The notes under the pieces were generated by a model, which searched no databases, was not told the origin of the DNA, and saw only the letters and a program-made list of their open reading frames with translations. Made by a program: the position numbers and the translations under genes. A stretch of 64,000 bases of DNA from contig NZ_NFLL01000008.1 in NCBI RefSeq assembly GCF_002160895.1, positions 1-64,000 on the forward strand. The letters run 5' to 3'. This stretch comes from Faecalibacterium sp. An122. Lineage in GTDB: Bacteria; Bacillota; Clostridia; Oscillospirales; Ruminococcaceae. This document shows positions 1-64,000 of this stretch, piece after piece. Position 1 is the first letter of the stretch. Every line of letters begins with the position of its first letter.

Positions 1-79
1 CGAACACAGAAGTTAAGCTCACTTGTGCCGAAGATAGTTGGCTGGACACGGCCTGTGAAAATAGGTAGATGCCGGCTTC
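1..79 (+). rRNA. rrf: 5S ribosomal RNA, 3' part
   Basis: The window opens inside a 5S rRNA. The conserved 5S segment CGAACACAGAAGTTAAGCTC is at positions 1-20 and the remaining sequence ends at the 3' closing-stem strand near 79. The 5' part lies outside the window. A strong terminator follows directly, so this is probably the last gene of an rRNA operon. Confidence 0.9.
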
Positions 80-84
80 TCTAC

Positions 85-116
85 AAAACCCCTGAGGATA
101 AATCCTCGGGGGTTTT
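85..116 (+). terminator. rho-independent terminator after 5S rRNA
   Basis: A 14-bp stem (85-98 pairs with 103-116) closes a TAAA loop and ends in a run of T. It separates the rRNA transcript from the phosphoesterase gene. Confidence 0.9.
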
Positions 117-150
117 CTCATATCGGGAAAGAAGGACGGAGGAGGGAACG

Positions 151-993
151 ATGGTCAAATTTCTGAAAAGAGCGATGCTGTTGGTTTTGCTTTTGGCTTT
201 GCTGGGAGCGGCGGTGCTGTTTTATGCCCTGAAGGTGGAGCCCTACCGACTGAAAATCGATCATCGGACCTTTTCCAGCGGCCTGACCCAGGAACTGCGG
301 GTGGTCCAGGTGTCGGATATCCAGATCAGCGAACACTACACCACCCGGAACCTGGAACAGCTGGTGGACCGGGTCAATCAGCAGAATCCCGATTTGTTTC
401 TCTTCACCGGGGACCTGTACGAGGTCTACAACACCTATCATCAGGATGAGGATTTAATCCGGATTTTGTCCCGGATTCAAGCGCCCTATGGAAAATTCGC
501 CATCTGGGGCAATCGGGACCGGGGCGGGGGCGCGGTGCGCACCTATGAATCCATCATGGAACAGAGCGGATTTCAGATTCTGTGCAACGAGGGCGTGACG
601 GTGACGCTGGAGAGCGGCGACACGGTCTTTTTGGCGGGGCTGGATGATGCCTTGCTGGGAGAACCCAACATCGACGGGGTGCTGGAGGATGTTCCCGCCC
701 AGCAGCCGGGCTATTCCATTCTGATGACCCATGAGCCCGACACCGCCGACCTGTATGCGGACCTGGGGTTTGACCTGATTTTGGCGGGCCACAGTCATGG
801 CGGACAGGTCAGTCTGCCGTTTCTTCCTCACATTACAACCTCCATGGCCAGAAAGTATCTGGACGGCCTGTATCCTCTCAACGATCAGACCACCCTGTAT
901 GTCCACTCCGGGATTGGAACTTCCCGCTATCCGATCCGGCTGGGAGTCGTGCCCGAAATCGCCGTCTTTGACCTGAAACCGGCTGCGGAATAA
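151..993 (+). CDS. membrane-anchored metallophosphoesterase (YkuE-like)
   Basis: This 280-residue protein starts at ATG 151 behind GGAGGAGGG. An in-frame upstream extension would run through the rRNA terminator, so I reject it. Residues about 6-26 form one membrane anchor, leaving a calcineurin-fold domain on the outer face. Visible motifs are GD (86-87), H193 and GHSHGG (212-217). Two usual active-site residues differ: the first D-x-H motif reads D-I-Q (Gln57) and GNHD reads GNRD (Arg121). The fold assignment is secure; the substrate is not. Members of the YkuE group are usually called phosphodiesterases. The altered residues may change the metal site or catalysis. Confidence 0.8.
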   Translation: MVKFLKRAMLLVLLLALLGAAVLFYALKVEPYRLKIDHRTFSSGLTQELRVVQVSDIQISEHYTTRNLEQLVDRVNQQNPDLFLFTGDLYEVYNTYHQDEDLIRILSRIQAPYGKFAIWGNRDRGGGAVRTYESIMEQSGFQILCNEGVTVTLESGDTVFLAGLDDALLGEPNIDGVLEDVPAQQPGYSILMTHEPDTADLYADLGFDLILAGHSHGGQVSLPFLPHITTSMARKYLDGLYPLNDQTTLYVHSGIGTSRYPIRLGVVPEIAVFDLKPAAE

Positions 994-1049
994 ATCCGCG
1001 CGTAGATAAAAGAACATCCCTCGCGCCCAAAGGTGCGGGGGATGTTTGC

Positions 1050-1244
1050 TTATTCGTCCAGGAAAAAGACTTCGTCCACATGGAGTCCCAGCAGCCGGGC
1101 CAGTTTCATGGCCAGAGCCAGGGTGGGGTCGTATTTGTTGTTCTCGATGGCGATGATGGTCTGCCGGCTGACCCCCAGCATCTGGGCCAGATCTTCCTGC
1201 CGGAGGCCTGCCTGCTTGCGCAGCTGTTTGACGTTGTTCCGCAT
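1050..1244 (-). CDS. small XRE/Cro-type HTH regulator
   Basis: A 64-residue protein that is almost entirely one helix-turn-helix domain. The segment GVSRQTIIAIENNKYDP (residues about 24-40) is the recognition-helix region typical of YozG/YgzD-like minimal repressors. It lies 6 bp downstream of the membrane-protein gene on the same strand and is clearly co-transcribed with it. Two 25-bp operator-like repeats overlap the promoter of the pair, so autoregulation is likely. These regulators usually control a linked membrane protein; the signal sensed is unknown. Confidence 0.85.
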   Translation of the reverse strand: MRNNVKQLRKQAGLRQEDLAQMLGVSRQTIIAIENNKYDPTLALAMKLARLLGLHVDEVFFLDE

Positions 1245-1250
1245 GGCTGT

Positions 1251-1577
1251 TTACACCCGCAGCAGCAGGACGCCCGCCGCCAGCACAAAAGCTCCCAGCG
1301 CGGCAGCTGCCCCCAGAACCTGGGCGGCCCGGTTGGGCTCCGGGGATTCCTCATCCCCGCGGACCATTTCCTGTTTGAACAAAATCTGCGAAATTCCCTG
1401 GACGCACACCGCCAGGCAGAGGATCAGCCCCGGCACCAGGTCGGGCGGCATTTTGTACAAAACAGCGTTGGCCCAGTTGGCGCAGGTGGACCCGGCCAGA
1501 GCGCCCAACACCACCTTATAGGCCAGCTCCTCGGCCCGAAGCTGGATACTGCGGTCCATTTCATCCATTTTCTTCAT
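1251..1577 (-). CDS. small membrane protein paired with an XRE regulator
   Basis: A 108-residue protein starting at ATG 1577 after AGGAGG. It has a charged N-terminus and three or so hydrophobic segments (about residues 21-36, 44-63 and 85-106). I do not recognise a specific family. The layout, with a small integral membrane protein followed within a few bases by a minimal HTH repressor, recurs elsewhere in this window at 58.1 kb. Function is unknown; a stress or envelope role is only a guess. Confidence 0.7.
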   Translation of the reverse strand: MKKMDEMDRSIQLRAEELAYKVVLGALAGSTCANWANAVLYKMPPDLVPGLILCLAVCVQGISQILFKQEMVRGDEESPEPNRAAQVLGAAAALGAFVLAAGVLLLRV

Positions 1578-1593
1578 GGCAGATACCTCCTCT

Positions 1594-1664
1594 GAAATGT
1601 CAAATACTCTTTACATTTTCAGTATAGCAGACCGGGAGAAAATGTCAATATGTTTTTACATTTT
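1594..1664 (-). promoter_or_regulatory. promoter with two 25-bp operator-like repeats
   Basis: On the minus strand TTGACA (1643-1648), a 16-bp spacer and TATACT (1621-1626) form a promoter for the 1577-1050 operon. Two 25-bp copies lie at 1594-1619 and 1639-1664, offset by 45 bp. Each keeps the outer arms AAATGTCAA and TTTACATTTT around a variable centre, making an imperfect AAATGT-N12-ACATTT palindrome. One copy covers the -35 element and the other lies just downstream of the -10, as expected for a repressor. The adjacent XRE protein is the obvious candidate ligand. Confidence 0.7.
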
Positions 1665-1713
1665 GGGCCGAAAAAAGCCCCTGTGCCTTTTCCGCACAGG
1701 GGATGCAGGGGGT

Positions 1714-2250
1714 TCAGCGGGCGGGATCGGTGGCCTGACGCAGTTCGGCTTCGGACTGCGGGGTGAGCCACTTGCCAAAGATCTGGGACTGGATTTTGGG
1801 TGCGTAGCCCAAATCCTGATACCCCAGCTTGTGCAAAAGGGCCCGGCTGGGCAGATTTTCCGCCTCGGTGAAGCAGATGAACTCCTGTTCGGGGAAGCGG
1901 CTGTGCAGAAGTTCCAGCAGGGCGGACAGGGCCTCATAGGCATAGCCCCGCCGGTGGTGCCGGTAGGAAAAGGTATAGCCCAGAGAGATGGCCCCATCCT
2001 GGGGCATCACCACAATTTCACCGATCATTTCGCCGGTGTCCCGCAGGGCTACCGCCAGCAGGGCGGACTGTTCCAGGCCGAGCACATCGCTGCTCCGGCG
2101 CTCCACCAGGGCGGCAATGCCCTCCCGGTCCCGGACCTGGCCCCGCTGGTAGCGGGCGCAAAGTTCGTTGTTGCGGTAATCGTACATGGTGTCTGCATCC
2201 TCCGGCGTAACATTGCGGAGAATCAGGCGCTGGGTGGTGAGAAAAACCAT
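1714..2250 (-). CDS. GNAT-family N-acetyltransferase (RimJ/RimL type)
   Basis: A 178-residue single-domain GNAT. It begins with the family's usual TxRLILRNVTPEDAD stretch (residues about 6-20), and the acetyl-CoA-binding region is the RHHRRGYAYEAL segment near residues 97-108. Proteins of this subgroup acetylate N-termini of ribosomal proteins or small molecules; the target cannot be told from sequence. It is monocistronic, with an AGGAGGAGCC ribosome site just upstream of ATG 2250. Confidence 0.85.
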   Translation of the reverse strand: MVFLTTQRLILRNVTPEDADTMYDYRNNELCARYQRGQVRDREGIAALVERRSSDVLGLEQSALLAVALRDTGEMIGEIVVMPQDGAISLGYTFSYRHHRRGYAYEALSALLELLHSRFPEQEFICFTEAENLPSRALLHKLGYQDLGYAPKIQSQIFGKWLTPQSEAELRQATDPAR

Positions 2251-2332
2251 AGGCTCCTCCTCTCGTTTCTGTCAGTGTAGCACAGGCGGAGGCCGCTGTC
2301 CATCCGACGCAAAGAAAACTTTGCAGAATCTA

Positions 2333-2383
2333 TTGACAAGTAAACTTGTCTGTGCTATCCTGAATATGCAAACAAAACTTGTC
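2333..2383 (+). promoter_or_regulatory. promoter with GACAAGT-N2-ACTTGTC operator, copy 1
   Basis: TTGACA (2333-2338), a 17-bp spacer and TATCCT (2356-2361) form a sigma-A promoter. A perfect 7-bp inverted repeat, GACAAGT-AA-ACTTGTC (2335-2350), overlaps the -35 element. A further half-site ACTTGTC lies at 2377-2383. The same promoter, palindrome and half-site, with identical spacing, occur at 58083-58133 ahead of a related gene, so this is very likely a shared repressor operator. Confidence 0.8.
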
Positions 2384-2405
2384 GTACCTGAGGGGAGGAG
2401 ATCCA

Positions 2406-2720
2406 ATGGACAAAGAAGAAATTTTGGCCAAGAGCCGTCAGGAAAACCGCAACGGCGACGAGCGGGACCGGGAGATTGCGTCCAGGTCCGCTCTGGTGGG
2501 CTTTGTGGGAATGTCGGCGGCCTATGTGGTGATGCTGCTGCTGGAAGTATTTTTGAAGGGCCGCACGGGTTACAACCTGATCGTTCTGTTCTCGGTGTTT
2601 CTGGCCTCCAGCGGCATCAGCCGCTACCGGATGAGCGGGAGCAAAATCTATCTGTTCGCCGCTGCCTGCTGGATTCTCAGCGCGGTGGTCTGGTTCGTCC
2701 TCTATCTGTGGAGAGGCTGA
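2406..2720 (+). CDS. small membrane protein, DUF6442-like (paralogue of 58155-58481)
   Basis: A 104-residue protein starting at ATG 2406 behind GGGGAGGAG. The N-terminus MDKEEILAKSRQE is nearly the same as that of the 58.15-kb protein and is followed by a charged stretch and three hydrophobic segments (about residues 28-46, 53-69 and 80-100). This is the pattern of the clostridial DUF6442 group; I assign it from memory of the N-terminus and layout. Unlike the second copy, it has no HTH gene directly downstream; the nearby XRE gene is convergent. It shares the second copy's operator and is probably under the same regulator. Function unknown. Confidence 0.75.
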   Translation: MDKEEILAKSRQENRNGDERDREIASRSALVGFVGMSAAYVVMLLLEVFLKGRTGYNLIVLFSVFLASSGISRYRMSGSKIYLFAAACWILSAVVWFVLYLWRG

Positions 2721-2728
2721 TATAAGGA

Positions 2729-2765
2729 AAAACCCCTGCTTTCCGGGACGGACGGCAGGGGTTTT
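2729..2765. terminator. bidirectional terminator
   Basis: An 11-bp stem (AAAACCCCTGC pairing with GCAGGGGTTTT) has A-rich and T-rich flanks. It can end both the + gene at 2406-2720 and the convergent minus gene at 3215-2769. Confidence 0.85.
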
Positions 2766-2768
2766 GGT

Positions 2769-3215
2769 TTATTTCTTGTTCCAGGTGTGGCCCAGAATGT
2801 CTTTCAGCACCAGCATGGCATCCAGCTGGTTGTAGCCGTACCGCTTCTGGAGGCTGTCCAGCAGCTGATGCAGCCGGGCGGCGTAGTCCGCCATGTCCAC
2901 CGTCTCCTGGTAGGTGTTCAGAACCGGGTACTTTTTGCCCCAGACGGCGGTCCAGTTCACTTTCTGCTGCTTCTCCTCGCTGATGCTGTCGATGGCCTGC
3001 TGGATTTCCTGCACGTCGGGGTCCAGCTCGATCAGCTCGTCCAGGGTCATGTGATACAGCACCGCCAGCTTTTTGGCCTGGCGGATGTCGGGCAGCGTCT
3101 CGTCCAGCTCCCACTTGGAGATGGTCTGGCGGCTGACCCCCAGTTTGGCGGCCACGTCCTCCTGGGACAGGCCGCTCTTTTTCCGGGCTTTGAAGAGATT
3201 GTTTCCTAAACGCAT
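2769..3215 (-). CDS. XRE-family HTH regulator with C-terminal sensory or partner domain
   Basis: A 148-residue protein; ATG 3215 follows AAGGAGG, which fixes the start against longer upstream extensions. Residues about 5-60 are a classical HTH (KSGLSQEDVAAKLGVSRQTI). The remaining 85 residues are helical and charged, with no recognised domain. Proteins of this shape are common orphan regulators in Clostridia. It converges on the DUF6442-like gene and diverges from the M23 gene; whether it controls either is unknown. Confidence 0.8.
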   Translation of the reverse strand: MRLGNNLFKARKKSGLSQEDVAAKLGVSRQTISKWELDETLPDIRQAKKLAVLYHMTLDELIELDPDVQEIQQAIDSISEEKQQKVNWTAVWGKKYPVLNTYQETVDMADYAARLHQLLDSLQKRYGYNQLDAMLVLKDILGHTWNKK

Positions 3216-3423
3216 GGCGCTCGCCTCCTTTTTTGCACCATTATAAAAGAGGGTGTGGAAAATGTCCACCAACGCCGCCTGCCATTTCCGCCCGTTTTCC
3301 TGACTTGGGGCTGGCCGCATTTTATCCCCGGAAAGTTGGCCTTTGGGTGAATATTCGGGCGGGAAGTGTCTCAAACTAAGGGCAACACCCGTACACAGGT
3401 TTCAACCGAAGGAGAATCAAACG

Positions 3424-4197
3424 ATGGAGCATATCAGGAATTTTCTGCGGGGCAAGGGCTTTGTGCTGGCTCTGCTGGCCTGCGTGGCGGCGGCTGCAGC
3501 CGTCGGCGTGTGGGCCGTGCGGACGGTCCGGGATCAGATGGCCGAGGATCTGGGCAAAAACCCCAGCCAGAGCATCACCGGGGAGGAGACCTTCCCCGGC
3601 ATCGACCCCGAAATCCAACAGGACACGGAGGAACAGCTATGGGAACAGGAATCCACCAGCGCGGCCCAGTCGGTGGCCGACGTGCCCGAATCCAGCTCGT
3701 CTGGCGCATCCTCTGGTGCGTCGTCTGGATCTGGTTCGGTGTCCGAACCTTCCGAGCTGCAAACCGAATCGCCCATTGCCAGCGCATCAGCCGGCTCGGG
3801 CTATACGCGGCCTGTCTCTGGTCAGGTGCTCGCCGTCTGGAGCGGGGACGAGCTGGTCTATAACGAGACCCTGGGCGACTGGCGCACCCACAACGGCACC
3901 GACTACGCCTGCAAGGCAGGGGAGGACGTGCTGGCCCCGGTGGCCGGCACCGTCGAGAGCCTGACCGCAGAGGGCAACTGGGGCGTGGTGGCCTCCATCC
4001 GTGACGCCGAGGGCCGTCTGTGGCGGATCTCGGCCCTGGAGGACGCCGCCGTCCAGCAGGGCGACGCCGTCACCTCCGGCCAGAAGCTGGGCCAGGCCGG
4101 CACCATCACCGGCGAGAGCGCCCTGGAATCCCATATCCATCTGGAAGTGCTGGATGGAGACAAATATCTGGACCCTGTCAAGCTGATCGGCAGCTGA
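3424..4197 (+). CDS. M23/LytM-domain membrane protein, SpoIIQ-like
   Basis: A 257-residue protein starting at ATG 3424. It has a short cytoplasmic tail, one membrane segment (about residues 12-33), a long Ser/Gly/Glu-rich linker (60-120) and a C-terminal LytM domain. Both zinc motifs are intact: H-x-G-x-D in THNGTDYAC (about residue 158) and H-x-H in SHIHLEV (about residue 240). Active SpoIIQ proteins of Clostridia have this layout and a similar domain start; they degrade peptidoglycan and anchor the SpoIIQ-SpoIIIAH channel around the forespore. No other sporulation gene is nearby, so a vegetative wall hydrolase is equally possible. A terminator follows. Confidence 0.7.
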   Translation: MEHIRNFLRGKGFVLALLACVAAAAAVGVWAVRTVRDQMAEDLGKNPSQSITGEETFPGIDPEIQQDTEEQLWEQESTSAAQSVADVPESSSSGASSGASSGSGSVSEPSELQTESPIASASAGSGYTRPVSGQVLAVWSGDELVYNETLGDWRTHNGTDYACKAGEDVLAPVAGTVESLTAEGNWGVVASIRDAEGRLWRISALEDAAVQQGDAVTSGQKLGQAGTITGESALESHIHLEVLDGDKYLDPVKLIGS

Positions 4198-4210
4198 CAG
4201 CATCATGGAA

Positions 4211-4247
4211 CGGCAGGCGCTGCGGCGTCCTGCCGCTCCTTTTTTTT
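4211..4247 (+). terminator. rho-independent terminator after the M23 gene
   Basis: CGGCAGG (4211-4217) pairs with CCTGCCG (4229-4235), followed by eight T residues at 4240-4247. Confidence 0.8.
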
Positions 4248-4252
4248 CGCGA

Positions 4253-4281
4253 TTGCTTTTGCGGCCCGATTCTGGTATTAT
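4253..4281 (+). promoter_or_regulatory. promoter of the flavoprotein gene
   Basis: TTGCTT (4253-4258), a 17-bp spacer and TATTAT (4276-4281) sit about 40 bp before the start codon at 4321. Confidence 0.6.
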
Positions 4282-4320
4282 TAAAAAGTACGGAATCTGA
4301 CGAAAAAGGGGCGTTCATCC

Positions 4321-5592
4321 ATGGCAGAAGTTCTGATCGTGGGGGCGGGCGCGGCGGGCCTGATGGCCGCCGGCGCCGCTGCACGGCGGGGGCACAGCGT
4401 GACGGTGCTGGAGCACACCGACAAGCCGGGACAGAAAATTCTGGTCACCGGCAAGGGCCGGTGCAACCTCACCAACGACTGCGACGAGGAGGAATTTCTG
4501 CGCCATGTGCGCACCAACGGGCGGTTTTTGTATTCCTCCCTCTATGCCTTCCCGCCCGCCAAAACCATGGAATTGTTTGAGAGCCTGGGGGTCGCCCTCA
4601 AGGTGGAACGGGGACGCCGGGTGTTCCCGGTGTCGGACAAGGCCGCTGAGGTGCGGCAGGCCCTGCTGGACTATGCCGCGGGGGCAAAGATCCTCCACGA
4701 CGGGGCCGAGGCCCTGCTGCTGGAACCGCTGGACCCGCCCGCTCCCTCCGCCGACGGCAAAAAGCCCAAGAAGGGCCCCGCCTGCCGCTGTCTGGGCGTC
4801 AAGGGAACCTCGGGCAGGAGCTACCGGGCGGACTGCGTCCTGGTGGCCACCGGCGGCATGAGCTACCCGGTCACCGGGTCCACCGGCGACGGCTACCGTC
4901 TGGCCCGTCAGGCGGGCCACACCATTGTGGAACCGGTGCCCAGCCTGGTGAGCCTGGTCTCCCGGGACCCCGACTGCAAAAAGATGATGGGGCTGGCCCT
5001 CAAAAACGTGAAGCTCACCCTTTTTGAGGACAACAAGGCCATTTTCAGCGAACAGGGCGAGATGCTGTTCACCCATTTCGGCATCAGCGGGCCCTTGACC
5101 CTCAGCGCATCCAGCCATCTGGGGGATATGAAAAAACACCGCTATCATGTGGAAATTGACTTGAAGCCTGCTCTCAGTGAGGAGCAGCTGTATGACCGCA
5201 TCACCCGGGACTTTGCCCTGCTGGCCAACCATGCGGCCCAGGGGGCCCTGGTCAAGCTGCTGCCGGCCAGCATGCAGCCGGTGATGGTGGAGCGGTGGGG
5301 CATCGACCCCGCCACCCGGGCCAACCAGATCACCCGGGAACAGAAGCGGGAACTGGTGCGTCTGTGCAAGCACTGGACCGTTTCGGTGGACCAGCGGGGC
5401 GATTTGGCCCACGCGGTCATCACGTCGGGAGGCGTATCGGTGCGGGAGGTGGACCCCCGCACCATGGAGAGCAAAAAAGCCGCGAACCTCTATTTCGCGG
5501 GGGAAGTGCTGGACGTGGACGCCTACACCGGCGGGTACAACCTGCAAATCGCCTTCTGCACCGGGCAGGCCTTCGCGGCCAACCTGGACTGA
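4321..5592 (+). CDS. BaiN/HI0933-family FAD-dependent oxidoreductase
   Basis: A 423-residue flavoprotein. An N-terminal Rossmann FAD site (VGAGAAGLMAAGAAARRG, about residues 7-24) is followed by the family signature GKGRCNLTN (about 44-52) and, near the C-terminus, GEVLDVDAYTGGYNLQ. Length matches the HI0933/YhiN family. Members were linked to bile-acid 7-dehydroxylation as BaiN, but most are housekeeping flavoproteins of unknown substrate, and nothing here is a bai gene. The family and FAD use are secure; the reaction is not. It probably starts a run of + strand genes through cmk and plsC. Confidence 0.85.
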   Translation: MAEVLIVGAGAAGLMAAGAAARRGHSVTVLEHTDKPGQKILVTGKGRCNLTNDCDEEEFLRHVRTNGRFLYSSLYAFPPAKTMELFESLGVALKVERGRRVFPVSDKAAEVRQALLDYAAGAKILHDGAEALLLEPLDPPAPSADGKKPKKGPACRCLGVKGTSGRSYRADCVLVATGGMSYPVTGSTGDGYRLARQAGHTIVEPVPSLVSLVSRDPDCKKMMGLALKNVKLTLFEDNKAIFSEQGEMLFTHFGISGPLTLSASSHLGDMKKHRYHVEIDLKPALSEEQLYDRITRDFALLANHAAQGALVKLLPASMQPVMVERWGIDPATRANQITREQKRELVRLCKHWTVSVDQRGDLAHAVITSGGVSVREVDPRTMESKKAANLYFAGEVLDVDAYTGGYNLQIAFCTGQAFAANLD

Positions 5593-5622
5593 GGCGCTTT
5601 GACATAAAGGAGGTAACAACCT

Positions 5623-5943
5623 ATGATTATTACGACGACACCGTCCGTGGAGGGAATGCGGATTGTGGAATACAAGGGAATTGTCTGCGGCGAGGTGATC
5701 TCGGGCGTCAACTTCATCCGGGATATCGCTGCATCCTTCACCAACTTTTTGGGCGGCCGGTCGGGCAGCTATGAAGACGAGCTGATCCAGGCCCGCCAGA
5801 ACGCTCTGGCCGAAATGCAGGAGCGGGCGTCCGCCATGGGCGCCAACGCCATTGTGGGGGTGGACATCGACTATGAGGTCCTGGGCACCGACAATGGGAT
5901 GCTGATGGTCACAGCCAGCGGCACGGCTGTGGTCCTGGGGTAA
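5623..5943 (+). CDS. YbjQ/UPF0145 family protein
   Basis: A 106-residue protein behind AAGGAGGTAAC. It has the family hallmarks: an N-terminal [18 protein letters not shown] start, the GEVISGVNF turn, the [16 protein letters not shown] helix, and the [12 protein letters not shown] strand. YbjQ proteins form pentameric rings in solved structures and are annotated as heavy-metal-binding only by tradition. No metal-binding cysteine cluster is visible. Function unknown; the family call is firm. Confidence 0.9.
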
Positions 5944-6003
5944 AAACGAAAAAAGTTTCAGGCGGCGGGAATGTTCCGCCTGCCGGAAGGAGAATATAGA
6001 AGT

Positions 6004-6675
6004 ATGATATCGGTTGCGATCGACGGTCCTGCCGGGGCGGGCAAATCCACCCTGGCCCGGCAGCTGGCCCGGGACCTGGGATATATTTATGTGGACACCG
6101 GCGCCATGTACCGGTCGGTGGGGCTGTACGCCCTGCGGGCCGGGCAGGACCCTGCCGACCAGGCAGCGGTCAACCGGCTGCTGCCCGAAATTCAGCTGCG
6201 TCTGGCTGTGCTGGACGGCGAACAGCATATTTATTTGAATGACGAGGACGTCAGCGGCCTGATCCGCACCGAACAGGTGGGGATGGCCGCCTCGGCTGTG
6301 GGTGCGAATCCCACGGTGCGGGCCTTCCTGCTGGATCTCCAGCGCAATATGGCCAAGACCGGGAACATCCTGATGGACGGCCGGGACATCGGCACGGTGA
6401 TCCTGCCCAACGCCACCGTCAAGATCTTCCTGACCGCCAGCCCTGAGGCCCGGGCACGCCGCCGCTGGCTGGAATACCAGCAGGCCGGCCGCAGCGAGAG
6501 CTTTGAGGAAGTGCTGGCCGACGTCAAGCGCCGGGACGAACAGGACGGCAGCCGCGCCGCGGCGCCCCTGCGCCAGGCCGAGGACGCCGTCCTGCTGGAC
6601 ACCTCGGACATGGACCTGGCCCAGAGCCTGGACGCCATGAAACAAATCATCAAAGAGCGTGTGGGGGAAATGTGA
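6004..6675 (+). CDS. cmk: cytidylate kinase
   Basis: A 223-residue (d)CMP kinase that makes CDP or dCDP from ATP and CMP or dCMP. The P-loop GPAGAGKSTLA (about residues 8-18), the DTGAMYRSVGLYA nucleotide-binding segment (about 33-45) and GRDIGTVILP (about 131-140) are all intact. ATG 6004 follows GGAAGGAGAA; a longer in-frame extension lacks a ribosome site. The stop overlaps the plsC start as ATGA, so the two are translationally coupled, the common cmk-plsC-ispH order of Clostridia. Confidence 0.97.
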   Translation: MISVAIDGPAGAGKSTLARQLARDLGYIYVDTGAMYRSVGLYALRAGQDPADQAAVNRLLPEIQLRLAVLDGEQHIYLNDEDVSGLIRTEQVGMAASAVGANPTVRAFLLDLQRNMAKTGNILMDGRDIGTVILPNATVKIFLTASPEARARRRWLEYQQAGRSESFEEVLADVKRRDEQDGSRAAAPLRQAEDAVLLDTSDMDLAQSLDAMKQIIKERVGEM

Positions 6676-7316
6676 TGCTGTATCCTATCCTTCTGTCGGG
6701 GGCATGGGTGATTTTTCATCTCCTGTTCCGCATCCAGGTGATCGGACGGGAAAACCTGAAAAAAATCCAGTCGGCCGGCTTCATCCTGGCGCCCACCCAT
6801 ATCTCGGCCATCGACCCGGTGTTCGTCGCCATTGCCCGGTTCTGGGGCAAGCGGATGGTGGTCTTTGGCAAAAAGGAACTGTTTGAGATCAACCCGGTGG
6901 TCACCTGGTTCCTCAAACAGTGCGGATGTGTGATGGTCCGCGGCACCAAGGACGAGATGGAAACCCTCCAGAACACCATCGAAGAGTGCAAAAAGGGCCG
7001 CGGCCTGCTGCTGTTCCCCGAGGGAACCCGCGAAAAAGAGGGCAAGCTGATCCAGCCCAAGAGCGGAATGTTTGTGGTGGCGGCGGGAGCCGGCACCGAC
7101 GTGATCCCCTGCCGGGTGCTGTACGGCACCCCCGACGGACACATGCGTCTGTTCTGCCGGGTGCGGGTGGTCTTTGGGGAGCCCATGCCGGCCGCCCAGT
7201 TCGCCATGGAGAGCCGCCGCGACATCAAGACCCTGCGGGCCAACAAGCAGGCCCTGACCGACGCCTGGATTGACCTGGGCCAGCGGTATGGATTTGATGG
7301 CGCTGCCTCTGCATAA
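6675..7316 (+). CDS. plsC: 1-acyl-sn-glycerol-3-phosphate acyltransferase
   Basis: A 213-residue membrane-associated acyltransferase that converts lysophosphatidate to phosphatidate. It has an N-terminal hydrophobic segment and the four PlsC blocks. The catalytic H-x4-D motif reads THISAID (about residues 39-45) and the substrate-binding block reads FPEGTREKEGKL (about 112-123). The start overlaps the cmk stop; a GTG one codon upstream (6672) is also possible. Next in line is ispH, 48 bp downstream. Confidence 0.93.
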   Translation: MLYPILLSGAWVIFHLLFRIQVIGRENLKKIQSAGFILAPTHISAIDPVFVAIARFWGKRMVVFGKKELFEINPVVTWFLKQCGCVMVRGTKDEMETLQNTIEECKKGRGLLLFPEGTREKEGKLIQPKSGMFVVAAGAGTDVIPCRVLYGTPDGHMRLFCRVRVVFGEPMPAAQFAMESRRDIKTLRANKQALTDAWIDLGQRYGFDGAASA

Positions 7317-7364
7317 ATTCACCCGCAGTGCGCATACTGACATTATGTCCGGAGGAACCGCGCT

Positions 7365-9272
7365 ATGGAAATACGTTTGGCTAAGACGGCCGGCTTCTGC
7401 TTTGGAGTGGACCGGGCTGTCCAGCTGACCTGCCGCCTGCTGGATGCAGGAGAAAAGGTGGCCACCCTGGGCCCCCTGATCCACAATCCTCAGGTGGTGG
7501 CGGACCTGGAGCGCCGGGGCGCCAAGGTGGTCCAGGCCCCCGGGGATGTGCCCCCGGGATACCAGGTGGTCATCCGCAGCCACGGGGTGCCCCAGAGCGT
7601 CTACGATGAACTGACAGCCCTGGGCGTGTCCTGGCAGGACGCCACCTGCCCCTTTGTCGCCAAGATCCACGCCATCGCCCGGCGGGCCGAACAGGAGGGG
7701 GTCTGCCTGGCTGTGGCCGGCGACCGGACCCACCCGGAGGTCCAGGGAATCGTCGGGCATACCCGTGGGGAGTCTTTCGTCTTTGCAGATTTGGCCGAAT
7801 TGAAGGGCTGGAAAGGCCCTGAAAATCCCGAAAAACGGATGTTTGTGGTTGCTCAGACCACATTTCAAGCAACAAAATGGGAAGAATGTTCGGAGTTTCT
7901 GAAAAAAGCCTATACAAACGCCGAAATTTTTGATACAATATGTAATGCGACGTGGGCGAGGCAACAGGAAGCGGAAGACCTCAGCCGTCAGTGCGACCTT
8001 GTGGTCGTGATTGGCGGTCATCATTCTTCTAATACCCAGAAGCTAGTCGCAGTCGCCGCAAAACATACGCGGGCCGTTACGGTTGAAACAGCAAGCGAGC
8101 TTCAGCCCGAGTGGTTTGCAGATGTGAGGACGGCGGGCGTGACAGCAGGGGCTTCAACGCCATCGTCTATTATTGAGGAGGTACTTAACAGTATGACAGA
8201 AATCAATGACAGCATGAGCTTCGAGGAGATGCTGAACGCATCCGAGGAAAAACGTGTTCATGCAGGCAGTATTGTGAAAGGAGTCGTGACCAGCATTTCC
8301 GCCAACGAGATCCAGGTCGACATCGGCGCAAAGCAGACCGGTTTTGTCCGTCTGAGCGAGCTGACCGACGACTCCTCCGCAAAGGTCGAGGACCTGGTCA
8401 AGGTTGGCGATGAGCTGGACCTCATCGTCGAGAAGGTTATGGATCAGGATGGCGTCATCCAGCTCTCCCGCAAGAAGCTTGCCTCGCGCAAGGGCATGGA
8501 AGAGATCGCCAAGGCTGCTGAGTCCGGCGAGGTCGTCGAGGGCGACGTCACCGAGTACAACAAGGGCGGCGTTGTGGTCAACGTCAAGGGCGTGAAGGTC
8601 TTTGTGCCCCGCTCTCAGGCCACCATGCGCCGTGACGAGGACTACACCGCTCTGGTGGGCAAGCACGTCCGCCTGGTCGTTACCGAGTGCTCCGGCCGCA
8701 AGATCGTGGGTAGCATCAACAAGGTCACCGCTGAGGAGAACAAGGCCCGCCGTGAGGAGTTCTGGGCCAGCGTCGAGATCGGCAAGACCTACACCGGCGT
8801 GGTCAAGAGCCTGACCTCTTACGGCGCCTTCGTCGATATCGGCGGTGTTGACGGCCTGTGCCACATCAGCGAGCTGAGCTGGAACCGCATCAAGCATCCC
8901 TCCGAGGTCGTCAGCGTGGGCGACTCCATCGAGGTGTATGTGAAGGATATCGACCAGGAGAACCACAAGGTTTCTCTGGGCTACAAGAAGAGCGAGGACA
9001 ACCCCTGGGAGCAGCTGCGCAACAACTACCCCGTGGGCAGCACCTTCCACGCTCCGGTTGTGTCTCTGACCAAGTTCGGCGCCTTTGTCCGCATCCTGCC
9101 CGGCGTGGACGGCCTGGTCCACATCAGCGAGATCAGCAATGATCGCGTGGAGAAGGTCTCCGACGTTCTGAAGGTCGGCGACATGGTGGACGTCAAGCTG
9201 CTGGATGTCGACTTCGACAAGAAGCGCATCAGCCTGTCCATGAAGGCTCTGCTGAAGGAAGACGAGCAGTAA
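7365..9272 (+). CDS. ispH: HMBPP reductase (IspH) fused to a four-repeat S1 RNA-binding protein
   Basis: A 635-residue fusion found in Clostridia. Residues 1-276 are IspH, the last enzyme of the MEP isoprenoid pathway, which reduces HMBPP to IPP and DMAPP on a 4Fe-4S cluster. Its three cluster cysteines (C12, C95, C193) and substrate histidines (H40, H73, H123) are present. Residues about 297-620 hold four S1 OB-fold repeats, as in clostridial RpsA-like proteins. The stretch 7830-8190 is visibly AT-richer than its surroundings. A ribosome site and ATG at 8193 fall exactly at the domain joint, so a free S1 protein may also be made. Confidence 0.93.
8175..8195 (+). promoter_or_regulatory. internal ribosome-binding site and ATG at the IspH/S1 joint
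   Basis: GAGGAGGT at 8175-8182 precedes an in-frame ATG at 8193, codon 277 of the fusion. The IspH family ends here and the linker to the first S1 repeat begins. The 11-nt gap is long but usable. Initiation here would give a roughly 359-residue stand-alone S1 protein. This is inference; no clear promoter was found inside ispH. Confidence 0.5.
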
Positions 9273-9301
9273 TCTGCCTTTTCTGACACTGTGAAAAAAC
9301 T

Positions 9302-9336
9302 ACCCCGTTGCCGGTTCAAGGCGGCGGGGTGTTTTT
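9302..9336 (+). terminator. terminator after ispH-S1
   Basis: A ten-base stem rich in G-C pairs (CCCCGTTGCC with GGCGGCGGGG, allowing G-U pairs) is followed by TGTTTTT. Confidence 0.75.
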
Positions 9337-9401
9337 GGTAACTGGGGCTTTTGTGAAAAGCTGTGTCCGGCCCGGCCGGGCACAGGACAGGTTGGGACGG
9401 T

Positions 9402-9896
9402 ATGGCTGCTGTGAAAAAGATTCTGGCCGCGGCCCGCGCCCACGGCGAGGCGCTGCGGTATCTGGTGTTCGGCGTGCTGACCACCCTGCTGAATATGGTG
9501 CTGTACGGGCTGTTTCAGGCCCTGTTCGGCTATGCCGCGGCCAACAGCTGGGGCAACGTGCTGGACAATATTCTCTGCATCCTCTTTGCCTACGGGACCA
9601 ACCGGCGGTTTGTCTTTGCCAGCCGGACCCGTGGCCGGGACGCCGCGGTGGAGTTCGGCCGGTTTGTGGCCTGCCGTCTGGGCACCATGGTGCTGGACGC
9701 TGTCATCATGATTGTGGGCGGCAACTGGCTGGCCGCCCCGGGCCAGGGGCTGGTGCTGGCTGTGCTGGGCCGCTGGCTGGACCCTGCCGGAGCCCTCGCC
9801 CTCTGGGGGTTGGGGGTCAAGGCATTTTCCAATGTGCTGGTCATCGTGCTGAACTATCTGTTCAGCAAGCTGCTGATCTTTAAAAAGCGGGCCTGA
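9402..9896 (+). CDS. GtrA-family membrane protein
   Basis: A 164-residue integral membrane protein with about four hydrophobic helices. The family-typical RYLVFGVLTTLLN start (about residues 17-29), ILFAYGTNRRFVF in the second helix region, and a positively charged C-terminus are visible. GtrA proteins are thought to flip lipid-linked sugars for decoration of wall or surface polymers, often with a glycosyltransferase; none is adjacent here. I chose ATG 9402; earlier in-frame codons lack a ribosome site. Confidence 0.85.
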   Translation: MAAVKKILAAARAHGEALRYLVFGVLTTLLNMVLYGLFQALFGYAAANSWGNVLDNILCILFAYGTNRRFVFASRTRGRDAAVEFGRFVACRLGTMVLDAVIMIVGGNWLAAPGQGLVLAVLGRWLDPAGALALWGLGVKAFSNVLVIVLNYLFSKLLIFKKRA

Positions 9897-9971
9897 GCCC
9901 GCGGGACCGGCAGCGGCAACATAGAATCCCCGGGGCTGCCCCCGGGAACCATCCAACGGAGGTAAACGAAT

Positions 9972-10112
9972 ATGGTGCACGGATTGAAAGGCTTTGGTTT
10001 TCTGGTTTCCGGCCTGGTGCTGGGAATCATCGGCGCCGTGGCTTCGGTGACCGCCATCGCCCTGAGCGGCGTGGGCATCGGCCTGGTGAAGAAAGCCAAA
10101 AAGCAGCACTGA
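9972..10112 (+). CDS. 46-residue single-pass membrane protein, unknown
   Basis: ATG 9972 follows ACGGAGGTAAACGAAT, an excellent ribosome site. The product has a short polar start, one long hydrophobic helix rich in Gly, Ala and Val (about residues 8-38) and a basic tail KKAKKQH. It lies 75 bp after the GtrA gene and ends just before a strong terminator, so it is probably co-transcribed with it. I recognise no family. The ribosome site, the terminator and the clean membrane topology support a real gene. Confidence 0.7.
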   Translation: MVHGLKGFGFLVSGLVLGIIGAVASVTAIALSGVGIGLVKKAKKQH

Positions 10113-10202
10113 GCGCCCCGGCGCATCCAGGCTGCCCCACACCCTGCCGTCGGGCAGGGGATCAGGAGGACCGCACCAAGGCGCGGCTTCTCCCGGAACG
10201 TT

Positions 10203-10255
10203 CCGGCAAGCCGGGCGCCCGGCCCTGCGGCCCCGCCTGGCCTTGCCGGTTTTTT
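10203..10255 (+). terminator. strong terminator before deoC
   Basis: CCGGCAAG (10203-10210) pairs with CTTGCCGG (10242-10249), with further inner G-C pairs, and is followed by six T residues (10250-10255). The preceding 90 bp after the 46-residue gene show no other feature. Confidence 0.75.
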
Positions 10256-10278
10256 ACATCATAAATGGAGGATCTGCA

Positions 10279-10944
10279 ATGGATCGCAAGGAAATTCTGT
10301 CCCACGTGGACCACACGCTCCTCAAGCCCGAGGCCACCTGGCCCCAGATTCAGGCTCTGTGTGACGAGGCCATCGAGTATGGCTGCGCATCGGTCTGCAT
10401 CAACACCTGCTATGTGAAGCAGGCTGCCGACTACATGGCCGGCCGCTGCAAGGTCTGCTGTGTGGTGGGCTTCCCTCTGGGCGCCATGGACACCGCATCC
10501 AAGGCCTTTGAGGCCCGCACCGCCATCGCCAACGGCGCTTCGGAAGTGGATATGGTCATCAACATCGGTCGCCTGAAGAACGGCGAGTACGACGCTGTCC
10601 GGGAGGACATCCGTGCCGTCAAGGAGGCCGTGGGGGACAAGGTGCTGAAGGTCATCATTGAGACCTGCCTGCTGACCGACGACGAAAAGCGGAAGATGTG
10701 CGACATCGTCTGCGAGGCCGGCGCCGACTATATCAAGACCAGCACCGGCTTCTCCACCGCCGGCGCCACCTTTGAGGATGTGGCCCTGATGGTGGAAGGG
10801 GTGGCCGGCCGCTGCAAGGTCAAGGCCGCCGGTGGCATCTCCACCGTGGAGGACATGGAGAAATTCCTGGCCCTGGGCGCCGACCGGCTGGGCACCAGCC
10901 GCGCCATCAAGCTCATCAAGGGCGAGGAGGCCAAGGGGTACTGA
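10279..10944 (+). CDS. deoC: deoxyribose-phosphate aldolase
   Basis: A 221-residue class I aldolase that splits 2-deoxyribose-5-phosphate to glyceraldehyde-3-phosphate and acetaldehyde in deoxynucleoside breakdown. The N-terminal HVDHTLLKPEAT motif, the KVIIETCLLTDDEK strand, and the Schiff-base lysine in DYIKTSTGF (about residue 152) are intact, as is the phosphate-binding KAAGGI. ATG 10279 follows TGGAGGATC. It fits with the pyrimidine-nucleoside phosphorylase at 62 kb, which would supply deoxyribose-1-phosphate. Confidence 0.97.
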   Translation: MDRKEILSHVDHTLLKPEATWPQIQALCDEAIEYGCASVCINTCYVKQAADYMAGRCKVCCVVGFPLGAMDTASKAFEARTAIANGASEVDMVINIGRLKNGEYDAVREDIRAVKEAVGDKVLKVIIETCLLTDDEKRKMCDIVCEAGADYIKTSTGFSTAGATFEDVALMVEGVAGRCKVKAAGGISTVEDMEKFLALGADRLGTSRAIKLIKGEEAKGY

Positions 10945-10983
10945 GCAATATTGGCAGACTGTATAAAAAGTCTGACTACCTTC

Positions 10984-11012
10984 TTGACAATCTGACGAAG
11001 GAATGCTACAAT
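10984..11012 (+). promoter_or_regulatory. promoter of the metK riboswitch leader
   Basis: TTGACA (10984-10989), a 17-bp spacer and TACAAT (11007-11012) place transcription start about 20 bp before the S-box aptamer. Confidence 0.85.
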
Positions 11013-11037
11013 ATCCCCTGCAACAAAATGAATACCG

Positions 11038-11175
11038 TGCTTATCAAGAGCGGCTGAGGGGACAGGCCCTGTGAAGCCCGACAACCTGCGCGTGTGCGTA
11101 AGGTGCCAAATCCTGCGGGAAACCGGAAGATAAGAGTGAGACACTCGGAGCCTTCGGGTTCCGGGTGTCTTTTTG
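11038..11175 (+). promoter_or_regulatory. SAM-I (S-box) riboswitch with terminator
   Basis: The leader has the S-box core: CTTATCAAGAG at the 5' end, GAGGGGACAGGCCCTGTGAA, then GCCCGACAACC. The closing strand GATAAGAG (11129-11136) pairs back with CTTATC. A terminator follows, with an 11-bp stem 11139-11149/11160-11170 and a T run. High S-adenosylmethionine should stabilise the aptamer and end transcription before metK. The match to the family is by conserved sequence and by layout directly before a SAM synthetase gene. Confidence 0.93.
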
Positions 11176-11228
11176 TTTGAAACGTTTGAAGATACAGGAA
11201 TGTTTGATTGTACAGGAGGCAAGATTTT

Positions 11229-12380
11229 ATGGCAAGACATCTTTTCACATCCGAGTCGGTCACCGAAGGGCATCCCGACAAAATCTGCGACCAGATTTCG
11301 GACGCCATTCTGGATGAGATCCTGACCCAGGACCCCGACGCCCGCGTGGCCTGCGAGACCTGCGTGTCCACCGGCCTGGTCCACATCATGGGCGAGATCA
11401 CCACCAGCTGCTATGTGGATTTCCAGAAGCTGGTCCGCGAAGTGGTGGCCGACATCGGCTACACCCGCGCCAAGTACGGCTTTGACGCCGACACCTGCGC
11501 CGTCATCTCCAACATCGACGGCCAGAGCCCCGACATTGCGCTGGGCACCAACGACGAGGTGGGCGGCGCCGGCGACCAGGGCATGATGTTCGGCTACGCC
11601 TGCGACGAGACCCCCGAGCTGATGCCTCTGCCCATCAGCCTGGCCCACAAGCTGGCCCGCCGCCTGACCGAAGTGCGCAAGAGCGGCGAGATGGACTATC
11701 TGCGTCCCGACGGCAAGAGCCAGGTGACGGTGGAATACGAGGGCGACCGCCCCGTCCGCGTGGATACGGTGGTCATCTCCACCCAGCACCGGGAAGACGT
11801 GTCCATGGACGCCCTGCGGGCCGACGTGATGGAGAAGGTGATCCGTGCCGTCATCCCCGCCGAGCTGCTGGACGAGCAGACCAAGTATTTCATCAACCCC
11901 ACCGGCCGCTTTGTCATCGGTGGTCCCCAGGGTGACAGCGGCCTGACCGGCCGCAAGATCATTGTGGACACCTACGGCGGCTATGCCCGCCACGGCGGCG
12001 GCGCCTTCTCGGGCAAGGACCCCAGTAAGGTGGACCGCAGCGCTGCCTACGCCGCCCGCTGGGTGGCCAAGAACGTGGTGGCCGCCGGTCTGGCACGCCG
12101 CTGCGAGGTGCAGCTGGCCTACGCCATCGGCGTGGCCAAGCCGGTTTCCATCATGGTGGATACCTTCGGCACCGGCATCGTTTCGGACGACAAGATCGAA
12201 GCTGCGGTGGAAAAGGTCTTTGACCTGACCCCCGCCGCCATCATCCGGGATCTGGATCTGCGCAAGCCCATCTACCGCAAGCTGGCCGCTTACGGCCACA
12301 TGGGCCGTGAAGACCTGGGCGTCCGCTGGGAGGACACCGACCGCGCCGCCGCTCTGAAAGAGGCTCTGGCTGGCTTGTAA
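11229..12380 (+). CDS. metK: S-adenosylmethionine synthetase
   Basis: A 383-residue enzyme that makes SAM from methionine and ATP. Signature motifs include [16 protein letters not shown] (about residues 14-29), the [12 protein letters not shown] hexapeptide region, and GGRKI-type [14 protein letters not shown] followed by [20 protein letters not shown]. Length is normal. ATG 11229 follows CAGGAGGC. It is under direct feedback by the SAM riboswitch upstream and has no close operon partner. Confidence 0.98.
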
Positions 12381-12400
12381 GAACAAGCTAACTTAAAATC

Positions 12401-12486
12401 GGACGCAGGATTTTGTCAATAAATGATAGAGCAGGGCTGATTTTAGGATAACTGCTGTGCAAGGCGCAGAATTTTGTAAATCCTGC
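12401..12486 (+). repeat. inverted and direct repeats in the metK-prs gap
   Basis: GCAGGATTT (12405-12413) is the exact complement of AAATCCTGC (12478-12486). The same arms also carry a 20-bp imperfect direct repeat (12401-12420 and 12463-12482, sharing CGCAG-ATTTTGT-AAT). The element could be a folded leader of the prs mRNA or the metK 3' end. I recognise no known riboswitch in it. Confidence 0.4.
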
Positions 12487-12587
12487 TGGCGGGACGGCTA
12501 AAATGTGATAAAATGAAGACGGCATGATCCTTTTTCGTATGAAATAGGCATAACACTGGTAAAGAGGAATTAAAGGAGCCGTAAACA

Positions 12588-13748
12588 ATGTCCAATGTGA
12601 TCGAAGCCAAAGATATCTTTGCTCAGGGCGGCAGCGTTGCAGACCTGCGTCTGCTGTGCTGCCCCGGTGCGGAAGAGCTGACCAACCTGATTGACCGCCA
12701 CCTGATGCGGTGGGCTGCGGAGAGCGAAGAGACAGAGCCCAAGAGCTTTATCATTCCCTGCGAGTGCCCCCGTTTCCAGAGCGGCGACGCCAAGGGCATG
12801 GTCAAGGATTCGGTGCGGGGCGATGATATCTTCATCGTGGTGGACCCCGGCAACTACAGCGTCACTTATAAACTGTTCGGGTACGAGAACCATATGTCCC
12901 CGGACGATCACTTCTCCAACCTGAAGCGTCTGATCCAGGCTGTGGCAGGCAAGGCACACCGTGTGTCGGTCATTATGCCCAGCCTGTACGGCGGCCGTCA
13001 GCACCGCCGCGAGGTTCGTGAGAGCCTCGACTGCGCTGTGGCTCTGCAGGAGCTGCAGAACATGGGCGTCAAGAACATCATCACCTTTGATGCACACGAC
13101 CCCCGCGTCCAGAACGCCGTCCCCCTGCTGAGCTTTGACAACGCCATGCCCACCTACCAGGTTCTCAAGAGCCTGCTGCGGAAGATGCCGGACCTGTCCT
13201 TTGACAAGAACGACTTCATGGTGGTCAGCCCCGACGAGGGCGCCATGAGCCGGAACATGTACTTCTCCAGCGTTCTGGGCTGCAACCTGGGCATGTTCTA
13301 CAAGCGCCGCGACTACACCACCGTGGTCAATGGCCGCAACCCCATCGTGGCCCACGAGTACCTGGGTGAGTCGGTGGAAGGCAAGACCGTCTTTGTGGCC
13401 GACGACATCGTGGCCTCGGGCGACAGCATGCTGGAAGTGGCCCGCGAGCTGAAGAAGCGCGGCGCTGCCCGCATCATTGCAGACGCCACCTTCCCCCTGT
13501 TCACCTCCGGCCTGGGCAAGTTTGACGCCGCCGTGGAGGAGGGCGTCCTGGACTTCATGGTGGGCACCAACCTGACCTACCGCAAGCCCGAGCTGCTCCA
13601 GCGCGACTGGTACCTGGATGTGGATGTGTCGAAGTATGCGGCTTACTTCGTCCTGGCTCTGAACCACGACATCTCGGTTTCCGCCATTGCAGATCCCATC
13701 CGCAAGATCGAGGCTCTGCTGGCCAGCCACGCTCAGCAGAAGCAGTAA
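12588..13748 (+). CDS. prs: ribose-phosphate pyrophosphokinase, divergent clostridial type
   Basis: A 386-residue PRPP synthetase, longer than the usual 315. It transfers pyrophosphate from ATP to ribose-5-phosphate. The PRPP loop reads VFVADDIVASGDSM (about residues 264-277), the catalytic-flag region YGGRQHRREVRE replaces the common YARQDR, and TFDAHDPRVQNAV replaces the usual DLHA motif. Two phosphoribosyltransferase-like halves are evident. The fold is clear; some substrate residues are atypical, and annotation pipelines usually still name it Prs. It is the only such gene in view. ATG follows AAAGGAGCC. Confidence 0.85.
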   Translation: MSNVIEAKDIFAQGGSVADLRLLCCPGAEELTNLIDRHLMRWAAESEETEPKSFIIPCECPRFQSGDAKGMVKDSVRGDDIFIVVDPGNYSVTYKLFGYENHMSPDDHFSNLKRLIQAVAGKAHRVSVIMPSLYGGRQHRREVRESLDCAVALQELQNMGVKNIITFDAHDPRVQNAVPLLSFDNAMPTYQVLKSLLRKMPDLSFDKNDFMVVSPDEGAMSRNMYFSSVLGCNLGMFYKRRDYTTVVNGRNPIVAHEYLGESVEGKTVFVADDIVASGDSMLEVARELKKRGAARIIADATFPLFTSGLGKFDAAVEEGVLDFMVGTNLTYRKPELLQRDWYLDVDVSKYAAYFVLALNHDISVSAIADPIRKIEALLASHAQQKQ

Positions 13749-13767
13749 GCGTTTCTGTAAAGAATCA

Positions 13768-13807
13768 AAAAAGCGGTCCCTGTCCGTTTGGGCAGGGGCC
13801 GCTTTTT
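13768..13807. terminator. bidirectional terminator between prs and the MATE gene
   Basis: AAAAAGCGGTCCCTGTCC pairs with GGGCAGGGGCCGCTTTTT around a short loop, giving a T run on either strand. Confidence 0.9.
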
Positions 13808-13819
13808 GATGCAGTGGGG

Positions 13820-15148
13820 TCAAAATTCTTTGTTTTTCATCAGGCGGAACAGCAGGGGCAGCTCGTAGATCAGCATGCATACCCAGCCCACTCCGTAGCT
13901 CCAGGGCAGGGCCTCGATGTCCATATGGAACACCAGCACCAGCAGGGCCGCGGCGGCCACCCGGCCGCCCATGTTCAGCAGGCTGCTGTTGAGGGTGATC
14001 TGCAGCTTGCCGATGCCCCGGAATCCGCCCTGGATGCCATTGGTGACGGAGGGGAACAGGTAGAACAGGGACACCAGCCGCAGGAACCGAACGCCCAGGT
14101 CCACCACCTCGGGGTCATCCGCAAAGAGCCGGATGATGGGGTCGGCCCCGAAAAAGCAGAGCGCCATAATCAGCAGGCCGTACACCGCCTCGATCCGCAT
14201 CCCGGCCAGAAAGCCTTTCCGCACCCGGTCGCTGTTGCCGGCGCCCCGGTTCTGGGCCATCAGGGTGGTCATGGCGTGGCCGATGTTCTGCTGGGGGGTG
14301 TAGGCGAAGTCGTCCACCCGGCTGGCCGCCGTAAAGGCCGCCATGGCGCTGACGCCCATGGTGTTCACCACCGCCTGCACCGCCAGCTTGCCCAGCTGGA
14401 CGGTGCCCTGCTGCATGGCGGTGGTCCAGCCATAGGAGACGGTCTGGCGCAGGAGAGAGGGCTCAAACACCAGCCACTTTTTCCTCAGCCGGAGCACCGG
14501 CACCCGGATCTGGATGTAGACGGCGCAGCACAGACAGCACAGCGCCTCGCTGGCCACGGTGGAGAGGGCGGCGCCCTCCACCCCCCAGCCCATGACCGCA
14601 ATGCAGAACAGATCCCCGAAGATGTTCAGGACGGCGCTCAGCATCAGGAAATAGAGGGCGCTCTGGCTGTCTCCCAGAGCCCGCAGGGTGGCGGCCAGGA
14701 AGTTATAGAAAAAGGTGAAGATCAGTCCGGCGAACACCACCCGCAGATAGCTGGAGGCGATGGGCAGCACCTCGGCGGGAACCTGCATCAGCTGCAGCAG
14801 AGGGGTGGCCAGCAGGATGCACAGCAGGGAAAAGGCCAGGGAAAAGACGCCGCCCGCAATGGCGGTGGTGGAGACCTGTTTTTCCAGCCGGCCGTAATCC
14901 CCGGCGCCGAAGGCGGTGCTGATCAGAATGCCGGCGCCCAGACACATCCCGTTGATGAACAGGATGGCCAGGGTCATGAGGGGATTGGAGGTGCCCACGG
15001 CGGCCAGGGCATCCTCGCCCACCAGCCGGCCCACAATCACGCTGTCGGCGGCGTTGTAGGTGAGCTGAAACAGGTTGCCCAGCACCAGGGGGACGGTGAA
15101 TCGTACCAGCTGCAGGGTGATGGGCCCGCTGGTCATGTTTTGTGTCAT
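13820..15148 (-). CDS. MATE-family efflux transporter
   Basis: A 442-residue protein with about twelve membrane helices. The two homologous halves begin with PLVLGNLFQLTYNAADSVIV (about residues 16-35) and, in the second half, TAMQQGTVQLGKLAVQAVVN. MATE proteins export cationic drugs or metabolites by Na+ or H+ antiport; the substrate here is unknown. It lies 39 bp downstream of the cysteine-synthase-like gene on the same strand and may be co-transcribed with it. Confidence 0.92.
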   Translation of the reverse strand: MTQNMTSGPITLQLVRFTVPLVLGNLFQLTYNAADSVIVGRLVGEDALAAVGTSNPLMTLAILFINGMCLGAGILISTAFGAGDYGRLEKQVSTTAIAGGVFSLAFSLLCILLATPLLQLMQVPAEVLPIASSYLRVVFAGLIFTFFYNFLAATLRALGDSQSALYFLMLSAVLNIFGDLFCIAVMGWGVEGAALSTVASEALCCLCCAVYIQIRVPVLRLRKKWLVFEPSLLRQTVSYGWTTAMQQGTVQLGKLAVQAVVNTMGVSAMAAFTAASRVDDFAYTPQQNIGHAMTTLMAQNRGAGNSDRVRKGFLAGMRIEAVYGLLIMALCFFGADPIIRLFADDPEVVDLGVRFLRLVSLFYLFPSVTNGIQGGFRGIGKLQITLNSSLLNMGGRVAAAALLVLVFHMDIEALPWSYGVGWVCMLIYELPLLFRLMKNKEF

Positions 15149-15187
15149 GAAAAAACAACGCTTCTTTCTGATTGGAATAGGAAAAGG

Positions 15188-16096
15188 TTACAGGAGGCTG
15201 GCCCGGCCCGGGATGAGGCAGAGGGCAGACCGGCTGCGGCCCTCGGCCAGAAACCGGGCTGCCGCGGCCAGGGCTGCGCCCCCGCTGACCGATGCCGGTA
15301 CCGCGTCGGTCAAAAGGACGGTGCGGGCTGCCCGGGCGGCGTCGGCGCTGGAGATGGCAGCGATCTTGTCCACCACATAGGGGTTGTAGTTCTCGGGGAT
15401 GAGGCCGTAGCCGATGTCGGGGATGCCGTGGGGTCCCAGCAGCCCGCCCCCCAGGGCCTGGCATTCGTAGGGCTCCACCGCCACCATCTGGACGTCGTTG
15501 GTCCAGGCCTTGACGCATTCTCCCACGCCGGTGATGGTGCCGCCGCTGCCTACCCCGATGAACACCGCATCCACCAGGCTGCTGCCCTCCCGGGCGATGG
15601 CCTCCACAATGGCGGGGCCGGTGACCCGGCGGTGGTATTCGGGGTTGTCGTCGCAGGCCAGCCAGTCGGTGTAGTACCAGTCCCGCTTTTGGGCCCAGCT
15701 GGCCGCCAGGGCCCGGGCTCCGGCGGGGCCTTCCCGGGCGGGGGAAAAGAGCAGCTGCGCCCCCAGCCCCGACAGAAGTTCCTGGCGGGCGGCGGGGGTG
15801 TTGTCGGGCATGGCCAGACAGACCGGGTGCCCGCTGGTGCGGCCCGCCAGGGTCAGGGCCGCCGCAAAGGCGCCGCTGCCCGCTTCGATCAGGGTCTGGC
15901 CGGGGGCCAGCACCTGCCGCTGGGCCGCCAGCGCCAGCATCCCTTCCGCCAGGCCGTCCCGGGCGGTGCCGGTGGGGCCGCCGTAGTCCAGGCAGGCGTA
16001 CAGCCTGCCCGGCAGGCCGCAGGCCGAGGCATAGCCCCGCAGCTCCACCATGGGCCCGGGGGCAAGGGTGCGGTAGATGTTGGGGTAGAGGGTCAT
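15188..16096 (-). CDS. cysteine-synthase-like protein without the PLP lysine
   Basis: A 302-residue member of the CysK/CysM fold. It keeps the PLP-phosphate loop GVGSGGTITG (181-190) and PVCLAMPDNTPAARQELL, which matches the CysK helix. In CysK the Schiff-base lysine lies in NPxGSVKDR. Here the stretch reads GPTGTARDG, so Arg46 (codon CGG) takes the lysine place, and no lysine occurs before residue 137. The substrate loop TSGNTG is also changed, to GSGAFA (73-78). The reading frame is intact, so this looks like a conserved non-PLP relative or a pseudoenzyme rather than a decayed gene. It precedes the MATE gene. Confidence 0.75.
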   Translation of the reverse strand: MTLYPNIYRTLAPGPMVELRGYASACGLPGRLYACLDYGGPTGTARDGLAEGMLALAAQRQVLAPGQTLIEAGSGAFAAALTLAGRTSGHPVCLAMPDNTPAARQELLSGLGAQLLFSPAREGPAGARALAASWAQKRDWYYTDWLACDDNPEYHRRVTGPAIVEAIAREGSSLVDAVFIGVGSGGTITGVGECVKAWTNDVQMVAVEPYECQALGGGLLGPHGIPDIGYGLIPENYNPYVVDKIAAISSADAARAARTVLLTDAVPASVSGGAALAAAARFLAEGRSRSALCLIPGRASLL

Positions 16097-16224
16097 GGGT
16101 GCGCCTCCTTTCGCGCTTTTCTGTTATCGTATCGCAAAGCCGCCGGAACGTCAAGTATACATGGCATTCCGGCGGCCCTGCGGAAAAATTCTCCTTATTT
16201 CACAAAAAAGTTGACCGCATTTTG

Positions 16225-16253
16225 TTGACAGGGCGGGCCAAGTCTGGTATAAT
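16225..16253 (+). promoter_or_regulatory. consensus promoter of the ylxM-ffh operon
   Basis: TTGACA (16225-16230), exactly 17 bp, then TATAAT (16248-16253): a full sigma-A consensus match, fitting a strongly expressed secretion and translation operon. Confidence 0.92.
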
Positions 16254-16305
16254 CAGATGCGTCCGTAAAGCAAAATGCCTTTACAAAAGCGCTGGAGGGA
16301 GAGCG

Positions 16306-16689
16306 GTGGCGAAAAATCTGGAGATGGGCTACCTGCTGGACTTCTACGGTGAGGTCCTTACCGAGAAACAGCGCGAAATGCTGTACCAGTACTATCACGA
16401 TGACTTGTCCCTGAGCGAAATCGGGGAGAACTTCGGGATCACCCGCCAGGGTGCCCGGGACGCCATCAAACACGGTGAAAACACCCTGCTGGAGCTGGAA
16501 AGCAAGGTGGGGTTCGCGGCCCGGTACCGCAGGGTGCAGCAGACGCTGGAAGAGCTGGAACAGCTGGTTATCGATGCACGGTTCGAGTGCACGGGGCCCC
16601 ACGCCCGGCTGACCAGCAGCGAGTACCTGAAAGTTTTGAATAAAATCCTCTCCATGCTGCGCTCCATCGACGAGGTCAACGAGAGCTGA
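16306..16689 (+). CDS. ylxM: YlxM-family HTH protein, SRP operon partner
   Basis: A 127-residue protein. GTG 16306 follows GGAGGGAGA; no in-frame ATG is better placed. Residues about 18-60 resemble sigma-70 region 4 (EKQREMLYQYYHDDLSLSEI, then GITRQGARDAIKHGE), the hallmark of YlxM. In streptococci YlxM binds the SRP and stimulates Ffh GTPase. Gene order ylxM-ffh is the typical one. The C-terminal 40 residues are helical and longer than in Bacillus YlxM. Confidence 0.9.
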   Translation: MAKNLEMGYLLDFYGEVLTEKQREMLYQYYHDDLSLSEIGENFGITRQGARDAIKHGENTLLELESKVGFAARYRRVQQTLEELEQLVIDARFECTGPHARLTSSEYLKVLNKILSMLRSIDEVNES

Positions 16690-16731
16690 CCGGGCGGCGC
16701 GCGGAATTTCTGATAGAAAGGACTGCCCAAC

Positions 16732-18072
16732 ATGGCATTTGAATCCCTGACCGACCGCCTGGCCGGCGTGTTCAAAAAGCTGAAGGGCCACGGCAAACTG
16801 ACCGAGGCCGACATCAAGGCCGCCATGCGGGAGGTCCGCATGGCTCTGCTGGAGGCCGACGTCAACTATAAGGTGGCCAAGGACTTCTGCAACAAGGTGG
16901 CAGAGCGGGCCATGGGCCAGGAGGTCATGGAAAGCCTGACCCCGGCCCAGCAGGTGGTCAAGATCGTCAACGAAGAGCTGACCAACCTGATGGGCGGCGA
17001 GGAAGCCCCCCGCCTGGTCATCAAGAACAAGGGCCAGACCGTCCTGATGCTCTGCGGCCTGCAGGGCAACGGCAAAACCACCCACGCCGCCAAGCTGGCG
17101 AAATATTATCTCAAGCAGGGCCGGCGTCCGCTGCTGGTGGCCTGCGATATCTACCGTCCCGCTGCCATCGACCAGTTGAAGGTGGTGGGCGAGCAGGCCG
17201 GCGCCCAGGTGTTCACCCTGGACGGCGCCAAGCCCCCCGAGATTGCCCGCAAGGCCCTGGCTCACGCCCGGGACTACGGCAACGACATTGTGATCCTGGA
17301 TACTGCCGGCCGTCTGCAGATCGACGAGGTCCTGATGGAGGAGCTGGTCCAGATCAAGCAGGCTGTGCCTGTGGACGAGACCCTGCTGGTGGTGGACGCC
17401 ATGGCCGGCCAGGACGCGGTGAACGTGGCCCAGACCTTCAATGAGAAGGTGGGAGTGGACGGCATCATCCTGACCAAGACCGACGGCGATACCCGCGGCG
17501 GCGCAGCCCTGTCGGTGCTGGCCGTCACCGGCAAGCCCATCAAGTTCCAGGGCACCGGCGAAAAGCTGGACGACCTGGAGCCCTTCCATCCGTCCCGGAT
17601 GGCCAGCCGCATCCTGGGCATGGGCGACGTGCTCAGCCTCATCGAAAAGGCCCAGGAGGCCGCCGATGAGAAGCTGGCCGAAGAAACCGCCCGCCGGATG
17701 ATGGAGAACAAGTTTGACATGAACGACCTGCTGGCCCAGTTCGCCCAGATCCGCAAGATGGGCGGCGCATCCGCCATGCTGAGCATGCTGCCCGGCGGCG
17801 CCAATCTGGATGCCGGCCAGGTGGATGAAAAGGCCTTCGCCCAGATCGAGGCCATCATCTACTCCATGACCAAGGAGGAGCGGGAAAAGCCCTCCATCAT
17901 CAACCCCAAGCGCAAGCGCCGCATCGCGGCCGGCAGCGGTACCCGCGTCGAGGACGTCAACCGCCTGCTGCGCCAGTACGAGATGATGCAGAAGCTGATG
18001 AAGCAGATGCGCAAGAGCCCCAAGGGCTTTGCGCGGAAGCTGGGCGGCATGCTGGGCGGCCTGCGCGGCTGA
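16732..18072 (+). CDS. ffh: signal recognition particle protein Ffh
   Basis: A 446-residue SRP GTPase that binds signal sequences and delivers ribosomes to FtsY at the membrane. It has an N-terminal four-helix N domain, a G domain with P-loop GLQGNGKTT (about residues 107-115), DTAGR and TKTDGD motifs, and a C-terminal methionine-rich M domain that ends in the GGMLGGLRG tail. It sits second in the ylxM-ffh-rpsP operon. Confidence 0.98.
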   Translation: MAFESLTDRLAGVFKKLKGHGKLTEADIKAAMREVRMALLEADVNYKVAKDFCNKVAERAMGQEVMESLTPAQQVVKIVNEELTNLMGGEEAPRLVIKNKGQTVLMLCGLQGNGKTTHAAKLAKYYLKQGRRPLLVACDIYRPAAIDQLKVVGEQAGAQVFTLDGAKPPEIARKALAHARDYGNDIVILDTAGRLQIDEVLMEELVQIKQAVPVDETLLVVDAMAGQDAVNVAQTFNEKVGVDGIILTKTDGDTRGGAALSVLAVTGKPIKFQGTGEKLDDLEPFHPSRMASRILGMGDVLSLIEKAQEAADEKLAEETARRMMENKFDMNDLLAQFAQIRKMGGASAMLSMLPGGANLDAGQVDEKAFAQIEAIIYSMTKEEREKPSIINPKRKRRIAAGSGTRVEDVNRLLRQYEMMQKLMKQMRKSPKGFARKLGGMLGGLRG

Positions 18073-18177
18073 GAAATTTTTTAAGGTACAAATCCAACCG
18101 CTCCGGCGGGATGGTTTTGGCATAGAAACAAACCGCCCCACCGGGCGAACAAATTCCATTTCAGGAGGAAATGTATC

Positions 18178-18420
18178 ATGGCAGTTAAGATTCGTCTGCG
18201 CCGCATGGGCGCTAAGAAGGCTCCCTTCTATCGTGTGGTTGTGGCTGACAGCCGCTTCCCCCGCGACGGCCGTTTCATCGAGGAGATCGGCACCTACGAT
18301 CCCATGCGTGACCCCGCCGTCATCAAGATCGACGCTGAGAAGGCCAAGGCTTGGATCGCCAACGGCGCCCAGCCCACCGACACCGTCCGTTACCTGCTCA
18401 AGAAGTCCGAGATTCTGTAA
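18178..18420 (+). CDS. rpsP: 30S ribosomal protein S16
   Basis: An 80-residue S16 with the family start [20 protein letters not shown] and the [12 protein letters not shown] turn. The ribosome site is AGGAGGAAATGTATC. It is followed after 15 bp by the KH-domain gene, the normal order. Confidence 0.98.
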
Positions 18421-18435
18421 GCGGAGGGCGGTCAC

Positions 18436-18669
18436 ATGCAGGAGCTGTTGCTGACTGTAGCCCGCGGCCTCGTGGAGGACAAGGACGCCGTCACCGTAAC
18501 GGTGGACCCCCCGCGTGAGGACGGCACCGTCGTCTACCACCTGAGCGTGGCAGAGGGCGACATGGGCCGTGTCATCGGCAAGCAGGGCCGCATCGCCAAG
18601 GCCATTCGCGTGGTCATGCGCGCCGCCGCCGTGCGGGTTGATGAAAAGATCCTTGTCGAGATCGACTGA
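18436..18669 (+). CDS. khpA: KH-domain RNA-binding protein KhpA (YlqC)
   Basis: A 77-residue protein made of one KH domain; the GxxG loop appears in MGRVIGKQGRIAKAIRVV (about residues 37-54). KhpA pairs with KhpB (Jag/EloR) and affects cell elongation and RNA regulation in Gram-positives. It is tightly packed between rpsP and rimM. Confidence 0.95.
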   Translation: MQELLLTVARGLVEDKDAVTVTVDPPREDGTVVYHLSVAEGDMGRVIGKQGRIAKAIRVVMRAAAVRVDEKILVEID

Positions 18670-18736
18670 ACCGCTTTCTGGGCCGTCCGCCGCTTTGGCC
18701 GGATGGCTCTTTTTCATTGTGATAAAAGGAGAAGCT

Positions 18737-19270
18737 ATGCAGCAGTATCTGGAAGCCGGCCGGGTGGTCACCACCCATGGCGTCAGGGGCGAGGTCAAGA
18801 TGGAGCTGTGGTGCGACGGGGTGGACTTCCTCCGCCCGGCCCCCCGGCTGTATCTGTCCCCGGCAGGGGGCCGCAGCCTGGAACTTGAGAGCATCCGCCC
18901 CCAGGGCCAGATGGCCCTGGTGAAGTTCGCCGGGGTGGACGACATGGACGCCGCCCGCGCCCTGCGGGGCCAGGCCCTCTATTTTGACCGCAACGACGTC
19001 CATCTGGCCCCCGGCCGCTGGTATGTGGCCGACCTCATCGGCTGCGAAGTGCGGGACGCCGACACCGGCAAGGTCTACGGCGTGGTGACCAGCGTGGACC
19101 GCCCCGGCCCCCAGGATATCTATACCGTCAAGGCCCCCAACGGGAAGGAATATATGTTTCCCGGGGTGGACGCCTTTTTGAAAGAGCGGAACCCGCCCGA
19201 GGGCTATATCACCGTGACGCCCATTCCCGGCCTGCTGGATGACGGCGCCGCAAGCGAGCGGGAGGACTGA
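18737..19270 (+). CDS. rimM: 16S rRNA processing protein RimM
   Basis: A 177-residue ribosome-assembly factor for the 30S head. The N-terminal domain begins with GRVVTTHGVRGEVKM (about residues 8-22) and the PRC-barrel domain begins at GRWYVADLIGCEV and ends around MFPGVDAFL. ATG 18737 follows AAAAGGAGAAG. It ends 2 bp before trmD. Confidence 0.96.
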   Translation: MQQYLEAGRVVTTHGVRGEVKMELWCDGVDFLRPAPRLYLSPAGGRSLELESIRPQGQMALVKFAGVDDMDAARALRGQALYFDRNDVHLAPGRWYVADLIGCEVRDADTGKVYGVVTSVDRPGPQDIYTVKAPNGKEYMFPGVDAFLKERNPPEGYITVTPIPGLLDDGAASERED

Positions 19271-19272
19271 CC

Positions 19273-20118
19273 ATGGGGATGCGTGTGGACATTGCGACCC
19301 TGTTCCCGGAGATGTGCCAGCGGGTGCTGGATGAGAGCATCCTGGGCCGGGCCGCCCGCAGAGGGTATATCGAGACCCACTGCCACCAGATTCGGGACTA
19401 CACCCTCAACCGCCAGAAGCAGACCGACGACTACCCCTACGGGGGCGGCTGCGGCATGGTGCTCTATGCCCAGCCCATCGCCGACTGCATCCGGGAGATT
19501 CAGCGCCAGGTGGCCGAACAGGGCCGCCCCGCGCCCCATATTGTGTTTATGACGGCCGGCGGCCCCCGGTACACCGAGGAACACGCCCGCCGCCTGGCCC
19601 AGTACGACAGCCTGCTGCTGGTCTGCGGCCACTATGAGGGCATTGACGAGCGGGTCATCGAGGCCTTTGCCGACGAGGAGCTGTCCATCGGGGACTATAT
19701 CCTCACCGGCGGCGAGCTGGCCAGCCTGGTGGTGGCGGACAGCGTCCTCCGGCTTCAGCCGGGGGTGCTGGCCGAGCAGAAGGGCTATGAGGAGGAGAGC
19801 TACTGGAACGGCCTGCTGGAATATCCCCAGTACACCCGCCCCGAGGTGTGGGAAGGCCGTGCCGTGCCTCCCATCCTCCTGAGCGGCAACCACAAGGCGG
19901 TGGACGACTGGCGGGGCGAACAGAGCCGCCAGCGCACCAAAGAGCGCCGTCCCGATCTGTGGGAGGCCTATCTGGCGGCGGGCGGCTGGGACGGCACGCC
20001 GCTGCCCAAAAAGCCCTCCCGCCACCGCAAGAAAAAGCCGGTTTCTCCGGCCCCCGAGGCCCCCGCAGGGGCGGAAATCCCCGCCGAAACCGCCCCCGAT
20101 TCCCCCCAGGAAACCTGA
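19273..20118 (+). CDS. trmD: tRNA (guanine-N1)-methyltransferase with C-terminal tail
   Basis: A 281-residue SPOUT enzyme that methylates G37 of tRNAs. Knot motifs are present: DYPYGGGCGMVLYAQP, LLVCGHYEGIDERV and ELSIGDYILTGGELA. Residues about 235-281 extend past the usual end as a basic stretch (RHRKKKP) and a Pro/Ala/Glu-rich tail, probably disordered. ATG 19273 or 19279 may be used; the second gives the standard MRVDIATLFPEM start. In many Firmicutes rplS follows; here it does not. Confidence 0.96.
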   Translation: MGMRVDIATLFPEMCQRVLDESILGRAARRGYIETHCHQIRDYTLNRQKQTDDYPYGGGCGMVLYAQPIADCIREIQRQVAEQGRPAPHIVFMTAGGPRYTEEHARRLAQYDSLLLVCGHYEGIDERVIEAFADEELSIGDYILTGGELASLVVADSVLRLQPGVLAEQKGYEEESYWNGLLEYPQYTRPEVWEGRAVPPILLSGNHKAVDDWRGEQSRQRTKERRPDLWEAYLAAGGWDGTPLPKKPSRHRKKKPVSPAPEAPAGAEIPAETAPDSPQET

Positions 20119-20260
20119 CCCCGGGGGCCGCAGGGCCTGGATGTGTTGAAAACTTTTGTATGCACATCCAATAGAGACGGATTTATTTTGGGAAAAAAGT
20201 ACAATTTGCAAAAAATGTCCCCGATCGGATTGGGAAAACCGCCAAAATTGCAAAAAAGGC

Positions 20261-20289
20261 TGTACAACGTTCGTCCCTTGCGATACAAT
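20261..20289 (+). promoter_or_regulatory. promoter of ptsH
   Basis: TGTACA (20261-20266), 17 bp, TACAAT (20284-20289). The AT-rich 240-bp gap after trmD shows no other clear element. Confidence 0.6.
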
Positions 20290-20356
20290 AATACAAGACA
20301 GCAGGTGTAATGCATTGCATCCATTCCAATACGACAATAGATAGGAGCGTTTTACT

Positions 20357-20620
20357 ATGTATGTAAAAGAAGTTACCGTTGAGAATCAGGTCGGTCTGCA
20401 TGCACGCCCCGCCACCTTCTTCATCCAGAAGGCCAATGAGTTTAAGTCTTCAATCTGGGTCGAGAAGGAAGAGCGCCGTGTGAATGCAAAGAGCCTGCTG
20501 GGCGTGCTCTCTCTGGGCATCGTGGGCGGCACCAGCATCCGCATCATTGCGGACGGCGCCGATGAGCAGGCTGCGGTCGATGCGCTGATCAAACTGGTGG
20601 AGTCTGGCTTCGCAGAATAA
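20357..20620 (+). CDS. ptsH: phosphocarrier protein HPr
   Basis: An 87-residue HPr. The phosphorylated His15 lies in VGLHARPATFF and the regulatory Ser46 in NAKSLLGVLSLG, so it can be both the phosphoryl carrier for PTS sugar uptake and a target of HPr kinase in carbon catabolite control. It stands alone; no ptsI is adjacent. The PTS permease at 42.5-44.6 kb is a likely acceptor. Confidence 0.95.
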   Translation: MYVKEVTVENQVGLHARPATFFIQKANEFKSSIWVEKEERRVNAKSLLGVLSLGIVGGTSIRIIADGADEQAAVDALIKLVESGFAE

Positions 20621-20705
20621 CCACAGCGAACATTGGGTATACGTTGGGGCGGACGGATGTTCCGCCCTTTTTGTTTTTGGTTTTTGACACAGGAGAGGTG
20701 ACACC

Positions 20706-22553
20706 ATGACCAAGGCCGAGCTGTACCAGAAAGCCTGTATGCTGCCGCTGCTGCCGGGGGTGTATATCATCCGGGACAAGGCGGATGAGATCATCTATAT
20801 CGGCAAGGCCAAGCGGCTGCGGATTCGGGTCAGCCAGTATTTCCGGGAAGGGGTTCCCCACGACAACAAGGTCACCCAGATGATCGCCCACGCCTTCAGC
20901 TTTGACGTCATTGTCTGTCAGAGCGAGTTTGAAGCCCTGGTGCTGGAGGCCAGCCAGATCAAGGCCCACACCCCCAAATACAACATCCTGCTCAAGGACG
21001 GCAAGGGCTACTCCTATGTCAAGATCACCAAAGAGGAGTGGCCCCGCCTCTCCTTTGCCCTTCAGAAGGACGACGACGGGGCGGAGTATATCGGACCCTA
21101 CACCTCCAGCTTTGCGGCCCGGGAGATGGCCGAGAGCGCCATGGACGCCTTTCTGCTGCCCCGGTGCAACCGGCGGTTTCCCCAGGATATCGGGAAGGGG
21201 CGGCCCTGCCTCAACGCCCATATCGGCAAGTGCATGGGGGTGTGCAGCGGCAAAATCCGCTGTGAGGACTACAACCAGGCCGTCAAGGGAGCCATCCACC
21301 TGATCCGCTACGGCAAAAAGGATATCATCAAAACCCTCACCCGGCGGATGGAGGAGGCCTCTGAGCGTCTGGAATTTGAGACGGCGGCCCTGCTGCGGGA
21401 CCAGATCGCCGCCATCACCAAGGTCACCGAGGGCCAGAAAGTGGTGGTGGATGAAAGTCTGGAGATGGACGTGGTGGCCCTGGCCGGCACGCCGGACAGT
21501 GCCTGTGTGGCGGTGCTGCGGTACCGTCAGGGGCGGCTGACCGACAAGCGGGAGTTTGTCTTTCACGACCGGTCGGATCTGGAGGAAATCCGGGAGGAGT
21601 TTCTGCCCCGGTACTACCTGGACGACGAAGAAATCCCCAAGGTTATCGCGGTGGACGCCCTGCCGGCGGATGCCGACGCCCTGCGCCAGGCCCTGAGCGA
21701 AAAGCGGGGCAGCGAGGTGCAGCTGTATGAACCCCAGCGGGGCGACAAGGCCCGGCTGGTGGAGATGGCCCATACCAATGCGGTGGAGCGCCTGGCCCGG
21801 GAACGGGGCCGCACCGCCCGGGAACAGAAACTGCTGGACGAGCTGGCCCAGGTGCTGGGCCTGCCCGAGGCCCCGAAGCGGATCGAGAGCTACGATATTT
21901 CCAACTGGGGCGACGGGACCAGCGTCTGCGGCATGGTGGTCTTTCGGGACGGCAAACCCAGCAAGGCTGACTATCGCCGGTTCAAGATGCGGACGGTGGC
22001 GGGCACCGACGACTACGCCTCTCTGGCCGAGACGGTGTCCCGGCGGGCAGGGGAGTATGTATCCCGCACCGAGGCGGGGGAGACCACCGGCTTTGCCGAA
22101 AAGCCCGACCTGCTGCTGATGGATGGCGGCCGGGGCCAGGTGAACGCCGCCAAGGAGGCCCTGCTGGGGACTCCGCTGGCGGATGTGCCCCTCTATGGCA
22201 TGGTGAAGGACAACCACCACCGGACCCGGGCCATTGTGGATGGGGAAGGCCAGGAAATCGCCATCAACATGAACCGGGGCACCTTCACCTTCATCACCAA
22301 CATTCAGGACGAAACCCACCGCTTCGCCAACGCCTACCGCAAACAGCAGATGTGGCAGAAGAGCTATTCCTCCACCCTGGTGCAGATCCCGGGAGTGGGG
22401 CCCAAGCTGGCCAAGGCCCTCATGAACCAGTTCGGCAGCGTGGGGGCGGTGCGGGCTGCAGAACCCGAGGCCCTGGCCCAGACCCCCGGCGTGGGGGACA
22501 AGCTGGCGGCCGAGATTTACGCCTGGTTCCGGCGGGAGGAAGCCGGCGAATAA
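20706..22553 (+). CDS. uvrC: excinuclease ABC subunit C
   Basis: A 615-residue nuclease that makes both incisions in nucleotide excision repair. It has a GIY-YIG domain (PGVYIIRDK, then IIYIGKAKRL, about residues 15-40), a UVR motif near 205-235, the RNase H-like C-terminal nuclease domain (LLLMDGGRGQVNAA, about 470-483) and tandem helix-hairpin-helix repeats at the end (IPGVGPKLAKAL and TPGVGDKLA). Length is normal. ATG 20706 follows AGGAGAGGTGAC. Confidence 0.97.
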   Translation: MTKAELYQKACMLPLLPGVYIIRDKADEIIYIGKAKRLRIRVSQYFREGVPHDNKVTQMIAHAFSFDVIVCQSEFEALVLEASQIKAHTPKYNILLKDGKGYSYVKITKEEWPRLSFALQKDDDGAEYIGPYTSSFAAREMAESAMDAFLLPRCNRRFPQDIGKGRPCLNAHIGKCMGVCSGKIRCEDYNQAVKGAIHLIRYGKKDIIKTLTRRMEEASERLEFETAALLRDQIAAITKVTEGQKVVVDESLEMDVVALAGTPDSACVAVLRYRQGRLTDKREFVFHDRSDLEEIREEFLPRYYLDDEEIPKVIAVDALPADADALRQALSEKRGSEVQLYEPQRGDKARLVEMAHTNAVERLARERGRTAREQKLLDELAQVLGLPEAPKRIESYDISNWGDGTSVCGMVVFRDGKPSKADYRRFKMRTVAGTDDYASLAETVSRRAGEYVSRTEAGETTGFAEKPDLLLMDGGRGQVNAAKEALLGTPLADVPLYGMVKDNHHRTRAIVDGEGQEIAINMNRGTFTFITNIQDETHRFANAYRKQQMWQKSYSSTLVQIPGVGPKLAKALMNQFGSVGAVRAAEPEALAQTPGVGDKLAAEIYAWFRREEAGE

Positions 22554-22565
22554 ATGGACAAAAAG

Positions 22566-22600
22566 AAAGCGGGCTCCCTGGGGTCAGGGGGCTCGCTTTT
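22566..22600. terminator. bidirectional terminator
   Basis: A 15-bp stem (22566-22580 with 22585-22599) around GGGT, with A and T flanks. It separates the convergent uvrC and redoxin genes. Confidence 0.88.
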
Positions 22601-22603
22601 GGT

Positions 22604-23293
22604 CTAGTCAAACAGTTTGCCGATGGCGTCCTCGTCCTCGGACAGGTCCCCGGCCAGATCGGGCAGGGTGAGGGTTTCGTCCGAGTGGGGGCCGGCTTTG
22701 GGCTTGGCGGGGACGCTGTCCTCCGCCGCCTGGGCCTGGGCCCGGCGGGTCAGCTCGCAGACCTCGTCGCAGAGGGTGTAGATGGCCCCGCAGTCTCCCG
22801 GCATATCGGTGAGGTTGCGGCCGTAGTGGGTGAACAGGATGGCCCCTTCCGGGCCCACCACCAGGGTCAGGGGGAGAAGCTGGGGCGCCTTGCGGTCGTA
22901 GGGCTGGTTTTTGGCCTGGGCGCTGCGGAGAATCCGCTGGGCCTCAAAACTCCAGTTCAGCAGGCCGGCGGTCTCCACCCCCATGAAGTTGTACAGCACG
23001 CCGGGCCGGTCGCAGATGAGGGTGAAGGGCAGGTCCCGCCCTTCCAGGGTCTGGGCCACGTGCTGGGGGCTGCTGCGGACCACGCAGGCCAGTTTGATCC
23101 CCTTCAGGTCCTTCAGACTCTTGACGTAGCGGGTGATGTAGGCCCGGGTGATGGGGTGGTCAAAGGCGGGCAGAAAGATCATCACCAGCGGTTTTTCCCC
23201 GCCGCACAGGTCAAAAAAATCGTTGCCCGGCGACGAGGGAGTGTCGTAGGTGAAACGGGGGATCGAGGTACCGGCCAGATGATCGGTCCGCAT
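22604..23293 (-). CDS. redoxin-fold protein lacking the usual peroxidatic cysteine
   Basis: A 229-residue protein taken from ATG 23293; the longer frame upstream would read through a non-coding region. Residues about 10-170 resemble AhpC/TSA peroxiredoxins (LVMIFLPAFDHPITRAYI, then LPFTLICDRPG and TLVVGPEGAILFTHYG). The position that normally carries T-x-x-C reads F-D-H-P, so the catalytic cysteine is absent. The C-terminal 60 residues are acidic and include DEVCELTRR. It may be an inactive scaffold or a redox sensor using other cysteines (Cys24, Cys70). The ribosome site is weak. Confidence 0.65.
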   Translation of the reverse strand: MRTDHLAGTSIPRFTYDTPSSPGNDFFDLCGGEKPLVMIFLPAFDHPITRAYITRYVKSLKDLKGIKLACVVRSSPQHVAQTLEGRDLPFTLICDRPGVLYNFMGVETAGLLNWSFEAQRILRSAQAKNQPYDRKAPQLLPLTLVVGPEGAILFTHYGRNLTDMPGDCGAIYTLCDEVCELTRRAQAQAAEDSVPAKPKAGPHSDETLTLPDLAGDLSEDEDAIGKLFD

Positions 23294-23583
23294 GATGCAC
23301 ACATCCTTTCCTGCTTTTTCATTTTTCAAAAAAGCCTTTCCGGCGCATCGCGGAAAACTTCTCGGCGCCGTCACCTCCGGCAGGGCCGCACCGCGGAACC
23401 CTGCGCGTGACGGGGCGCGTATGACCTTCTCAGATACACCCAGGAAAAACCCAAATCCGTCCGGCCGTGCACGGGAAAAGGGAGATTGTGCAAGCCGGGT
23501 CCAACCGCAAGGAATGCCGGCGAAAGGGGAGCGTGTTCCCCTCATCCACCGCCCGCAGCCGCCGCAAAGCCGCGGACAGATAA

Positions 23584-23612
23584 CAAAAAAAGCCGGAACA
23601 ACAGTTCCGGCT
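23584..23612 (-). terminator. minus-strand terminator downstream of the structured RNA
   Basis: A perfect 8-bp stem GCCGGAAC/GTTCCGGC with a 4-base loop, followed on the minus strand by seven T. It is a backup end for the RNA at 23827-23621. The 290 bp from here to the redoxin start hold no gene I can support. Confidence 0.8.
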
Positions 23613-23620
23613 GTATGCCT

Positions 23621-23827
23621 AAAAAAGAATCCCGCCCGGTCGTCTGCGGATGAATCAAACCTACCCTTACGGACAGGTGGGTGCCCTGCCAATGGTTTCA
23701 TGCTCCCGCATCGAGCCTCCAGGGTGGACCCTGACGGGGCGGTCTGCAATCCCCCACCGGACTCCAGGCTCCCAATGGATGATTAGTAGGATCATATATT
23801 CCGCAACAAGTCGTGCCGGGCAGGATT
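23621..23827 (-). ncRNA. structured RNA of about 200 nt, 6S-like candidate
   Basis: The minus strand folds from end to end. A 12-bp closing stem (23816-23827 with 23628-23639, one G-U pair) encloses a second stem (23800-23806 with 23644-23650), then an AT-rich single-stranded 5' segment, a 59-nt apical arm (closed by 23766-23771 with 23713-23718), and a small hairpin ATGC-GGGA-GCAT (23700-23711). Six T residues follow the closing stem. No protein frame fits. Size, paired ends, a large internal bubble and the small hairpin on its 3' side suggest 6S RNA, the RNA polymerase regulator. The extra 3' hairpins are not classical, so another RNA class is possible. Confidence 0.5.
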
Positions 23828-23860
23828 ACTGCCGGGTTGGGGGCCGGCCCGGTGGAGGGC

Positions 23861-24175
23861 TCAGCCGATGTCGAAGCTGTCGCTCAGACGCTTCTCAAAC
23901 AGAGCGCCGACTTCCATCAAGGTTTCGTCGTCGTCCACCACGTCGAGGTACTCGCCGTCGGCGTCCTCGCCGACGCTGAGGATCACCAGCTGGGTGTCCT
24001 CATCGATGTCCTCTTCGTTCTCAACATATTCCACGACGGCCAGATAATGGACGCCCTTGTGGTCCAGCGCATCAATCACCTCAAAGGTAATTTCGTTGCC
24101 GTTCTCGTCCTCGAGGGTCATCAGGTCGGGCTCGTATTCGTTCTCAGCCCCGGGGGTCTTCATTTCCTCAGCCAT
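23861..24175 (-). CDS. DUF1292 domain protein (YrzB-like)
   Basis: A 104-residue very acidic protein. The DUF1292 core runs from LMTLEDENGNEITFEVIDAL (about residues 18-37) through YLAVVEY, VILSVGEDADGEYLDVVDD and a final helix. Members are often found near yqgF (ruvX) and yrzL in Firmicutes; ruvX is 1 kb away here. Function unknown. ATG 24175 is followed by the family-like MAEEMK start. Confidence 0.9.
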   Translation of the reverse strand: MAEEMKTPGAENEYEPDLMTLEDENGNEITFEVIDALDHKGVHYLAVVEYVENEEDIDEDTQLVILSVGEDADGEYLDVVDDDETLMEVGALFEKRLSDSFDIG

Positions 24176-24421
24176 CGTTCCAAACTCCAGTCTATGAATG
24201 CACATCTGGGACCGTTGTGCGGTCCCCGTCCTGCATATAGTGTAGCGTTTTTTGGCCGCCTCGTCAAGATGGTAAATCATGAAAAACGGTTTTTTGCAGT
24301 TTTCACACAAGTGCCCTCGCGCCGGGGGGCATTCTGTGGTATACTGAACATCAAACAGCCGGTGCAGATCCGGCCTTGTCCATGGGCTGCATGGTACATG
24401 ATATGACGCAAGGAGAAAAGT

Positions 24422-25141
24422 ATGTCTGGTAAATGGAAACGGGCCGCGCTGGCCCTTGTCTTGGTGCTGGGGCTGAGCCTGGCGGGCTGCCAGAAGGGCA
24501 GCTCCGGCCCGGCCGGGGGCGGGATCAAACGCCCCGAGACCATCGAATCCGCCGAGCTTCAGTTCACCCATCCGGTGTCGGGGGATACGGTGGCGGTGTT
24601 TGATACGTCCGCCGGGGTGTTCCGGGCGGTGCTCTTCCCCGAGGAAGCCCCCCAGGCCTGCGCCAACTTTGTGGGCCTGGTCCAGGCCGGGTACTACAAC
24701 GGACTGACGGTGACCCGGGTGGAGTCGGGCTTTGTGGTGGAGGCCGGGCAGGACGCTGCCGGCGGTTCCACCACCATCTGGAACGGCAATGGCTACCCGC
24801 CGGAATACACCGACAAGCTCCACCACTATTCGGGGGCCCTGTGCGCCGCCATGACCGACGCCGGGGAGGGCGGCAGCGTCTTTTATGTGGTCCAGACCGC
24901 CCCCGGCATGGAGCAGGAACTGCTGGACCAGATGACGGCCCAGGGCTGGCGCCAGGAGATCATCGACGCCTATACCGCTGCCGGCGGTGCGCCCTATCTG
25001 GACTACACCGACACGGTGTTCGGCCAGGTGTATGAGGGGATGGAGGTGGTGGACGCCATCGGCGCTGCTGCCGTGGACGAAAACCAGGTCCCCGCCGAGG
25101 CCATCACCATCAACAGCGTCACCCTGGAAACCTATCCGTAA
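24422..25141 (+). CDS. cyclophilin-type peptidyl-prolyl isomerase lipoprotein
   Basis: A 239-residue exported protein. A basic start and hydrophobic core end in the lipobox LAGC (Cys23), so it should be lipid-anchored outside the membrane. Residues about 60-235 are a cyclophilin domain (FRAVLFPEEAPQACANFVGL, GLTVTRVESGFVVEAGQD, GSVFYVVQT). Such proteins help extracellular protein folding. ATG 24422 follows AAGGAGAAAAGT. It converges on ruvX with only 3 bp between stops. Confidence 0.92.
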   Translation: MSGKWKRAALALVLVLGLSLAGCQKGSSGPAGGGIKRPETIESAELQFTHPVSGDTVAVFDTSAGVFRAVLFPEEAPQACANFVGLVQAGYYNGLTVTRVESGFVVEAGQDAAGGSTTIWNGNGYPPEYTDKLHHYSGALCAAMTDAGEGGSVFYVVQTAPGMEQELLDQMTAQGWRQEIIDAYTAAGGAPYLDYTDTVFGQVYEGMEVVDAIGAAAVDENQVPAEAITINSVTLETYP

Positions 25142-25144
25142 ATC

Positions 25145-25576
25145 TTATTCCTCGCCGGGGTGGTTTTTCCGCCAGGCCAGGTAATTTTCCAAAATCACCG
25201 AGGCGCTCACCGAGTCCAGAATGGCCTTCCGCTTTTTGCCGAAGGTGCCGCTCTCGCTCAGGAAACCGGCGGCGGTGATGGTGGTCTGGCGCTCGTCCCA
25301 CATCCGGACGTGCAGGCCGCTCATCTGTGCCACCATGTCCCCCAGCTTGCGGCTTTTCTGGGCTCGGGCTCCCTCGGTGCCGTCCATATTCCGCGGCAGG
25401 CCGATGACAATCAGCCCGGCGCGGTTTTCTTTGGCCGCCTCGCAGATTTTGACCGCCACTTTGGCCATGGCCTTTTCTTCGATCTGGGGCTTGATGGGGG
25501 TGGCCAGGATTTCGCTGGGGTCGCAGACCGCCAGCCCGGTGCGGCTGTCGCCGTAATCAACTGCTAAAATTTTCAT
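25145..25576 (-). CDS. ruvX: Holliday junction resolvase-like nuclease YqgF/RuvX
   Basis: A 143-residue RNase H-fold protein, involved in pre-16S rRNA maturation and proposed as a Holliday junction resolvase. Acidic active-site motifs are in ILAVDYGDSRTGLAV (residues 3-17), IVIGLPRNMDGTEG (about 57-70) and WDERQTT, plus LDSVSASVILENYL near the end. ATG 25576 follows GGAGCGTTCCGATG-like sequence. Confidence 0.95.
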   Translation of the reverse strand: MKILAVDYGDSRTGLAVCDPSEILATPIKPQIEEKAMAKVAVKICEAAKENRAGLIVIGLPRNMDGTEGARAQKSRKLGDMVAQMSGLHVRMWDERQTTITAAGFLSESGTFGKKRKAILDSVSASVILENYLAWRKNHPGEE

Positions 25577-25678
25577 CGGAACGCTCCTTTGCTTTTTGCT
25601 TTGCAGGCCTATTCTACCACATCCGCCGCAGGCGGCGCAATGGGGCGTTTTCTTTGGACCAAAGGGAGGTATTGCGCC

Positions 25679-28600
25679 ATGCTGAAACTGGTGTTGGGAG
25701 GCTCGGGCAGCGGAAAAACCAGCTGGCTCTACGCCCGTCTGGCCGAGCGGGCCGCCCGGGGAGAGTACAGCATCCTGCTGGTGCCGGAACAGTTCACCTC
25801 CTCCACCGAGGGCCGCATCTACCGGGAACTGGGGGACGAGGGTTCGGGCTATGTGGAGAGCTTTTCCTTCACCAGCCTGGCCGAACGGATTCTGTCGGAG
25901 GAGGGCGGCTCTGCCGTCCAGACCCTCACCGACGCGGGCCGGGTCACCCTGGTGCGCCGCGCCCTGGAGGAGCTGCAGGACAACGTCCACTATTATTACC
26001 GCCACCGCCACAGCGCGGCCTTCTGCCAGCTGGCCGCCGAGACCATCGACGAGCTGAAAAGCGCCGGCGTCACCGGGGAGGACTTTGCCCTTCTGGCCCA
26101 GGGCTGCGGCCCCGAGAGCGGACGGCTGGGGGAGCTGGCCCTGATTTATGAGGGCTACGAGACCCTGCTGGCCCAGACCGGCATGGACCCCTCCGACCGG
26201 ATTCAGCTGGCGGCGGACCGTCTGGAAGCCGCCCTGGCCGAGGGCCGGATGCCGTCCTTTCTGGAGGGCCGGGCGGTGTTCATCGACGAATTCGACACCT
26301 TCAACGCCCCCAAACAGCGGCTGATGGGGGCCATGCTGGCGGCGCTGCCCCAGGTGACGGTGGCCCTGTGCGACGACGGATCCCCCGCCGAACCCGGGGA
26401 TTTGAGCCTCTTTTCGGGCGCTAAGGGGGTGGGGGCCCAGCTGCGGCGTCTGGCCCGGAAAAACGGGTCGGAGGTGGCGGTGCCCCTGCTGCTGAAACAA
26501 GACCTTCGCCATCAGGACGCCCCCTCCCTGGCGGCTCTGGGGGAGCTGCTGGCCGCCGGCCGCTGCACCCCGCCGCCGGGGCCGGCGGGAGAAATCCGGC
26601 TTTATCCGGCCCCCAGCCGGGAGGAGGAAGCCCGGGCCGCCGCCGGCGCCATCCGGCGTCTGATGGCCCAGGGAGTCCGCTGCGGCAAAATCGCGGTGGT
26701 CTGCCGGGACCTGGACAAGTACCGGGCCGCCGTGCGGTATGAATTCCGGATGGCGGGGATTCCCCTCTGGTGCGACGAGTCCACCACACCGGCCTTCAGC
26801 GCCCCGGCGGCGGCCGTCACCGCCCTGCTGGAACTGGTCCGGGGGGCGGACTACACCGAACAGCTGTCGGCCCTGGTGAAAACCGGGCTGACCCGCCTGC
26901 CGGAGGACCAGGTCTGCGCCCTGGAAAACTACGCCTATACCTGGTCGCCCCGGGCGTCGGAATGGCGGGAGGAATTCAAAAAGAGCCCCCGTGGCTTCGG
27001 CGGCGAAAAGCTCACCGCCGAGGAACAGGACAACCTGAAAAAGGCCGAGGAGGCCCGGGCCTTTCTGATGGGGCCCATTGAGACCCTGCGCAGCCGCTGC
27101 CGGGAGGCCAGCGCGGAACAAATCAGCAAGGCCCTGTGGTTCTGCCTGGAGGCCCTGGGGGCCGAGGAGGCCCAGAACCAGCAGGTGGAAGCCCTGCGGC
27201 TGGTCCGGGGCATCCCGGCCGCCGAGGAGGCTGCCCGGGAGTGGAACGTGGTGATGGACCTGCTGAACCAGATGGCCCAGCTGCTGGGCAGCGAGACGGT
27301 GGCCCCGGCGGAATACGCCGAACTGTTCGGGCTGCTGCTGCGCTCCTCCGACCTGGGGCATATCCCCCAGACCCTGGACGCCATCATGCTGGCCTCGGCG
27401 GGCAAGATGCGTCTGGACGCCCCGGACTATGTCTTTGTGCTGGGGGTGGCGGAAGGGGAATTCCCCGCCGCGCCGGGCCAGACCGGCCTGCTGACCCACG
27501 CCGACCGGGACGCCCTGATGCGGCAGGAAATCGAGCTGCCCGACTGCTTTGAAAACCGTGTGGTCCGGGAACAGGTCTGCTTTTACAAGGCCATGACCGC
27601 CCCCGCCAGGGGGCTGTGGATCAGCTGGCCCAAGGGGGCGGGGCTGACCCTGTCGGCGGCGGCCCAGCCCATCGCCGACGCGCTGAACCCGCCTGCCCCC
27701 GACCTGACCCTGCTGGATATGGCGGCCACCCCCGGCAGCGCGCTGGACTGTCTGGGAGGCGGCTGGCCCCTCACCGACATCGAGCGGGCCAGCCTGACCC
27801 AGGCCCTGGCGGGCAGCGGCAGCGCCGGTCTGGACCTTTTGACCCGGATGGCCCAGAACCCGCCCCATCACATCCAGGACCTGGCGGCCCTGGGCGGGCT
27901 GCTGGGGCCGGAGCTGGCCATTTCGCCCAGCCAGATGGAGGCCTATTCCAACTGCCCCTATGGCTATTTTCTGCGGTATGTGCTGGGCCTCAAGCCCCGC
28001 AAGAAAGCCCGGCTGTCGGCGGACCAGAGCGGCACCCTGATGCACTGGGTGCTTCAGATGGCGCTGGACCCCCATCCCGGCCCCGACAACCCCTGCAAGG
28101 GCGCTCTGCCCGCGCCCTTTGCCCAGCTGACCGACAGCCAGCTGGGGGCATTGGCGGCGGGACTGGTGGATGAATATGCCCGGCGGTATCTGCCCGAGGA
28201 CACCGCCCGGCTGCGGTATCTGCTCTCCCGGCTGAAAAAGAGCATGGCGTCCCTGCTGTGCTATCTGCGGGACGAGCAGGCTCAGAGCAGCTTTTCCCCG
28301 GCGGCCTGCGAGCTGAAAATCGGCGCGGGAGCCGGCGCCGTCCAGCCCCAGACCTATCACTTGTCCAACGGGCGGACGGTGCGGCTGATCGGCACGGTGG
28401 ACCGGGCCGACGAATGGGTGGAGCAGGACGGCACCCGCTGGGTGCGGGTGGTGGACTACAAGACCGGAACCAAAAAGCTGGACCTGAAAGAAGTCTACTG
28501 CGGCCTGGACTGCCAGATGCTGCTGTACCTGTTCAGCCTGACCCGGGACGAGCAGGGCCGCTTTGCGGGGGCGGAGCCGGCGGGTGTGCTCTACCTGCTG

Positions 28601-29026
28601 GCCGACCCTAACCCCTCCACCGCGGCCCGGGCCGCCGCTGGTCCGGCCGCCCCCTGTCAGCTGGACGGCCTGGTGCGGGACGAGGAAAAACTCTTTGACG
28701 CCATGGACCCCGAAAAGACCGGGCGGTATCTGCCCTTCACCTGGGTGAACGGCAAGCCCAGTCCCTGGCAGAAGGCCCGGCGGGCCGACGCCGCCAAGCT
28801 GAACCGCATCGAGGCCCACCTGGACAACCTGGTCACCGGCATGGGAGAGCGGCTCTACGGCGGCGAGATCGGGGCCGCGCCTCTGATTGCGGGGCGAAGC
28901 CCCTGCCAGTGGTGTGACTACGGGTTTGTCTGCTGCCACGAGCTGGGCCAGGACGAGCGGATTGTGAAAGACCTGGCCCCCGACAAGCCCTTTGAAGAAA
29001 CCGAAGGAGAGGAGGAAGCGCCATGA
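25679..29026 (+). CDS. addB: ATP-dependent helicase/nuclease subunit AddB
   Basis: An 1115-residue subunit of the AddAB DNA-end-processing enzyme, which prepares double-strand breaks for RecA. It has an N-terminal P-loop GGSGSGKTSWL (about residues 6-16), inactivated helicase folds, and a C-terminal RecB-type nuclease (VVDYKTGTKK). Four cysteines clamp an Fe-S cluster: one in AYSNCPYGYF (about residue 758) and three in CQWCDYGFVC (about 1076). ATG 25679 follows AAGGGAGG. The stop overlaps addA as ATGA. Confidence 0.95.
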   Translation: MLKLVLGGSGSGKTSWLYARLAERAARGEYSILLVPEQFTSSTEGRIYRELGDEGSGYVESFSFTSLAERILSEEGGSAVQTLTDAGRVTLVRRALEELQDNVHYYYRHRHSAAFCQLAAETIDELKSAGVTGEDFALLAQGCGPESGRLGELALIYEGYETLLAQTGMDPSDRIQLAADRLEAALAEGRMPSFLEGRAVFIDEFDTFNAPKQRLMGAMLAALPQVTVALCDDGSPAEPGDLSLFSGAKGVGAQLRRLARKNGSEVAVPLLLKQDLRHQDAPSLAALGELLAAGRCTPPPGPAGEIRLYPAPSREEEARAAAGAIRRLMAQGVRCGKIAVVCRDLDKYRAAVRYEFRMAGIPLWCDESTTPAFSAPAAAVTALLELVRGADYTEQLSALVKTGLTRLPEDQVCALENYAYTWSPRASEWREEFKKSPRGFGGEKLTAEEQDNLKKAEEARAFLMGPIETLRSRCREASAEQISKALWFCLEALGAEEAQNQQVEALRLVRGIPAAEEAAREWNVVMDLLNQMAQLLGSETVAPAEYAELFGLLLRSSDLGHIPQTLDAIMLASAGKMRLDAPDYVFVLGVAEGEFPAAPGQTGLLTHADRDALMRQEIELPDCFENRVVREQVCFYKAMTAPARGLWISWPKGAGLTLSAAAQPIADALNPPAPDLTLLDMAATPGSALDCLGGGWPLTDIERASLTQALAGSGSAGLDLLTRMAQNPPHHIQDLAALGGLLGPELAISPSQMEAYSNCPYGYFLRYVLGLKPRKKARLSADQSGTLMHWVLQMALDPHPGPDNPCKGALPAPFAQLTDSQLGALAAGLVDEYARRYLPEDTARLRYLLSRLKKSMASLLCYLRDEQAQSSFSPAACELKIGAGAGAVQPQTYHLSNGRTVRLIGTVDRADEWVEQDGTRWVRVVDYKTGTKKLDLKEVYCGLDCQMLLYLFSLTRDEQGRFAGAEPAGVLYLLADPNPSTAARAAAGPAAPCQLDGLVRDEEKLFDAMDPEKTGRYLPFTWVNGKPSPWQKARRADAAKLNRIEAHLDNLVTGMGERLYGGEIGAAPLIAGRSPCQWCDYGFVCCHELGQDERIVKDLAPDKPFEETEGEEEAP

Positions 29027-32000
29027 CCCCCCAATGGACACCGGCCCAGCAGGCCGCCATCGAAGACCGGGGCGGCGGGCTGCTGGTCAGCGCGGCGGCG
29101 GGCAGCGGCAAGACCGCTGTGCTGACCGAGCGGGCGGTGCGGCTCATCACCGACCCCCACCACCCGGTGGACGCCGACCAGCTGCTGATCGTCACCTTTA
29201 CCAATGCGGCCGCCGCCGAGCTGCGGGCCCGCATCGGGGAAAAGCTGCTGGGGCTCAGCCAGGCGGACCCCGCCAACGGCTGGCTTCGCCGCCAGCGGAT
29301 GCTGCTGCAGCGGGCCCCCATCTGCACCATCGACGCCTTCTGTCTGGATCTGCTGCGTCGGCACTTTGAGGCGCTGGACATCCCCCCCGACTTTGTCCCC
29401 GCCGATGCCGGCAGCGTCCAGGTATTGCGGGAGGCAGCCCTGGCCGACACCCTGGAACAGGCCTGCCAAAACCCCGACTTCTGCGCCTTTGCCGATCTGT
29501 ACGGCAAGGGCCGCAGCGACGATGCCGCGGGCCGGGCGGTGCTGCAGGTCTATGACTTCCTGCGGGCTCTGCCCGACTACCACAAAAAGATGGACGAGAT
29601 GCTGGCCCCCTGGCAGCAGGAGGGCAGCTTTGCGTCGTCGTCGTGGCATGATTTGCTGTTGGAGCTGGCCGGACAGCGGGCCCGGGCGGCCTGCGGGCTG
29701 CTGCGGGCAGCCTTTGCCGACTGCCGGGCCGACCTGGAAGAGGAGCGGGCCCGGGCGGAGGAGAGCAAAAAGACCGCCGCGGCCCGGGCCTCTGCGGCGG
29801 CCAAGGCCAACGATAAATTTGTCGAGCCCCTGGAACGGCTGGAATCGGCTCTGACCCTGTTGGAACGGGTGGAACAGCTGGCCGGGGCGGGGGAATGGGA
29901 GGCCCTGTACGACCTGCTGACTCCCTATGTGCTGGGGATGGAGCCGGAGCCGGGCCTGAAGGGGATGAAAGGCCGTCTGGCCGGTCCCCGGAAGGCCGCC
30001 GTCCGCACCCGTGCCAACGAGGCGGCGGGATTGTTCGGGGAAATTCTGGACCTGATCCCCTGCAGCGAGGCCGAAGCCGAACAGGACCGGGCCCTGGCCG
30101 CCCCCCGTCTGGCGGCCCTGATGGAGGCGGTGCGGGACTTTGACGCCCGGTTCAGCGCCAAAAAGCAGGAGCGGAAGCTGCTGGAATTCAGCGACTTTGA
30201 GCACCTGGCCCTGAAACTCCTCCGGGGCCCCGACGGCCGGCCCACCCCTCTGTGTGAGGGCATCCGGGCGGGCTATGGCGCGGTGATGGTGGACGAGTAC
30301 CAGGACACCAACGCCCTGCAGGACGCCCTGTACGCCTGTCTGGCGGCCCCCGACGGGGGCAATCTGTTCCTGGTGGGCGACCTGAAACAGAGCATCTACC
30401 GGTTCCGCCAGGCCGACCCGGCCATCTTCCGGGAAAAATTGGAGACCTGGCCCCCGCTGTCCGGCGGGCGGGCCCGCCCGGAGCCCGAGGGCCCCGCCCA
30501 AAACGCCATGCTGGCCCTGGACGCCAACTTCCGGTCGGCCCCGGCGGTGGTGGAGGGGGTCAATTTCTTCTTTGAGCAGCTCATGAGCCCCGATCTGGGC
30601 GATACCGCCTATGGAGAGGGCCAGCGGCTGGTCTGTGGCGCCCCGGGGGAATATCAGGGGGCGGTGGAGGCCTGTCTGCTGCCCGACGACGAGCAGGAGA
30701 CCGACGCCGCATGGATTGCCGGGCGGATTGAGGCCCTGGTGGCAGCGGGAGAGCCGGTGCGGGAGGGCAGTTCCACCCGGCCGGTGCGGTATGAGGATTG
30801 CTGCATCCTGCTGGCGGCCCGGGCGGAATTCCCGGTGTACACCCGGGCCCTGGCGGACCGGGGCATCCCGGTCTATGCCGACGCTCGGGAAAACCTCTTT
30901 GAAGCGCCCCACATCCGGCCCCTGGTGGCCCTGCTGAAAATCATCGATAACCCCGCCCAGGACATCTACCTGGCGGCGGCCATGCTGGGGCCCGTCTTTG
31001 GCTTCACCGACGACGAGATGGTGAAACTCCGGGCCCGCAAGAGAGGCGGCAGCCTCTACGGCGCGGTGGCGGAAGTGGCCGCCGGGGAGGGAGAGGACGC
31101 CTTTTCCTGCCGGGTGCGGGGCTTTTATGCCCGGCTTACCGAGCTGCGGCGGATGGCCCGCAGCATGCCGGCGGAACGGCTGCTGGAGGAGATTTTCGCC
31201 TCCGCCGGCTATCTGGCGGCCCTGGGCGCCATGGAAAACGGCCAGCGGCGCCGGGAGGATGCCCGGCGGTTTGCGGCCTTCTGCGCCGGGGCGGGCAGCG
31301 GCGGCATTTCGGCCCTGGTCCGCTCCATCGAGGCAGCCAGCGACGCCGGCGGCGAGACCGGCGACACGGTGCCCGGGGCGGCCCGGCCCGGCTGCGTCAC
31401 CATTATGACCATCCACAGGTCCAAGGGCTTGCAGTTCCCAGTGGTCTTTCTGGCCGACACCGCCCGGAAGTTCAACGCCGCCGACCTGCGGGAGCCGGTG
31501 CTCCTCCACCGGGTCTACGGCGCGGGCCTGCGGCTGCGGCAGGAAGGAGGCGAGCTGTACAAGACGGCGGCCTATACCGCCCTGGCCGCCGTCCATGAGC
31601 GGGAAATGCGCAGCGAACAGATGCGGCTGCTGTATGTGGCCCTGACCCGGGCCCAGGACCGTCTGATTTTGACCCTGCCTCTGGGGATAACCCGCACGGC
31701 CAATCCTCTGGAAAAGGCCGCGGCCTTCCTGGCGGCGGATGCGGGCCCGGTGCTGTACAGCCAGTGCAATTCCTTTGCGGGATGGCTGCGGGCCGCGCTG
31801 CTGGTCCATCCCAACGGCGGCCCCCTGCGGCGGCAGGCGGGGGATTTACAGCTGCCCTTTGTCCGGACCGACAGCGTCATCACCCTGACCATTCCCGACC
31901 CGGCCCAGCCGGTGGCCCCGCCGGAACCTCCCGCCCCTGTCCCGGCGGACCCCGCCCTGGCGGCGGCTTTGCGGGACAATTTTGCGTGGCAGTACCCGGC

Positions 32001-32673
32001 GGCAGGACTGGCGGCGGTGCCCGCCAAGGTCAGCGTCACCAGCATCGTCCACAAGGCGGGGGAGGTCACGTTGGAGCGGCCCGCCTTCCTGGCCAAGGAC
32101 GGCCTGTCCGCCGCCGAGATGGGCACCGCCCTCCACGCCTTTATGGAGCACGCTGACTTTGACGCGCTGGCCGGACCCTCCCGGCAGGGCGGCCTGGCTC
32201 TGGACCAGGCCCTGGCTGCCGAGCGGGACCGCCAGACCGCGGCCCGGCTCACCGCCCCCGAAATCGCCCAAAAGCTGGACATTGCCCGGCTGGCCCGGTT
32301 CTTTTCGGGGGAGGCCTTCGGGCGGGTGCTGGCGGCGGAAAAAGTCCTGCGGGAGTACGCCTTCATCACGGCTTTGCCGGCGGGGGCGGTGCTGGCCGCC
32401 CAGGGCCAGGCCCCCGAGGAAATGCCTCCCGCCGTCCGGGGGGAACAGGTGCTGGTGCAGGGCATCGCGGATATCCTGCTGGTGTTCCCCGATCATCTGG
32501 AACTGCTGGACTACAAGACTGACCGGGGCAAGACCGAGGCTGAGTTCCTGGCGGCCTACCGCCCCCAGCTGAACCTCTATGCCCTGGCGGTGGAAAAGCG
32601 CTTTGCGCCCCGCAAAGTCACCTACAAGGGGATCTATTCCTTCGCCCTGGGCCGCCTCATTGACGCCGATTGA
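29023..32673 (+). CDS. addA: ATP-dependent helicase/nuclease subunit AddA
   Basis: A 1216-residue UvrD-like helicase with a nuclease domain, partner of AddB. Walker A is SAAAGSGKTAVL (about residues 21-32), motif II is MVDEYQDTN (about 422-430), motif III is LVGDLKQSIYRFRQADP, and motif VI is LLYVALTRAQDRL. The C-terminal nuclease carries LLDYKTDRGK near residue 1160. The 4-bp overlap with addB indicates coupled translation. A bidirectional terminator follows. Confidence 0.96.
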   Translation: MTPQWTPAQQAAIEDRGGGLLVSAAAGSGKTAVLTERAVRLITDPHHPVDADQLLIVTFTNAAAAELRARIGEKLLGLSQADPANGWLRRQRMLLQRAPICTIDAFCLDLLRRHFEALDIPPDFVPADAGSVQVLREAALADTLEQACQNPDFCAFADLYGKGRSDDAAGRAVLQVYDFLRALPDYHKKMDEMLAPWQQEGSFASSSWHDLLLELAGQRARAACGLLRAAFADCRADLEEERARAEESKKTAAARASAAAKANDKFVEPLERLESALTLLERVEQLAGAGEWEALYDLLTPYVLGMEPEPGLKGMKGRLAGPRKAAVRTRANEAAGLFGEILDLIPCSEAEAEQDRALAAPRLAALMEAVRDFDARFSAKKQERKLLEFSDFEHLALKLLRGPDGRPTPLCEGIRAGYGAVMVDEYQDTNALQDALYACLAAPDGGNLFLVGDLKQSIYRFRQADPAIFREKLETWPPLSGGRARPEPEGPAQNAMLALDANFRSAPAVVEGVNFFFEQLMSPDLGDTAYGEGQRLVCGAPGEYQGAVEACLLPDDEQETDAAWIAGRIEALVAAGEPVREGSSTRPVRYEDCCILLAARAEFPVYTRALADRGIPVYADARENLFEAPHIRPLVALLKIIDNPAQDIYLAAAMLGPVFGFTDDEMVKLRARKRGGSLYGAVAEVAAGEGEDAFSCRVRGFYARLTELRRMARSMPAERLLEEIFASAGYLAALGAMENGQRRREDARRFAAFCAGAGSGGISALVRSIEAASDAGGETGDTVPGAARPGCVTIMTIHRSKGLQFPVVFLADTARKFNAADLREPVLLHRVYGAGLRLRQEGGELYKTAAYTALAAVHEREMRSEQMRLLYVALTRAQDRLILTLPLGITRTANPLEKAAAFLAADAGPVLYSQCNSFAGWLRAALLVHPNGGPLRRQAGDLQLPFVRTDSVITLTIPDPAQPVAPPEPPAPVPADPALAAALRDNFAWQYPAAGLAAVPAKVSVTSIVHKAGEVTLERPAFLAKDGLSAAEMGTALHAFMEHADFDALAGPSRQGGLALDQALAAERDRQTAARLTAPEIAQKLDIARLARFFSGEAFGRVLAAEKVLREYAFITALPAGAVLAAQGQAPEEMPPAVRGEQVLVQGIADILLVFPDHLELLDYKTDRGKTEAEFLAAYRPQLNLYALAVEKRFAPRKVTYKGIYSFALGRLIDAD

Positions 32674-32682
32674 GACAAAAAG

Positions 32683-32725
32683 AAAACTCCGTGCCTTCCC
32701 TCTGGGGAAAACACGGAGTTTTTTT
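32683..32725. terminator. bidirectional terminator
   Basis: AAAACTCCGTG (32683-32693) pairs with CACGGAGTTTT before seven T residues; it lies between convergent addA and xpt. Confidence 0.88.
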
Positions 32726-32732
32726 GCATTTC

Positions 32733-33326
32733 TCAGCTCTGGTGGGGCTGGGGACGGAAGACCACTTCGCCGGTGGCGGCGTCCATGGACTCCACAATGG
32801 CCAGGGACTCCAGCTGGATGCCCCGGGCGCGAACCAGATCGCCGCCCGGCTGGAAGCCCTTTTCCACGGCGATGCCGATGCCTTCCACCGTGGCGCCGGC
32901 CTCCTGGGCCAGGGTCAGCAGGCCCATCAGGGCGCAGCCGTTGGCGAGGAAGTCGTCCACGATCAAAACATGATCGTTGGGGGTCAGGAACTTTTTGGAG
33001 ACAATCACGTTGTAAATCTTCTTGTGGGTGAAGGACTGGATCTGGGTCTCGTAGTTGTCATAGTCCAGATTGATGCTCATGGCCTTCTTGGCAAAGACCA
33101 CCGGCACGTTCAGCTCGCTGGCCACAATGGCTGCGATGCCGATGCCGCTGGCCTCGATGGTCAGGACTTTGTTGATGGGCTTGCCGGCGAACAGCCGCTT
33201 CCACTCCCGGGCCATCTCCCGGAACAGGGGAATGTCCATCTGGTGGTTGATGAAGCTGTCGACCTTCAGCACTCCGCCCTCGCGGATGATGCCGTCTTTG
33301 CGGATGCGCTCTTCCAAAAGTTTCAT
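32733..33326 (-). CDS. xpt: xanthine phosphoribosyltransferase
   Basis: A 197-residue purine salvage enzyme that makes XMP from xanthine and PRPP. It starts with [12 protein letters not shown], the common Xpt start, and has the PRPP loop [15 protein letters not shown] (about residues 119-133) and the base-binding [11 protein letters not shown] 33326 follows GGAGGGAGGAACC. A purine riboswitch often precedes xpt in Bacillus, but I see no such aptamer here. Confidence 0.95.
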
Positions 33327-33382
33327 GGCCTGGTTCCTCCCTCCGCCTGACGGCGGTTTCACTTCTTCTCTCAATACACAAC

Positions 33383-33411
33383 AGTATACCGGATTGCGGC
33401 AGGGGTGGCAA
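33383..33411 (-). promoter_or_regulatory. promoter of xpt
   Basis: On the minus strand TTGCCA (33406-33411), 17 bp, TATACT (33383-33388), about 60 bp from the start codon. Confidence 0.75.
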
Positions 33412-33478
33412 TAGGTTTTTGCGCGAAAATTTTACAAAAACCGCGCCTTTTTACAGCCCCCTTTTGGGCGGGGGCCTC

Positions 33479-33507
33479 TTGTACTTTTGCCGGTTTTTGA
33501 TTATACT
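33479..33507 (+). promoter_or_regulatory. promoter of the patatin gene
   Basis: TTGTAC (33479-33484), 17 bp, TATACT (33502-33507). The leader to the start codon is about 100 nt and GC-rich. Confidence 0.7.
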
Positions 33508-33612
33508 TGTGGTCAACGGAGAAAACATTCTCCGGGCGGGGGCTCCACACGGCCCGCCGCCGCAACGACAGCCGGCGGGGCTGCCCGCCGTCACAGAGGG
33601 GGAGAGCAGATC

Positions 33613-34476
33613 ATGAAAACCGGATTGGTTTTGGAAGGCGGCGCCATGCGCGGCATGTTCACAGCGGGCGTCACCGATGTTTTGATGGAACACAACGTCA
33701 CCTTTGACGGGGCGGTGGGCGTTTCGGCCGGGGCGGTGTTTGGCTGCAATTACAAGTCGCACCAGCCCGGGCGGGTTATCCGCTACAATCTGGCCTACTG
33801 CAACGACAAGCGCTACGCCAGTATGCACAACCTGCTGCACACAGGCGACTTGTACAGCGAGCAGTTCTGCTACCACGATATCCCGGAAAAGCTGGACCCG
33901 TTTGACACCGAGACGTTTGCGGCGTCCCCGATGGAATTCTTTGTGGTGTGCACCGAGCTGCGGACCGGCGACCCCGTCTATCACAAGTGCCGCACCGGCA
34001 GCGAGGAGGACCTGAAATGGATGCAGGCCTCCGCCTCCATGCCCCTGGCGGCCCGCACGGTGAAGATCGGACCCCACCGCCTGCTGGACGGAGGGATTGC
34101 GGACTCCATCCCGGTGCGGTTCCTGGAATCCATCGGCTACAAAAAGAACCTCATCATCCTGACCCAGCCCAAGGGCTTTGAGAAAAAGAAAACCAAGTTC
34201 CTGCCCATCATCCGGGCCCGGTACGCCCGCTATCCAGCCTTTGTGGCCGCGGCGGCCGACCGCCACGAGCGCTACAACGAGACCCTGTCCTATATCTCGA
34301 TGCTGGAGGAGGCCGGCGACGCCTATGTGATCCGCCCGCCCATCCCTCTGGAGATCGGCGCCATGGAGCGGGATCCCCGGGAGCTGCAGCGGGTCTATGA
34401 CACCGGCCGCGCCGTGGCCGAAAAGCAGCTGGACCAGATCCAGACCTTCCTGCTGCGGGCCAAAGCGGAGCTGTAA
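33613..34476 (+). CDS. patatin-like phospholipase
   Basis: A 287-residue cytoplasmic hydrolase of the RssA/YlbK patatin group. The oxyanion loop GGAMRGMF (about residues 9-16), the nucleophile elbow GVSAGAVFG (Ser about 40) and the catalytic Asp in LLDGGIADSIPV (about residue 160) are all present, so a Ser-Asp dyad lipase is expected. The natural substrate is unknown. ATG 33613 follows GGGGGAGAGCAG. Confidence 0.92.
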   Translation: MKTGLVLEGGAMRGMFTAGVTDVLMEHNVTFDGAVGVSAGAVFGCNYKSHQPGRVIRYNLAYCNDKRYASMHNLLHTGDLYSEQFCYHDIPEKLDPFDTETFAASPMEFFVVCTELRTGDPVYHKCRTGSEEDLKWMQASASMPLAARTVKIGPHRLLDGGIADSIPVRFLESIGYKKNLIILTQPKGFEKKKTKFLPIIRARYARYPAFVAAAADRHERYNETLSYISMLEEAGDAYVIRPPIPLEIGAMERDPRELQRVYDTGRAVAEKQLDQIQTFLLRAKAEL

Positions 34477-34490
34477 AATCCAAAACGAAA

Positions 34491-34523
34491 AAATCCCGTG
34501 TCCCTTTGGGGGACACGGGATTT
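34491..34523. terminator. bidirectional terminator
   Basis: AAATCCCGTGTCCC pairs with GGGACACGGGATTT. It ends the patatin gene on + and the OadB operon on -. Confidence 0.88.
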
Positions 34524-34536
34524 CTTTTGCGTTTGC

Positions 34537-34659
34537 TTACCGGTTGGACAGCTTGCCCAGCAGGGTGATGACCAGGATGATGGCCACAATCACGATAAAG
34601 ATGCCCACCATGCCGATCAGCATCATCGGCAGGGTCTGGGACAGGGAAGCGAAGTTCAT
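34537..34659 (-). CDS. OadG-like small membrane subunit
   Basis: A 40-residue protein at the end of the oadB operon, ATG 34659 to TAA 34537. After a short polar start it has one long hydrophobic helix (about residues 11-35) ending GKLSNR. This size and layout match the short OadG-related subunits that stabilise Na+-pumping decarboxylases. It lies 77 bp downstream of oadB and just before a terminator. The family call rests on position, size and topology. Confidence 0.7.
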   Translation of the reverse strand: MNFASLSQTLPMMLIGMVGIFIVIVAIILVITLLGKLSNR

Positions 34660-34736
34660 ATGCAAAGCCCTTTCTTATGGTAACATGGAGAGGCCGGGCC
34701 CGCCGCAGGCAGGCGCCGGGACAGCGGGACGGAGGA

Positions 34737-35870
34737 TCAGACCCCCATCAGGGCCAGTAGCAGGCCGCCGGCGATGACGGAAGCGATCTGACCCGAGACG
34801 TTGACGCTGATGGAGTACATCAGCAGGAAGTTCTGGTTGTCCTCGGCCAGGCCCATCTGGTTGACCACACGGCCGCTCATGGGGAAAGCCGAAATGCCGG
34901 CTGCGCCGATCATGGGGTTGATCTTTTTGCCCTCGGGCAGGAAGATGTTCAGAACCTTGGCGAAGATGACGCCGCCGGCGGTGTCAAAGACAAAGGCGAA
35001 CAGGCCCAGAGCCAGGATCAGCAGGGTGTCGGGGCGGACGAACTTGTCGGCGGTCATCTGGCTGGCCACGGTCATGCCCAGCAGGATGGTGATGAGGTTG
35101 GCCAGGGCGTTCTGGGCGGTCTCGCTGAGGGAGTTCAGGACGCCGCACTCACGCAGCAGGTTGCCGAACATCAGGAAGCCCACCAGAGCCACGCTGGCGG
35201 GGGCCACCAGGCCGGCCAGGATGGTGACCACCACGGGGAACAGGATGCGGGTGGTGCGGCTGACGCTGCCCTTCTGGTAGGACATGCGGATGCAGCGCTC
35301 CTTCTTGGTGGTCAGGGCGCGGATGACAGGGGGCTGAACGATGGGCACCAGGGCCATGTAGCTGTAGGCGGCCACCATGATGGGTCCCAGATAGTCGGAC
35401 ATCAGGGTGTTGGCCACGAAGATGGCGGTGGGGCCATCGGCTGCGCCGATGATGGCGATGGAAGCGGCGTCCTTCAGGGGGAAGAACAGGCCCGCGATGC
35501 ACAGGGTGAAGAAGATGCCGAACTGGGCCGCAGCGCCGAACAGCATCAGCCAGGGTTTCTCCAGCAGGGGGCCGAAGTCGATCATGGCGCCGATGCCGAT
35601 GAACAGCAGCAGGGGGAACAGCTCGTTGGACATGCCTGCCTCAAACAGAACCGAGAGGGGGCCTTCGGTGTCGCCCTGGGTGATGGCGCCCGACAGGGGC
35701 AGGTTGACGAGAATGGTGCCGAAGCCCATGGGCAGCAGCAGGCTGGGCTCCATTTTTTTGGCAATGGCCAGATAGATCAGCAGACCGCCGACGACCCACA
35801 TCACCAGCATCTGCCAATTCAGGTTCCCGAAGTTCGAGAACAGCTCCAGGAATTGTTCGAGAAAATTCAT
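34737..35870 (-). CDS. oadB: Na+-translocating decarboxylase beta subunit
   Basis: A 377-residue membrane carboxyltransfer subunit with about nine helices. It couples decarboxylation of a carboxybiotin carrier to Na+ export. Characteristic stretches are LLFIGIGAMIDFGPLL, AIIGAADGPTAIFV (with the Asp implicated in Na+ passage) and AAGISAFPMSGRVVN. ATG 35870 follows AAGGAGGTATTTTGG; an upstream in-frame extension has no ribosome site. No alpha subunit or biotin protein is in the window, so the substrate (oxaloacetate, glutaconyl-CoA or methylmalonyl-CoA) is open. Confidence 0.92.
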   Translation of the reverse strand: MNFLEQFLELFSNFGNLNWQMLVMWVVGGLLIYLAIAKKMEPSLLLPMGFGTILVNLPLSGAITQGDTEGPLSVLFEAGMSNELFPLLLFIGIGAMIDFGPLLEKPWLMLFGAAAQFGIFFTLCIAGLFFPLKDAASIAIIGAADGPTAIFVANTLMSDYLGPIMVAAYSYMALVPIVQPPVIRALTTKKERCIRMSYQKGSVSRTTRILFPVVVTILAGLVAPASVALVGFLMFGNLLRECGVLNSLSETAQNALANLITILLGMTVASQMTADKFVRPDTLLILALGLFAFVFDTAGGVIFAKVLNIFLPEGKKINPMIGAAGISAFPMSGRVVNQMGLAEDNQNFLLMYSISVNVSGQIASVIAGGLLLALMGV

Positions 35871-36121
35871 TGTTTCCAAAATACCTCCTTCACGGTTTGA
35901 GCGGACCGCGGCGAAGGCTGGGAACGGACGGCTGTTTTTGCACAACAAAAAAAGACCCGTCAGCCGCTGCCGTCCAGGCAGATGCCCGCGGGGGGAGATA
36001 AACCCCCTCGTCCAACCTTGTCGCCGCTGACATTATTATAAAGTACAGCCTGAAAAAACACAAGAGAAAACAGGATTTTGTCGGCGGAAAGGGGCCTGGG
36101 CAAAAAACCGAAAAATACCCG

Positions 36122-36276
36122 TTGACAAAATCTGCCTTCGGTGATAAAATAAGCAAGCGGTCCGGAAAACCACGGCAGCGCAGGGGGAGAGTCAAATGTC
36201 TTCCCAAAGGGTTCCGACAGAAATCCAAAAGAAATCTGAAAAAACTCTTGACAAGGCGCCTCACCTGTGGTAAAAT
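36122..36276 (+). promoter_or_regulatory. tandem duplicated promoters of tRNA-Tyr
   Basis: Two complete promoters with the same spacing and -10: TTGACA 36122-36127/TAAAAT 36145-36150 and TTGACA 36248-36253/TAAAAT 36271-36276, both with 17-bp spacers. Each is followed by a similar segment containing GTCCGG-AAAC, so the unit looks duplicated with a 126-bp period. The rest of the 450-bp gap between oadB and the tRNA shows no gene. Confidence 0.8.
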
Positions 36277-36322
36277 AAACGAGTCGTCCGGCAAACGAAA
36301 CAGATACCGCAAAAATGAATAT

Positions 36323-36407
36323 GGGCGTGTTCCCGAGTGGCCAATGGGGACAGACTGTAAATCTGCTGCTTAATGCTTCGGTGGTTCGAATCCACCCGCG
36401 CCCACCA
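36323..36407 (+). tRNA. tRNA-Tyr (anticodon GTA), CCA encoded
   Basis: An 85-nt class II tRNA. The acceptor stem GGGCGTG (36323-36329) pairs with CGCGCCC (36397-36403) with one G-U pair, the anticodon loop is CTGTAAA with GTA, a long variable arm is present, and the T arm is GGTGG-TTCGAAT-CCACC. The discriminator A and CCA are encoded (36404-36407). A terminator follows immediately. Confidence 0.95.
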
Positions 36408-36439
36408 AATCCCGAGTACTTTGGTACTCGGGATTTTTT
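36408..36439 (+). terminator. terminator after tRNA-Tyr
   Basis: AATCCCGAGTAC pairs with GTACTCGGGATT around a TTTG loop, then a six-T run. Confidence 0.92.
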
Positions 36440-36475
36440 GTTGTCCCGGCCCGGGCGGGGAAGTTCCGCCCAAGC

Positions 36476-36503
36476 AAAAAGGGTGCGCCCCAAGGGCACA
36501 CCC
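36476..36503 (-). terminator. terminator of the S41 protease gene
   Basis: On the minus strand GGGTGTGCCC pairs with GGGCGCACCC (one mismatch), followed by five T (36476-36480 on +). Confidence 0.8.
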
Positions 36504-36513
36504 CCATCTCCAA

Positions 36514-37920
36514 TCATTCGCCGGCCCCGGAAAGCCGCTGGATCAGCTTGGCGGCCAGGGTTTCGGCCTCACCGGCGGGGACCCAGAGATCCGGCTCAAA
36601 GCCCCGGAGTTCCTCAAAGTAATCATAACCTTCCGGTGTCAGATAGAAGTTATACATACTCATTTGTACAGCGGTTTTGCTGTTGGGCAGCACTACATGG
36701 CCGCTGTTCCCCAGCATGGCACCATAGGTGTTCTCGCCGATAATCAGACTGTTTTCCAGGTTGCAGGCAGTATCCAGGATGATCTCTCCAGAGGACGCGG
36801 TGATTTTTCCGGTCAGCAGAATCAGCAGGTTGTCATGATCGATCCACCCGTCTTCCAGTGCATTTTCCGAGCTGCCGTCATAGCTGGAAAACCGAAGCCC
36901 ATTGCCGGGAACATTCTGACCATATGCGTAGCGGTTGATCCAGGAATGCAGAACGCTTTCGGCGCCGCCTGTGTTAGAACGCAGATCCAGCATGGAGACC
37001 GGCTTGGCTTTGAGTTCCTGGGCCCCGTTTATAGTGGCCCTTTGATAGTCTTTATCGAAATTGTTGAACTGGAACACCGGGATGCCGTCTGTCTCCCGCA
37101 AGTCTGTATTCTGGTCCTTCGGCAAATTCTCGTAATACAGTTTCCAGGGTTCAGCCGTCAGTGTCTCGGTGGTGCCGTCGGTATAATGAACGGTCAGCTT
37201 TTCGTCACAGATGTGATTTTCAAACTCCGACTGCCCGTCAAATACGGCTTCTTTCAGCAGCACCGGATAATAAACGATCTGCCCCTCCTTGGAAATGGAA
37301 CGCTTGAACAGCTCCTCCAGGTCTGTGTGATTTTCCACGGACTCCACCGTTTTGCCATTGACGGTCTGGTAGCCGTCCTCCGTTTTCAAAAAGGCAGTTT
37401 GACGGAAGAAAAAAGGAACCTGTGTGGGGGATGGGCTGGTTTCGTTGATCCGGAAATGCCCGTCTTTGATAAAGCCCAGCTGACTGACAATGATTTGTTC
37501 CAGCTCCTGACAGGTGAGGGTGTCTTTGGTTTCCAGAGCCTCCAGCATTTTCTCCTGGGCCGCATCAAAGGCCGCGTGTCCGCCGAAGTAGTCATAAAAA
37601 CCGTAGGCGTAATAAAAGGCATCGAACAGGTAGTTGATATCCTCCACGGCCTGGCTGTGGGTCAGTTCCAAATCGGGGTCATAGTCGCTGCGCGTGTTGG
37701 TGATGTAAGCAGAGATTTTCATCCAGCCTTCATCTGACAGGCTGGTGCGCAGATAGGGCGTAGGGTCCAGCTCCTCCCTCTGAATGCTCTGATGTTCGGC
37801 GTTTACCTGGTCCAGCAGCTCCTCCAGTGTGGGCTGGGGAATATCCGGCGCAGCGGCACAACCAGCCAGCGAAAGAAACAGGGCGGCGCTCAGCAGCGCC
37901 GCCAGAATACGGTGTTTCAA
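36514..37920 (-). CDS. S41-family peptidase, lipoprotein
   Basis: A 468-residue exported protein. The start is TTG 37920, 9 nt after AAAGGAGA; no ATG fits the frame. The signal peptide ends in the lipobox LAGC (Cys21). The C-terminal half is a tail-specific-protease domain: DLRSNTGG (about residue 306), then TGKITASSGEIIL with the candidate nucleophile Ser (about 370). No PDZ domain is obvious. The reading frame has lower GC and more varied codons than its neighbours, which may signal transfer. Substrate unknown. Confidence 0.85.
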   Translation of the reverse strand: MKHRILAALLSAALFLSLAGCAAAPDIPQPTLEELLDQVNAEHQSIQREELDPTPYLRTSLSDEGWMKISAYITNTRSDYDPDLELTHSQAVEDINYLFDAFYYAYGFYDYFGGHAAFDAAQEKMLEALETKDTLTCQELEQIIVSQLGFIKDGHFRINETSPSPTQVPFFFRQTAFLKTEDGYQTVNGKTVESVENHTDLEELFKRSISKEGQIVYYPVLLKEAVFDGQSEFENHICDEKLTVHYTDGTTETLTAEPWKLYYENLPKDQNTDLRETDGIPVFQFNNFDKDYQRATINGAQELKAKPVSMLDLRSNTGGAESVLHSWINRYAYGQNVPGNGLRFSSYDGSSENALEDGWIDHDNLLILLTGKITASSGEIILDTACNLENSLIIGENTYGAMLGNSGHVVLPNSKTAVQMSMYNFYLTPEGYDYFEELRGFEPDLWVPAGEAETLAAKLIQRLSGAGE

Positions 37921-38004
37921 AGCGAAAGTCTCCTTTCATGGGCGCTGTCTCAAAGGATGGTGCCCGATGATTCAGTGTGTTGAATCTTCCTTTTTATATA
38001 GCTA

Positions 38005-38033
38005 AATATAGCACCCTGGGATGACCCAGTCAA
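38005..38033 (-). promoter_or_regulatory. promoter of the S41 gene
   Basis: Minus strand TTGACT (38028-38033), 17 bp, TATATT (38005-38010). Confidence 0.75.
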
Positions 38034-38058
38034 GAAAGCCCCCGGCCTGTCCCAAACA

Positions 38059-38108
38059 AAAACACACCGGCAAAGCGGTCCCTGGGGGAGACTTTGCCGG
38101 TGTGTTTT
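38059..38108. terminator. bidirectional terminator with 17-bp stem
   Basis: AAAACACACCGGCAAAG (38059-38075) is perfectly complementary to 38092-38108. It ends the FMN-lipoprotein transcript on the minus strand. Confidence 0.9.
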
Positions 38109-38198
38109 ATGGTAAGCGTCTGGGATTGATGCGGCCCCAGACTACGGTTTATACCGATCTTCAGGATGGAATGCTATGGAATGTGACAGAAAAGTGGA

Positions 38199-38714
38199 TT
38201 AGGCCTCCGGCTCAGACACCACGATGGTCTGGTCGGGCTCGCCCTCAGCCTCGATGGCGGCCAGCATAGCCTTGGCGTTGTTGGTGGCCAGGGTAGCGCC
38301 GGTGATGCCGTCGATCTCAGAGGAGGTGCCGGCCTTCACGATGTTCTCGCTCAGCTCGGGCATCCAGTCAGCGGGCGAGGGGTCCATGGGGTAGGTCTCC
38401 GCGGTGGTCTCGCTCTTCTTGTTGCCGTCGGCGTCGTAGCTCTCGAAGGTAGCAGAAACGATCTTGCCGTCCTTGTACTCCACCACCAGCTCGTCGCGCC
38501 AGCCGTAGGCGGCCTCAGCCGAGGCATCGTCCATCTGGGCGGTGTAGACACCATCGGCCTTGCCGGTGGTCTCAGTGGTCTCCTCCGATGCAGCTGCGCT
38601 GCTGGCAGTGCTGCTGGCGGCGGTGCTGTCCGCAGTGCTGGAGGAACTGCTGCAGCCTGCCAGAACCACCAGTGCGGTTGCGGCTGCCATTGCCATCAAA
38701 ATCTTGTTCTTCAT
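38199..38714 (-). CDS. FMN-binding-domain lipoprotein
   Basis: A 171-residue surface lipoprotein: lipobox LAGC (Cys21), then a Ser/Thr/Ala-rich spacer (22-50) and a small domain. The sequence DGITGAT (135-141) fits the D-x-x-[ST]-G-A-T motif at which ApbE-type transferases attach FMN covalently, and GKIVSATFESYDADG resembles the FMN_bind strand. It is probably a flavinylated electron carrier on the outside of the membrane. It stands alone between terminators. ATG 38714 follows GGGAGGGTTTTTATATT. Confidence 0.8.
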   Translation of the reverse strand: MKNKILMAMAAATALVVLAGCSSSSSTADSTAASSTASSAAASEETTETTGKADGVYTAQMDDASAEAAYGWRDELVVEYKDGKIVSATFESYDADGNKKSETTAETYPMDPSPADWMPELSENIVKAGTSSEIDGITGATLATNNAKAMLAAIEAEGEPDQTIVVSEPEA

Positions 38715-38777
38715 AATATAAAAACCCTCCCGATTGTTTCCTGTTTCACAGTATAATCGCAAAATGCCGTAACACAT

Positions 38778-38806
38778 ATAGTAGCAATCTGCCGCAGGCT
38801 TGTCAA
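38778..38806 (-). promoter_or_regulatory. promoter of the FMN-binding lipoprotein
   Basis: Minus strand TTGACA (38801-38806), 17 bp, TACTAT (38778-38783). The rest of the 500-bp gap up to dctP contains a GC-rich hairpin near 38917-38956 and the palindrome listed next, but no gene. Confidence 0.75.
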
Positions 38807-39017
38807 GAATTTTATGCTGAAATATTTTGATTGAAAAGAAAAATTAAGAAACAGCCTTCTTCTGATGAGAAAAAGGCTGCCTTTGACGAATTTTGTAAAT
38901 CGAGAGGGAAGGGGAGCGGCCGGGCCCCGGCCCGCCGTTTTAAACCGGCCCGGGGGCTGATTTTTGCTGGCAAAACCGGGAGGAAAAGGAAGGCTTTTTG
39001 GCCCTGTCTCACTTATA

Positions 39018-39044
39018 TGCACAAATAAAACCCGTTTTTGTGCA
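39018..39044. promoter_or_regulatory. palindrome upstream of the TRAP operon
   Basis: TGCACAAA (39018-39025) and TTTGTGCA (39037-39044) are exact complements separated by 11 bp, about 180 bp ahead of dctP. A degenerate second site TTTGTGTACAAA lies near 39087-39098. It could be an operator; no regulator is adjacent. Confidence 0.4.
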
Positions 39045-39220
39045 AAATGTCTGCATTAACCGGGAAAGAATTTGCCATACATTGCATTTGTGTACAAAGA
39101 ATGGGGAGTAAATTGGTGAGGTATTCCATCTGGCTTTTGGAATGCAAGTAGGATATAGTAGAAATATGAAACAAAGTGCGGCTTTTTGCCGGGATAACTT
39201 TGGTTACCAAGGAGGAGAGA

Positions 39221-40249
39221 ATGCTTATGAAAAAAATTTCTCGCCGCTCGTTCCTGGCGGCGATGGCCGTTCTGGCTGCGAGCGGTTTGTCCGGCTGTGC
39301 CGGCTCTGCCGACAACGGCCTGCAAATCATCCGCATTGGACACAACCAGTCCACCAACCACCCCACCCACACCGGTCTGCTGGCCTTTGAGTCCTTTATC
39401 GAGGAAAAGCTGGGGGACAAGTACGACGTTCAGATCTTCCCCAGCGAGCTGCTGGGCTCCCAGAACGAGATGGTGCAGCTGACCCAGACCGGCGCCATCA
39501 CCTTCTGCGTGGCGTCCAACTCCCTGCTGGAGACCTTCTCCCAGAACTACACCCTGTTCAACCTGCCCTATCTGTTCTCCAGCGCCGAGGCCTACCATGC
39601 CGCCATGGATGACCCCGAGGTGGTGGGCCCCATCTTTGAGTCCACCAAGCAGGCAGGCTTTGAGGCGGTGACCTGGCTGGACGCCGGCACCCGCAACTTC
39701 TACACCATCAAGACCCCCATCAACACCCTCGCCGACCTGAAGGGCCTCAAGATCCGCGTGCAGCAGTCTCCCACCAACGTGCGGATGATGGACCTGCTGG
39801 GCGGCTCGGCCACCCCCATGGGCTTCGGCGACGTGTACACCGCCCTCCAGGCCCAGATGCTGGACGGCGCCGAGAACAACGAGCTGGCCCTGACCGACAA
39901 CGGCCACGGCGACGTCTGCAAGTACTATTCCTACACCATGCACCAGATGATCCCCGACATCCTCATCGGCAACCTGGGCTTCATGGAAGACCTGAGCGCC
40001 GAGGAGCGGGCCATCTTTGACGAGGGCTTCGAGATCGTCAACCAGACCCAGCGGGACGCCTGGGGCGACGCCGTAGAGGCCGCCAAGGACAAGGCCCAGA
40101 ACGAGCAGGGGGTCAACTTCATCTATCCCGACATCACTCCTTTCCAGGAGGCTGTGGCCCCCATGCACGAGGAGATGCTGGCCCAATACCCCGACCTGGC
40201 CCCCATTTATGAGCGGATCCAGGCCTACAACGCCGAGTACGAGGCCTGA
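39221..40249 (+). CDS. dctP: TRAP transporter substrate-binding protein
   Basis: A 342-residue DctP-family solute receptor. ATG 39221 is 5 nt after AAGGAGG; ATG 39227 is the alternative. The signal has a twin-arginine-like motif SRRSFLA followed by a lipobox LSGC (Cys26), so it appears to be an exported lipoprotein, possibly by the Tat route. Family marks include GHNQSTNHPTHTGLLAFE and LADLKGLKIRVQQSPTNV with the ligand-carboxylate arginine. DctP proteins bind C4-dicarboxylates, sialic acid or other organic acids. First of three genes. Confidence 0.93.
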   Translation: MLMKKISRRSFLAAMAVLAASGLSGCAGSADNGLQIIRIGHNQSTNHPTHTGLLAFESFIEEKLGDKYDVQIFPSELLGSQNEMVQLTQTGAITFCVASNSLLETFSQNYTLFNLPYLFSSAEAYHAAMDDPEVVGPIFESTKQAGFEAVTWLDAGTRNFYTIKTPINTLADLKGLKIRVQQSPTNVRMMDLLGGSATPMGFGDVYTALQAQMLDGAENNELALTDNGHGDVCKYYSYTMHQMIPDILIGNLGFMEDLSAEERAIFDEGFEIVNQTQRDAWGDAVEAAKDKAQNEQGVNFIYPDITPFQEAVAPMHEEMLAQYPDLAPIYERIQAYNAEYEA

Positions 40250-40275
40250 GCGCGAGAAAGGAAGTGTTCCACGTT

Positions 40276-40755
40276 ATGCAATCCATCCGTAAGGTGCTGA
40301 ATCTCATCATGAATGGTCTGGCGGGGGTTAGCCTCATCGCCATGACGGCCCTGACCGTCTGGCAGGTCTTTACCCGCTACGTCCTGAACAACCCCTCCAC
40401 CTGGTCCGAGGAGCTGGTGGGCTATCTGTTTGCCTGGGCCAGCCTGTTTGGCGCGTCCCTCATCACCGGTGAGCGGGGCCACATGAACATCCCCGTGGTG
40501 GTGGAAAAAATGCCCGCTGCCCTGCAGAAATTCTTCGCTGTCTTCGGTGAGCTGGTGGCCATGGCCTTCTCCGGCATCATCCTGGTGTACGGCGGCTACG
40601 CCATCACTCAGCTGGCCATGGGCCAGATGACCTCCTCGCTGGGGGTTGCGGTGGGCGTGTTCTATGTCACCATGCCCATCTGCGGCGTCATCAACATCCT
40701 CTACACCATCCTCAACATCTACGATATCTGCAAAGGCAAGAAGGAGGCAGCGTAA
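40276..40755 (+). CDS. dctQ: TRAP transporter small permease
   Basis: A 159-residue membrane protein with four helices, the DctQ subunit. The family stretch VFTRYVLNNPSTWSEELVGY is at about residues 30-49. ATG 40276 is preferred over GTG 40264, which sits on top of the ribosome site. It ends 3 bp before dctM. Confidence 0.93.
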   Translation: MQSIRKVLNLIMNGLAGVSLIAMTALTVWQVFTRYVLNNPSTWSEELVGYLFAWASLFGASLITGERGHMNIPVVVEKMPAALQKFFAVFGELVAMAFSGIILVYGGYAITQLAMGQMTSSLGVAVGVFYVTMPICGVINILYTILNIYDICKGKKEAA

Positions 40756-40758
40756 GTT

Positions 40759-42060
40759 ATGGCCATGCAATCTCTCGGGATGATTATTGTCATCCTCGCG
40801 GTTCTGCTGGTGGTGGGCGTGCCCATCTCCTACTCCATCGGCATCGCCTCCCTGTTCACCATCCTTCAGACCGTTCCCCTGGATATTTCGGTGGTCACCG
40901 GCGCCCAGCGCATCTTTGTGGGCATGAGTAAATTCAGCCTGACCGCCATTCCGTTCTTCATCCTGGCGGGCAACCTGATGAACCAGGGCGGCATCGCCAA
41001 GCGATTGGTCAACTTCGTTATGGCCATCCTGGGCAAGCTGCCCGGCGCCCTGCTGGTGACCAACGTGGGCGCCAACGCCCTGTTCGGCGCCATTTCCGGC
41101 TCGGCTTCGGCTGCGGCCGCCGCCGTCGGCTCCATGGTCCGTGAAGGCGAAGAGGAGCAGGGCTACGACGAGGCCCTGTGCGCTGCCACCAACGGCGCTT
41201 CGGCTCCCTCCGGCCTGCTGATTCCTCCCTCTAACGCGCTGATTACCTATTCTCTGGCCGCCGGCGGTACCTCGGTGGCAGCTCTGTTCATGGCCGGCTA
41301 TCTGCCGGGCCTGATCTGGGCGGTCTGCTGCATGGTGGTGGCCATCATCATCGCCAAGAAGAAGGGCTATAAGGGCACCCCCGGCAAGTTCAGCTGGTCC
41401 AACCTGGGCAAGGCCACCCTGCAGGCCATTCCCTCCCTGTCCCTGATTATCGTGGTCATCGGCGGCATCATCGCCGGTGTCTTCAGCGCCACCGAGGGCT
41501 CGGCCATCGCCGTGGTGTACGCCCTGATCCTGGGCATCTGCTACCGCAACATCACCCTCAAGAGCTTCTGGAAAATCGTGGTGGACAGCGCCAAGATGAG
41601 CGGCATGGTGGTCTTTCTGATCGGCGTGTCCAACATTCTGGGCTGGGTCATGGCCTTCCTGCAGATCCCCCAGGCGGTTTCCGCTGCCCTGCTGGGCATC
41701 ACCGACAACCCCATCATCATCCTGCTCATCATGAACGTGATCCTGCTGGTGGCAGGCACCTTCATGGACGTCACCCCCGCCATCCTGATCTTTACCCCGC
41801 TGTTCCTGCCCATCGTCAAGACCTTTGGAATGGACCCCATCCATTTCGGTCTGATCCTGGTGTATAACCTCTGCATCGGCAACATTACCCCGCCGGTGGG
41901 CAACACCCTCTTTGTGGCCATCAAGGTGGGCCGCACCAGCCTGTCCAAGACCATGCCCTATATGCTGTGCTACTATGTAGCCATCCTGCTGGGCCTGATG
42001 CTGGTGACCTATATTCCCGCCATCAGTATGGCGCTGCCTCAGCTGGCTGGTCTGGCCTAA
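40759..42060 (+). CDS. dctM: TRAP transporter large permease
   Basis: A 433-residue permease with about twelve helices that uses a Na+ gradient to import the DctP ligand. Typical segments are IPFFILAGNLMNQGGIAKRL, GSASAAAAAVGSMV, and PPVGNTLFVAIKVG near the end. No catabolic enzyme is in this operon to reveal the substrate. A strong terminator follows at 42087. Confidence 0.95.
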   Translation: MAMQSLGMIIVILAVLLVVGVPISYSIGIASLFTILQTVPLDISVVTGAQRIFVGMSKFSLTAIPFFILAGNLMNQGGIAKRLVNFVMAILGKLPGALLVTNVGANALFGAISGSASAAAAAVGSMVREGEEEQGYDEALCAATNGASAPSGLLIPPSNALITYSLAAGGTSVAALFMAGYLPGLIWAVCCMVVAIIIAKKKGYKGTPGKFSWSNLGKATLQAIPSLSLIIVVIGGIIAGVFSATEGSAIAVVYALILGICYRNITLKSFWKIVVDSAKMSGMVVFLIGVSNILGWVMAFLQIPQAVSAALLGITDNPIIILLIMNVILLVAGTFMDVTPAILIFTPLFLPIVKTFGMDPIHFGLILVYNLCIGNITPPVGNTLFVAIKVGRTSLSKTMPYMLCYYVAILLGLMLVTYIPAISMALPQLAGLA

Positions 42061-42086
42061 GGCGGCATCTCTATATCCCTGCGCTG

Positions 42087-42133
42087 AAAGCGGCGCTTTC
42101 CGGGCGGTTTCGCCTCTGGAAAGCGCCGCTTTT
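42087..42133 (+). terminator. terminator after dctM
   Basis: AAAGCGGCGCTTTCC (42087-42101) pairs with GGAAAGCGCCGCTTT (42118-42132), followed by TTCC. The 260 bp from here to the ptsG terminator are GC-rich with small hairpins and no credible gene. Confidence 0.88.
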
Positions 42134-42392
42134 CCTTTGTCAGACAGATACAGCCCCCGGCGGGTGAGCCGAGGGCTGTGGGGCTTTCTTGGGCCGGGCG
42201 GTAAGCTGGGGCGCGGAGAGAGCGCCAGAAGGGGCGGCCGGGGCTGTCCACCCAGACAAGGCCGGCCCTGGTGCAGCCTGCAAGCAGCTGGCAGCGGTTT
42301 ACAGCGGCTTTTGCCCGGACAAAGGGGAGAGGGCCGCTTGTCCTCTGTCCTGGCCGGGAGAGCCTCACCGCAGAGCGGGGAGCGCCGGGCAC

Positions 42393-42433
42393 AAAAAGGC
42401 GCCGCCCGCCTGCAAGGGAGTGCAGACGGGCGG
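42393..42433 (-). terminator. terminator of the PTS operon
   Basis: Minus strand CCGCCCGTCTGCA pairs with TGCAGGCGGGCGG, followed by GCGCC and five T. Confidence 0.85.
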
Positions 42434-42472
42434 CTGTATCTGGAACAATGAGGAGGAGAAACGCAAACGAAA

Positions 42473-44626
<2,154 letters not shown>

Positions 44627-44721
44627 TCATTTTTGGGTGGATATTCGGGCAAAAGGCGGTTCCTGCCGGGCAGGCAGGAGGCCGCGGGTTCTATGTGCAG
44701 CCTGCGCCGGGGGCGCAGACG

Positions 44722-45603
44722 TTACGGGGTAGGAGCGGTGCCGGTGTTCCGGAGCAGGCCGGCCGACACCCGCTTGAGGTGGATGGTCAGATAGACCAGC
44801 TCCTCCTGGGAGAGCTCTTTGTGCCAGGTGTTCCGCACATACTCGGCCACGCACTGGGCGCATTTGTAGTGCTGGGCACAGCTGCGGGCGATCATCTCCC
44901 GGAAGGCCACGTCGCCTTCGTCCGGGCTGTCGGGGATCATCTTGTCCTGAAACAGCCGCTGGGCAAAGTAGCGCAGGTGCACCACAAACCGGTTGAAGTC
45001 CAGGGATTCCCGGTCAAAGGCGCCCTGGTCCCGATAGAAGTATTCCACCACCTCCACCGCCCCGTCGATGAGGCGGGTGATGCCGTACATTTCGCTCATG
45101 TCGGTGTTCAGCTCGGCGTTGACGATGTGCAGGGCGATGAACGCCGCCTCGTCTGCGTTGAGCTGGACGCCGCACTGGGTGCGGATCATGTCCAGGCATT
45201 TCTGGCCCAGATGGTATTCGGTGGGGTAATAACAGAGGATGCTGCCGGCCAGCGGATTTTTGAACTCGATGCCCTGGGCTTTGCGCTGGATGGCAAAGCT
45301 GACATGGTCGGCCAGCGTAATGAGGAGAGACTCGTTGAGGGGCTGGTGGATCTCGGCGCGGATGACCTCGATCATCTGTTCGGTCAGCTGGAGGTGTTCC
45401 AGGGGAATCTGCTCCACCAGTTCCCGCAGCCGGCGCTGGCCGGTCTTGTCCTCCATCCGGTAGATTTTTTCCACCCCGGCGGGGTTCACGAATTCGCCCA
45501 CCTTCCGGCCAAAACCCAGCCCCCGGCCGGTGACGATGCTCTCGTGCCCCTTTTCATCAATGACGCACAGGATGTTGTTGTTGATGACTTTTTTAATGCG
45601 CAT
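44722..45603 (-). CDS. BglG/LicT-family transcription antiterminator
   Basis: A 293-residue RNA-binding regulator. Residues 1-56 are the CAT RNA-binding domain (KVINNNILCVIDEKGHE and GRGLGFGRKVGE). PRD1 contains IRAEIHQPLNESLLITLADH and PRD2 contains AFIALHIVNAEL and FVVHLRYFAQRL, giving the four regulatory histidines phosphorylated by PTS components. It should bind the RAT sequence in its own leader and let transcription continue into itself and ptsG. The likely role is that of GlcT. Confidence 0.93.
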   Translation of the reverse strand: MRIKKVINNNILCVIDEKGHESIVTGRGLGFGRKVGEFVNPAGVEKIYRMEDKTGQRRLRELVEQIPLEHLQLTEQMIEVIRAEIHQPLNESLLITLADHVSFAIQRKAQGIEFKNPLAGSILCYYPTEYHLGQKCLDMIRTQCGVQLNADEAAFIALHIVNAELNTDMSEMYGITRLIDGAVEVVEYFYRDQGAFDRESLDFNRFVVHLRYFAQRLFQDKMIPDSPDEGDVAFREMIARSCAQHYKCAQCVAEYVRNTWHKELSQEELVYLTIHLKRVSAGLLRNTGTAPTP

Positions 45604-45650
45604 CCTGCAGCCTCCTTGTCGCAGTATGCCAATTTAAACGGCAAAACGGG

Positions 45651-45741
45651 AAAAAGAAAAGACCAACCCCCTCAATGCCTCTTTCTCTACGACAAAAGAC
45701 ATCCTCGGAGTTGGTCTAGCCCGCATTACCGGTAACAATCC
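45651..45741 (-). promoter_or_regulatory. RAT antiterminator site overlapping a terminator
   Basis: On the minus strand GGATTGTTACCGGTAATG, followed by CGGGCTAGACC (45741-45713), closely matches the 29-nt ribonucleic antiterminator bound by LicT-type proteins. Its 3' end overlaps the 5' arm of a terminator: AGACCAACTCC pairs with GGGGGTTGGTCT (45671-45660), followed by a T-rich tail (45651-45660). Binding of the antiterminator would block the terminator and open the glcT-ptsG operon. This explains most of the 45604-45790 gap. Confidence 0.92.
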
Positions 45742-45748
45742 AACTGGA

Positions 45749-45813
45749 AAGTCTGCCACAGTGCAGACTTTAATTATCGTCTATAAAATACCATGCAGAC
45801 AGCCGAATGTCAA
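45749..45813 (-). promoter_or_regulatory. promoter and palindrome of the glcT-ptsG operon
   Basis: Minus strand TTGACA (45808-45813), 17 bp, TATTTT (45785-45790). Just downstream lies a perfect 8-bp palindrome AAGTCTGC-N6-GCAGACTT (45749-45770), which may be an operator or a stabilising 5' hairpin. A further stem CACCTGTCCG/CGGACAGGTG (near 45900-45925) follows the ldh stop. Confidence 0.7.
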
Positions 45814-45931
45814 CAGAAACAGGCGTTGTATAGAACGTTTCGTCAGGTTGATGAAATTTTAACGGGTTCCTTTGGGCATTTCTGCTCGATGCGTGGGGTC
45901 ACCTGTCCGCCTTGGACGGACAGGTGGCGGA

Positions 45932-46882
45932 TCAGAGGTCCTGTTCGGCCAGGAAGTCCTTCAAAGTCTGGGCCGAGGCCCGCAGAGCGGCGATTTCCTC
46001 CTCGCTGAGGGCGATGGGGACGATGGTCTCGACGCCGTCCTTGCCCACCACGGCGGGCAGGCTCAGGGCCACCCCGTCGATGCCATAGCTGCCGTGCTGT
46101 ACCGACGACACCGGCAGGATGGACTTCTCATCCCGGACGATGGCCTCGCAGACCCGGCGCACCGACATGGCGATGCCGTAGTAGGTGGCGCTTTTCTTCT
46201 CGATGATCTCGTAGGCGCTGTTCTTGACCCCGGCAGCCAGGGCTTCCATGGCGGCGTCGTGGTCAAAGTAGCCCCGCATCTCGCAGAAGTTGTGGAGGGG
46301 CAGGCCCGACACGTTGGCGCTGCTCCAGGCCACAATTTCACTGTCGCCGTGCTCGCCCAGAATGAAGGCGTGGACGGCCCGGCTGTCCACCTGCAGGTGT
46401 TCTCCCAGCAGGTACTTCAGGCGGGCGGTGTCCAGAACGGTGCCGGTGCCGAAGACCCGGTTTTCGGGGAAGCCGCTGAGCTTGGCGGCGGCATAGGTCA
46501 GAATATCCACCGGGTTGGCCACAATCAGCAGGATGGCGTCCCGGTTGTACTGGGTGATGGAGGGGATGATGGACCGGAAGATGGAGATGTTTTTCTTCAC
46601 CAGGTTCAGCCGGGTTTCGCCCGGCTTCTGGCCGGCCCCGGCGGTGATGACGATCAGGGATGCGTCGGCCAGGTCGGGGTAGTCGCCGGCGTAAATTTTC
46701 ATGGGCTTGGCGAAGGGCAGGCCGTGGCTGATGTCCAGGGCCTCGCCCTCAGCCCGGGCGTGGTTGGCGTCGATCAGGACCATCTCGGAGAACAGACCGC
46801 TCTGCATCAGGGCGAAGGCCGAGGCCGACCCCACAAAGCCGCAGCCGATGACGGCCAGTTTTCGTGTGTTCAGATTGCGCAT
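45932..46882 (-). CDS. ldh: L-lactate dehydrogenase
   Basis: A 316-residue NAD-dependent dehydrogenase that reduces pyruvate to L-lactate. It has the NAD site VIGCGFVGSASAFAL (about residues 11-25), NPVDILTYAAAKLSGFP with the substrate arginine region, and the proton-relay histidine in ILGEHGDSEI. LDH is favoured over malate dehydrogenase by overall length and the GTGTVLDTARL segment. ATG 46882 follows AAAGGAGGTGCTCT. It lies 42 bp after the Fe-S protein gene and is probably in the same transcript. Confidence 0.94.
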   Translation of the reverse strand: MRNLNTRKLAVIGCGFVGSASAFALMQSGLFSEMVLIDANHARAEGEALDISHGLPFAKPMKIYAGDYPDLADASLIVITAGAGQKPGETRLNLVKKNISIFRSIIPSITQYNRDAILLIVANPVDILTYAAAKLSGFPENRVFGTGTVLDTARLKYLLGEHLQVDSRAVHAFILGEHGDSEIVAWSSANVSGLPLHNFCEMRGYFDHDAAMEALAAGVKNSAYEIIEKKSATYYGIAMSVRRVCEAIVRDEKSILPVSSVQHGSYGIDGVALSLPAVVGKDGVETIVPIALSEEEIAALRASAQTLKDFLAEQDL

Positions 46883-46924
46883 AGAGCACCTCCTTTGGTG
46901 TTTGGGTTTACTTTGTGTAGAAAA

Positions 46925-47632
46925 TCAGTCTAAAATACGTCCGTCGCGGGAAAGAGTCACCACCTGCCAGGGGATGAACTTGCCGCTGGCCTGGAGCGCA
47001 CGCTGGGCGGCGGACTGGAGCCCGCCGCAGCAGGGCACCTCCATCCGGACGATGGTGACGCTCTGGATGTCGTTGAGGCGGAGAATGTCGGTGAGCTTTT
47101 CGGCGTAGTCCACCCCGTCCAGCTTGGGGCAGCCGATGAGGGTCACCTTGCCCCGCATGAAATCTTCGTGGAAAGATGCGTAGGCATAGGCGGCGCAGTC
47201 GGCGGCGATCAGCAGCTTGGCCCCCTGGAAGAAGGGCGCCTGCACCGGGGCCAGCTTGATCTGGACCGGCCACTGGCCCAGCCGGGACACCGGCTTGCCG
47301 GCGGGAACGGCGGCAGGGGCCTCGGGGGCCTGGGATGCCTGGAACTGGACGGCCCGGGAACCGGGACAGCCTCCGGCGTGGTGGGGGGCCTGCTGCTGGG
47401 CCTTGGCACGCTGGACGGCGGCCTCGTCGTAGGCGGGGGCCTCCCGCTGTTCAAAGGTGATGGCTCCGGTGGGACAACCGGGCAGGCAGTCCCCCAGACC
47501 GTCGCAGAAGTGCTCCCGCACCAGCTTGGCCTTGCCGTTCACCATCTCGATGGCGCCCTCGTGGCAGGCGGTGGCGCACAGGCCGCAGCCGTTGCATTTT
47601 TCCTGATCTATATGAATGATCTGTCGAATCAT
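46925..47632 (-). CDS. 4Fe-4S dicluster protein of unknown role
   Basis: A 235-residue iron-sulfur protein. The first cluster motif is CNGCGLCATACHEGAI (residues 13-28) and the second is FCDGLGDCLPGCPTGAI (about 42-58). The C-terminal 130 residues carry additional cysteines (AADCAAYAYA, IGCPKLDG, VPCCGGLQSA). Similar proteins occur in many anaerobes, often near hydrogenase or nitrosative-stress genes; their reaction is unknown. Here it heads the ldh transcript, with a Rex-like palindrome in front. Confidence 0.85.
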   Translation of the reverse strand: MIRQIIHIDQEKCNGCGLCATACHEGAIEMVNGKAKLVREHFCDGLGDCLPGCPTGAITFEQREAPAYDEAAVQRAKAQQQAPHHAGGCPGSRAVQFQASQAPEAPAAVPAGKPVSRLGQWPVQIKLAPVQAPFFQGAKLLIAADCAAYAYASFHEDFMRGKVTLIGCPKLDGVDYAEKLTDILRLNDIQSVTIVRMEVPCCGGLQSAAQRALQASGKFIPWQVVTLSRDGRILD

Positions 47633-47670
47633 GGGGAAATCCTCCTTGGATGTGTTGGGGTTCTGAGGTG

Positions 47671-47713
47671 ATTATAGTACAATGCGGGGAAAATGTATGT
47701 TGTTTTTACAACA
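47671..47713 (-). promoter_or_regulatory. promoter and Rex-like operator of the Fe-S/ldh operon
   Basis: The minus strand has TATAAT (47671-47676) as -10. About 20 bp upstream is a perfect palindrome TGTTGT-AAAA-ACAACA (47698-47713), overlapping the place of a poor -35. Its TGTT-N8-AACA core has the same spacing as the Rex consensus (TTGTTAA-N4-TTAACAA). Rex is the NADH/NAD+ sensor that represses ldh in many Firmicutes, so the context supports the call. Confidence 0.55.
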
Positions 47714-47802
47714 AAAGGCGGAACGCAGCCCCAAAAACATGGATAAGCTGGGCGAAAGCGCCCTGTTCCGGGGGGAATGGAGTGAGACGGGGCTTTCCAC
47801 GC

Positions 47803-47835
47803 AAAAGGCGCCGTCCTGTGGAAAAGACGGCGCCT
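47803..47835 (-). terminator. terminator of the P-loop kinase gene
   Basis: AGGCGCCGTC pairs with GACGGCGCCT around a 10-base loop; the minus strand continues into TTTT. Confidence 0.8.
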
Positions 47836-47841
47836 CGGGGC

Positions 47842-48447
47842 TCAGGTGTGGAGGATCACCTCACAGCGGTCCTCCAAATTTGATGACAAAATGTATTTTT
47901 CTTCCAAAGGTATCCATTTGGTACGGAAATTCTCCAGGTTGACCCCCGGTCTCTGGGCGATGCGGGCCAGCCGGGTCTCCAGATCGGCGGTGACAAAGAC
48001 GTGGAGGTCGTAGCAGGCCCACAGGTCGGGGTGGCAGCTGTAGGAGCCTTCCGCCAGAATGACCGGCTTCCAGGGGGCGGCCACCGGGGGCTTCAGCTGG
48101 CCGGTGTGGCAGTCGTAGGGGCGGTAGAGAGCGTCCCGGCGTTCCAGCAGGGGGGACAGGGCCTCAGTGAAAAACCGCTCCCGGTCAAAGTTGCCTCCCG
48201 GCTGGGCCATCCGCTGGGGCGTGCGCTGTTCGGGCCGGAGGAAAAAGTCGTCGGCGTGGAGGACGGTGCAGTCCAGCCGCTGGGCCAGCAGGGCGGCCAC
48301 GGTGGTTTTGCCGCTGCCGCACCGGCCGTCGATGGCCACCACGGTGCGGCCCTGCCGGGACAGAAGTTCCTCCACCCGCGCCGCAAGGGCGTCCAGCCCG
48401 GCGGGGGGAGAGGGGAGATGAGAAGTTTCCTGTGCGTTATGAATCAT
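47842..48447 (-). CDS. uridine kinase-like P-loop protein
   Basis: A 201-residue protein with Walker A in AIDGRCGSGKTTVAALLA (about residues 38-55), HADDFFLRPEQRT as the substrate-binding segment, and the basic LID-like QRPGVNLENFRTKWIPLEE region. The overall plan is that of the uridine kinase/phosphoribulokinase superfamily. The exact substrate (nucleoside, pantothenate or other) cannot be told. It stands alone with its own terminator. ATG 48447 is reasonable but has only a modest ribosome site. Confidence 0.75.
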   Translation of the reverse strand: MIHNAQETSHLPSPPAGLDALAARVEELLSRQGRTVVAIDGRCGSGKTTVAALLAQRLDCTVLHADDFFLRPEQRTPQRMAQPGGNFDRERFFTEALSPLLERRDALYRPYDCHTGQLKPPVAAPWKPVILAEGSYSCHPDLWACYDLHVFVTADLETRLARIAQRPGVNLENFRTKWIPLEEKYILSSNLEDRCEVILHT

Positions 48448-48604
48448 AGACGATTTCCTTTTCGTACATCAGTGGAGGTGAAAGGTTCTACCTTATTATA
48501 TAGAAGATTTTGCGGAACGCAAGATGGGACCGGAAATCTGAAATGGTATCTGAAATGCGGTGCAAAAGGAAACACTTTGGGCCGATTTTTTCGTATAAAG
48601 CGGA

Positions 48605-48633
48605 TAGACAATCACGTCGCTATGTGATACCCT
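48605..48633 (+). promoter_or_regulatory. possible promoter with an internal palindrome
   Basis: TAGACA (48605-48610), 17 bp, TACCCT (48628-48633). The spacer is bounded by ATCAC and GTGAT (48611-48615 and 48624-48628), an inverted repeat that could be an operator inside the promoter of the reductase gene. The -10 is poor. A GC-rich stretch (48650-48700) follows. Nothing else stands out in the 317-bp gap. Confidence 0.4.
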
Positions 48634-48764
48634 AATATAGGATCAAATGATTGTGCCCCCAGGAGAGAAGGCCTGGGGGCGACGTTTGGCAGGGGCCGGC
48701 TGACGTGCACCGGTCGGCCCCATGGAAGTGTACACACCCAAGAAGAGAAAGGAACGGATTCAGA

Positions 48765-50801
48765 ATGAAGAAGATTTCCCGCAAAGGTTTTCTGAAGATC
48801 GCCGCCGCTGCTGCCATGAGCAGCGTGACCGCCGGCGCCCTGGCCGCCTGTGAGTCGGCCGGTTCGGCTGTCTCGGGGGCTGCTTCGGGCTCGGGCTCGG
48901 TGGCAGCAGGGGCCACCTACATTCCCGGCACCTATGAGGCCACCGCTGCCGGCATCAACGGCGACGTCAAGGTGACCATGACCTTCAGCGAGAACGCCAT
49001 CACCGATATCGTGCTGGATGTCTCGGGCGAGACCCCCTCCATCGGCGGTGCAGCGGCTGAGGACCTGAAGAACGCCCTGATGGAAGCACAGGGCTCCAAC
49101 ATTGAGGTGGTGTCGGGCGCCACCATCACTTCCGACGGCGTCATCAAGGCCGCCCAGAAGTGCATTGACCAGGCTCAGGGCAAGGTGACGGTGGAAGTGA
49201 TCAACCTGCCCACCGGCGATGAGAACGACTGGCTGGGCACCGAGCCCACCATCGATGAGGAGTCCATCACTGATACCTGGGACACCGATATCCTGATCGT
49301 GGGTGCCGGCAACGGCGGCCTGATGGCAGCCGCTTACGCCGCCAAGAACGGCCTGAATTTCCGCATCATCGAGCAGAACAGCGTGGTGCAGGACACCCGT
49401 CACTGGATCGGCGCAGTGGACGGCTTCGGCGCACAGGAGCACGGCGTGGTCACCGACAAGGGCAAGCTGCTGAGCGAGATTTCCCGCTATGCCTCCGGCA
49501 AGTGCGACCAGCGCGTGGTCAAGACCTGGCTGAATGAGTCGGCCGAGGCCATCGGCTTTGTCCGCGAGATCATGGAGGACGAGTTCGGCGTCCAGATGAC
49601 CTACACCTACGGCGACGAGGCTCACTGGCCCGACGAGAACGCCCTGGAGAACACCGACTACATCTACCCCGAGATCGAGTACACCTACGACCGCAGCACC
49701 GGCGCCGAGCGCAACAAGCTGTTCGCCGAGTACATCGAGAATCTGGGCTACTCCATCGACTTCAACACCGCCCTGGCCAAGCTGGAGAAGAACAGCGACG
49801 GCCGCATCACCGGCATCATCGCCCAGAGCAACGAGGACGGCCACTTCATCCGCATCAATGCGGCCAAGGGCGTCCTGCTGGCCTGCGGCGGCTACCCCGG
49901 CAACCCCTACATGATGGAGCAGCTGGACCCCCTGGGCACCAGCGTCACCACCGCCTGCTCCTACTCGCCGGCTGACCGCGGCTACGGCATCCGCGCCGCC
50001 GTCTGGGCCGGCGCCAACCTGGACAAGGAGTCTGCTCCCATGCTGTTCGACCGCGGCGTGGTGCCTCCGGGACAGGACGCCGGCTACATCGACAGCCCCA
50101 GCGCCTTTGGCGGCAAGGCTTTCCCCGGCCCCATCAAGCAGTATAACCCCGGCACCCAGCCCTTCCTGAAGGTCAACCGCCACGGCGAACGGTTTGCCAA
50201 CGAGAGCTGCCCCTACAACGACATCGTCTATGCTGCCGCCCATCAGCCGGGCCGCGTCTACGCCCAGATCCACGACGACAACTGGTACGAGGACGTGCAG
50301 CGCTTCCACACCATCGGCTGCTCGGCCCAGACCCGTAACGGCGGTCCGGACTACGTGCTGCCCAAGATGGAGGAGGCCGAGGCCGCTGGCTGCTTCTTCC
50401 GCGCCGACACCCTGGAGGAGCTGGCCGACAAGCTGGGCTTCACCGGCGCCGACAAGGACACCTTCCTGGCCACCGTCGAGCGGTACAATGAGCTGTACGA
50501 TCAGCAGAAGGACGACGATTTCGGCAAGCCGGCCTACCGTCTGAGCGCCATCCGCAAGGCTCCCTTCTATGGCTGCTGGCTGGGCGCTTCGCTGCTGACC
50601 ACCGAGCAGGGCATCGCCATCAACGAAAAGGGCCAGGCTCTGGACACCAACAACGAGCCCATGGAGGGCCTGTACATCACCGGCGATATGTCCGGCAGCT
50701 TCTTTGCCAACAACTACCCCTGCCTGATGGCAGGCGTGGCCATGGGCCGCACCGTCACCTTCGCCATGAAGGCCATCAAGGAGATGGGCGGTCTGGAGTA
50801 A
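48765..50801 (+). CDS. exported FMN/FAD-binding fumarate-reductase-type flavoprotein
   Basis: A 678-residue enzyme. The signal SRKGFLK followed by a lipobox-like ALAAC (Cys29) suggests export and lipid anchoring. Residues about 50-135 are an FMN_bind domain with VVSGATIT (116-122), the ApbE flavinylation site. Residues 175-670 are the FAD domain: LIVGAGNGGLMAAA (177-190), GERFANESCPYND and a C-terminal ITGDMSGSFFANNYPCLMAG. This domain order is that of extracellular flavin-dependent reductases (fumarate, urocanate, acrylate-like acceptors). The acceptor is unknown. ATG 48765 follows GAAAGGAACGG. No operon partner is adjacent. Confidence 0.9.
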   Translation: MKKISRKGFLKIAAAAAMSSVTAGALAACESAGSAVSGAASGSGSVAAGATYIPGTYEATAAGINGDVKVTMTFSENAITDIVLDVSGETPSIGGAAAEDLKNALMEAQGSNIEVVSGATITSDGVIKAAQKCIDQAQGKVTVEVINLPTGDENDWLGTEPTIDEESITDTWDTDILIVGAGNGGLMAAAYAAKNGLNFRIIEQNSVVQDTRHWIGAVDGFGAQEHGVVTDKGKLLSEISRYASGKCDQRVVKTWLNESAEAIGFVREIMEDEFGVQMTYTYGDEAHWPDENALENTDYIYPEIEYTYDRSTGAERNKLFAEYIENLGYSIDFNTALAKLEKNSDGRITGIIAQSNEDGHFIRINAAKGVLLACGGYPGNPYMMEQLDPLGTSVTTACSYSPADRGYGIRAAVWAGANLDKESAPMLFDRGVVPPGQDAGYIDSPSAFGGKAFPGPIKQYNPGTQPFLKVNRHGERFANESCPYNDIVYAAAHQPGRVYAQIHDDNWYEDVQRFHTIGCSAQTRNGGPDYVLPKMEEAEAAGCFFRADTLEELADKLGFTGADKDTFLATVERYNELYDQQKDDDFGKPAYRLSAIRKAPFYGCWLGASLLTTEQGIAINEKGQALDTNNEPMEGLYITGDMSGSFFANNYPCLMAGVAMGRTVTFAMKAIKEMGGLE

Positions 50802-50840
50802 AAACCGGCCGGGCATCCCCTGAACCCCCATAGAACCGAA

Positions 50841-50878
50841 AAAAGAGCCGTGGAGCTTTGCCGCTCCACGGCTCTTTT
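50841..50878. terminator. bidirectional terminator
   Basis: AAAAGAGCCGTGGAGC (50841-50856) pairs with GCTCCACGGCTCTTTT (50863-50878). It separates the convergent reductase and proA genes. Confidence 0.92.
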
Positions 50879-50899
50879 GTTTGCGCTGAAGGCGGGCGG

Positions 50900-52162
50900 T
50901 CAGCGAATTTGACCGTTGCCGCGGATGATGTACTTGTAGGTGCACAGCTCGGCCAGGCCCATGGGACCCCGGGCGTGGAGCTTCTGGGTGGAAATACCCA
51001 TCTCGCAGCCCAGGCCGAACTCGCCGCCGTCGGTGAAACGGGTGGAACAGTTGACGTACACCGCCGCGCTGTCCACCGCTGCGGTGAACAGGTCGATGTG
51101 TTCCTGGGTCTGGCTCAGGATGGCCTCGCTGTGGCCGGTGGAATGCTCGGCAATGTGGCCGATGGCCTGCTGCACGTCCTCCACAACCCCCACCGCCAGG
51201 ATGTAGTCCAGGAACTCGGTGTCAAAGTCCTGGGGCCCGGCGGGGGTGCCGGGAATGATGGCCGCGGCCTTCTGGTCCAGCCGCAGCTCCACCGGATGAA
51301 GGCCGCGGACCTCCCGGTCGGGGCCCAGACGCTGGGCCAGCCTGGGCAGAAATGCCCCGGCAATGTCCTTGTGCACCAGGCAGACCTCCTCGGCGTTGCA
51401 GACGCTGGGACGGCTGGCCTTGGCGTTTTCGATGATGTCCAGTGCCTTGTCCTGATCGGCGGTGTCGTCCACATAGATGTGGCAGATGCCGGTGCCGGTC
51501 TGGATGCAGGGAACCTTGGCGTTTTCCACGCAGGCCCGGATCAGGCCCGCGCCGCCCCGGGGGATCAGCAGATCCACATAGCCCACGGCGGTCATCAGGG
51601 CGTTGGCGGAGGCGTGGGTGGTGTCCTCAATCAGGCTGACGGCGGCAGCCGGCAGACCGACGGCCGTCACCCCCTGGCGCAGGGCGTCCACAATGGCCTT
51701 GCTGGAGCGCCAGGCCTCTTTGCCGCAGCGCAGAACACAGGCGTTGCCGCTCTTGAGGGCCAGGGCCGCCGCGTCACTGGTGACGTTGGGGCGGCTCTCG
51801 TAAATGATGGCCACCACGCCCATGGGAACGGCGGTCTTTTCGATCACCAGGCCGTTGGGCCGCTCGATGCGGCGCAGCACGGCGCCCACCGGGTCGGGCA
51901 GGGCCGCCACGTCCCGGATGCCCTGGGCCATGCCGTCCAGGCGCTGCTGGTTCAGGGCCAGACGGTCCAGCATCACCTCCGAGATCCGCCCCCGGGCGGC
52001 CTCGATGTCGGCGGCGTTGGCGGCCAGAATGGCGGCCCGGTTGGCCGGGTTGTCCAGGGCGTCGGCCATCCCCATCAGGGCATGGTTCCGCTGCCGGGTA
52101 TCGGCCAGGGCCAGAGAGCCTTTGGCGTCACGGGCGGCGGTGAGAATCTCCTGTGTGGTCAT
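50900..52162 (-). CDS. proA: gamma-glutamyl phosphate reductase
   Basis: A 420-residue NADPH-dependent enzyme of proline synthesis that reduces glutamyl-5-phosphate to glutamate-5-semialdehyde. It has the aldehyde-dehydrogenase fold with the nucleophile cysteine in SVCNAEEVCLV, VIYESRPNVTSDAAALALKS near the N-terminus, and STRFTDGGEFGLGCEMGIST near the end. It is last in proC-proB-proA. Confidence 0.97.
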   Translation of the reverse strand: MTTQEILTAARDAKGSLALADTRQRNHALMGMADALDNPANRAAILAANAADIEAARGRISEVMLDRLALNQQRLDGMAQGIRDVAALPDPVGAVLRRIERPNGLVIEKTAVPMGVVAIIYESRPNVTSDAAALALKSGNACVLRCGKEAWRSSKAIVDALRQGVTAVGLPAAAVSLIEDTTHASANALMTAVGYVDLLIPRGGAGLIRACVENAKVPCIQTGTGICHIYVDDTADQDKALDIIENAKASRPSVCNAEEVCLVHKDIAGAFLPRLAQRLGPDREVRGLHPVELRLDQKAAAIIPGTPAGPQDFDTEFLDYILAVGVVEDVQQAIGHIAEHSTGHSEAILSQTQEHIDLFTAAVDSAAVYVNCSTRFTDGGEFGLGCEMGISTQKLHARGPMGLAELCTYKYIIRGNGQIR

Positions 52163-52177
52163 GGGTCAACCTCCTTT

Positions 52178-52960
52178 TTATTTGTTGGCCCGGGGCCGCG
52201 CCGCAAACCGGGTGCCGGCGGCTTCGCCCTCGGCAATCCTGTACAGCAGCTCGGGATGGGCTCCATTGGCAATCACCATTTCCACCCCGTCGGCGGTGAC
52301 CATCCGGGCGGCGCGCAGCTTGGTGGCCATGCCGCCGGTGCCCAGGGCCGAACCGGCCCCGTCCGACAGGCTCATGATGTCCTCGGTGACGTTCTCCACC
52401 AGGGGAATCAGCTGGGCGTCGGGATGGGTGCGGGGGTTGGCGGTGTACAGCCCGTCAATGTCGCTGAGCAGCACCAGCAGGTCCGCCCGGGCACAGCAGG
52501 CCACAATGGCCGCCAGGGTGTCGTTGTCGCCGATGGAGGAAATCTCCATGGTGGATACGGTGTCGTTTTCGTTGATGATGGGCAGCGCGCCCAGCTCCAG
52601 CAGGCGGTAGAGGGTGTTCTCGAAGTTCTGGCGGCGTTCGGTGTGCTCCACGTCTACGCCCGTCAGCAGAATCTGGGCTACGGTGTGGTTGTACTCGGCA
52701 AACAGCCGGTCATAGGTGTACATCAGCTCGCACTGGCCCACCGCCGCACAGGCCTGCTTGCCCGCCATGTCGGCGGGACGGCTGGGCAGGGACAGCTTGC
52801 CCACGCCCATGCCGATGGCGCCCGAGGAAACCAGAATCATCTCGTGGCCGGCGTTTTTCAGGTCGCTCAGGACCTTCACCAGCTCCTCGGTGCGGCGGAT
52901 GTTCAGGTGGCCGGTGGGATAGGTGAGGGTAGAGGTGCCGACCTTGACGACAATTCGCAT
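52178..52960 (-). CDS. proB: glutamate 5-kinase, short form without PUA domain
   Basis: A 260-residue amino-acid kinase that starts proline synthesis. The ATP/substrate motifs are VVKVGTSTLTYPTG (3-16), LVSSGAIGMG (about 44-53), INENDTVS (about 134-141) and GTGGMATKLRAA (about 207-218). The C-terminal PUA domain of E. coli-type ProB is absent, as in several Firmicutes. ATG 52960 lies 4 bp after the proC stop. Confidence 0.95.
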   Translation of the reverse strand: MRIVVKVGTSTLTYPTGHLNIRRTEELVKVLSDLKNAGHEMILVSSGAIGMGVGKLSLPSRPADMAGKQACAAVGQCELMYTYDRLFAEYNHTVAQILLTGVDVEHTERRQNFENTLYRLLELGALPIINENDTVSTMEISSIGDNDTLAAIVACCARADLLVLLSDIDGLYTANPRTHPDAQLIPLVENVTEDIMSLSDGAGSALGTGGMATKLRAARMVTADGVEMVIANGAHPELLYRIAEGEAAGTRFAARPRANK

Positions 52961-52964
52961 GGCA

Positions 52965-53765
52965 TCAGCCCTCCCGCAGCTTGATGGTCTTTTCATAGGC
53001 GGCGATGACCGCGTCGGTCACCGCCCCGCGGAAGCCCCGCTCCTCCAGCACCCGGACACCCTGAATGGTGGTGCCGCCGGGGCTGCAGACCGAGTCCTTC
53101 AGGACGCCGGGATGGCTGCCGGTGTCCAGCATCATCTTGGCGCTGCCCAGCAGCATCTGGGCGGCGTACTGCAGCGCCTTGGCCCGGGGCATTCCGCAGG
53201 CCACGCCGCCGTCCGCCAGGGCCTCAATGAACTGATACGCCCAGGCCGGGCCGCAGCCCGACACGCAGCAGGCGGCGTCCATCAGGTTTTCGGGCAGATT
53301 GTCCAGCATGCCGGCCCCCGCCATCAGCTGGCAGAAGGCTTCTTCCTCGCCGTCCTCCAGGCCCAGGGTGCAGTAGGGAATCATCCCGGCGCCGGCCCCC
53401 GAGGGAATGTTGGGGTTGATCCGCACCACCGGGTAGTCGCCCCCGGCCATCTGGCGGATCTGCACCATGGTCAGGCCCGCCGCCATGGTGCACAGGATAA
53501 ACCGCTCTTTGCGGCCCGCCAGCACCGGCTGCAGCTGGGCCAGCATGTCGGCCATCATCTGGGGTTTCACGCCCAGGAATACCACATCGCACAGGGCGGC
53601 GTCCTGGTTGGAGCCGGTGCGGCAGCCCAGCTCAGCCGCCAGGGCCTCGGCCTTGGCGGGGGTGCGGTTTGCCAAAACAACATTGCCCGGCTCCACCGTG
53701 CGGCAGATCGCCCGTGCCAGGGCTCCGCCCATGTTTCCGCAGCCAATAAAACCAATCGTTTTCAT
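52965..53765 (-). CDS. proC: pyrroline-5-carboxylate reductase
   Basis: A 266-residue enzyme making proline from pyrroline-5-carboxylate with NAD(P)H. The dinucleotide site is TIGFIGCGNMGGALARAI (3-20), followed by NIPSGAGAGM and the C-terminal signature DSVCSPGGTTIQGVRVLEE. First gene of the complete proline operon. ATG 53765 follows AAAGGAGGAAATCC. Confidence 0.97.
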   Translation of the reverse strand: MKTIGFIGCGNMGGALARAICRTVEPGNVVLANRTPAKAEALAAELGCRTGSNQDAALCDVVFLGVKPQMMADMLAQLQPVLAGRKERFILCTMAAGLTMVQIRQMAGGDYPVVRINPNIPSGAGAGMIPYCTLGLEDGEEEAFCQLMAGAGMLDNLPENLMDAACCVSGCGPAWAYQFIEALADGGVACGMPRAKALQYAAQMLLGSAKMMLDTGSHPGVLKDSVCSPGGTTIQGVRVLEERGFRGAVTDAVIAAYEKTIKLREG

Positions 53766-54027
53766 CCGGATTTCCTCCTTTACTTCCGATGGGACAGGAT
53801 ATGACGCGCCCGGCCCTGTCCGTTTGGCCGGGGTTCGCCCCGGGTGCCAGAGCCGCAGGCCTGCCGGATTCACAGGCGGACGCGGCGCCGGGACGCGGTG
53901 TCCGGCGGCGTGCGTCACCCCTCGATGCGACCCGCCAGTCCGCGGCATCTCAGGGGAAAACCCCCGCCCTGCGGCCGGCGCGCCCCTGCAGCCTGCCGCA
54001 CGGCGGCACGCTGAAAATGCTGCTTCC
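53766..54027 (-). other. long GC-rich leader of the proC-proB-proA operon
   Basis: About 250 nt separate the promoter from proC. The leader is GC-rich and full of hairpins, for example CCGGGG-CGAA-CCCCGG near 53830-53845. I find no T-box core (TGGNACCGCG) or other riboswitch that I recognise, although T-boxes for tRNA-Pro occur on such operons. There is no reading frame of note. Confidence 0.45.
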
Positions 54028-54056
54028 ATATTACCCGGAATGGCCCGCAAAATCAA
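54028..54056 (-). promoter_or_regulatory. promoter of the proline operon
   Basis: Minus strand TTGATT (54051-54056), 17 bp, TAATAT (54028-54033). It stands back-to-back with the + strand promoter at 54074. Confidence 0.75.
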
Positions 54057-54073
54057 GTCCTCTATACGGACGG

Positions 54074-54103
54074 TTGACAAAACCTGCCTGCGCGGTGTAC
54101 AAT
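54074..54103 (+). promoter_or_regulatory. promoter of lipoprotein A
   Basis: TTGACA (54074-54079), 18 bp, TACAAT (54098-54103). Its -35 lies 17 bp from that of the divergent proline promoter. Confidence 0.8.
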
Positions 54104-54155
54104 AAAAACACAATGGGCTTGTGTGCCGACATGAGCCGGGAAGGGGGTATGCGCG

Positions 54156-54734
54156 TTGCGCAAGATGAAGCACGGACTGGTCCTGCTGCTGGCAGTGCTG
54201 GCTCTTTTGGTGTTGAGCGGCTGTTCGCAGCCCAAACAGGTTGGGACGCGCAGCATGGCCGGCGTGGCGGATCTGATCGCCAATATGTCCGCCAAGACAG
54301 TGGTCACCAACGATGCCCCGCTGGACAGCGGCACCGCCGCTGCCGCCACCTATATGCTCAAGAGCCGCAGCGCCCCCGGCACCGGGGAGGACAACGGCAT
54401 TCTGGCGGATGCGATGCGGGAAGCCTCCGACACCAGCCGCTACAATGCCCTCAGCGCCCCCACCGAGAGCGGCGTGACCCGGATGTCCCGGCTGTTCATC
54501 TATCCTGGCGACTGGAGCGAGGACGAAGTGGCCCGGGCCATCGTGAATAAGATCGACGAAATGGCGGATGAATTGCTGAGTAGCTCCTGCTCCCGCCAGG
54601 TGGTGATCGACAGTTATTTCAACTATACATATACCTATTCGGTCAGCGTGCGCCAGGCGTTCAGCGATCAGGCGTCGGCCTGGGTGGTGGGAATCGGCAT
54701 CAACCAGACCGCAAAAGAGGAACATAAAACCTGA
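54156..54734 (+). CDS. tandem lipoprotein A, unknown family
   Basis: A 192-residue lipoprotein. TTG 54156 is 8 nt after AAGGGGG; ATG 54165 is the alternative. The signal ends in the lipobox LSGC (Cys23). The body has LFIYPGDWSEDEVARAIVNK (about 112-131) and a C-terminal strand region YFNYTYTYSVSV, then WVVGIGINQ. These two patterns recur in the next two genes (IYKGDYDTATVANKI and WVVGIQI in B; YTYTYTGEVAM in C), so the three are divergent tandem paralogues. I recognise no known family; a surface role is inferred from the lipobox. Confidence 0.8.
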   Translation: MRKMKHGLVLLLAVLALLVLSGCSQPKQVGTRSMAGVADLIANMSAKTVVTNDAPLDSGTAAAATYMLKSRSAPGTGEDNGILADAMREASDTSRYNALSAPTESGVTRMSRLFIYPGDWSEDEVARAIVNKIDEMADELLSSSCSRQVVIDSYFNYTYTYSVSVRQAFSDQASAWVVGIGINQTAKEEHKT

Positions 54735-54795
54735 TTTACGATAAAAATTTACAATAAAAAAGCAGTAAAAATATTTGAGTTTTGGGTGAAATATC

Positions 54796-54890
54796 ATCCC
54801 ACCAAAGTTGGGAAACAGAACCCCAACTTTGAAAACAAAAGCTCGAATGCCCACAAGCGCACCTGCCGAAAGGCAAGGGCGCTTGTTTTT
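54796..54890 (+). terminator. hairpin and terminator after lipoprotein A
   Basis: A 10-bp stem CAAAGTTGGG/CCCAACTTTG (about 54798-54825) is followed by a proper terminator, ACAAGCGC (54853-54860) with GCGCTTGT (54879-54886) and a T run. The 337-bp gap is otherwise AT-rich with the next promoter. Confidence 0.8.
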
Positions 54891-54938
54891 ATTAAATGTA
54901 AATTTTTTTAGAAGAACTCTTGGCGAAAAATGGTACGA

Positions 54939-54967
54939 TTGACAAATCGCGGAAGTTGTACTATTAT
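54939..54967 (+). promoter_or_regulatory. promoter of lipoprotein B
   Basis: TTGACA (54939-54944), 17 bp, TATTAT (54962-54967). The 105-nt leader is AT-rich and ends in AAGGAGGTAAAGG. Confidence 0.85.
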
Positions 54968-55071
54968 ATGACTAGACGGGGTAGGGGCCGTCCTTATCCC
55001 GCAAAGGTCCAAGACTCAAAACAGGTAACCCCAGGCAAAATTTTACTTCTTTAGAAGGAGGTAAAGGTCCA

Positions 55072-55686
55072 ATGAAACTCAAGCGCATTCTTTCCCTGGC
55101 GCTGTCCGGCGTCCTGGCAGTCAGCATGCTGACTGCTTGCGGCTTCGGCGGCAATGCAGACAAGCTGCCCGGCAAAAACGAGGTGACTCCGGTCTCGATG
55201 ACTCTTGCTGTGAATAGTGCTATTAACAGCAAGCCGAAGTTTGAGAGCGACAACACCCTGTCCAAGGCTGTGCAGTCTGCTGCAAGCACTCTGACTGCTA
55301 ATCAGGTGAAGACGGTTGACACGATCGCTCCGCAGGCTATCCTTGACATGGTGCGTCAGATGACCTATACGAGCGCAAAGGGTGAGCTGGACAATCCTGC
55401 AGCATGGAGCGCATTTAACAGCGATGCAAGTTTCTCCACTGTCCGCATTTACAAGGGCGACTATGACACTGCCACGGTCGCCAACAAGATCAAGACGGAT
55501 GTCGTCGATAAGATTGCTCTGACCAGCGACAAGGCAACCAAGGGCAACGACTTTACTTGCGATTATGACTGCTATGTTGCAGGCTGCAAGGTTACCGTTG
55601 CTGAGGCCGCTGCTGATGGTTCGGACGTGACGGTCTGGGTCGTAGGCATTCAGATTGACCGTGATGCGAAAGCTGTGAAATCTTAA
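55072..55686 (+). CDS. tandem lipoprotein B, unknown family
   Basis: A 204-residue lipoprotein behind AGAAGGAGG. Its signal peptide, MKLKRILSLALSGVLAVSML with lipobox LTAC, is nearly the same as that of protein C. The body keeps VRIYKGDYDTATVANKIKTD (about 123-142) and ends in VTVWVVGIQIDRD, matching protein A. Codons use more T-ending forms (GCT, GTT, ACT) than the neighbourhood. Its own promoter and three tandem downstream hairpins make it an independent unit. Function unknown. Confidence 0.85.
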   Translation: MKLKRILSLALSGVLAVSMLTACGFGGNADKLPGKNEVTPVSMTLAVNSAINSKPKFESDNTLSKAVQSAASTLTANQVKTVDTIAPQAILDMVRQMTYTSAKGELDNPAAWSAFNSDASFSTVRIYKGDYDTATVANKIKTDVVDKIALTSDKATKGNDFTCDYDCYVAGCKVTVAEAAADGSDVTVWVVGIQIDRDAKAVKS

Positions 55687-55726
55687 TCGTTGATCCTCAA
55701 TGACCCTATTTCCTTTTCGTGAGGAG

Positions 55727-55855
55727 AAAGCCCCTGACGGTGCGACGTTGGGGGCTTTTTAGTGTCAAAGAGACAGAGAAAGTCTCTTTTGTTTCATAGC
55801 CTAAACAAAAATCCACTGCATGGGAATACCCTGTGCGGTGGATTTTTGTTTTTGA
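55727..55855 (+). terminator. three tandem terminator hairpins after lipoprotein B
   Basis: First, AAAGCCCC with GGGGCTTT and T5 (55727-55760). Second, AAAGAGAC with GTCTCTTT (55767-55790). Third, a long stem AAAAATCCAC with GTGGATTTTT (about 55806-55854). This much termination suggests heavy transcription. Beyond it lies an inverted repeat TTTATC-AACGTA/TACGTT-GGATAAA (about 55921-55947). Confidence 0.85.
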
Positions 55856-55989
55856 TCCATCGCACTTATTTTGCGTCCCAAAAATGCGAAACGATGGAAG
55901 ATTCTGGGTGAAAGACCAAAATTTATCAACGTATTTACGTTGGATAAATGCTAAATTTCCCGTTTTTCTCACCTTTTGCCAGTTCTGCC

Positions 55990-56019
55990 TTGACAAAGGA
56001 AACTCTGTTGTGTTAAACT
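55990..56019 (+). promoter_or_regulatory. promoter of lipoprotein C
   Basis: TTGACA (55990-55995), 18 bp, TAAACT (56014-56019). Confidence 0.75.
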
Positions 56020-56101
56020 ATGCTCAAGGAACGGGGATGGTGACCTGTTCCCCAAATGTTTTGGTGCGAGTTACAAACAACAACAAGGAGGAAATTTCCA
56101 A

Positions 56102-56707
56102 ATGAAACTGAATAAGGTTCTGGCTCTGGCTCTGTCCGGCGTTATGGCTGTCAGCATGCTGGCTGGCTGCTCGACCAACGGCAACAAGGACGACAACAAG
56201 GACGAGCAGGTTCCTGTTGCTGACACTTCTATTGCTGGCATTCTGAACGATGAGCTGAAGGATGAGAAGATTGATGCTGTTTCTTTCCAGTATAGCACCG
56301 ATCTGCAGGATGCTGTTGAGCAGGTTCTGCGCGTTAATGGTGGCCTGAAGAGCACTACTCAGGGCGACGATATCAGCAAGGACATCGTTACCTATCAGGA
56401 GTACAGCCGTGAGGTCTTTGGGTCTCTGGGTAGCAAGGCTGGCAGCCCGGTCGTTGGCACTAAGGTTGCTGTGAAGACTCAGGTCAATGCTACTGGTAAG
56501 ACTGCCGAAGCAGTGAAGAAGGAAATGGCTCAGGCTATTGCTGATCTGGTTAAGGGTCTGGAGACTGAGGAAGAGGTTGGCAACCTGAAGTACACCTACA
56601 CCTATACTGGTGAAGTTGCTATGGTTACTGCCGAGGATAATGATATGCCTGTCTACCTCGTCACCGCAGTTGTCACTTGCAAGACTTCTGCTCCTGTCGA
56701 GAAGTAA
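56102..56707 (+). CDS. tandem lipoprotein C, unknown family, highly expressed codon style
   Basis: A 201-residue lipoprotein behind AAGGAGGAAATTTCC. The signal MKLNKVLALALSGVMAVSML with lipobox LAGC (Cys22) is almost the same as in B. The mature part begins with a charged, Asn/Asp/Lys-rich linker. The C-terminus has LKYTYTYTGEVAMVTAED and VYLVTAVVT, matching the strand pattern of A and B. Codons are strongly biased to GCT, GTT, GGT and CTG, like the ribosomal genes here, suggesting abundant protein. Function unknown; a secreted substrate or surface binder is only a guess. Confidence 0.85.
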   Translation: MKLNKVLALALSGVMAVSMLAGCSTNGNKDDNKDEQVPVADTSIAGILNDELKDEKIDAVSFQYSTDLQDAVEQVLRVNGGLKSTTQGDDISKDIVTYQEYSREVFGSLGSKAGSPVVGTKVAVKTQVNATGKTAEAVKKEMAQAIADLVKGLETEEEVGNLKYTYTYTGEVAMVTAEDNDMPVYLVTAVVTCKTSAPVEK

Positions 56708-56825
56708 TTTTATAACTAGCTAGGCTATCGTAACTCGTTTACACACTGATTATCGTATGATACAGTCCGTGCGGGGCGCGTGCAGCTGTCGTACCTTTCT
56801 ACGAGGTGACCGCATAACCGCACAA

Positions 56826-56845
56826 TATACGAAGCGCTTCGTATA
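56826..56845. repeat. perfect 20-bp palindrome
   Basis: TATACGAAGCGCTTCGTATA reads the same on both strands. A second small palindrome TACAAA-TTA-TTTGTA follows near 56859-56873. The region 56708-56925 after lipoprotein C has several such inverted repeats and no reading frame; it may be a structured 3' region or a small RNA. Confidence 0.6.
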
Positions 56846-56924
56846 GCACCAAAGGTTTATTACAAATTATTTGTAGTTTGCCGCACCAAAAAAGAACCAG
56901 CTGGGTGTGCAGACCCAGTTTTCC

Positions 56925-56955
56925 GGGGGCGGGCCGCAAGGCCCGCCCCCTTTTT
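56925..56955 (+). terminator. very strong terminator
   Basis: GGGGGCGGGCC (56925-56935), loop GCAA, GGCCCGCCCCC (56940-56950), then TTTTT. A weaker stem CTGGGT/ACCCAG and TTTT precede it. Confidence 0.93.
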
Positions 56956-56988
56956 GGTTTGCAGGGGAGGCCGGCTGCCAGCTTGTGA

Positions 56989-57017
56989 TTGATTTTTCGG
57001 GCCGGACATGGTACACT
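56989..57017 (+). promoter_or_regulatory. promoter of mraY
   Basis: TTGATT (56989-56994), 17 bp, TACACT (57012-57017), about 50 bp before ATG 57068. Confidence 0.7.
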
Positions 57018-57067
57018 TCCTCTGTAGAGAGTACAAGGAATGCAAAAACAGAAATGAGGAAGCTATC

Positions 57068-58027
57068 ATGGTTACAATATTGTTGTCCACCATTGGCCAG
57101 CGGGGTGTGGATGCGCTGGCGTTTGTGCTGGCGTTTGTCCTGACGGCCCTGCTGACCAGTCTGTTCCGCAGCCGGCTGCCCCAGGACCATGGCCGCGCGT
57201 TTGCGGTGGATGGCGCGCTGTCCAAGGGCAAGGCCCGGGGCGCGGGATTGATTTTTGTGCTGTGCATCGTGCTGGTGGCCCTGGCGTTTATGCCGTTCCA
57301 CCTGGAGACGGTCATTTATATGGTCCTGCTCATTGCATCGATGCTGTCGGGGTATCTGGACGATGCCTCGGACACCGCGTGGAACGAGTACAAAAAAGGC
57401 CTGATTGATTTTGTGATTGCGGCGGTGGCCGGCGTCACCTATCTCAACTTCAACGGCTGCGGAGTCCGGTTTTTGAGCTGGTATTTTGTGCTGCCGTACC
57501 CGGTGTACCTGCTGCTGATCATTATCCTGATCTGGGCCAGCATCAATGTGGTGAACTGCACCGACGGCGTGGACGGCCTGTCCGCCAGCCTGGCGGTGGT
57601 GAGCATGGGCACCTTTGCCATGCTGTACGGCGAGTATCTGGGCAGCTACGTCACCGCCACGGTGGCGTTTGTGGGCGCTCTGCTGGCCTATCTGTGGTCC
57701 AACGCCAAGCCCTCCACCGTCCTGATGGGCGACGCGGGCAGCCGCGCCATGGGCTTTTTCCTGGCGGTTCTGGCCCTCAAGTCGGGACATCCCTTTGCCT
57801 TCCTGCTGGCGGCGATGGTGTTTATCCTGGACGGCAGCCTGGGCATCATTAAAATCAGCCTCAAGCGTTTCCTGCACATCAGCGTGCTGAAAAACACCCT
57901 GACCCCCCTTCACGACCACGCCCGCAAGCGGCTGGGCTGGAGCGACGAACAGGTGGTCATCCGTTGGGTGATCGTCCAGTGCGTGGCGTCGGCGGTGCTG
58001 ACGGTGCTGGCAGGCTTCGGCGCATAA
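57068..58027 (+). CDS. mraY: phospho-N-acetylmuramoyl-pentapeptide transferase-type enzyme
   Basis: A 319-residue polytopic membrane enzyme of the MraY/WecA family, which makes lipid I from UDP-MurNAc-pentapeptide and undecaprenyl phosphate. Catalytic residues are visible: the DD pair in SGYLDDASDT (98-99), the Asn and Asp in NCTDGVDGLSAS (163 and 166), and GDAGSRAMGF. The MraY histidine triad (HHH) reads LHDHARKRLGW. It is outside a dcw cluster, which leaves some room for a WecA-like role, but GAGLIF and the overall plan favour MraY. ATG 57068 follows GAGGAAGC. Confidence 0.85.
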   Translation: MVTILLSTIGQRGVDALAFVLAFVLTALLTSLFRSRLPQDHGRAFAVDGALSKGKARGAGLIFVLCIVLVALAFMPFHLETVIYMVLLIASMLSGYLDDASDTAWNEYKKGLIDFVIAAVAGVTYLNFNGCGVRFLSWYFVLPYPVYLLLIIILIWASINVVNCTDGVDGLSASLAVVSMGTFAMLYGEYLGSYVTATVAFVGALLAYLWSNAKPSTVLMGDAGSRAMGFFLAVLALKSGHPFAFLLAAMVFILDGSLGIIKISLKRFLHISVLKNTLTPLHDHARKRLGWSDEQVVIRWVIVQCVASAVLTVLAGFGA

Positions 58028-58037
58028 TGTTTTTACG

Positions 58038-58065
58038 GCCCCGCTGTGATAGGCGGGGCTGTTTT
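58038..58065 (+). terminator. terminator after mraY
   Basis: GCCCCGC (58038-58044) pairs with GCGGGGC (58053-58059), then TGTTTT. Confidence 0.82.
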
Positions 58066-58082
58066 GTATCCCGCCCGGCGTG

Positions 58083-58133
58083 TTGACAAGTACACTTGTC
58101 TGTGTTATACTGAAAATGCAAATAAAACTTGTC
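58083..58133 (+). promoter_or_regulatory. promoter with GACAAGT-N2-ACTTGTC operator, copy 2
   Basis: TTGACA (58083-58088), 17 bp, TATACT (58106-58111). The palindrome GACAAGT-AC-ACTTGTC (58085-58100) overlaps the -35, and a half-site ACTTGTC lies at 58127-58133. Spacing between palindrome and half-site is 42 bp, the same as in copy 1 at 2333-2383. Confidence 0.85.
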
Positions 58134-58154
58134 AAACCCGAGGGAGGCGGTTCC

Positions 58155-58481
58155 ATGAAAAAGGAAGAAATCCTGCGCAGAGCCCGGCAGGAGGGCGACG
58201 GCGAATACGAGGAGCGAATCCAGGGCCAGATCATGACCCGCAGCGCCCTGGTTGTGGTGGGGCTGTGCGCGGCCTTCTGGCTGGTGCGGGCGGGCCGCGC
58301 CTGGGCTGCAGGCGAGGCGCTGGCCCAGGTGTGGGACTATCCGGCCATTGCCACGGGATATGCGGCCTTTGTCCATCTTTGGATGTACAAGCGGCTGGAC
58401 CAGCGGGTCAACCTGGTGAGCGGGCTGTGCTGCCTGCTGGCGTTTGTGATCTTTTCGGTGCAGTTTTGGCTGCACCTGTGA
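58155..58481 (+). CDS. small membrane protein, DUF6442-like (paralogue of 2406-2720)
   Basis: A 108-residue protein behind GAGGGAGGCGG. The N-terminus MKKEEILRRARQEG matches the 2.4-kb paralogue, then about three hydrophobic segments follow (near residues 31-48, 60-75 and 87-106). It lies 12 bp ahead of an HTH gene and shares its operator with the first locus. Function unknown; probably part of a repressor-controlled small membrane-protein module. Confidence 0.78.
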   Translation: MKKEEILRRARQEGDGEYEERIQGQIMTRSALVVVGLCAAFWLVRAGRAWAAGEALAQVWDYPAIATGYAAFVHLWMYKRLDQRVNLVSGLCCLLAFVIFSVQFWLHL

Positions 58482-58493
58482 GGGAGGCGGCGT

Positions 58494-58706
58494 ATGAATT
58501 CGGAACTGGTTTTGAAAAACCGGCTCAAAGAGGCGCGGGCGGCGGCGGGGCTGTCCCAGGCGCAGCTGGCGGCGATGGTGGGCGTCTCACGCAACACCAT
58601 CAGCTCGATTGAGACGGGGCAGTTTAACCCCACCGCCAAGCTGGCGCTGATTCTGTGCATCGCGCTGGACAAAAAGTTTGAGGAGCTGTTTTATTTCGAG
58701 GACTGA
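58494..58706 (+). CDS. XRE/Cro-type HTH regulator of the DUF6442 module
   Basis: A 70-residue minimal HTH protein: GLSQAQLAAMVGVSRNTISS (about residues 19-38) and a short C-terminal helix ending EELFYFED. It is close in size and ending to the regulator at 1050-1244 (VDEVFFLDE). It starts 12 bp after the DUF6442-like gene behind GAGGGAGGCGG. It is the best candidate to bind the GACAAGT palindromes at both loci. Confidence 0.9.
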   Translation: MNSELVLKNRLKEARAAAGLSQAQLAAMVGVSRNTISSIETGQFNPTAKLALILCIALDKKFEELFYFED

Positions 58707-58737
58707 GGCCCGAAACGGCAAAGAGGAGGCGGAGCCA

Positions 58738-59313
58738 ATGACCCTAGACGAGGCCAAGAAAGCCCAGCGCCAGCAGGGGATTGCGGCGCGGCGGGCGCTG
58801 GACCCCTCAACGCGGCAAGCCGCCGATGCGGCCATCTGTGCCCGCATCGCGTCCCTGCCGGCCTGGCAGGCCGCAAAACGGGTGCTGGGGTATGCCGCTT
58901 TCGGCGGGGAGCCGGACCTGTCGGCCCTGCTGGAGGGCCCGGAAGGCCGCCTGCACGGGGCAGCCTGGCCGGTGTGCGGCCCGGACTGCACCATGACCGC
59001 CGCCCGGCCCCACCCGGAAAAGGGCTGGGAGACGGGGGCATATGGCATCCGTGCGCCGGTGCTGGAACGGGCGGAGATCTTCCCGCCCGAGACCCTGGAC
59101 CTGGTTCTGGTGCCCTGTACCGCCTTTGATGAGGCCTGCCGGCGGGTGGGCATGGGCAAAGGCTACTATGACCGGTATCTTCCCCGGTGCACCGGCGCGG
59201 CGGTGTACGGGGTGGCCTATGAGGTACAAAAAGTGGAGGCGGCCGCCGCGGGGCCGCTGGACATCCGTCTGGATGGCGTCATCACCGAGAGGGGGATTTA
59301 CAGATGGAAATGA
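58738..59313 (+). CDS. 5-formyltetrahydrofolate cyclo-ligase
   Basis: A 191-residue enzyme that converts 5-formyl-THF to 5,10-methenyl-THF with ATP. The substrate/Mg site GMGKGYYDRYLP (about residues 137-148) and the N-terminal RRALDPSTRQAAD basic helix are typical. ATG 58738 follows AAGAGGAGGCGGAGCC. It overlaps fchA by 10 bp, beginning a one-carbon operon. Confidence 0.93.
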   Translation: MTLDEAKKAQRQQGIAARRALDPSTRQAADAAICARIASLPAWQAAKRVLGYAAFGGEPDLSALLEGPEGRLHGAAWPVCGPDCTMTAARPHPEKGWETGAYGIRAPVLERAEIFPPETLDLVLVPCTAFDEACRRVGMGKGYYDRYLPRCTGAAVYGVAYEVQKVEAAAAGPLDIRLDGVITERGIYRWK

Positions 59314-59927
59314 TGCACAAAAGCTGTGAGCAGTTTTTGGAGGAACTGGCCTCCAAAGCGGCGGTACCGGGGGGCGGCGGCGGGTCGGCCCTGGTGGGCG
59401 CCGTGGGCACGGCCCTGGGGAACATGGTGGGCTGCCTGACGGTGGGCAAAAAGAAATATGCCGCCGTGGAGCCGGACATCCTGGCCCTGAATGAGAAGGC
59501 CGCCGCCCTGCGGGCCCGGCTGGAAGGGCTGGTGGAGGCGGACGCCGAGGCCTTTGCGCCCCTGGCCAAGGCCTATTCCATCCCCAAAGAGGACCCCGCC
59601 CGGGCCGAAATCATGGCGGCCGCCCTGGAAAAGGCCGCCGCTGTGCCCCTGGAAATCATGGAGTGCTGCTGTGAGGCCATCGCCCTGCTGGAAGAATACG
59701 AGGCCAAGGGCAGCGTGCTGGCGGTGTCGGATGCAGGATGCGGGGCGGTGTTCTGCCGGGCGGCGCTGGAAGGCGCCGGGCTGAACGTCAGCGTCAACAC
59801 CCGCCTGATGGCCGACCGGGCCCGGGCGGAAGAGCTGGACGCCCGTGTGGCGGCCCTGCTGAAGGAATATGTACCGCGGGCCGAGGCGGTTTACGCCAAG
59901 GTTTGCGCACGACTGGGAGGAAATTGA
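59304..59927 (+). CDS. fchA: methenyltetrahydrofolate cyclohydrolase (FchA/cyclodeaminase family)
   Basis: A 207-residue all-helical protein. It matches the formiminotransferase-cyclodeaminase family: EQFLEELASKAAVPGGGGGS near the N-terminus and GNMVGCLTVGKKKY follow the usual order. In anaerobes such stand-alone proteins interconvert methenyl- and formyl-THF or deaminate formimino-THF. Translation is coupled to the genes on both sides. Confidence 0.9.
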   Translation: MEMMHKSCEQFLEELASKAAVPGGGGGSALVGAVGTALGNMVGCLTVGKKKYAAVEPDILALNEKAAALRARLEGLVEADAEAFAPLAKAYSIPKEDPARAEIMAAALEKAAAVPLEIMECCCEAIALLEEYEAKGSVLAVSDAGCGAVFCRAALEGAGLNVSVNTRLMADRARAEELDARVAALLKEYVPRAEAVYAKVCARLGGN

Positions 59928-59929
59928 CC

Positions 59930-60781
59930 ATGGCAACGCTTTTGAAAGGCGCGCAGGCCGCTGCCGCCCTGAACGAAAAGACGGCGGCCCGTGTGGCGGC
60001 CCTGGCGGAAAAAGGGATTGTGCCCACCCTGGCGGTGGTGCGGATGGGCGAGCGGGAGGACGATCTGTCCTATGAACGGGGCGTGATGAACCGCTGCGCC
60101 AAGCTGGGCATCGCGGTGAAGCCCTATCTGCTGGCGGCGGACGCCCCGCAGGCGGCGCTGATGGCGGTGCTGGAGGAAATCAACGTGGACGCCGGCGTCC
60201 ACGGCTGCCTGATTTTCCGGCCGCTGCCCGCCCAGATCGACGACAAGGCGGTCCGGGCTGCCCTGGCCCCCGAAAAGGATGTGGACGGTATCACCGACGC
60301 CTCTCTGGCGGGAGTGTTTACCGGCAGCGGGGTGGGCTATGCCCCCTGTACGGCCCAGGCCTGTGTGGATATTCTGGACCATTACGGCATCCCCCTGGAA
60401 GGCAAACGGGTCACTGTGGTGGGCCGCAGCCTGGTGGTGGGCAAACCGGCCACCATGCTGCTGGACCGCAAAAACGCCACCGTGACCATGTGCAATTCCC
60501 GCACCAAAGACCTGCCCCAGCTCTGCCGCCAGGCGGACATCCTGGTGGTGGCCATGGGCAAGCGCGGCGCCATCGGCGGGGACTGCATCGCCCCGGGCCA
60601 GGTGGTGGTGGATGTGGGTATCCACACCGATGAGGACGGCAAGCTGTGCGGTGACGTCCGCTTTGCGGAGGCCGAGCCGGTGGCCAGTGCCATCACCCCG
60701 GTGCCGGGAGGCGTGGGCGCCATGACCACCTCGGTGCTGGCCGCCCATGTGGTAGATGCTTCCGAGAAGGCTGCACAGTAA
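59930..60781 (+). CDS. folD: methylene-THF dehydrogenase / methenyl-THF cyclohydrolase
   Basis: A 283-residue bifunctional enzyme. It has DVDGITDASLA, the NADP-binding VVGRSLVVGKPATMLL (about residues 160-175) and the C-terminal TPVPGGVGAMTTSVLAAHVV. ATG 59930 follows GGGAGGAAATTGACC. In the N-terminal half the usual Y-x-x-x-K motif appears as DLSYERGVMNRC, with Tyr kept but the Lys replaced (the family usually has S-x-x-Y-x-x-x-K). The reading frame is otherwise complete. Confidence 0.93.
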   Translation: MATLLKGAQAAAALNEKTAARVAALAEKGIVPTLAVVRMGEREDDLSYERGVMNRCAKLGIAVKPYLLAADAPQAALMAVLEEINVDAGVHGCLIFRPLPAQIDDKAVRAALAPEKDVDGITDASLAGVFTGSGVGYAPCTAQACVDILDHYGIPLEGKRVTVVGRSLVVGKPATMLLDRKNATVTMCNSRTKDLPQLCRQADILVVAMGKRGAIGGDCIAPGQVVVDVGIHTDEDGKLCGDVRFAEAEPVASAITPVPGGVGAMTTSVLAAHVVDASEKAAQ

Positions 60782-60866
60782 TCCGCAAAAACCCGCATAG
60801 ACCTTGATCTGCCAACTGAAAAATCCTGCGTTGCTGCCCAAAAGCTAAGGTCTGAGGTGAACACAT

Positions 60867-61094
60867 ATGAAGATACCGTTTCAGATGGCTCTGTTCAAAG
60901 CGGTTTTTGTAGTGGGTGTGCTGGTGGTATGTGCTCTTTGGGCCTTTGAACGTTTTATCAGCGGCGCGGTCCTTCTGAGCCTTTTGTTTGTATTTGATTT
61001 CGCTTTCCGGCGGTGCCCCTTTTGCGGCAAGCATTTTTCCATTCAATGGAGTAAGCTGGAACGATGTCCTTTTTGCGGAAAATCCTTGAAGTAG
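60867..61094 (+). CDS. 75-residue membrane protein with a zinc ribbon
   Basis: A small protein with two hydrophobic segments (about residues 8-26 and 33-47) followed by RRCPFCGKHF and, 17 residues on, RCPFCGKSL: two CPxCG knuckles that form a zinc ribbon on the inner face. The DNA is clearly AT-richer than the folate genes before it, suggesting a separate origin. Ribosome site GAGGTGAACACAT. A terminator follows. Function unknown. Confidence 0.75.
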   Translation: MKIPFQMALFKAVFVVGVLVVCALWAFERFISGAVLLSLLFVFDFAFRRCPFCGKHFSIQWSKLERCPFCGKSLK

Positions 61095-61118
61095 AAAACA
61101 GGAAATGAGTTACTGAAA

Positions 61119-61155
61119 TAAAAACCCCCGCTCCCATGGAAGGAGCGGGGATTTT
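61119..61155 (+). terminator. terminator after the zinc-ribbon gene
   Basis: AAAACCCCCGCTCC pairs with GGAGCGGGGATTTT around CATGGAA. Confidence 0.88.
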
Positions 61156-61179
61156 GTGCTTTTTAGATCATAAGACTTC

Positions 61180-61560
61180 GCATCGTACCGGGCCGCAGGC
61201 CCAAACGTAACGAGCGAGCGGGACGGCTGTCCTCTTGCGGTTCCCTAAATTTTCGGCGCATTGGATGAGCCGAAAATTTAGACCGCTGCGCCACTCACGG
61301 CTCCCTGTTTCGTCCACCGGACGCGGTCGCCGTTCGTGCCTCTTGCGCTTAGCCAATTTTCCCGGCGGACATGAATGTCCTTGTGAAAATTGGAGCGCTG
61401 CGTCAGCGGCGGCTCCCTGTTTCATCCACTGGATGCGGTCGCCGCCGCTGCCTTGCATCGTACCGGGCCGCAGGCCCAAACGTAACGAGCGAGCCGGAGC
61501 GTAAAGGTCCCGCGGAACTGTCGGAGACCCGGAAACTTTATGGTACCCAGTAAAAAGTTT
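61180..61560. repeat. composite intergenic repeat (direct plus inverted units)
   Basis: A 39-bp sequence starting GCATCGTACCGGGCCGCAGG occurs at 61180-61218 and exactly again at 61455-61493. Between them a 34-bp unit, GGCTCCCTGTTTCGTCCACC..., appears at 61299-61332 and with three changes at 61410-61443. Each is preceded by an AT-rich inverted repeat, AAATTTTCGGC/GCCGAAAATTT (61247-61280) and CCAATTTTC/GAAAATTGG (61353-61392). No reading frame makes sense. It looks like a genome-wide palindromic repeat cluster next to the pdp gene end. Confidence 0.8.
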
Positions 61561-61565
61561 TTTGC

Positions 61566-62897
61566 TTACTTTTTTTCAAAAAAGTAAGAGACGCCGGTGT
61601 CGGTGACGATGGCGTAGATGAGGGGGAGCTCCGAGGGTTTCTCGGGGCCGAAGGTGAAAGCGGAACGGTAGACCGCCTCGGCGGCTGCAAAGCGCTCGGG
61701 CGCGCCGCAGAAGGTGGCCAGACTCTCGCCCCGGCGTACGTAGTCGCCCCGCTTCTTGTGCAGGATGATGCCGGCGGCGTAGTCCAGGGGATCGCCCTTC
61801 TTCTCCCGTCCGGCTCCCAGCAGGACGCTGGCGATGCCGATCTTCTCGGCGTCGTTGGCCGTAATGTACCCGTCGGCCTCGGCCAGTACCTCGTACTTGG
61901 CCGCCGGCTGGTCAAACAGGCTGTAATCCTCCAGAACCCGCACGTCGCCGCCCTGGGCCGCAAACATCTCTTTGCACTTGGCAAAGGCGCTGCCGTTTGC
62001 AATCACCTGCTGGGCCATGGCACGGCATTCTTCCGGGGTTCCTTTGCCCGCCAGCACCAGCATATAGGACGCCAGCTGCAGACAGACTTCGGTCAGGTCG
62101 GCGGGGCCGCGGCCCTTGAGCACTTCCATGCTCTCCATCACTTCCAGGCTGTTGCCGATGTTGTGGCCCAGAGGCGTGTCCATGTCGGTGATCATGGCGG
62201 CCACCTTGCGGCCGTGGTGGCCGCCAATGGATACCATCAGCTTGGCCAGCTGGACGCTATCCTCCACCGTCTTCATGAAGGCGCCAGTGCCGGTGGTGAC
62301 GTCCAGCAGGATGGCGTCCGAGCCGGAAGCCAGCTTCTTGGACATGATGCTGGAGGCAATCAGGGGAATGCAGCTGACGGTGGCGGTGACGTCCCGCAGG
62401 GCGTACATCTTTTTGTCCGCTGCAGCGATGTTCTCGCTCTGGCCGATGACCGAAATGCCGATCCGGTTCACCTGGGCGAAAAATTCCTCCTGGGTCAGGG
62501 CGGTGCGGGTGCCGGGCACGCTCTCCATCTTGTCGATGGTGCCGCCGGTATGACCCAGGCCCCGGCCGCTCATCTTGGCAATCTTGACCCCGCAGGCCGC
62601 CGCAATGGGCGCAATCACCAGGGTGGTCTTGTCGCCCACGCCGCCGGTGGAATGCTTGTCCACCTTGATGCCGGCAATGGGGGACAGGTCCACCATCTCG
62701 CCGCTGCGGGCCATGATGTCGGTCAAAATGGCGGTCTCTTCGTCGGTCATCCCCCGCAGGTAGACCGCCATCATCCAGGCAGCCATCTGGTAATCGGGCA
62801 CGTCGCCCGCCACATAGCCGTTGATGAGGGTTTCCAGCTCGGCGCGGGTATGGGTCCCGCCGTCCCGCTTCTTTGCAATCAGATCGTAGATACGCAT
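61566..62897 (-). CDS. pdp: pyrimidine-nucleoside phosphorylase
   Basis: A 443-residue enzyme of the thymidine/pyrimidine nucleoside phosphorylase family, releasing base plus (deoxy)ribose-1-phosphate. Motifs are KHSTGGVGDKTTL (about residues 81-93), MSGRGLGHTGGTIDKMES (about 111-128) and TGTGAFMKT. ATG 62897 follows AGGAGTGATTACC; a GTG three codons upstream is the alternative. The gene ends in GVSYFFEKK just at the edge of the repeat cluster. It works with deoC in salvage. Confidence 0.95.
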   Translation of the reverse strand: MRIYDLIAKKRDGGTHTRAELETLINGYVAGDVPDYQMAAWMMAVYLRGMTDEETAILTDIMARSGEMVDLSPIAGIKVDKHSTGGVGDKTTLVIAPIAAACGVKIAKMSGRGLGHTGGTIDKMESVPGTRTALTQEEFFAQVNRIGISVIGQSENIAAADKKMYALRDVTATVSCIPLIASSIMSKKLASGSDAILLDVTTGTGAFMKTVEDSVQLAKLMVSIGGHHGRKVAAMITDMDTPLGHNIGNSLEVMESMEVLKGRGPADLTEVCLQLASYMLVLAGKGTPEECRAMAQQVIANGSAFAKCKEMFAAQGGDVRVLEDYSLFDQPAAKYEVLAEADGYITANDAEKIGIASVLLGAGREKKGDPLDYAAGIILHKKRGDYVRRGESLATFCGAPERFAAAEAVYRSAFTFGPEKPSELPLIYAIVTDTGVSYFFEKK

Positions 62898-62992
62898 GGT
62901 AATCACTCCTGTCCCGACGTGTTGTGTGGTAAATCCAGTATAGTATGACTTTTCCTTAAAGGCAAGGGGATTCCTGAGGGTTCAACAAAAAT

Positions 62993-63937
62993 TCACCCTT
63001 TTTCCATGACGAAATTCTCCAGCTGCACCCCGCGGCGTTCCACCTGCTGGGCCCGGATCACCCGGTAGCCCCGCCTTTCAAAAAAGGGCCGGGCGGTGCG
63101 GGAGGCATGGGTGATGATGGGACGGCTCCGGGCAGCCCCTTCCAGGGCGTCGCAGAGGGCCGAGGCCACCCCGCGCCGCTGAAAGGCGCGGCTCACATAC
63201 AGCCGGTCCAGATAACCGGCGGCGGGGTCCAGATCCCCAAAGCCCACCAGCTGCCCGTCCAGCTCCGCCACCAGGGTGACGTGGGCCCGGAAACCATCAT
63301 CCCAGGCCGCCAGGTCGGGGCCCTCTGCGGGGGCCCAGGCGTCCAGCTGGGCGGGGGTGTAGTGGGCGGTACAGACGGTGTGGACCGTCTCGTAAAAGAG
63401 GGCCGCCAGCGCGGGGCAGTCCTCGGGGCGGTAGGGGCGGAGGGTCACCGCCAGGGCGTTCAGCCAGGCGTCCGCCTCGGCCCGGCTGTGGAAGGCAAAG
63501 ACCTGCCGGCGCCCCCGGTATGGCTCCAGCATGGCGCGGATCGCGGGGAGCTGCGCCTGGCCGAAGTCGAGGATGTATTGCAGGAACTCTGCGTCCAGCT
63601 CCTCCTCCACCCAGGGCATGTCCGGGCGCTGCGCGCCCCGGCGGTTTTCCACCCCCGCCAGGCAGACTTCCAGGGGGAAGTCCAGGAAAAAGACGGTGTC
63701 GCAGGCGGCCAGCCGCGGCTCCATGGTGCGCAGATAGTTGCCGTCAATGATCCAGGCGGGCCCGTCCATGACGGCGGCCAGAGCGGCGTCAAAGGCCTCA
63801 GGGGTGGTGTGGGTGCCGTCGGCCCGGTGCCACAGGCAGTCCAGATAGTGGAGGGGCAGGCCGGTCCGGTCCCGCAGGGCCCGGGCGAAGGTGCTCTTGC
63901 CCGCCCCGGGACAGCCGATGACCAAAACTTTCTGCAT
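62993..63937 (-). CDS. P-loop (adenylate kinase-like) / GNAT fusion protein
   Basis: A 314-residue two-domain protein. Residues 1-168 are a P-loop domain with VIGCPGAGKSTFARAL (about 6-21), WIIDGNYLRTMEPRL and a LID-like segment, resembling the FlaR/adenylate-kinase-like group that is usually a stand-alone gene. Residues about 174-314 are a GNAT acetyltransferase (VTLRPYRPEDCPALAALF start, SRAFQRRGVASALCDAL acetyl-CoA site). ATG 63937 follows GGAAGGTGTTTCC. The fusion is seen without a frameshift; its substrate is unknown. Confidence 0.8.
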   Translation of the reverse strand: MQKVLVIGCPGAGKSTFARALRDRTGLPLHYLDCLWHRADGTHTTPEAFDAALAAVMDGPAWIIDGNYLRTMEPRLAACDTVFFLDFPLEVCLAGVENRRGAQRPDMPWVEEELDAEFLQYILDFGQAQLPAIRAMLEPYRGRRQVFAFHSRAEADAWLNALAVTLRPYRPEDCPALAALFYETVHTVCTAHYTPAQLDAWAPAEGPDLAAWDDGFRAHVTLVAELDGQLVGFGDLDPAAGYLDRLYVSRAFQRRGVASALCDALEGAARSRPIITHASRTARPFFERRGYRVIRAQQVERRGVQLENFVMEKG

Positions 63938-64000
63938 GGGAAACACCTTCCTTTCAGAGAGCAAAACGGCGGCAAGCTGTTGCCGCCTGCCGCCGCTGAT

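Follow-up and report, generated by a model that had tools for sequence, protein, structure and literature searches.

A small helix-turn-helix (HTH) protein encoded in this 64-kb window (the whole stretch of DNA that was analyzed) very probably works as a switch like CylR1/CylR2, repressing the operon that encodes it and also, which is unusual, another DUF6442 gene located 56 kb away. The two loci account for all DUF6442 genes of the genome.

Promoters, genes, and operator sites at the two loci

Both promoters are close to consensus and have an extended -10 element (TG before the -10): TTGACA-17-TATCCT at locus 1 (positions 2333 to 2361, forward strand) and TTGACA-17-TATACT at locus 2 (58083 to 58111, forward strand). 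They precede forward-strand genes for DUF6442 proteins of 104 amino acids (2406 to 2720; PF20040 E value of 2.7e-21, 76.2 bits) and 108 amino acids (58155 to 58481; E value of 3.1e-9, 37.5 bits), both above the curated family cutoff of 25 bits. A preliminary description of this DNA assigned DUF6442-like products to both promoters, which was correct, but its "almost the same N-terminus" was generous: by an eye count, the two match at 9 of their 13 N-terminal residues, and overall identity is 19%. The model of the locus 1 protein (pLDDT of 91.5) has a conserved N-terminal helix followed by three long helices, and a search of the PDB found no fold relatives of DUF6442 at an E value of 0.001. By hydropathy, the locus 1 and locus 2 proteins have three and two hydrophobic segments, respectively; among 72 aligned members, 42 have two and 30 have three.

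Locus 1 is probably monocistronic, since its gene is followed by a terminator-like hairpin (2732 to 2770, forward strand; ACCCCTGC...GCAGGGGT, then a T-rich stretch). This hairpin was recognized by direct inspection; a terminator scan with a loop limit of 8 did not report it. A different XRE gene lies convergent to locus 1 on the opposite strand (open reading frame 2769 to 3374, probable start 3215). The gene for the 70-amino-acid, CylR2-like HTH protein, the candidate repressor (58494 to 58706, forward strand; HTH_3 E value of 1.3e-16), is found only behind locus 2, as described before. Its recognition helix comprises residues 33 to 41 (RNTISSIET). The open reading frames flanking locus 2 read by eye as housekeeping genes.

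The palindrome GACAAGT-NN-ACTTGTC, previously noted over the two -35 boxes, is exact at 2335 to 2350 (O1 of locus 1, GACAAGTAAACTTGTC) and at 58085 to 58100 (O1 of locus 2, GACAAGTACACTTGTC), where ~0.0002 exact 14-base matches would be expected per 64 kb (64000/4^14). Scanning the full genome (3,256,715 bp) with up to 2 mismatches returned these two places only, while the reversed pattern, used as a control, occurred at 8. The half-site ACTTGTC, described as an extra half-site 42 bp downstream, is indeed present at 2377 and 58127, 42 bp from the start of each palindrome, but it is more than that, being the right half of a second site, O2 (locus 1, 2368 to 2383, GCAAACAAAACTTGTC; locus 2, 58118 to 58133, GCAAATAAAACTTGTC; all sites are given on the forward strand). 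O2 of locus 1, near the predicted start site, has an intact right half and a degenerate left half (score of 14.3), and the half-site-to-half-site distance is 33 bp at both loci. At locus 1 there is a further, third site resembling an operator, O0 (2309 to 2324, GCAAAGAAAACTTTGC), which was absent from the preliminary description; it is centered 26 bp upstream of O1, and its matrix score of 16.8 is the third highest among all 16-mers of the window.

With a position weight matrix built from the sites of relatives, the five top-scoring 16-mers in the window are the five operator sites (26.0, 22.6, 16.8, 15.7, and 14.3). The sixth (12.8), at position 16150, falls in the loop between the arms of an inverted repeat located between genes (GCCGCCGGAA...TTCCGGCGGC) and looks like a chance match; the seventh scores 7.2. 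A degenerate operator pattern matched 5 places genome-wide, 4 of them, including O0, at the two promoters. The fifth, on contig C21, was rejected as a regulon member, as it is at about the chance level (the reversed control gave 1 forward and 2 reverse matches). No wider regulon was found in this genome by either the 2-mismatch palindrome scan or the degenerate pattern scan, and at detectable strength the regulon consists of the two promoters. O0 and O2 are imperfect within the window, and the sequences point to an operator made of an array of two or three sites.

The position of O0 at about -51 of locus 1 is a possible activator position, and the HTH protein might accordingly activate these promoters rather than repress them. 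O1 overlapping the -35 and O2 at about +8 are blocking positions, however, the near-consensus promoters with their extended -10 elements argue in the same direction, and neither locus 2 nor about half of the relatives have an O0; we regard activation as highly improbable and favor repression.

Conservation of the operator, DUF6442, and HTH genes in relatives

In a search of 100 genomes, the present one included, orthologous loci kept the motif: 13 of 14 exact palindromes directly precede a DUF6442 gene, and the remaining one, at the edge of its contig, leads into unrelated DNA. A composite operator was sought in ~85,000 species genomes, demanding CAAGT..ACTTG in O1 and AACTTGNC in O2 and leaving free the O1 right flank, the O2 left half, O0, and the -10; full conservation of the required O1 and O2 letters in this set is thus by construction. 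At least 121 occurrences were fetched, and among the matches listed 108 of 121 stand before DUF6442. At least 1,300 bp of downstream sequence was present for 94 of the listed occurrences; 84 of these have DUF6442, and 83 of the 84 also have the HTH gene. For promoter statistics, 12 of the 121 were dropped (6 from Streptomyces, alphaproteobacterial L047, L058 at a contig edge, L117, L143, and L150 on both strands). O2 is mostly a near-palindrome in relatives, with 5.3 of 7 positions pairing against a background of 1.8, and among the matches listed a site lies 24 to 28 bp upstream of O1, the place of O0, in 57 of 108 promoters. A fixed 42-bp spacing was discarded as a rule: in the listed promoters, the distance between the O1 and O2 centers is 33 in 55 of 109 and 30 to 40 in the others.

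Among 391 genomes of the class, 14 carry the operator (reversed control, 0) and 33 carry the CylR2-like HTH gene, including all 14 with the operator. DUF6442 at ≥34 bits occurs in 27 of the 391, every one of which has the HTH gene; 6 further genomes have the HTH gene without a strong DUF6442. When loci were anchored on the protein instead (DUF6442 at ≥40 bits), 37 of 44 had an operator scoring ≥12 within 160 bp, against 79 of 1,876 160-bp windows taken from the same loci without excluding the operators. The other 7 had no such site within 160 bp. In G336 the operator precedes an earlier gene of the run, in G035 a candidate site lies ~244 bp further upstream, and only variant sites occur in G286, in G343, and at the second G185 locus; no site was found at L195 (G450) or L197 (the first G185 locus). 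Three further cases depart from the pattern. G014 has locus 1, but the HTH gene was not found there, and its second palindrome, at the edge of a contig, adjoins unrelated DNA; in G046, DUF6442 is weak (30.7 bits) and the HTH gene was not found at that threshold; and a Carnobacterium plasmid encodes a 75% identical HTH protein without DUF6442 or the operator.

As judged from these genomes, the operator, one to four DUF6442 genes, and a CylR2-like HTH gene form a widespread cassette, which occurs in many Clostridia and on certain plasmids, with up to four tandem DUF6442 copies seen. With the cassette itself and its antisense readings set aside, no neighbor cluster occurs in more than 11 of 108 loci among the matches listed, and no conserved neighbor hinting at function was seen around the cassettes. 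The HTH protein is far better conserved than DUF6442 (81% versus 34%), in which the first 20 residues stand out (3.0 versus 1.6 bits per residue) with the tail MxKEEILxxSRxENxxxD.

The shared operator could also be leftover identity between recently duplicated promoters, with no regulatory meaning at locus 1. The O1-O2 spacers of locus 1 and locus 2 are 79% identical in the genus and 61 to 64% identical to those of five other lineages, so the promoters have a recent common origin or underwent conversion, and the locus 1 operator is degraded in G016. Even so, the two proteins, at 19% identity, are separate old lineages in their own clades (support of 100 and 99), both O1 sites are exact in G000 (the genome analyzed here), G001, G014, and G024, and O0 is kept at locus 1 while absent from locus 2. 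This makes simple leftover identity very unlikely, and we retain a functional operator at both loci.

Proposed assignment of the HTH protein to the operator

Residue 34 of the recognition helix and the outer half-site bases vary together, which supports the HTH protein as the regulator. Counting located sites only, the half-site ACTTGAC accompanies 1 of 129 HTH proteins with Asn34 and 5 of 6 with Gln34 (Fisher P value of 1e-7, not corrected for phylogeny); 7 of 13 Gln34 and 8 of 137 Asn34 proteins had no located site and fell outside the comparison. The exceptions are G330, where a Gln34 protein goes with ACTTGGC, and G190, where an Asn34 protein has one ACTTGAC half. The genome has a single cognate HTH gene; the two next-closest HTH paralogues, 47% and 41% identical, have their own membrane protein pairs and different promoter repeats.

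These data bear on whether another, unlinked regulator binds the palindrome, the HTH gene being merely carried in the operon. The convergent XRE gene adjoining locus 1 would be one source of such a regulator, a related XRE gene stands next to locus 1 of G014, and binding of the HTH protein to the palindrome is a prediction from sequence. Yet the same operator occurs in cassettes of other families, that type of XRE gene was not seen behind locus 2, and the CylR2-like HTH gene is present in all 14 operator-bearing genomes of the 391; together with the residue 34 covariation and the different repeats of the two nearest paralogues, this leaves an unlinked regulator with little probability. The earlier proposal of one repressor with at least two membrane protein targets is thus supported by conservation, co-occurrence, covariation, and distinct paralogue repeats.

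Proposed mechanism and comparison with known systems

We propose that locus 2 forms a regulatory cassette complete in itself, in which a DUF6442 membrane protein and the CylR2-like HTH protein are made from a single operon. A dimer of the HTH protein would occupy an array of 16-bp operators, O1 over the -35, O2 near +1 (about +8), and, where present, O0 near -51, and would repress its own operon because binding there would block RNA polymerase. It would also repress the second DUF6442 gene in trans, since locus 1, 56 kb away, has the same array and no HTH gene of its own. The membrane proteins most likely use their conserved N-terminal tail to convey to the HTH protein a signal located at the membrane, and this would lift repression, the role proposed for CylR1 with respect to CylR2. 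Binding, repression, signal sensing, the interaction of the two proteins, and the kind of signal are what we infer from these patterns. A broader idea, which we put forward tentatively and consider rather doubtful, is that DUF6442 proteins are fast-changing sensors in the membrane, all of which signal to one near-invariant repressor through a fixed N-terminal tail, that tandem or dispersed copies such as locus 1 plug several sensors in, and that residue 34 and the outer half-site bases form an insulating code.

No mention of the term DUF6442 was found in the literature searched. The family gains a testable role, working with a CylR2-like repressor and being controlled by it through a defined operator array, and the cassette offers a simple setting in which to study signaling between a membrane protein and a repressor.

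CylR2-type regulators are five-helix HTH bundles of ~66 residues extended by a two-stranded sheet. The HTH model likewise has five helices plus strands at residues 6 to 9 and 66 to 69, superimposes on CylR2 (1utx) with a TM score of 0.89 and a root mean square deviation of 0.9 (37% identity in the fold alignment), and matches it in sequence with an E value of 5e-9, so that on its modeled structure the protein belongs to this type. In a review, CylR1/CylR2 of Enterococcus faecalis is described as an HTH repressor on the promoter plus a small predicted three-helix membrane protein, with genes divergent from the cytolysin operon that they control, and signaling in such pairs is called not currently understood (PMC3709268). 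The likeness lies in an HTH repressor of ~66 to 70 residues and the same fold paired with a small membrane protein; on gene pairing, DUF6442 may be the counterpart of CylR1, with two or three hydrophobic segments where CylR1 is predicted to have three helices. The DUF6442/HTH pair differs in that it would control its own operon and a second membrane protein gene, and in that no bacteriocin operon was recognized beside it when the open reading frames around locus 2 were read by eye. A defense system was considered and rejected: PADLOC gave no match for either DUF6442 protein and HTH-region matches only for the HTH protein.

In SdpI/SdpR of Bacillus subtilis, a membrane protein and an autorepressor are encoded in one operon, and relief of repression is the role proposed for the membrane protein. 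The layout resembles that of locus 2, where the operator lies at the promoter of the HTH protein's own operon; SdpR is of the ArsR type and SdpI is an immunity protein, and we claim no homology. Controller (C) proteins of restriction-modification systems, such as C.AhdI, are among the fold matches of the HTH model. They are small autoregulators of the HTH_3 type whose own promoters carry tandem operators, an arrangement like that proposed for the HTH protein described here, but they are partnered with a restriction system instead of a membrane protein.

Operator sites at the two DUF6442 promoters

The palindrome GACAAGTNNACTTGTC was found as an exact match at both places claimed for it in the preliminary description (2335-2350 and 58085-58100), and it overlaps two near-consensus promoters with extended -10 boxes. 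With up to 2 mismatches allowed, it occurred at two places only in the 3.26-Mb genome; the pattern read backwards occurred at 8. The genes behind the palindromes, at 2406-2720 (+; locus 1) and 58155-58481 (+; locus 2), both belong to PF20040 (DUF6442), and the genome has no others of this family; locus 2 continues with the gene for a CylR2-like HTH protein (58494-58706). The distance from palindrome start to downstream half-site is 42 bp at both loci, as described. We scored all 16-mers of the window with a position weight matrix built on the palindromic (O1) and downstream (O2) operators of relatives, and the top five (2335, 58085, 2309, 58118, and 2368) all fall at these two promoters; the half-site is therefore part of O2, and a further operator, O0, is present at locus 1 (2309-2324), making three there. 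If the start site is assumed to lie ~7 bp past the -10 box, the locus 1 operators are centered at ~-51 (O0), ~-25 (O1), and ~+8 (O2). The sixth-ranked 16-mer scored 12.8 (16150-16165) and the seventh 7.2; the former falls between genes, where it occupies the loop of the inverted repeat GCCGCCGGAA...TTCCGGCGGC, and is probably a chance match. Of the 5 places matching a degenerate operator pattern in the whole genome, 4 are at these promoters.

Two related HTH-membrane-protein pairs in the same genome have promoter repeats that differ from this operator. One, at 1577-1050 (- strand), encodes an HTH protein (41% identical) and a small hydrophobic partner without a Pfam match; its promoter (~1664-1578) has the -35 box TTGACATTTT and the repeats AAATGT/ACATTT, arranged as AAATGT...TTGACATTT, and the pair is a circuit parallel to the DUF6442 one, under an operator of its own. 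The other, a third CylR2-like HTH and membrane protein (contig C1 near 177642; L161), has the repeats GAGATA/TATCTC. An XRE-type regulator with a C-terminal extension is encoded convergently to locus 1 (2769-3374, - strand), and a relative of it also adjoins locus 1 in genome G014.

Distribution of the cassette

To survey other genomes, a composite pattern (TTGACAAGTNNACTTG, 22 to 34 bases, AACTTGNC) was searched in 84,980 species, one genome each, yielding at least 120 stretches with at least 121 occurrences; judged from 80 record titles, the matches listed came mainly from Clostridia. Among these listed matches, DUF6442 lay within 700 bp of the pattern in 108/121 occurrences, with tandem DUF6442 genes in 18 of the 108 (two in 11, three in 6, and four in 1). 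Downstream sequence of at least 1,300 bp was available for 94 listed occurrences; DUF6442 was present in 84 of them, and in 83 of these 84 it was joined by the HTH gene. The one remaining case, L159, resembles locus 1 in having operator and DUF6442 with no HTH gene following, and its DUF6442 match is truncated. Of the loci picked by protein alone, 37/44 had an operator score of ≥12 within 160 bp. The unit of operator, DUF6442, and HTH gene is a widespread cassette. In relatives, O2 is a dyad (a mean of 5.3 of 7 positions pair, versus a background of 1.8), and a site upstream of O1 exceeded the 99% level of base-shuffled sequence in 62/108 promoters, 57 of these sites being 24 to 28 bp away.

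Some of the exceptions were inspected, and other genes stand under the array in at least three of them. In L143, the array precedes a small membrane protein, an ATPase matching ABC_tran (E = 4e-20), a membrane protein without a Pfam match, and then DUF6442. In G336 (L247), a choloylglycine-hydrolase-family domain protein (E = 1e-11) comes before DUF6442 and HTH, and in L121 a NUDIX protein takes this place. The ABC transporter or the choloylglycine-hydrolase-family protein in a DUF6442 run may hint at function. In Anaerorhabdus furcosa (L117), the pattern occurs without DUF6442, before a different HTH gene and an ABC transporter. Six loci taken as Streptomyces (titles for four; L043, L049, L057, L079, L126, and L144) have the pattern without DUF6442 or the cassette HTH; in the three whose genes were read (L043, L049, and L057), it precedes one common unrelated gene. 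These look like tandem sites of another regulator. HTH matches were also found in 29 plasmid records. Among four examined in detail, DUF6442 is annotated adjoining the HTH gene on Agathobacter, Clostridioides difficile, and Vescimonas plasmids (best operator scores, 19 to 23), and neither DUF6442 nor an operator site was found with the Carnobacterium plasmid HTH.

DUF6442 occurs in 12/31 genomes of the window's genus. Orthologues of locus 1 are present in G000 (the genome studied here), G001, G014, G016, and G024, and all except G014 have locus 2 with its HTH gene. In G014, an HTH of the locus 2 type was looked for and not found, and the second palindrome, at a contig edge, runs into unrelated sequence; L058 and G014 contig C48 have an operator site at a contig edge in common. 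An HTH at least 66% identical was present in 14/61 relatives, all 14 with DUF6442, and DUF6442 without HTH in two (G014 and G046, the latter a weak match). Among 391 genomes of the class, 14 carried the operator (against 0 for the reversed control), 33 the HTH (E = 1e-17 or better), and 27 DUF6442 (≥34 bits); the HTH was present in all 14 operator genomes and all 27 DUF6442 genomes, although such co-occurrence counts are not independent events because relatives share descent. The HTH lacked a DUF6442 partner of ≥34 bits in G218, G237, G291 (a fragment), G321, G323 (contig edge), and G343 (26 bits).

The putative regulator and the history of the loci

The HTH is CylR2-like in sequence (E = 5e-9) and fold (TM, 0.89), and a structure model places its recognition helix at residues 33 to 41. 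Residue 34, the second of the helix, is Asn in 137/151 HTHs. In 434 repressor, residues equivalent to recognition helix positions of the HTH read outer operator bases. When sites were assigned by one rule throughout, half-sites of the form ACTTGAC (outer flank AC) accompanied 1/129 Asn34 versus 5/6 Gln34 HTHs for which a site was located (Fisher P = 1e-7; 8 Asn34, 7 Gln34, and 1 Lys33 HTH were left out for want of one), and 1/91 versus 5/6 at 90%-identity representatives; the exceptions were G330 and G190. The Lys33 variant of G343 pairs with the half-site ACTTGGA. The operator finding is real, and assignment of the putative regulator to the HTH next to locus 2, proposed in the preliminary description, is well supported by comparison across genomes.

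Mean conservation is 81% for the HTH (52 sequences) and only 34% for DUF6442 (72 sequences), whose first 20 residues carry 3.0 bits versus 1.6 bits for the rest. In the DUF6442 model, three long helices follow a helix at the N terminus; PDB relatives were sought at E = 0.001, and none were found. Since the tail is conserved and the membrane part variable, we infer that the tail may contact the HTH while the membrane part senses something variable.

Locus 1 and locus 2 proteins form one clade each (100/99), deeply separate, in a protein tree that is unsure at depth owing to long branches. The O1-O2 spacers are 79% identical between the loci, 81 to 82% within each, and 61 to 64% against five other lineages. 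Because the spacers are nearly alike across loci and the proteins deeply separate, the promoters look younger than the protein split, and copying or conversion of a promoter is more probable than a simple duplication of the whole cassette.

Comparison with CylR1/CylR2

The term DUF6442 returned no paper in the literature searched. Like CylR1/CylR2, the pair combines a small membrane protein with a small HTH protein, here a putative repressor. A linked lantibiotic operon is typical of CylR1/CylR2, whereas none was recognized beside DUF6442/HTH among the genes read there. How CylR1 passes its signal to CylR2 is described as not currently understood (PMC3709268; PMC11343131). Judged from sequence, the DUF6442/HTH pair is a newly recognized, widespread case of a known switch type, for which a second target in trans, as locus 1 would be, is unusual.
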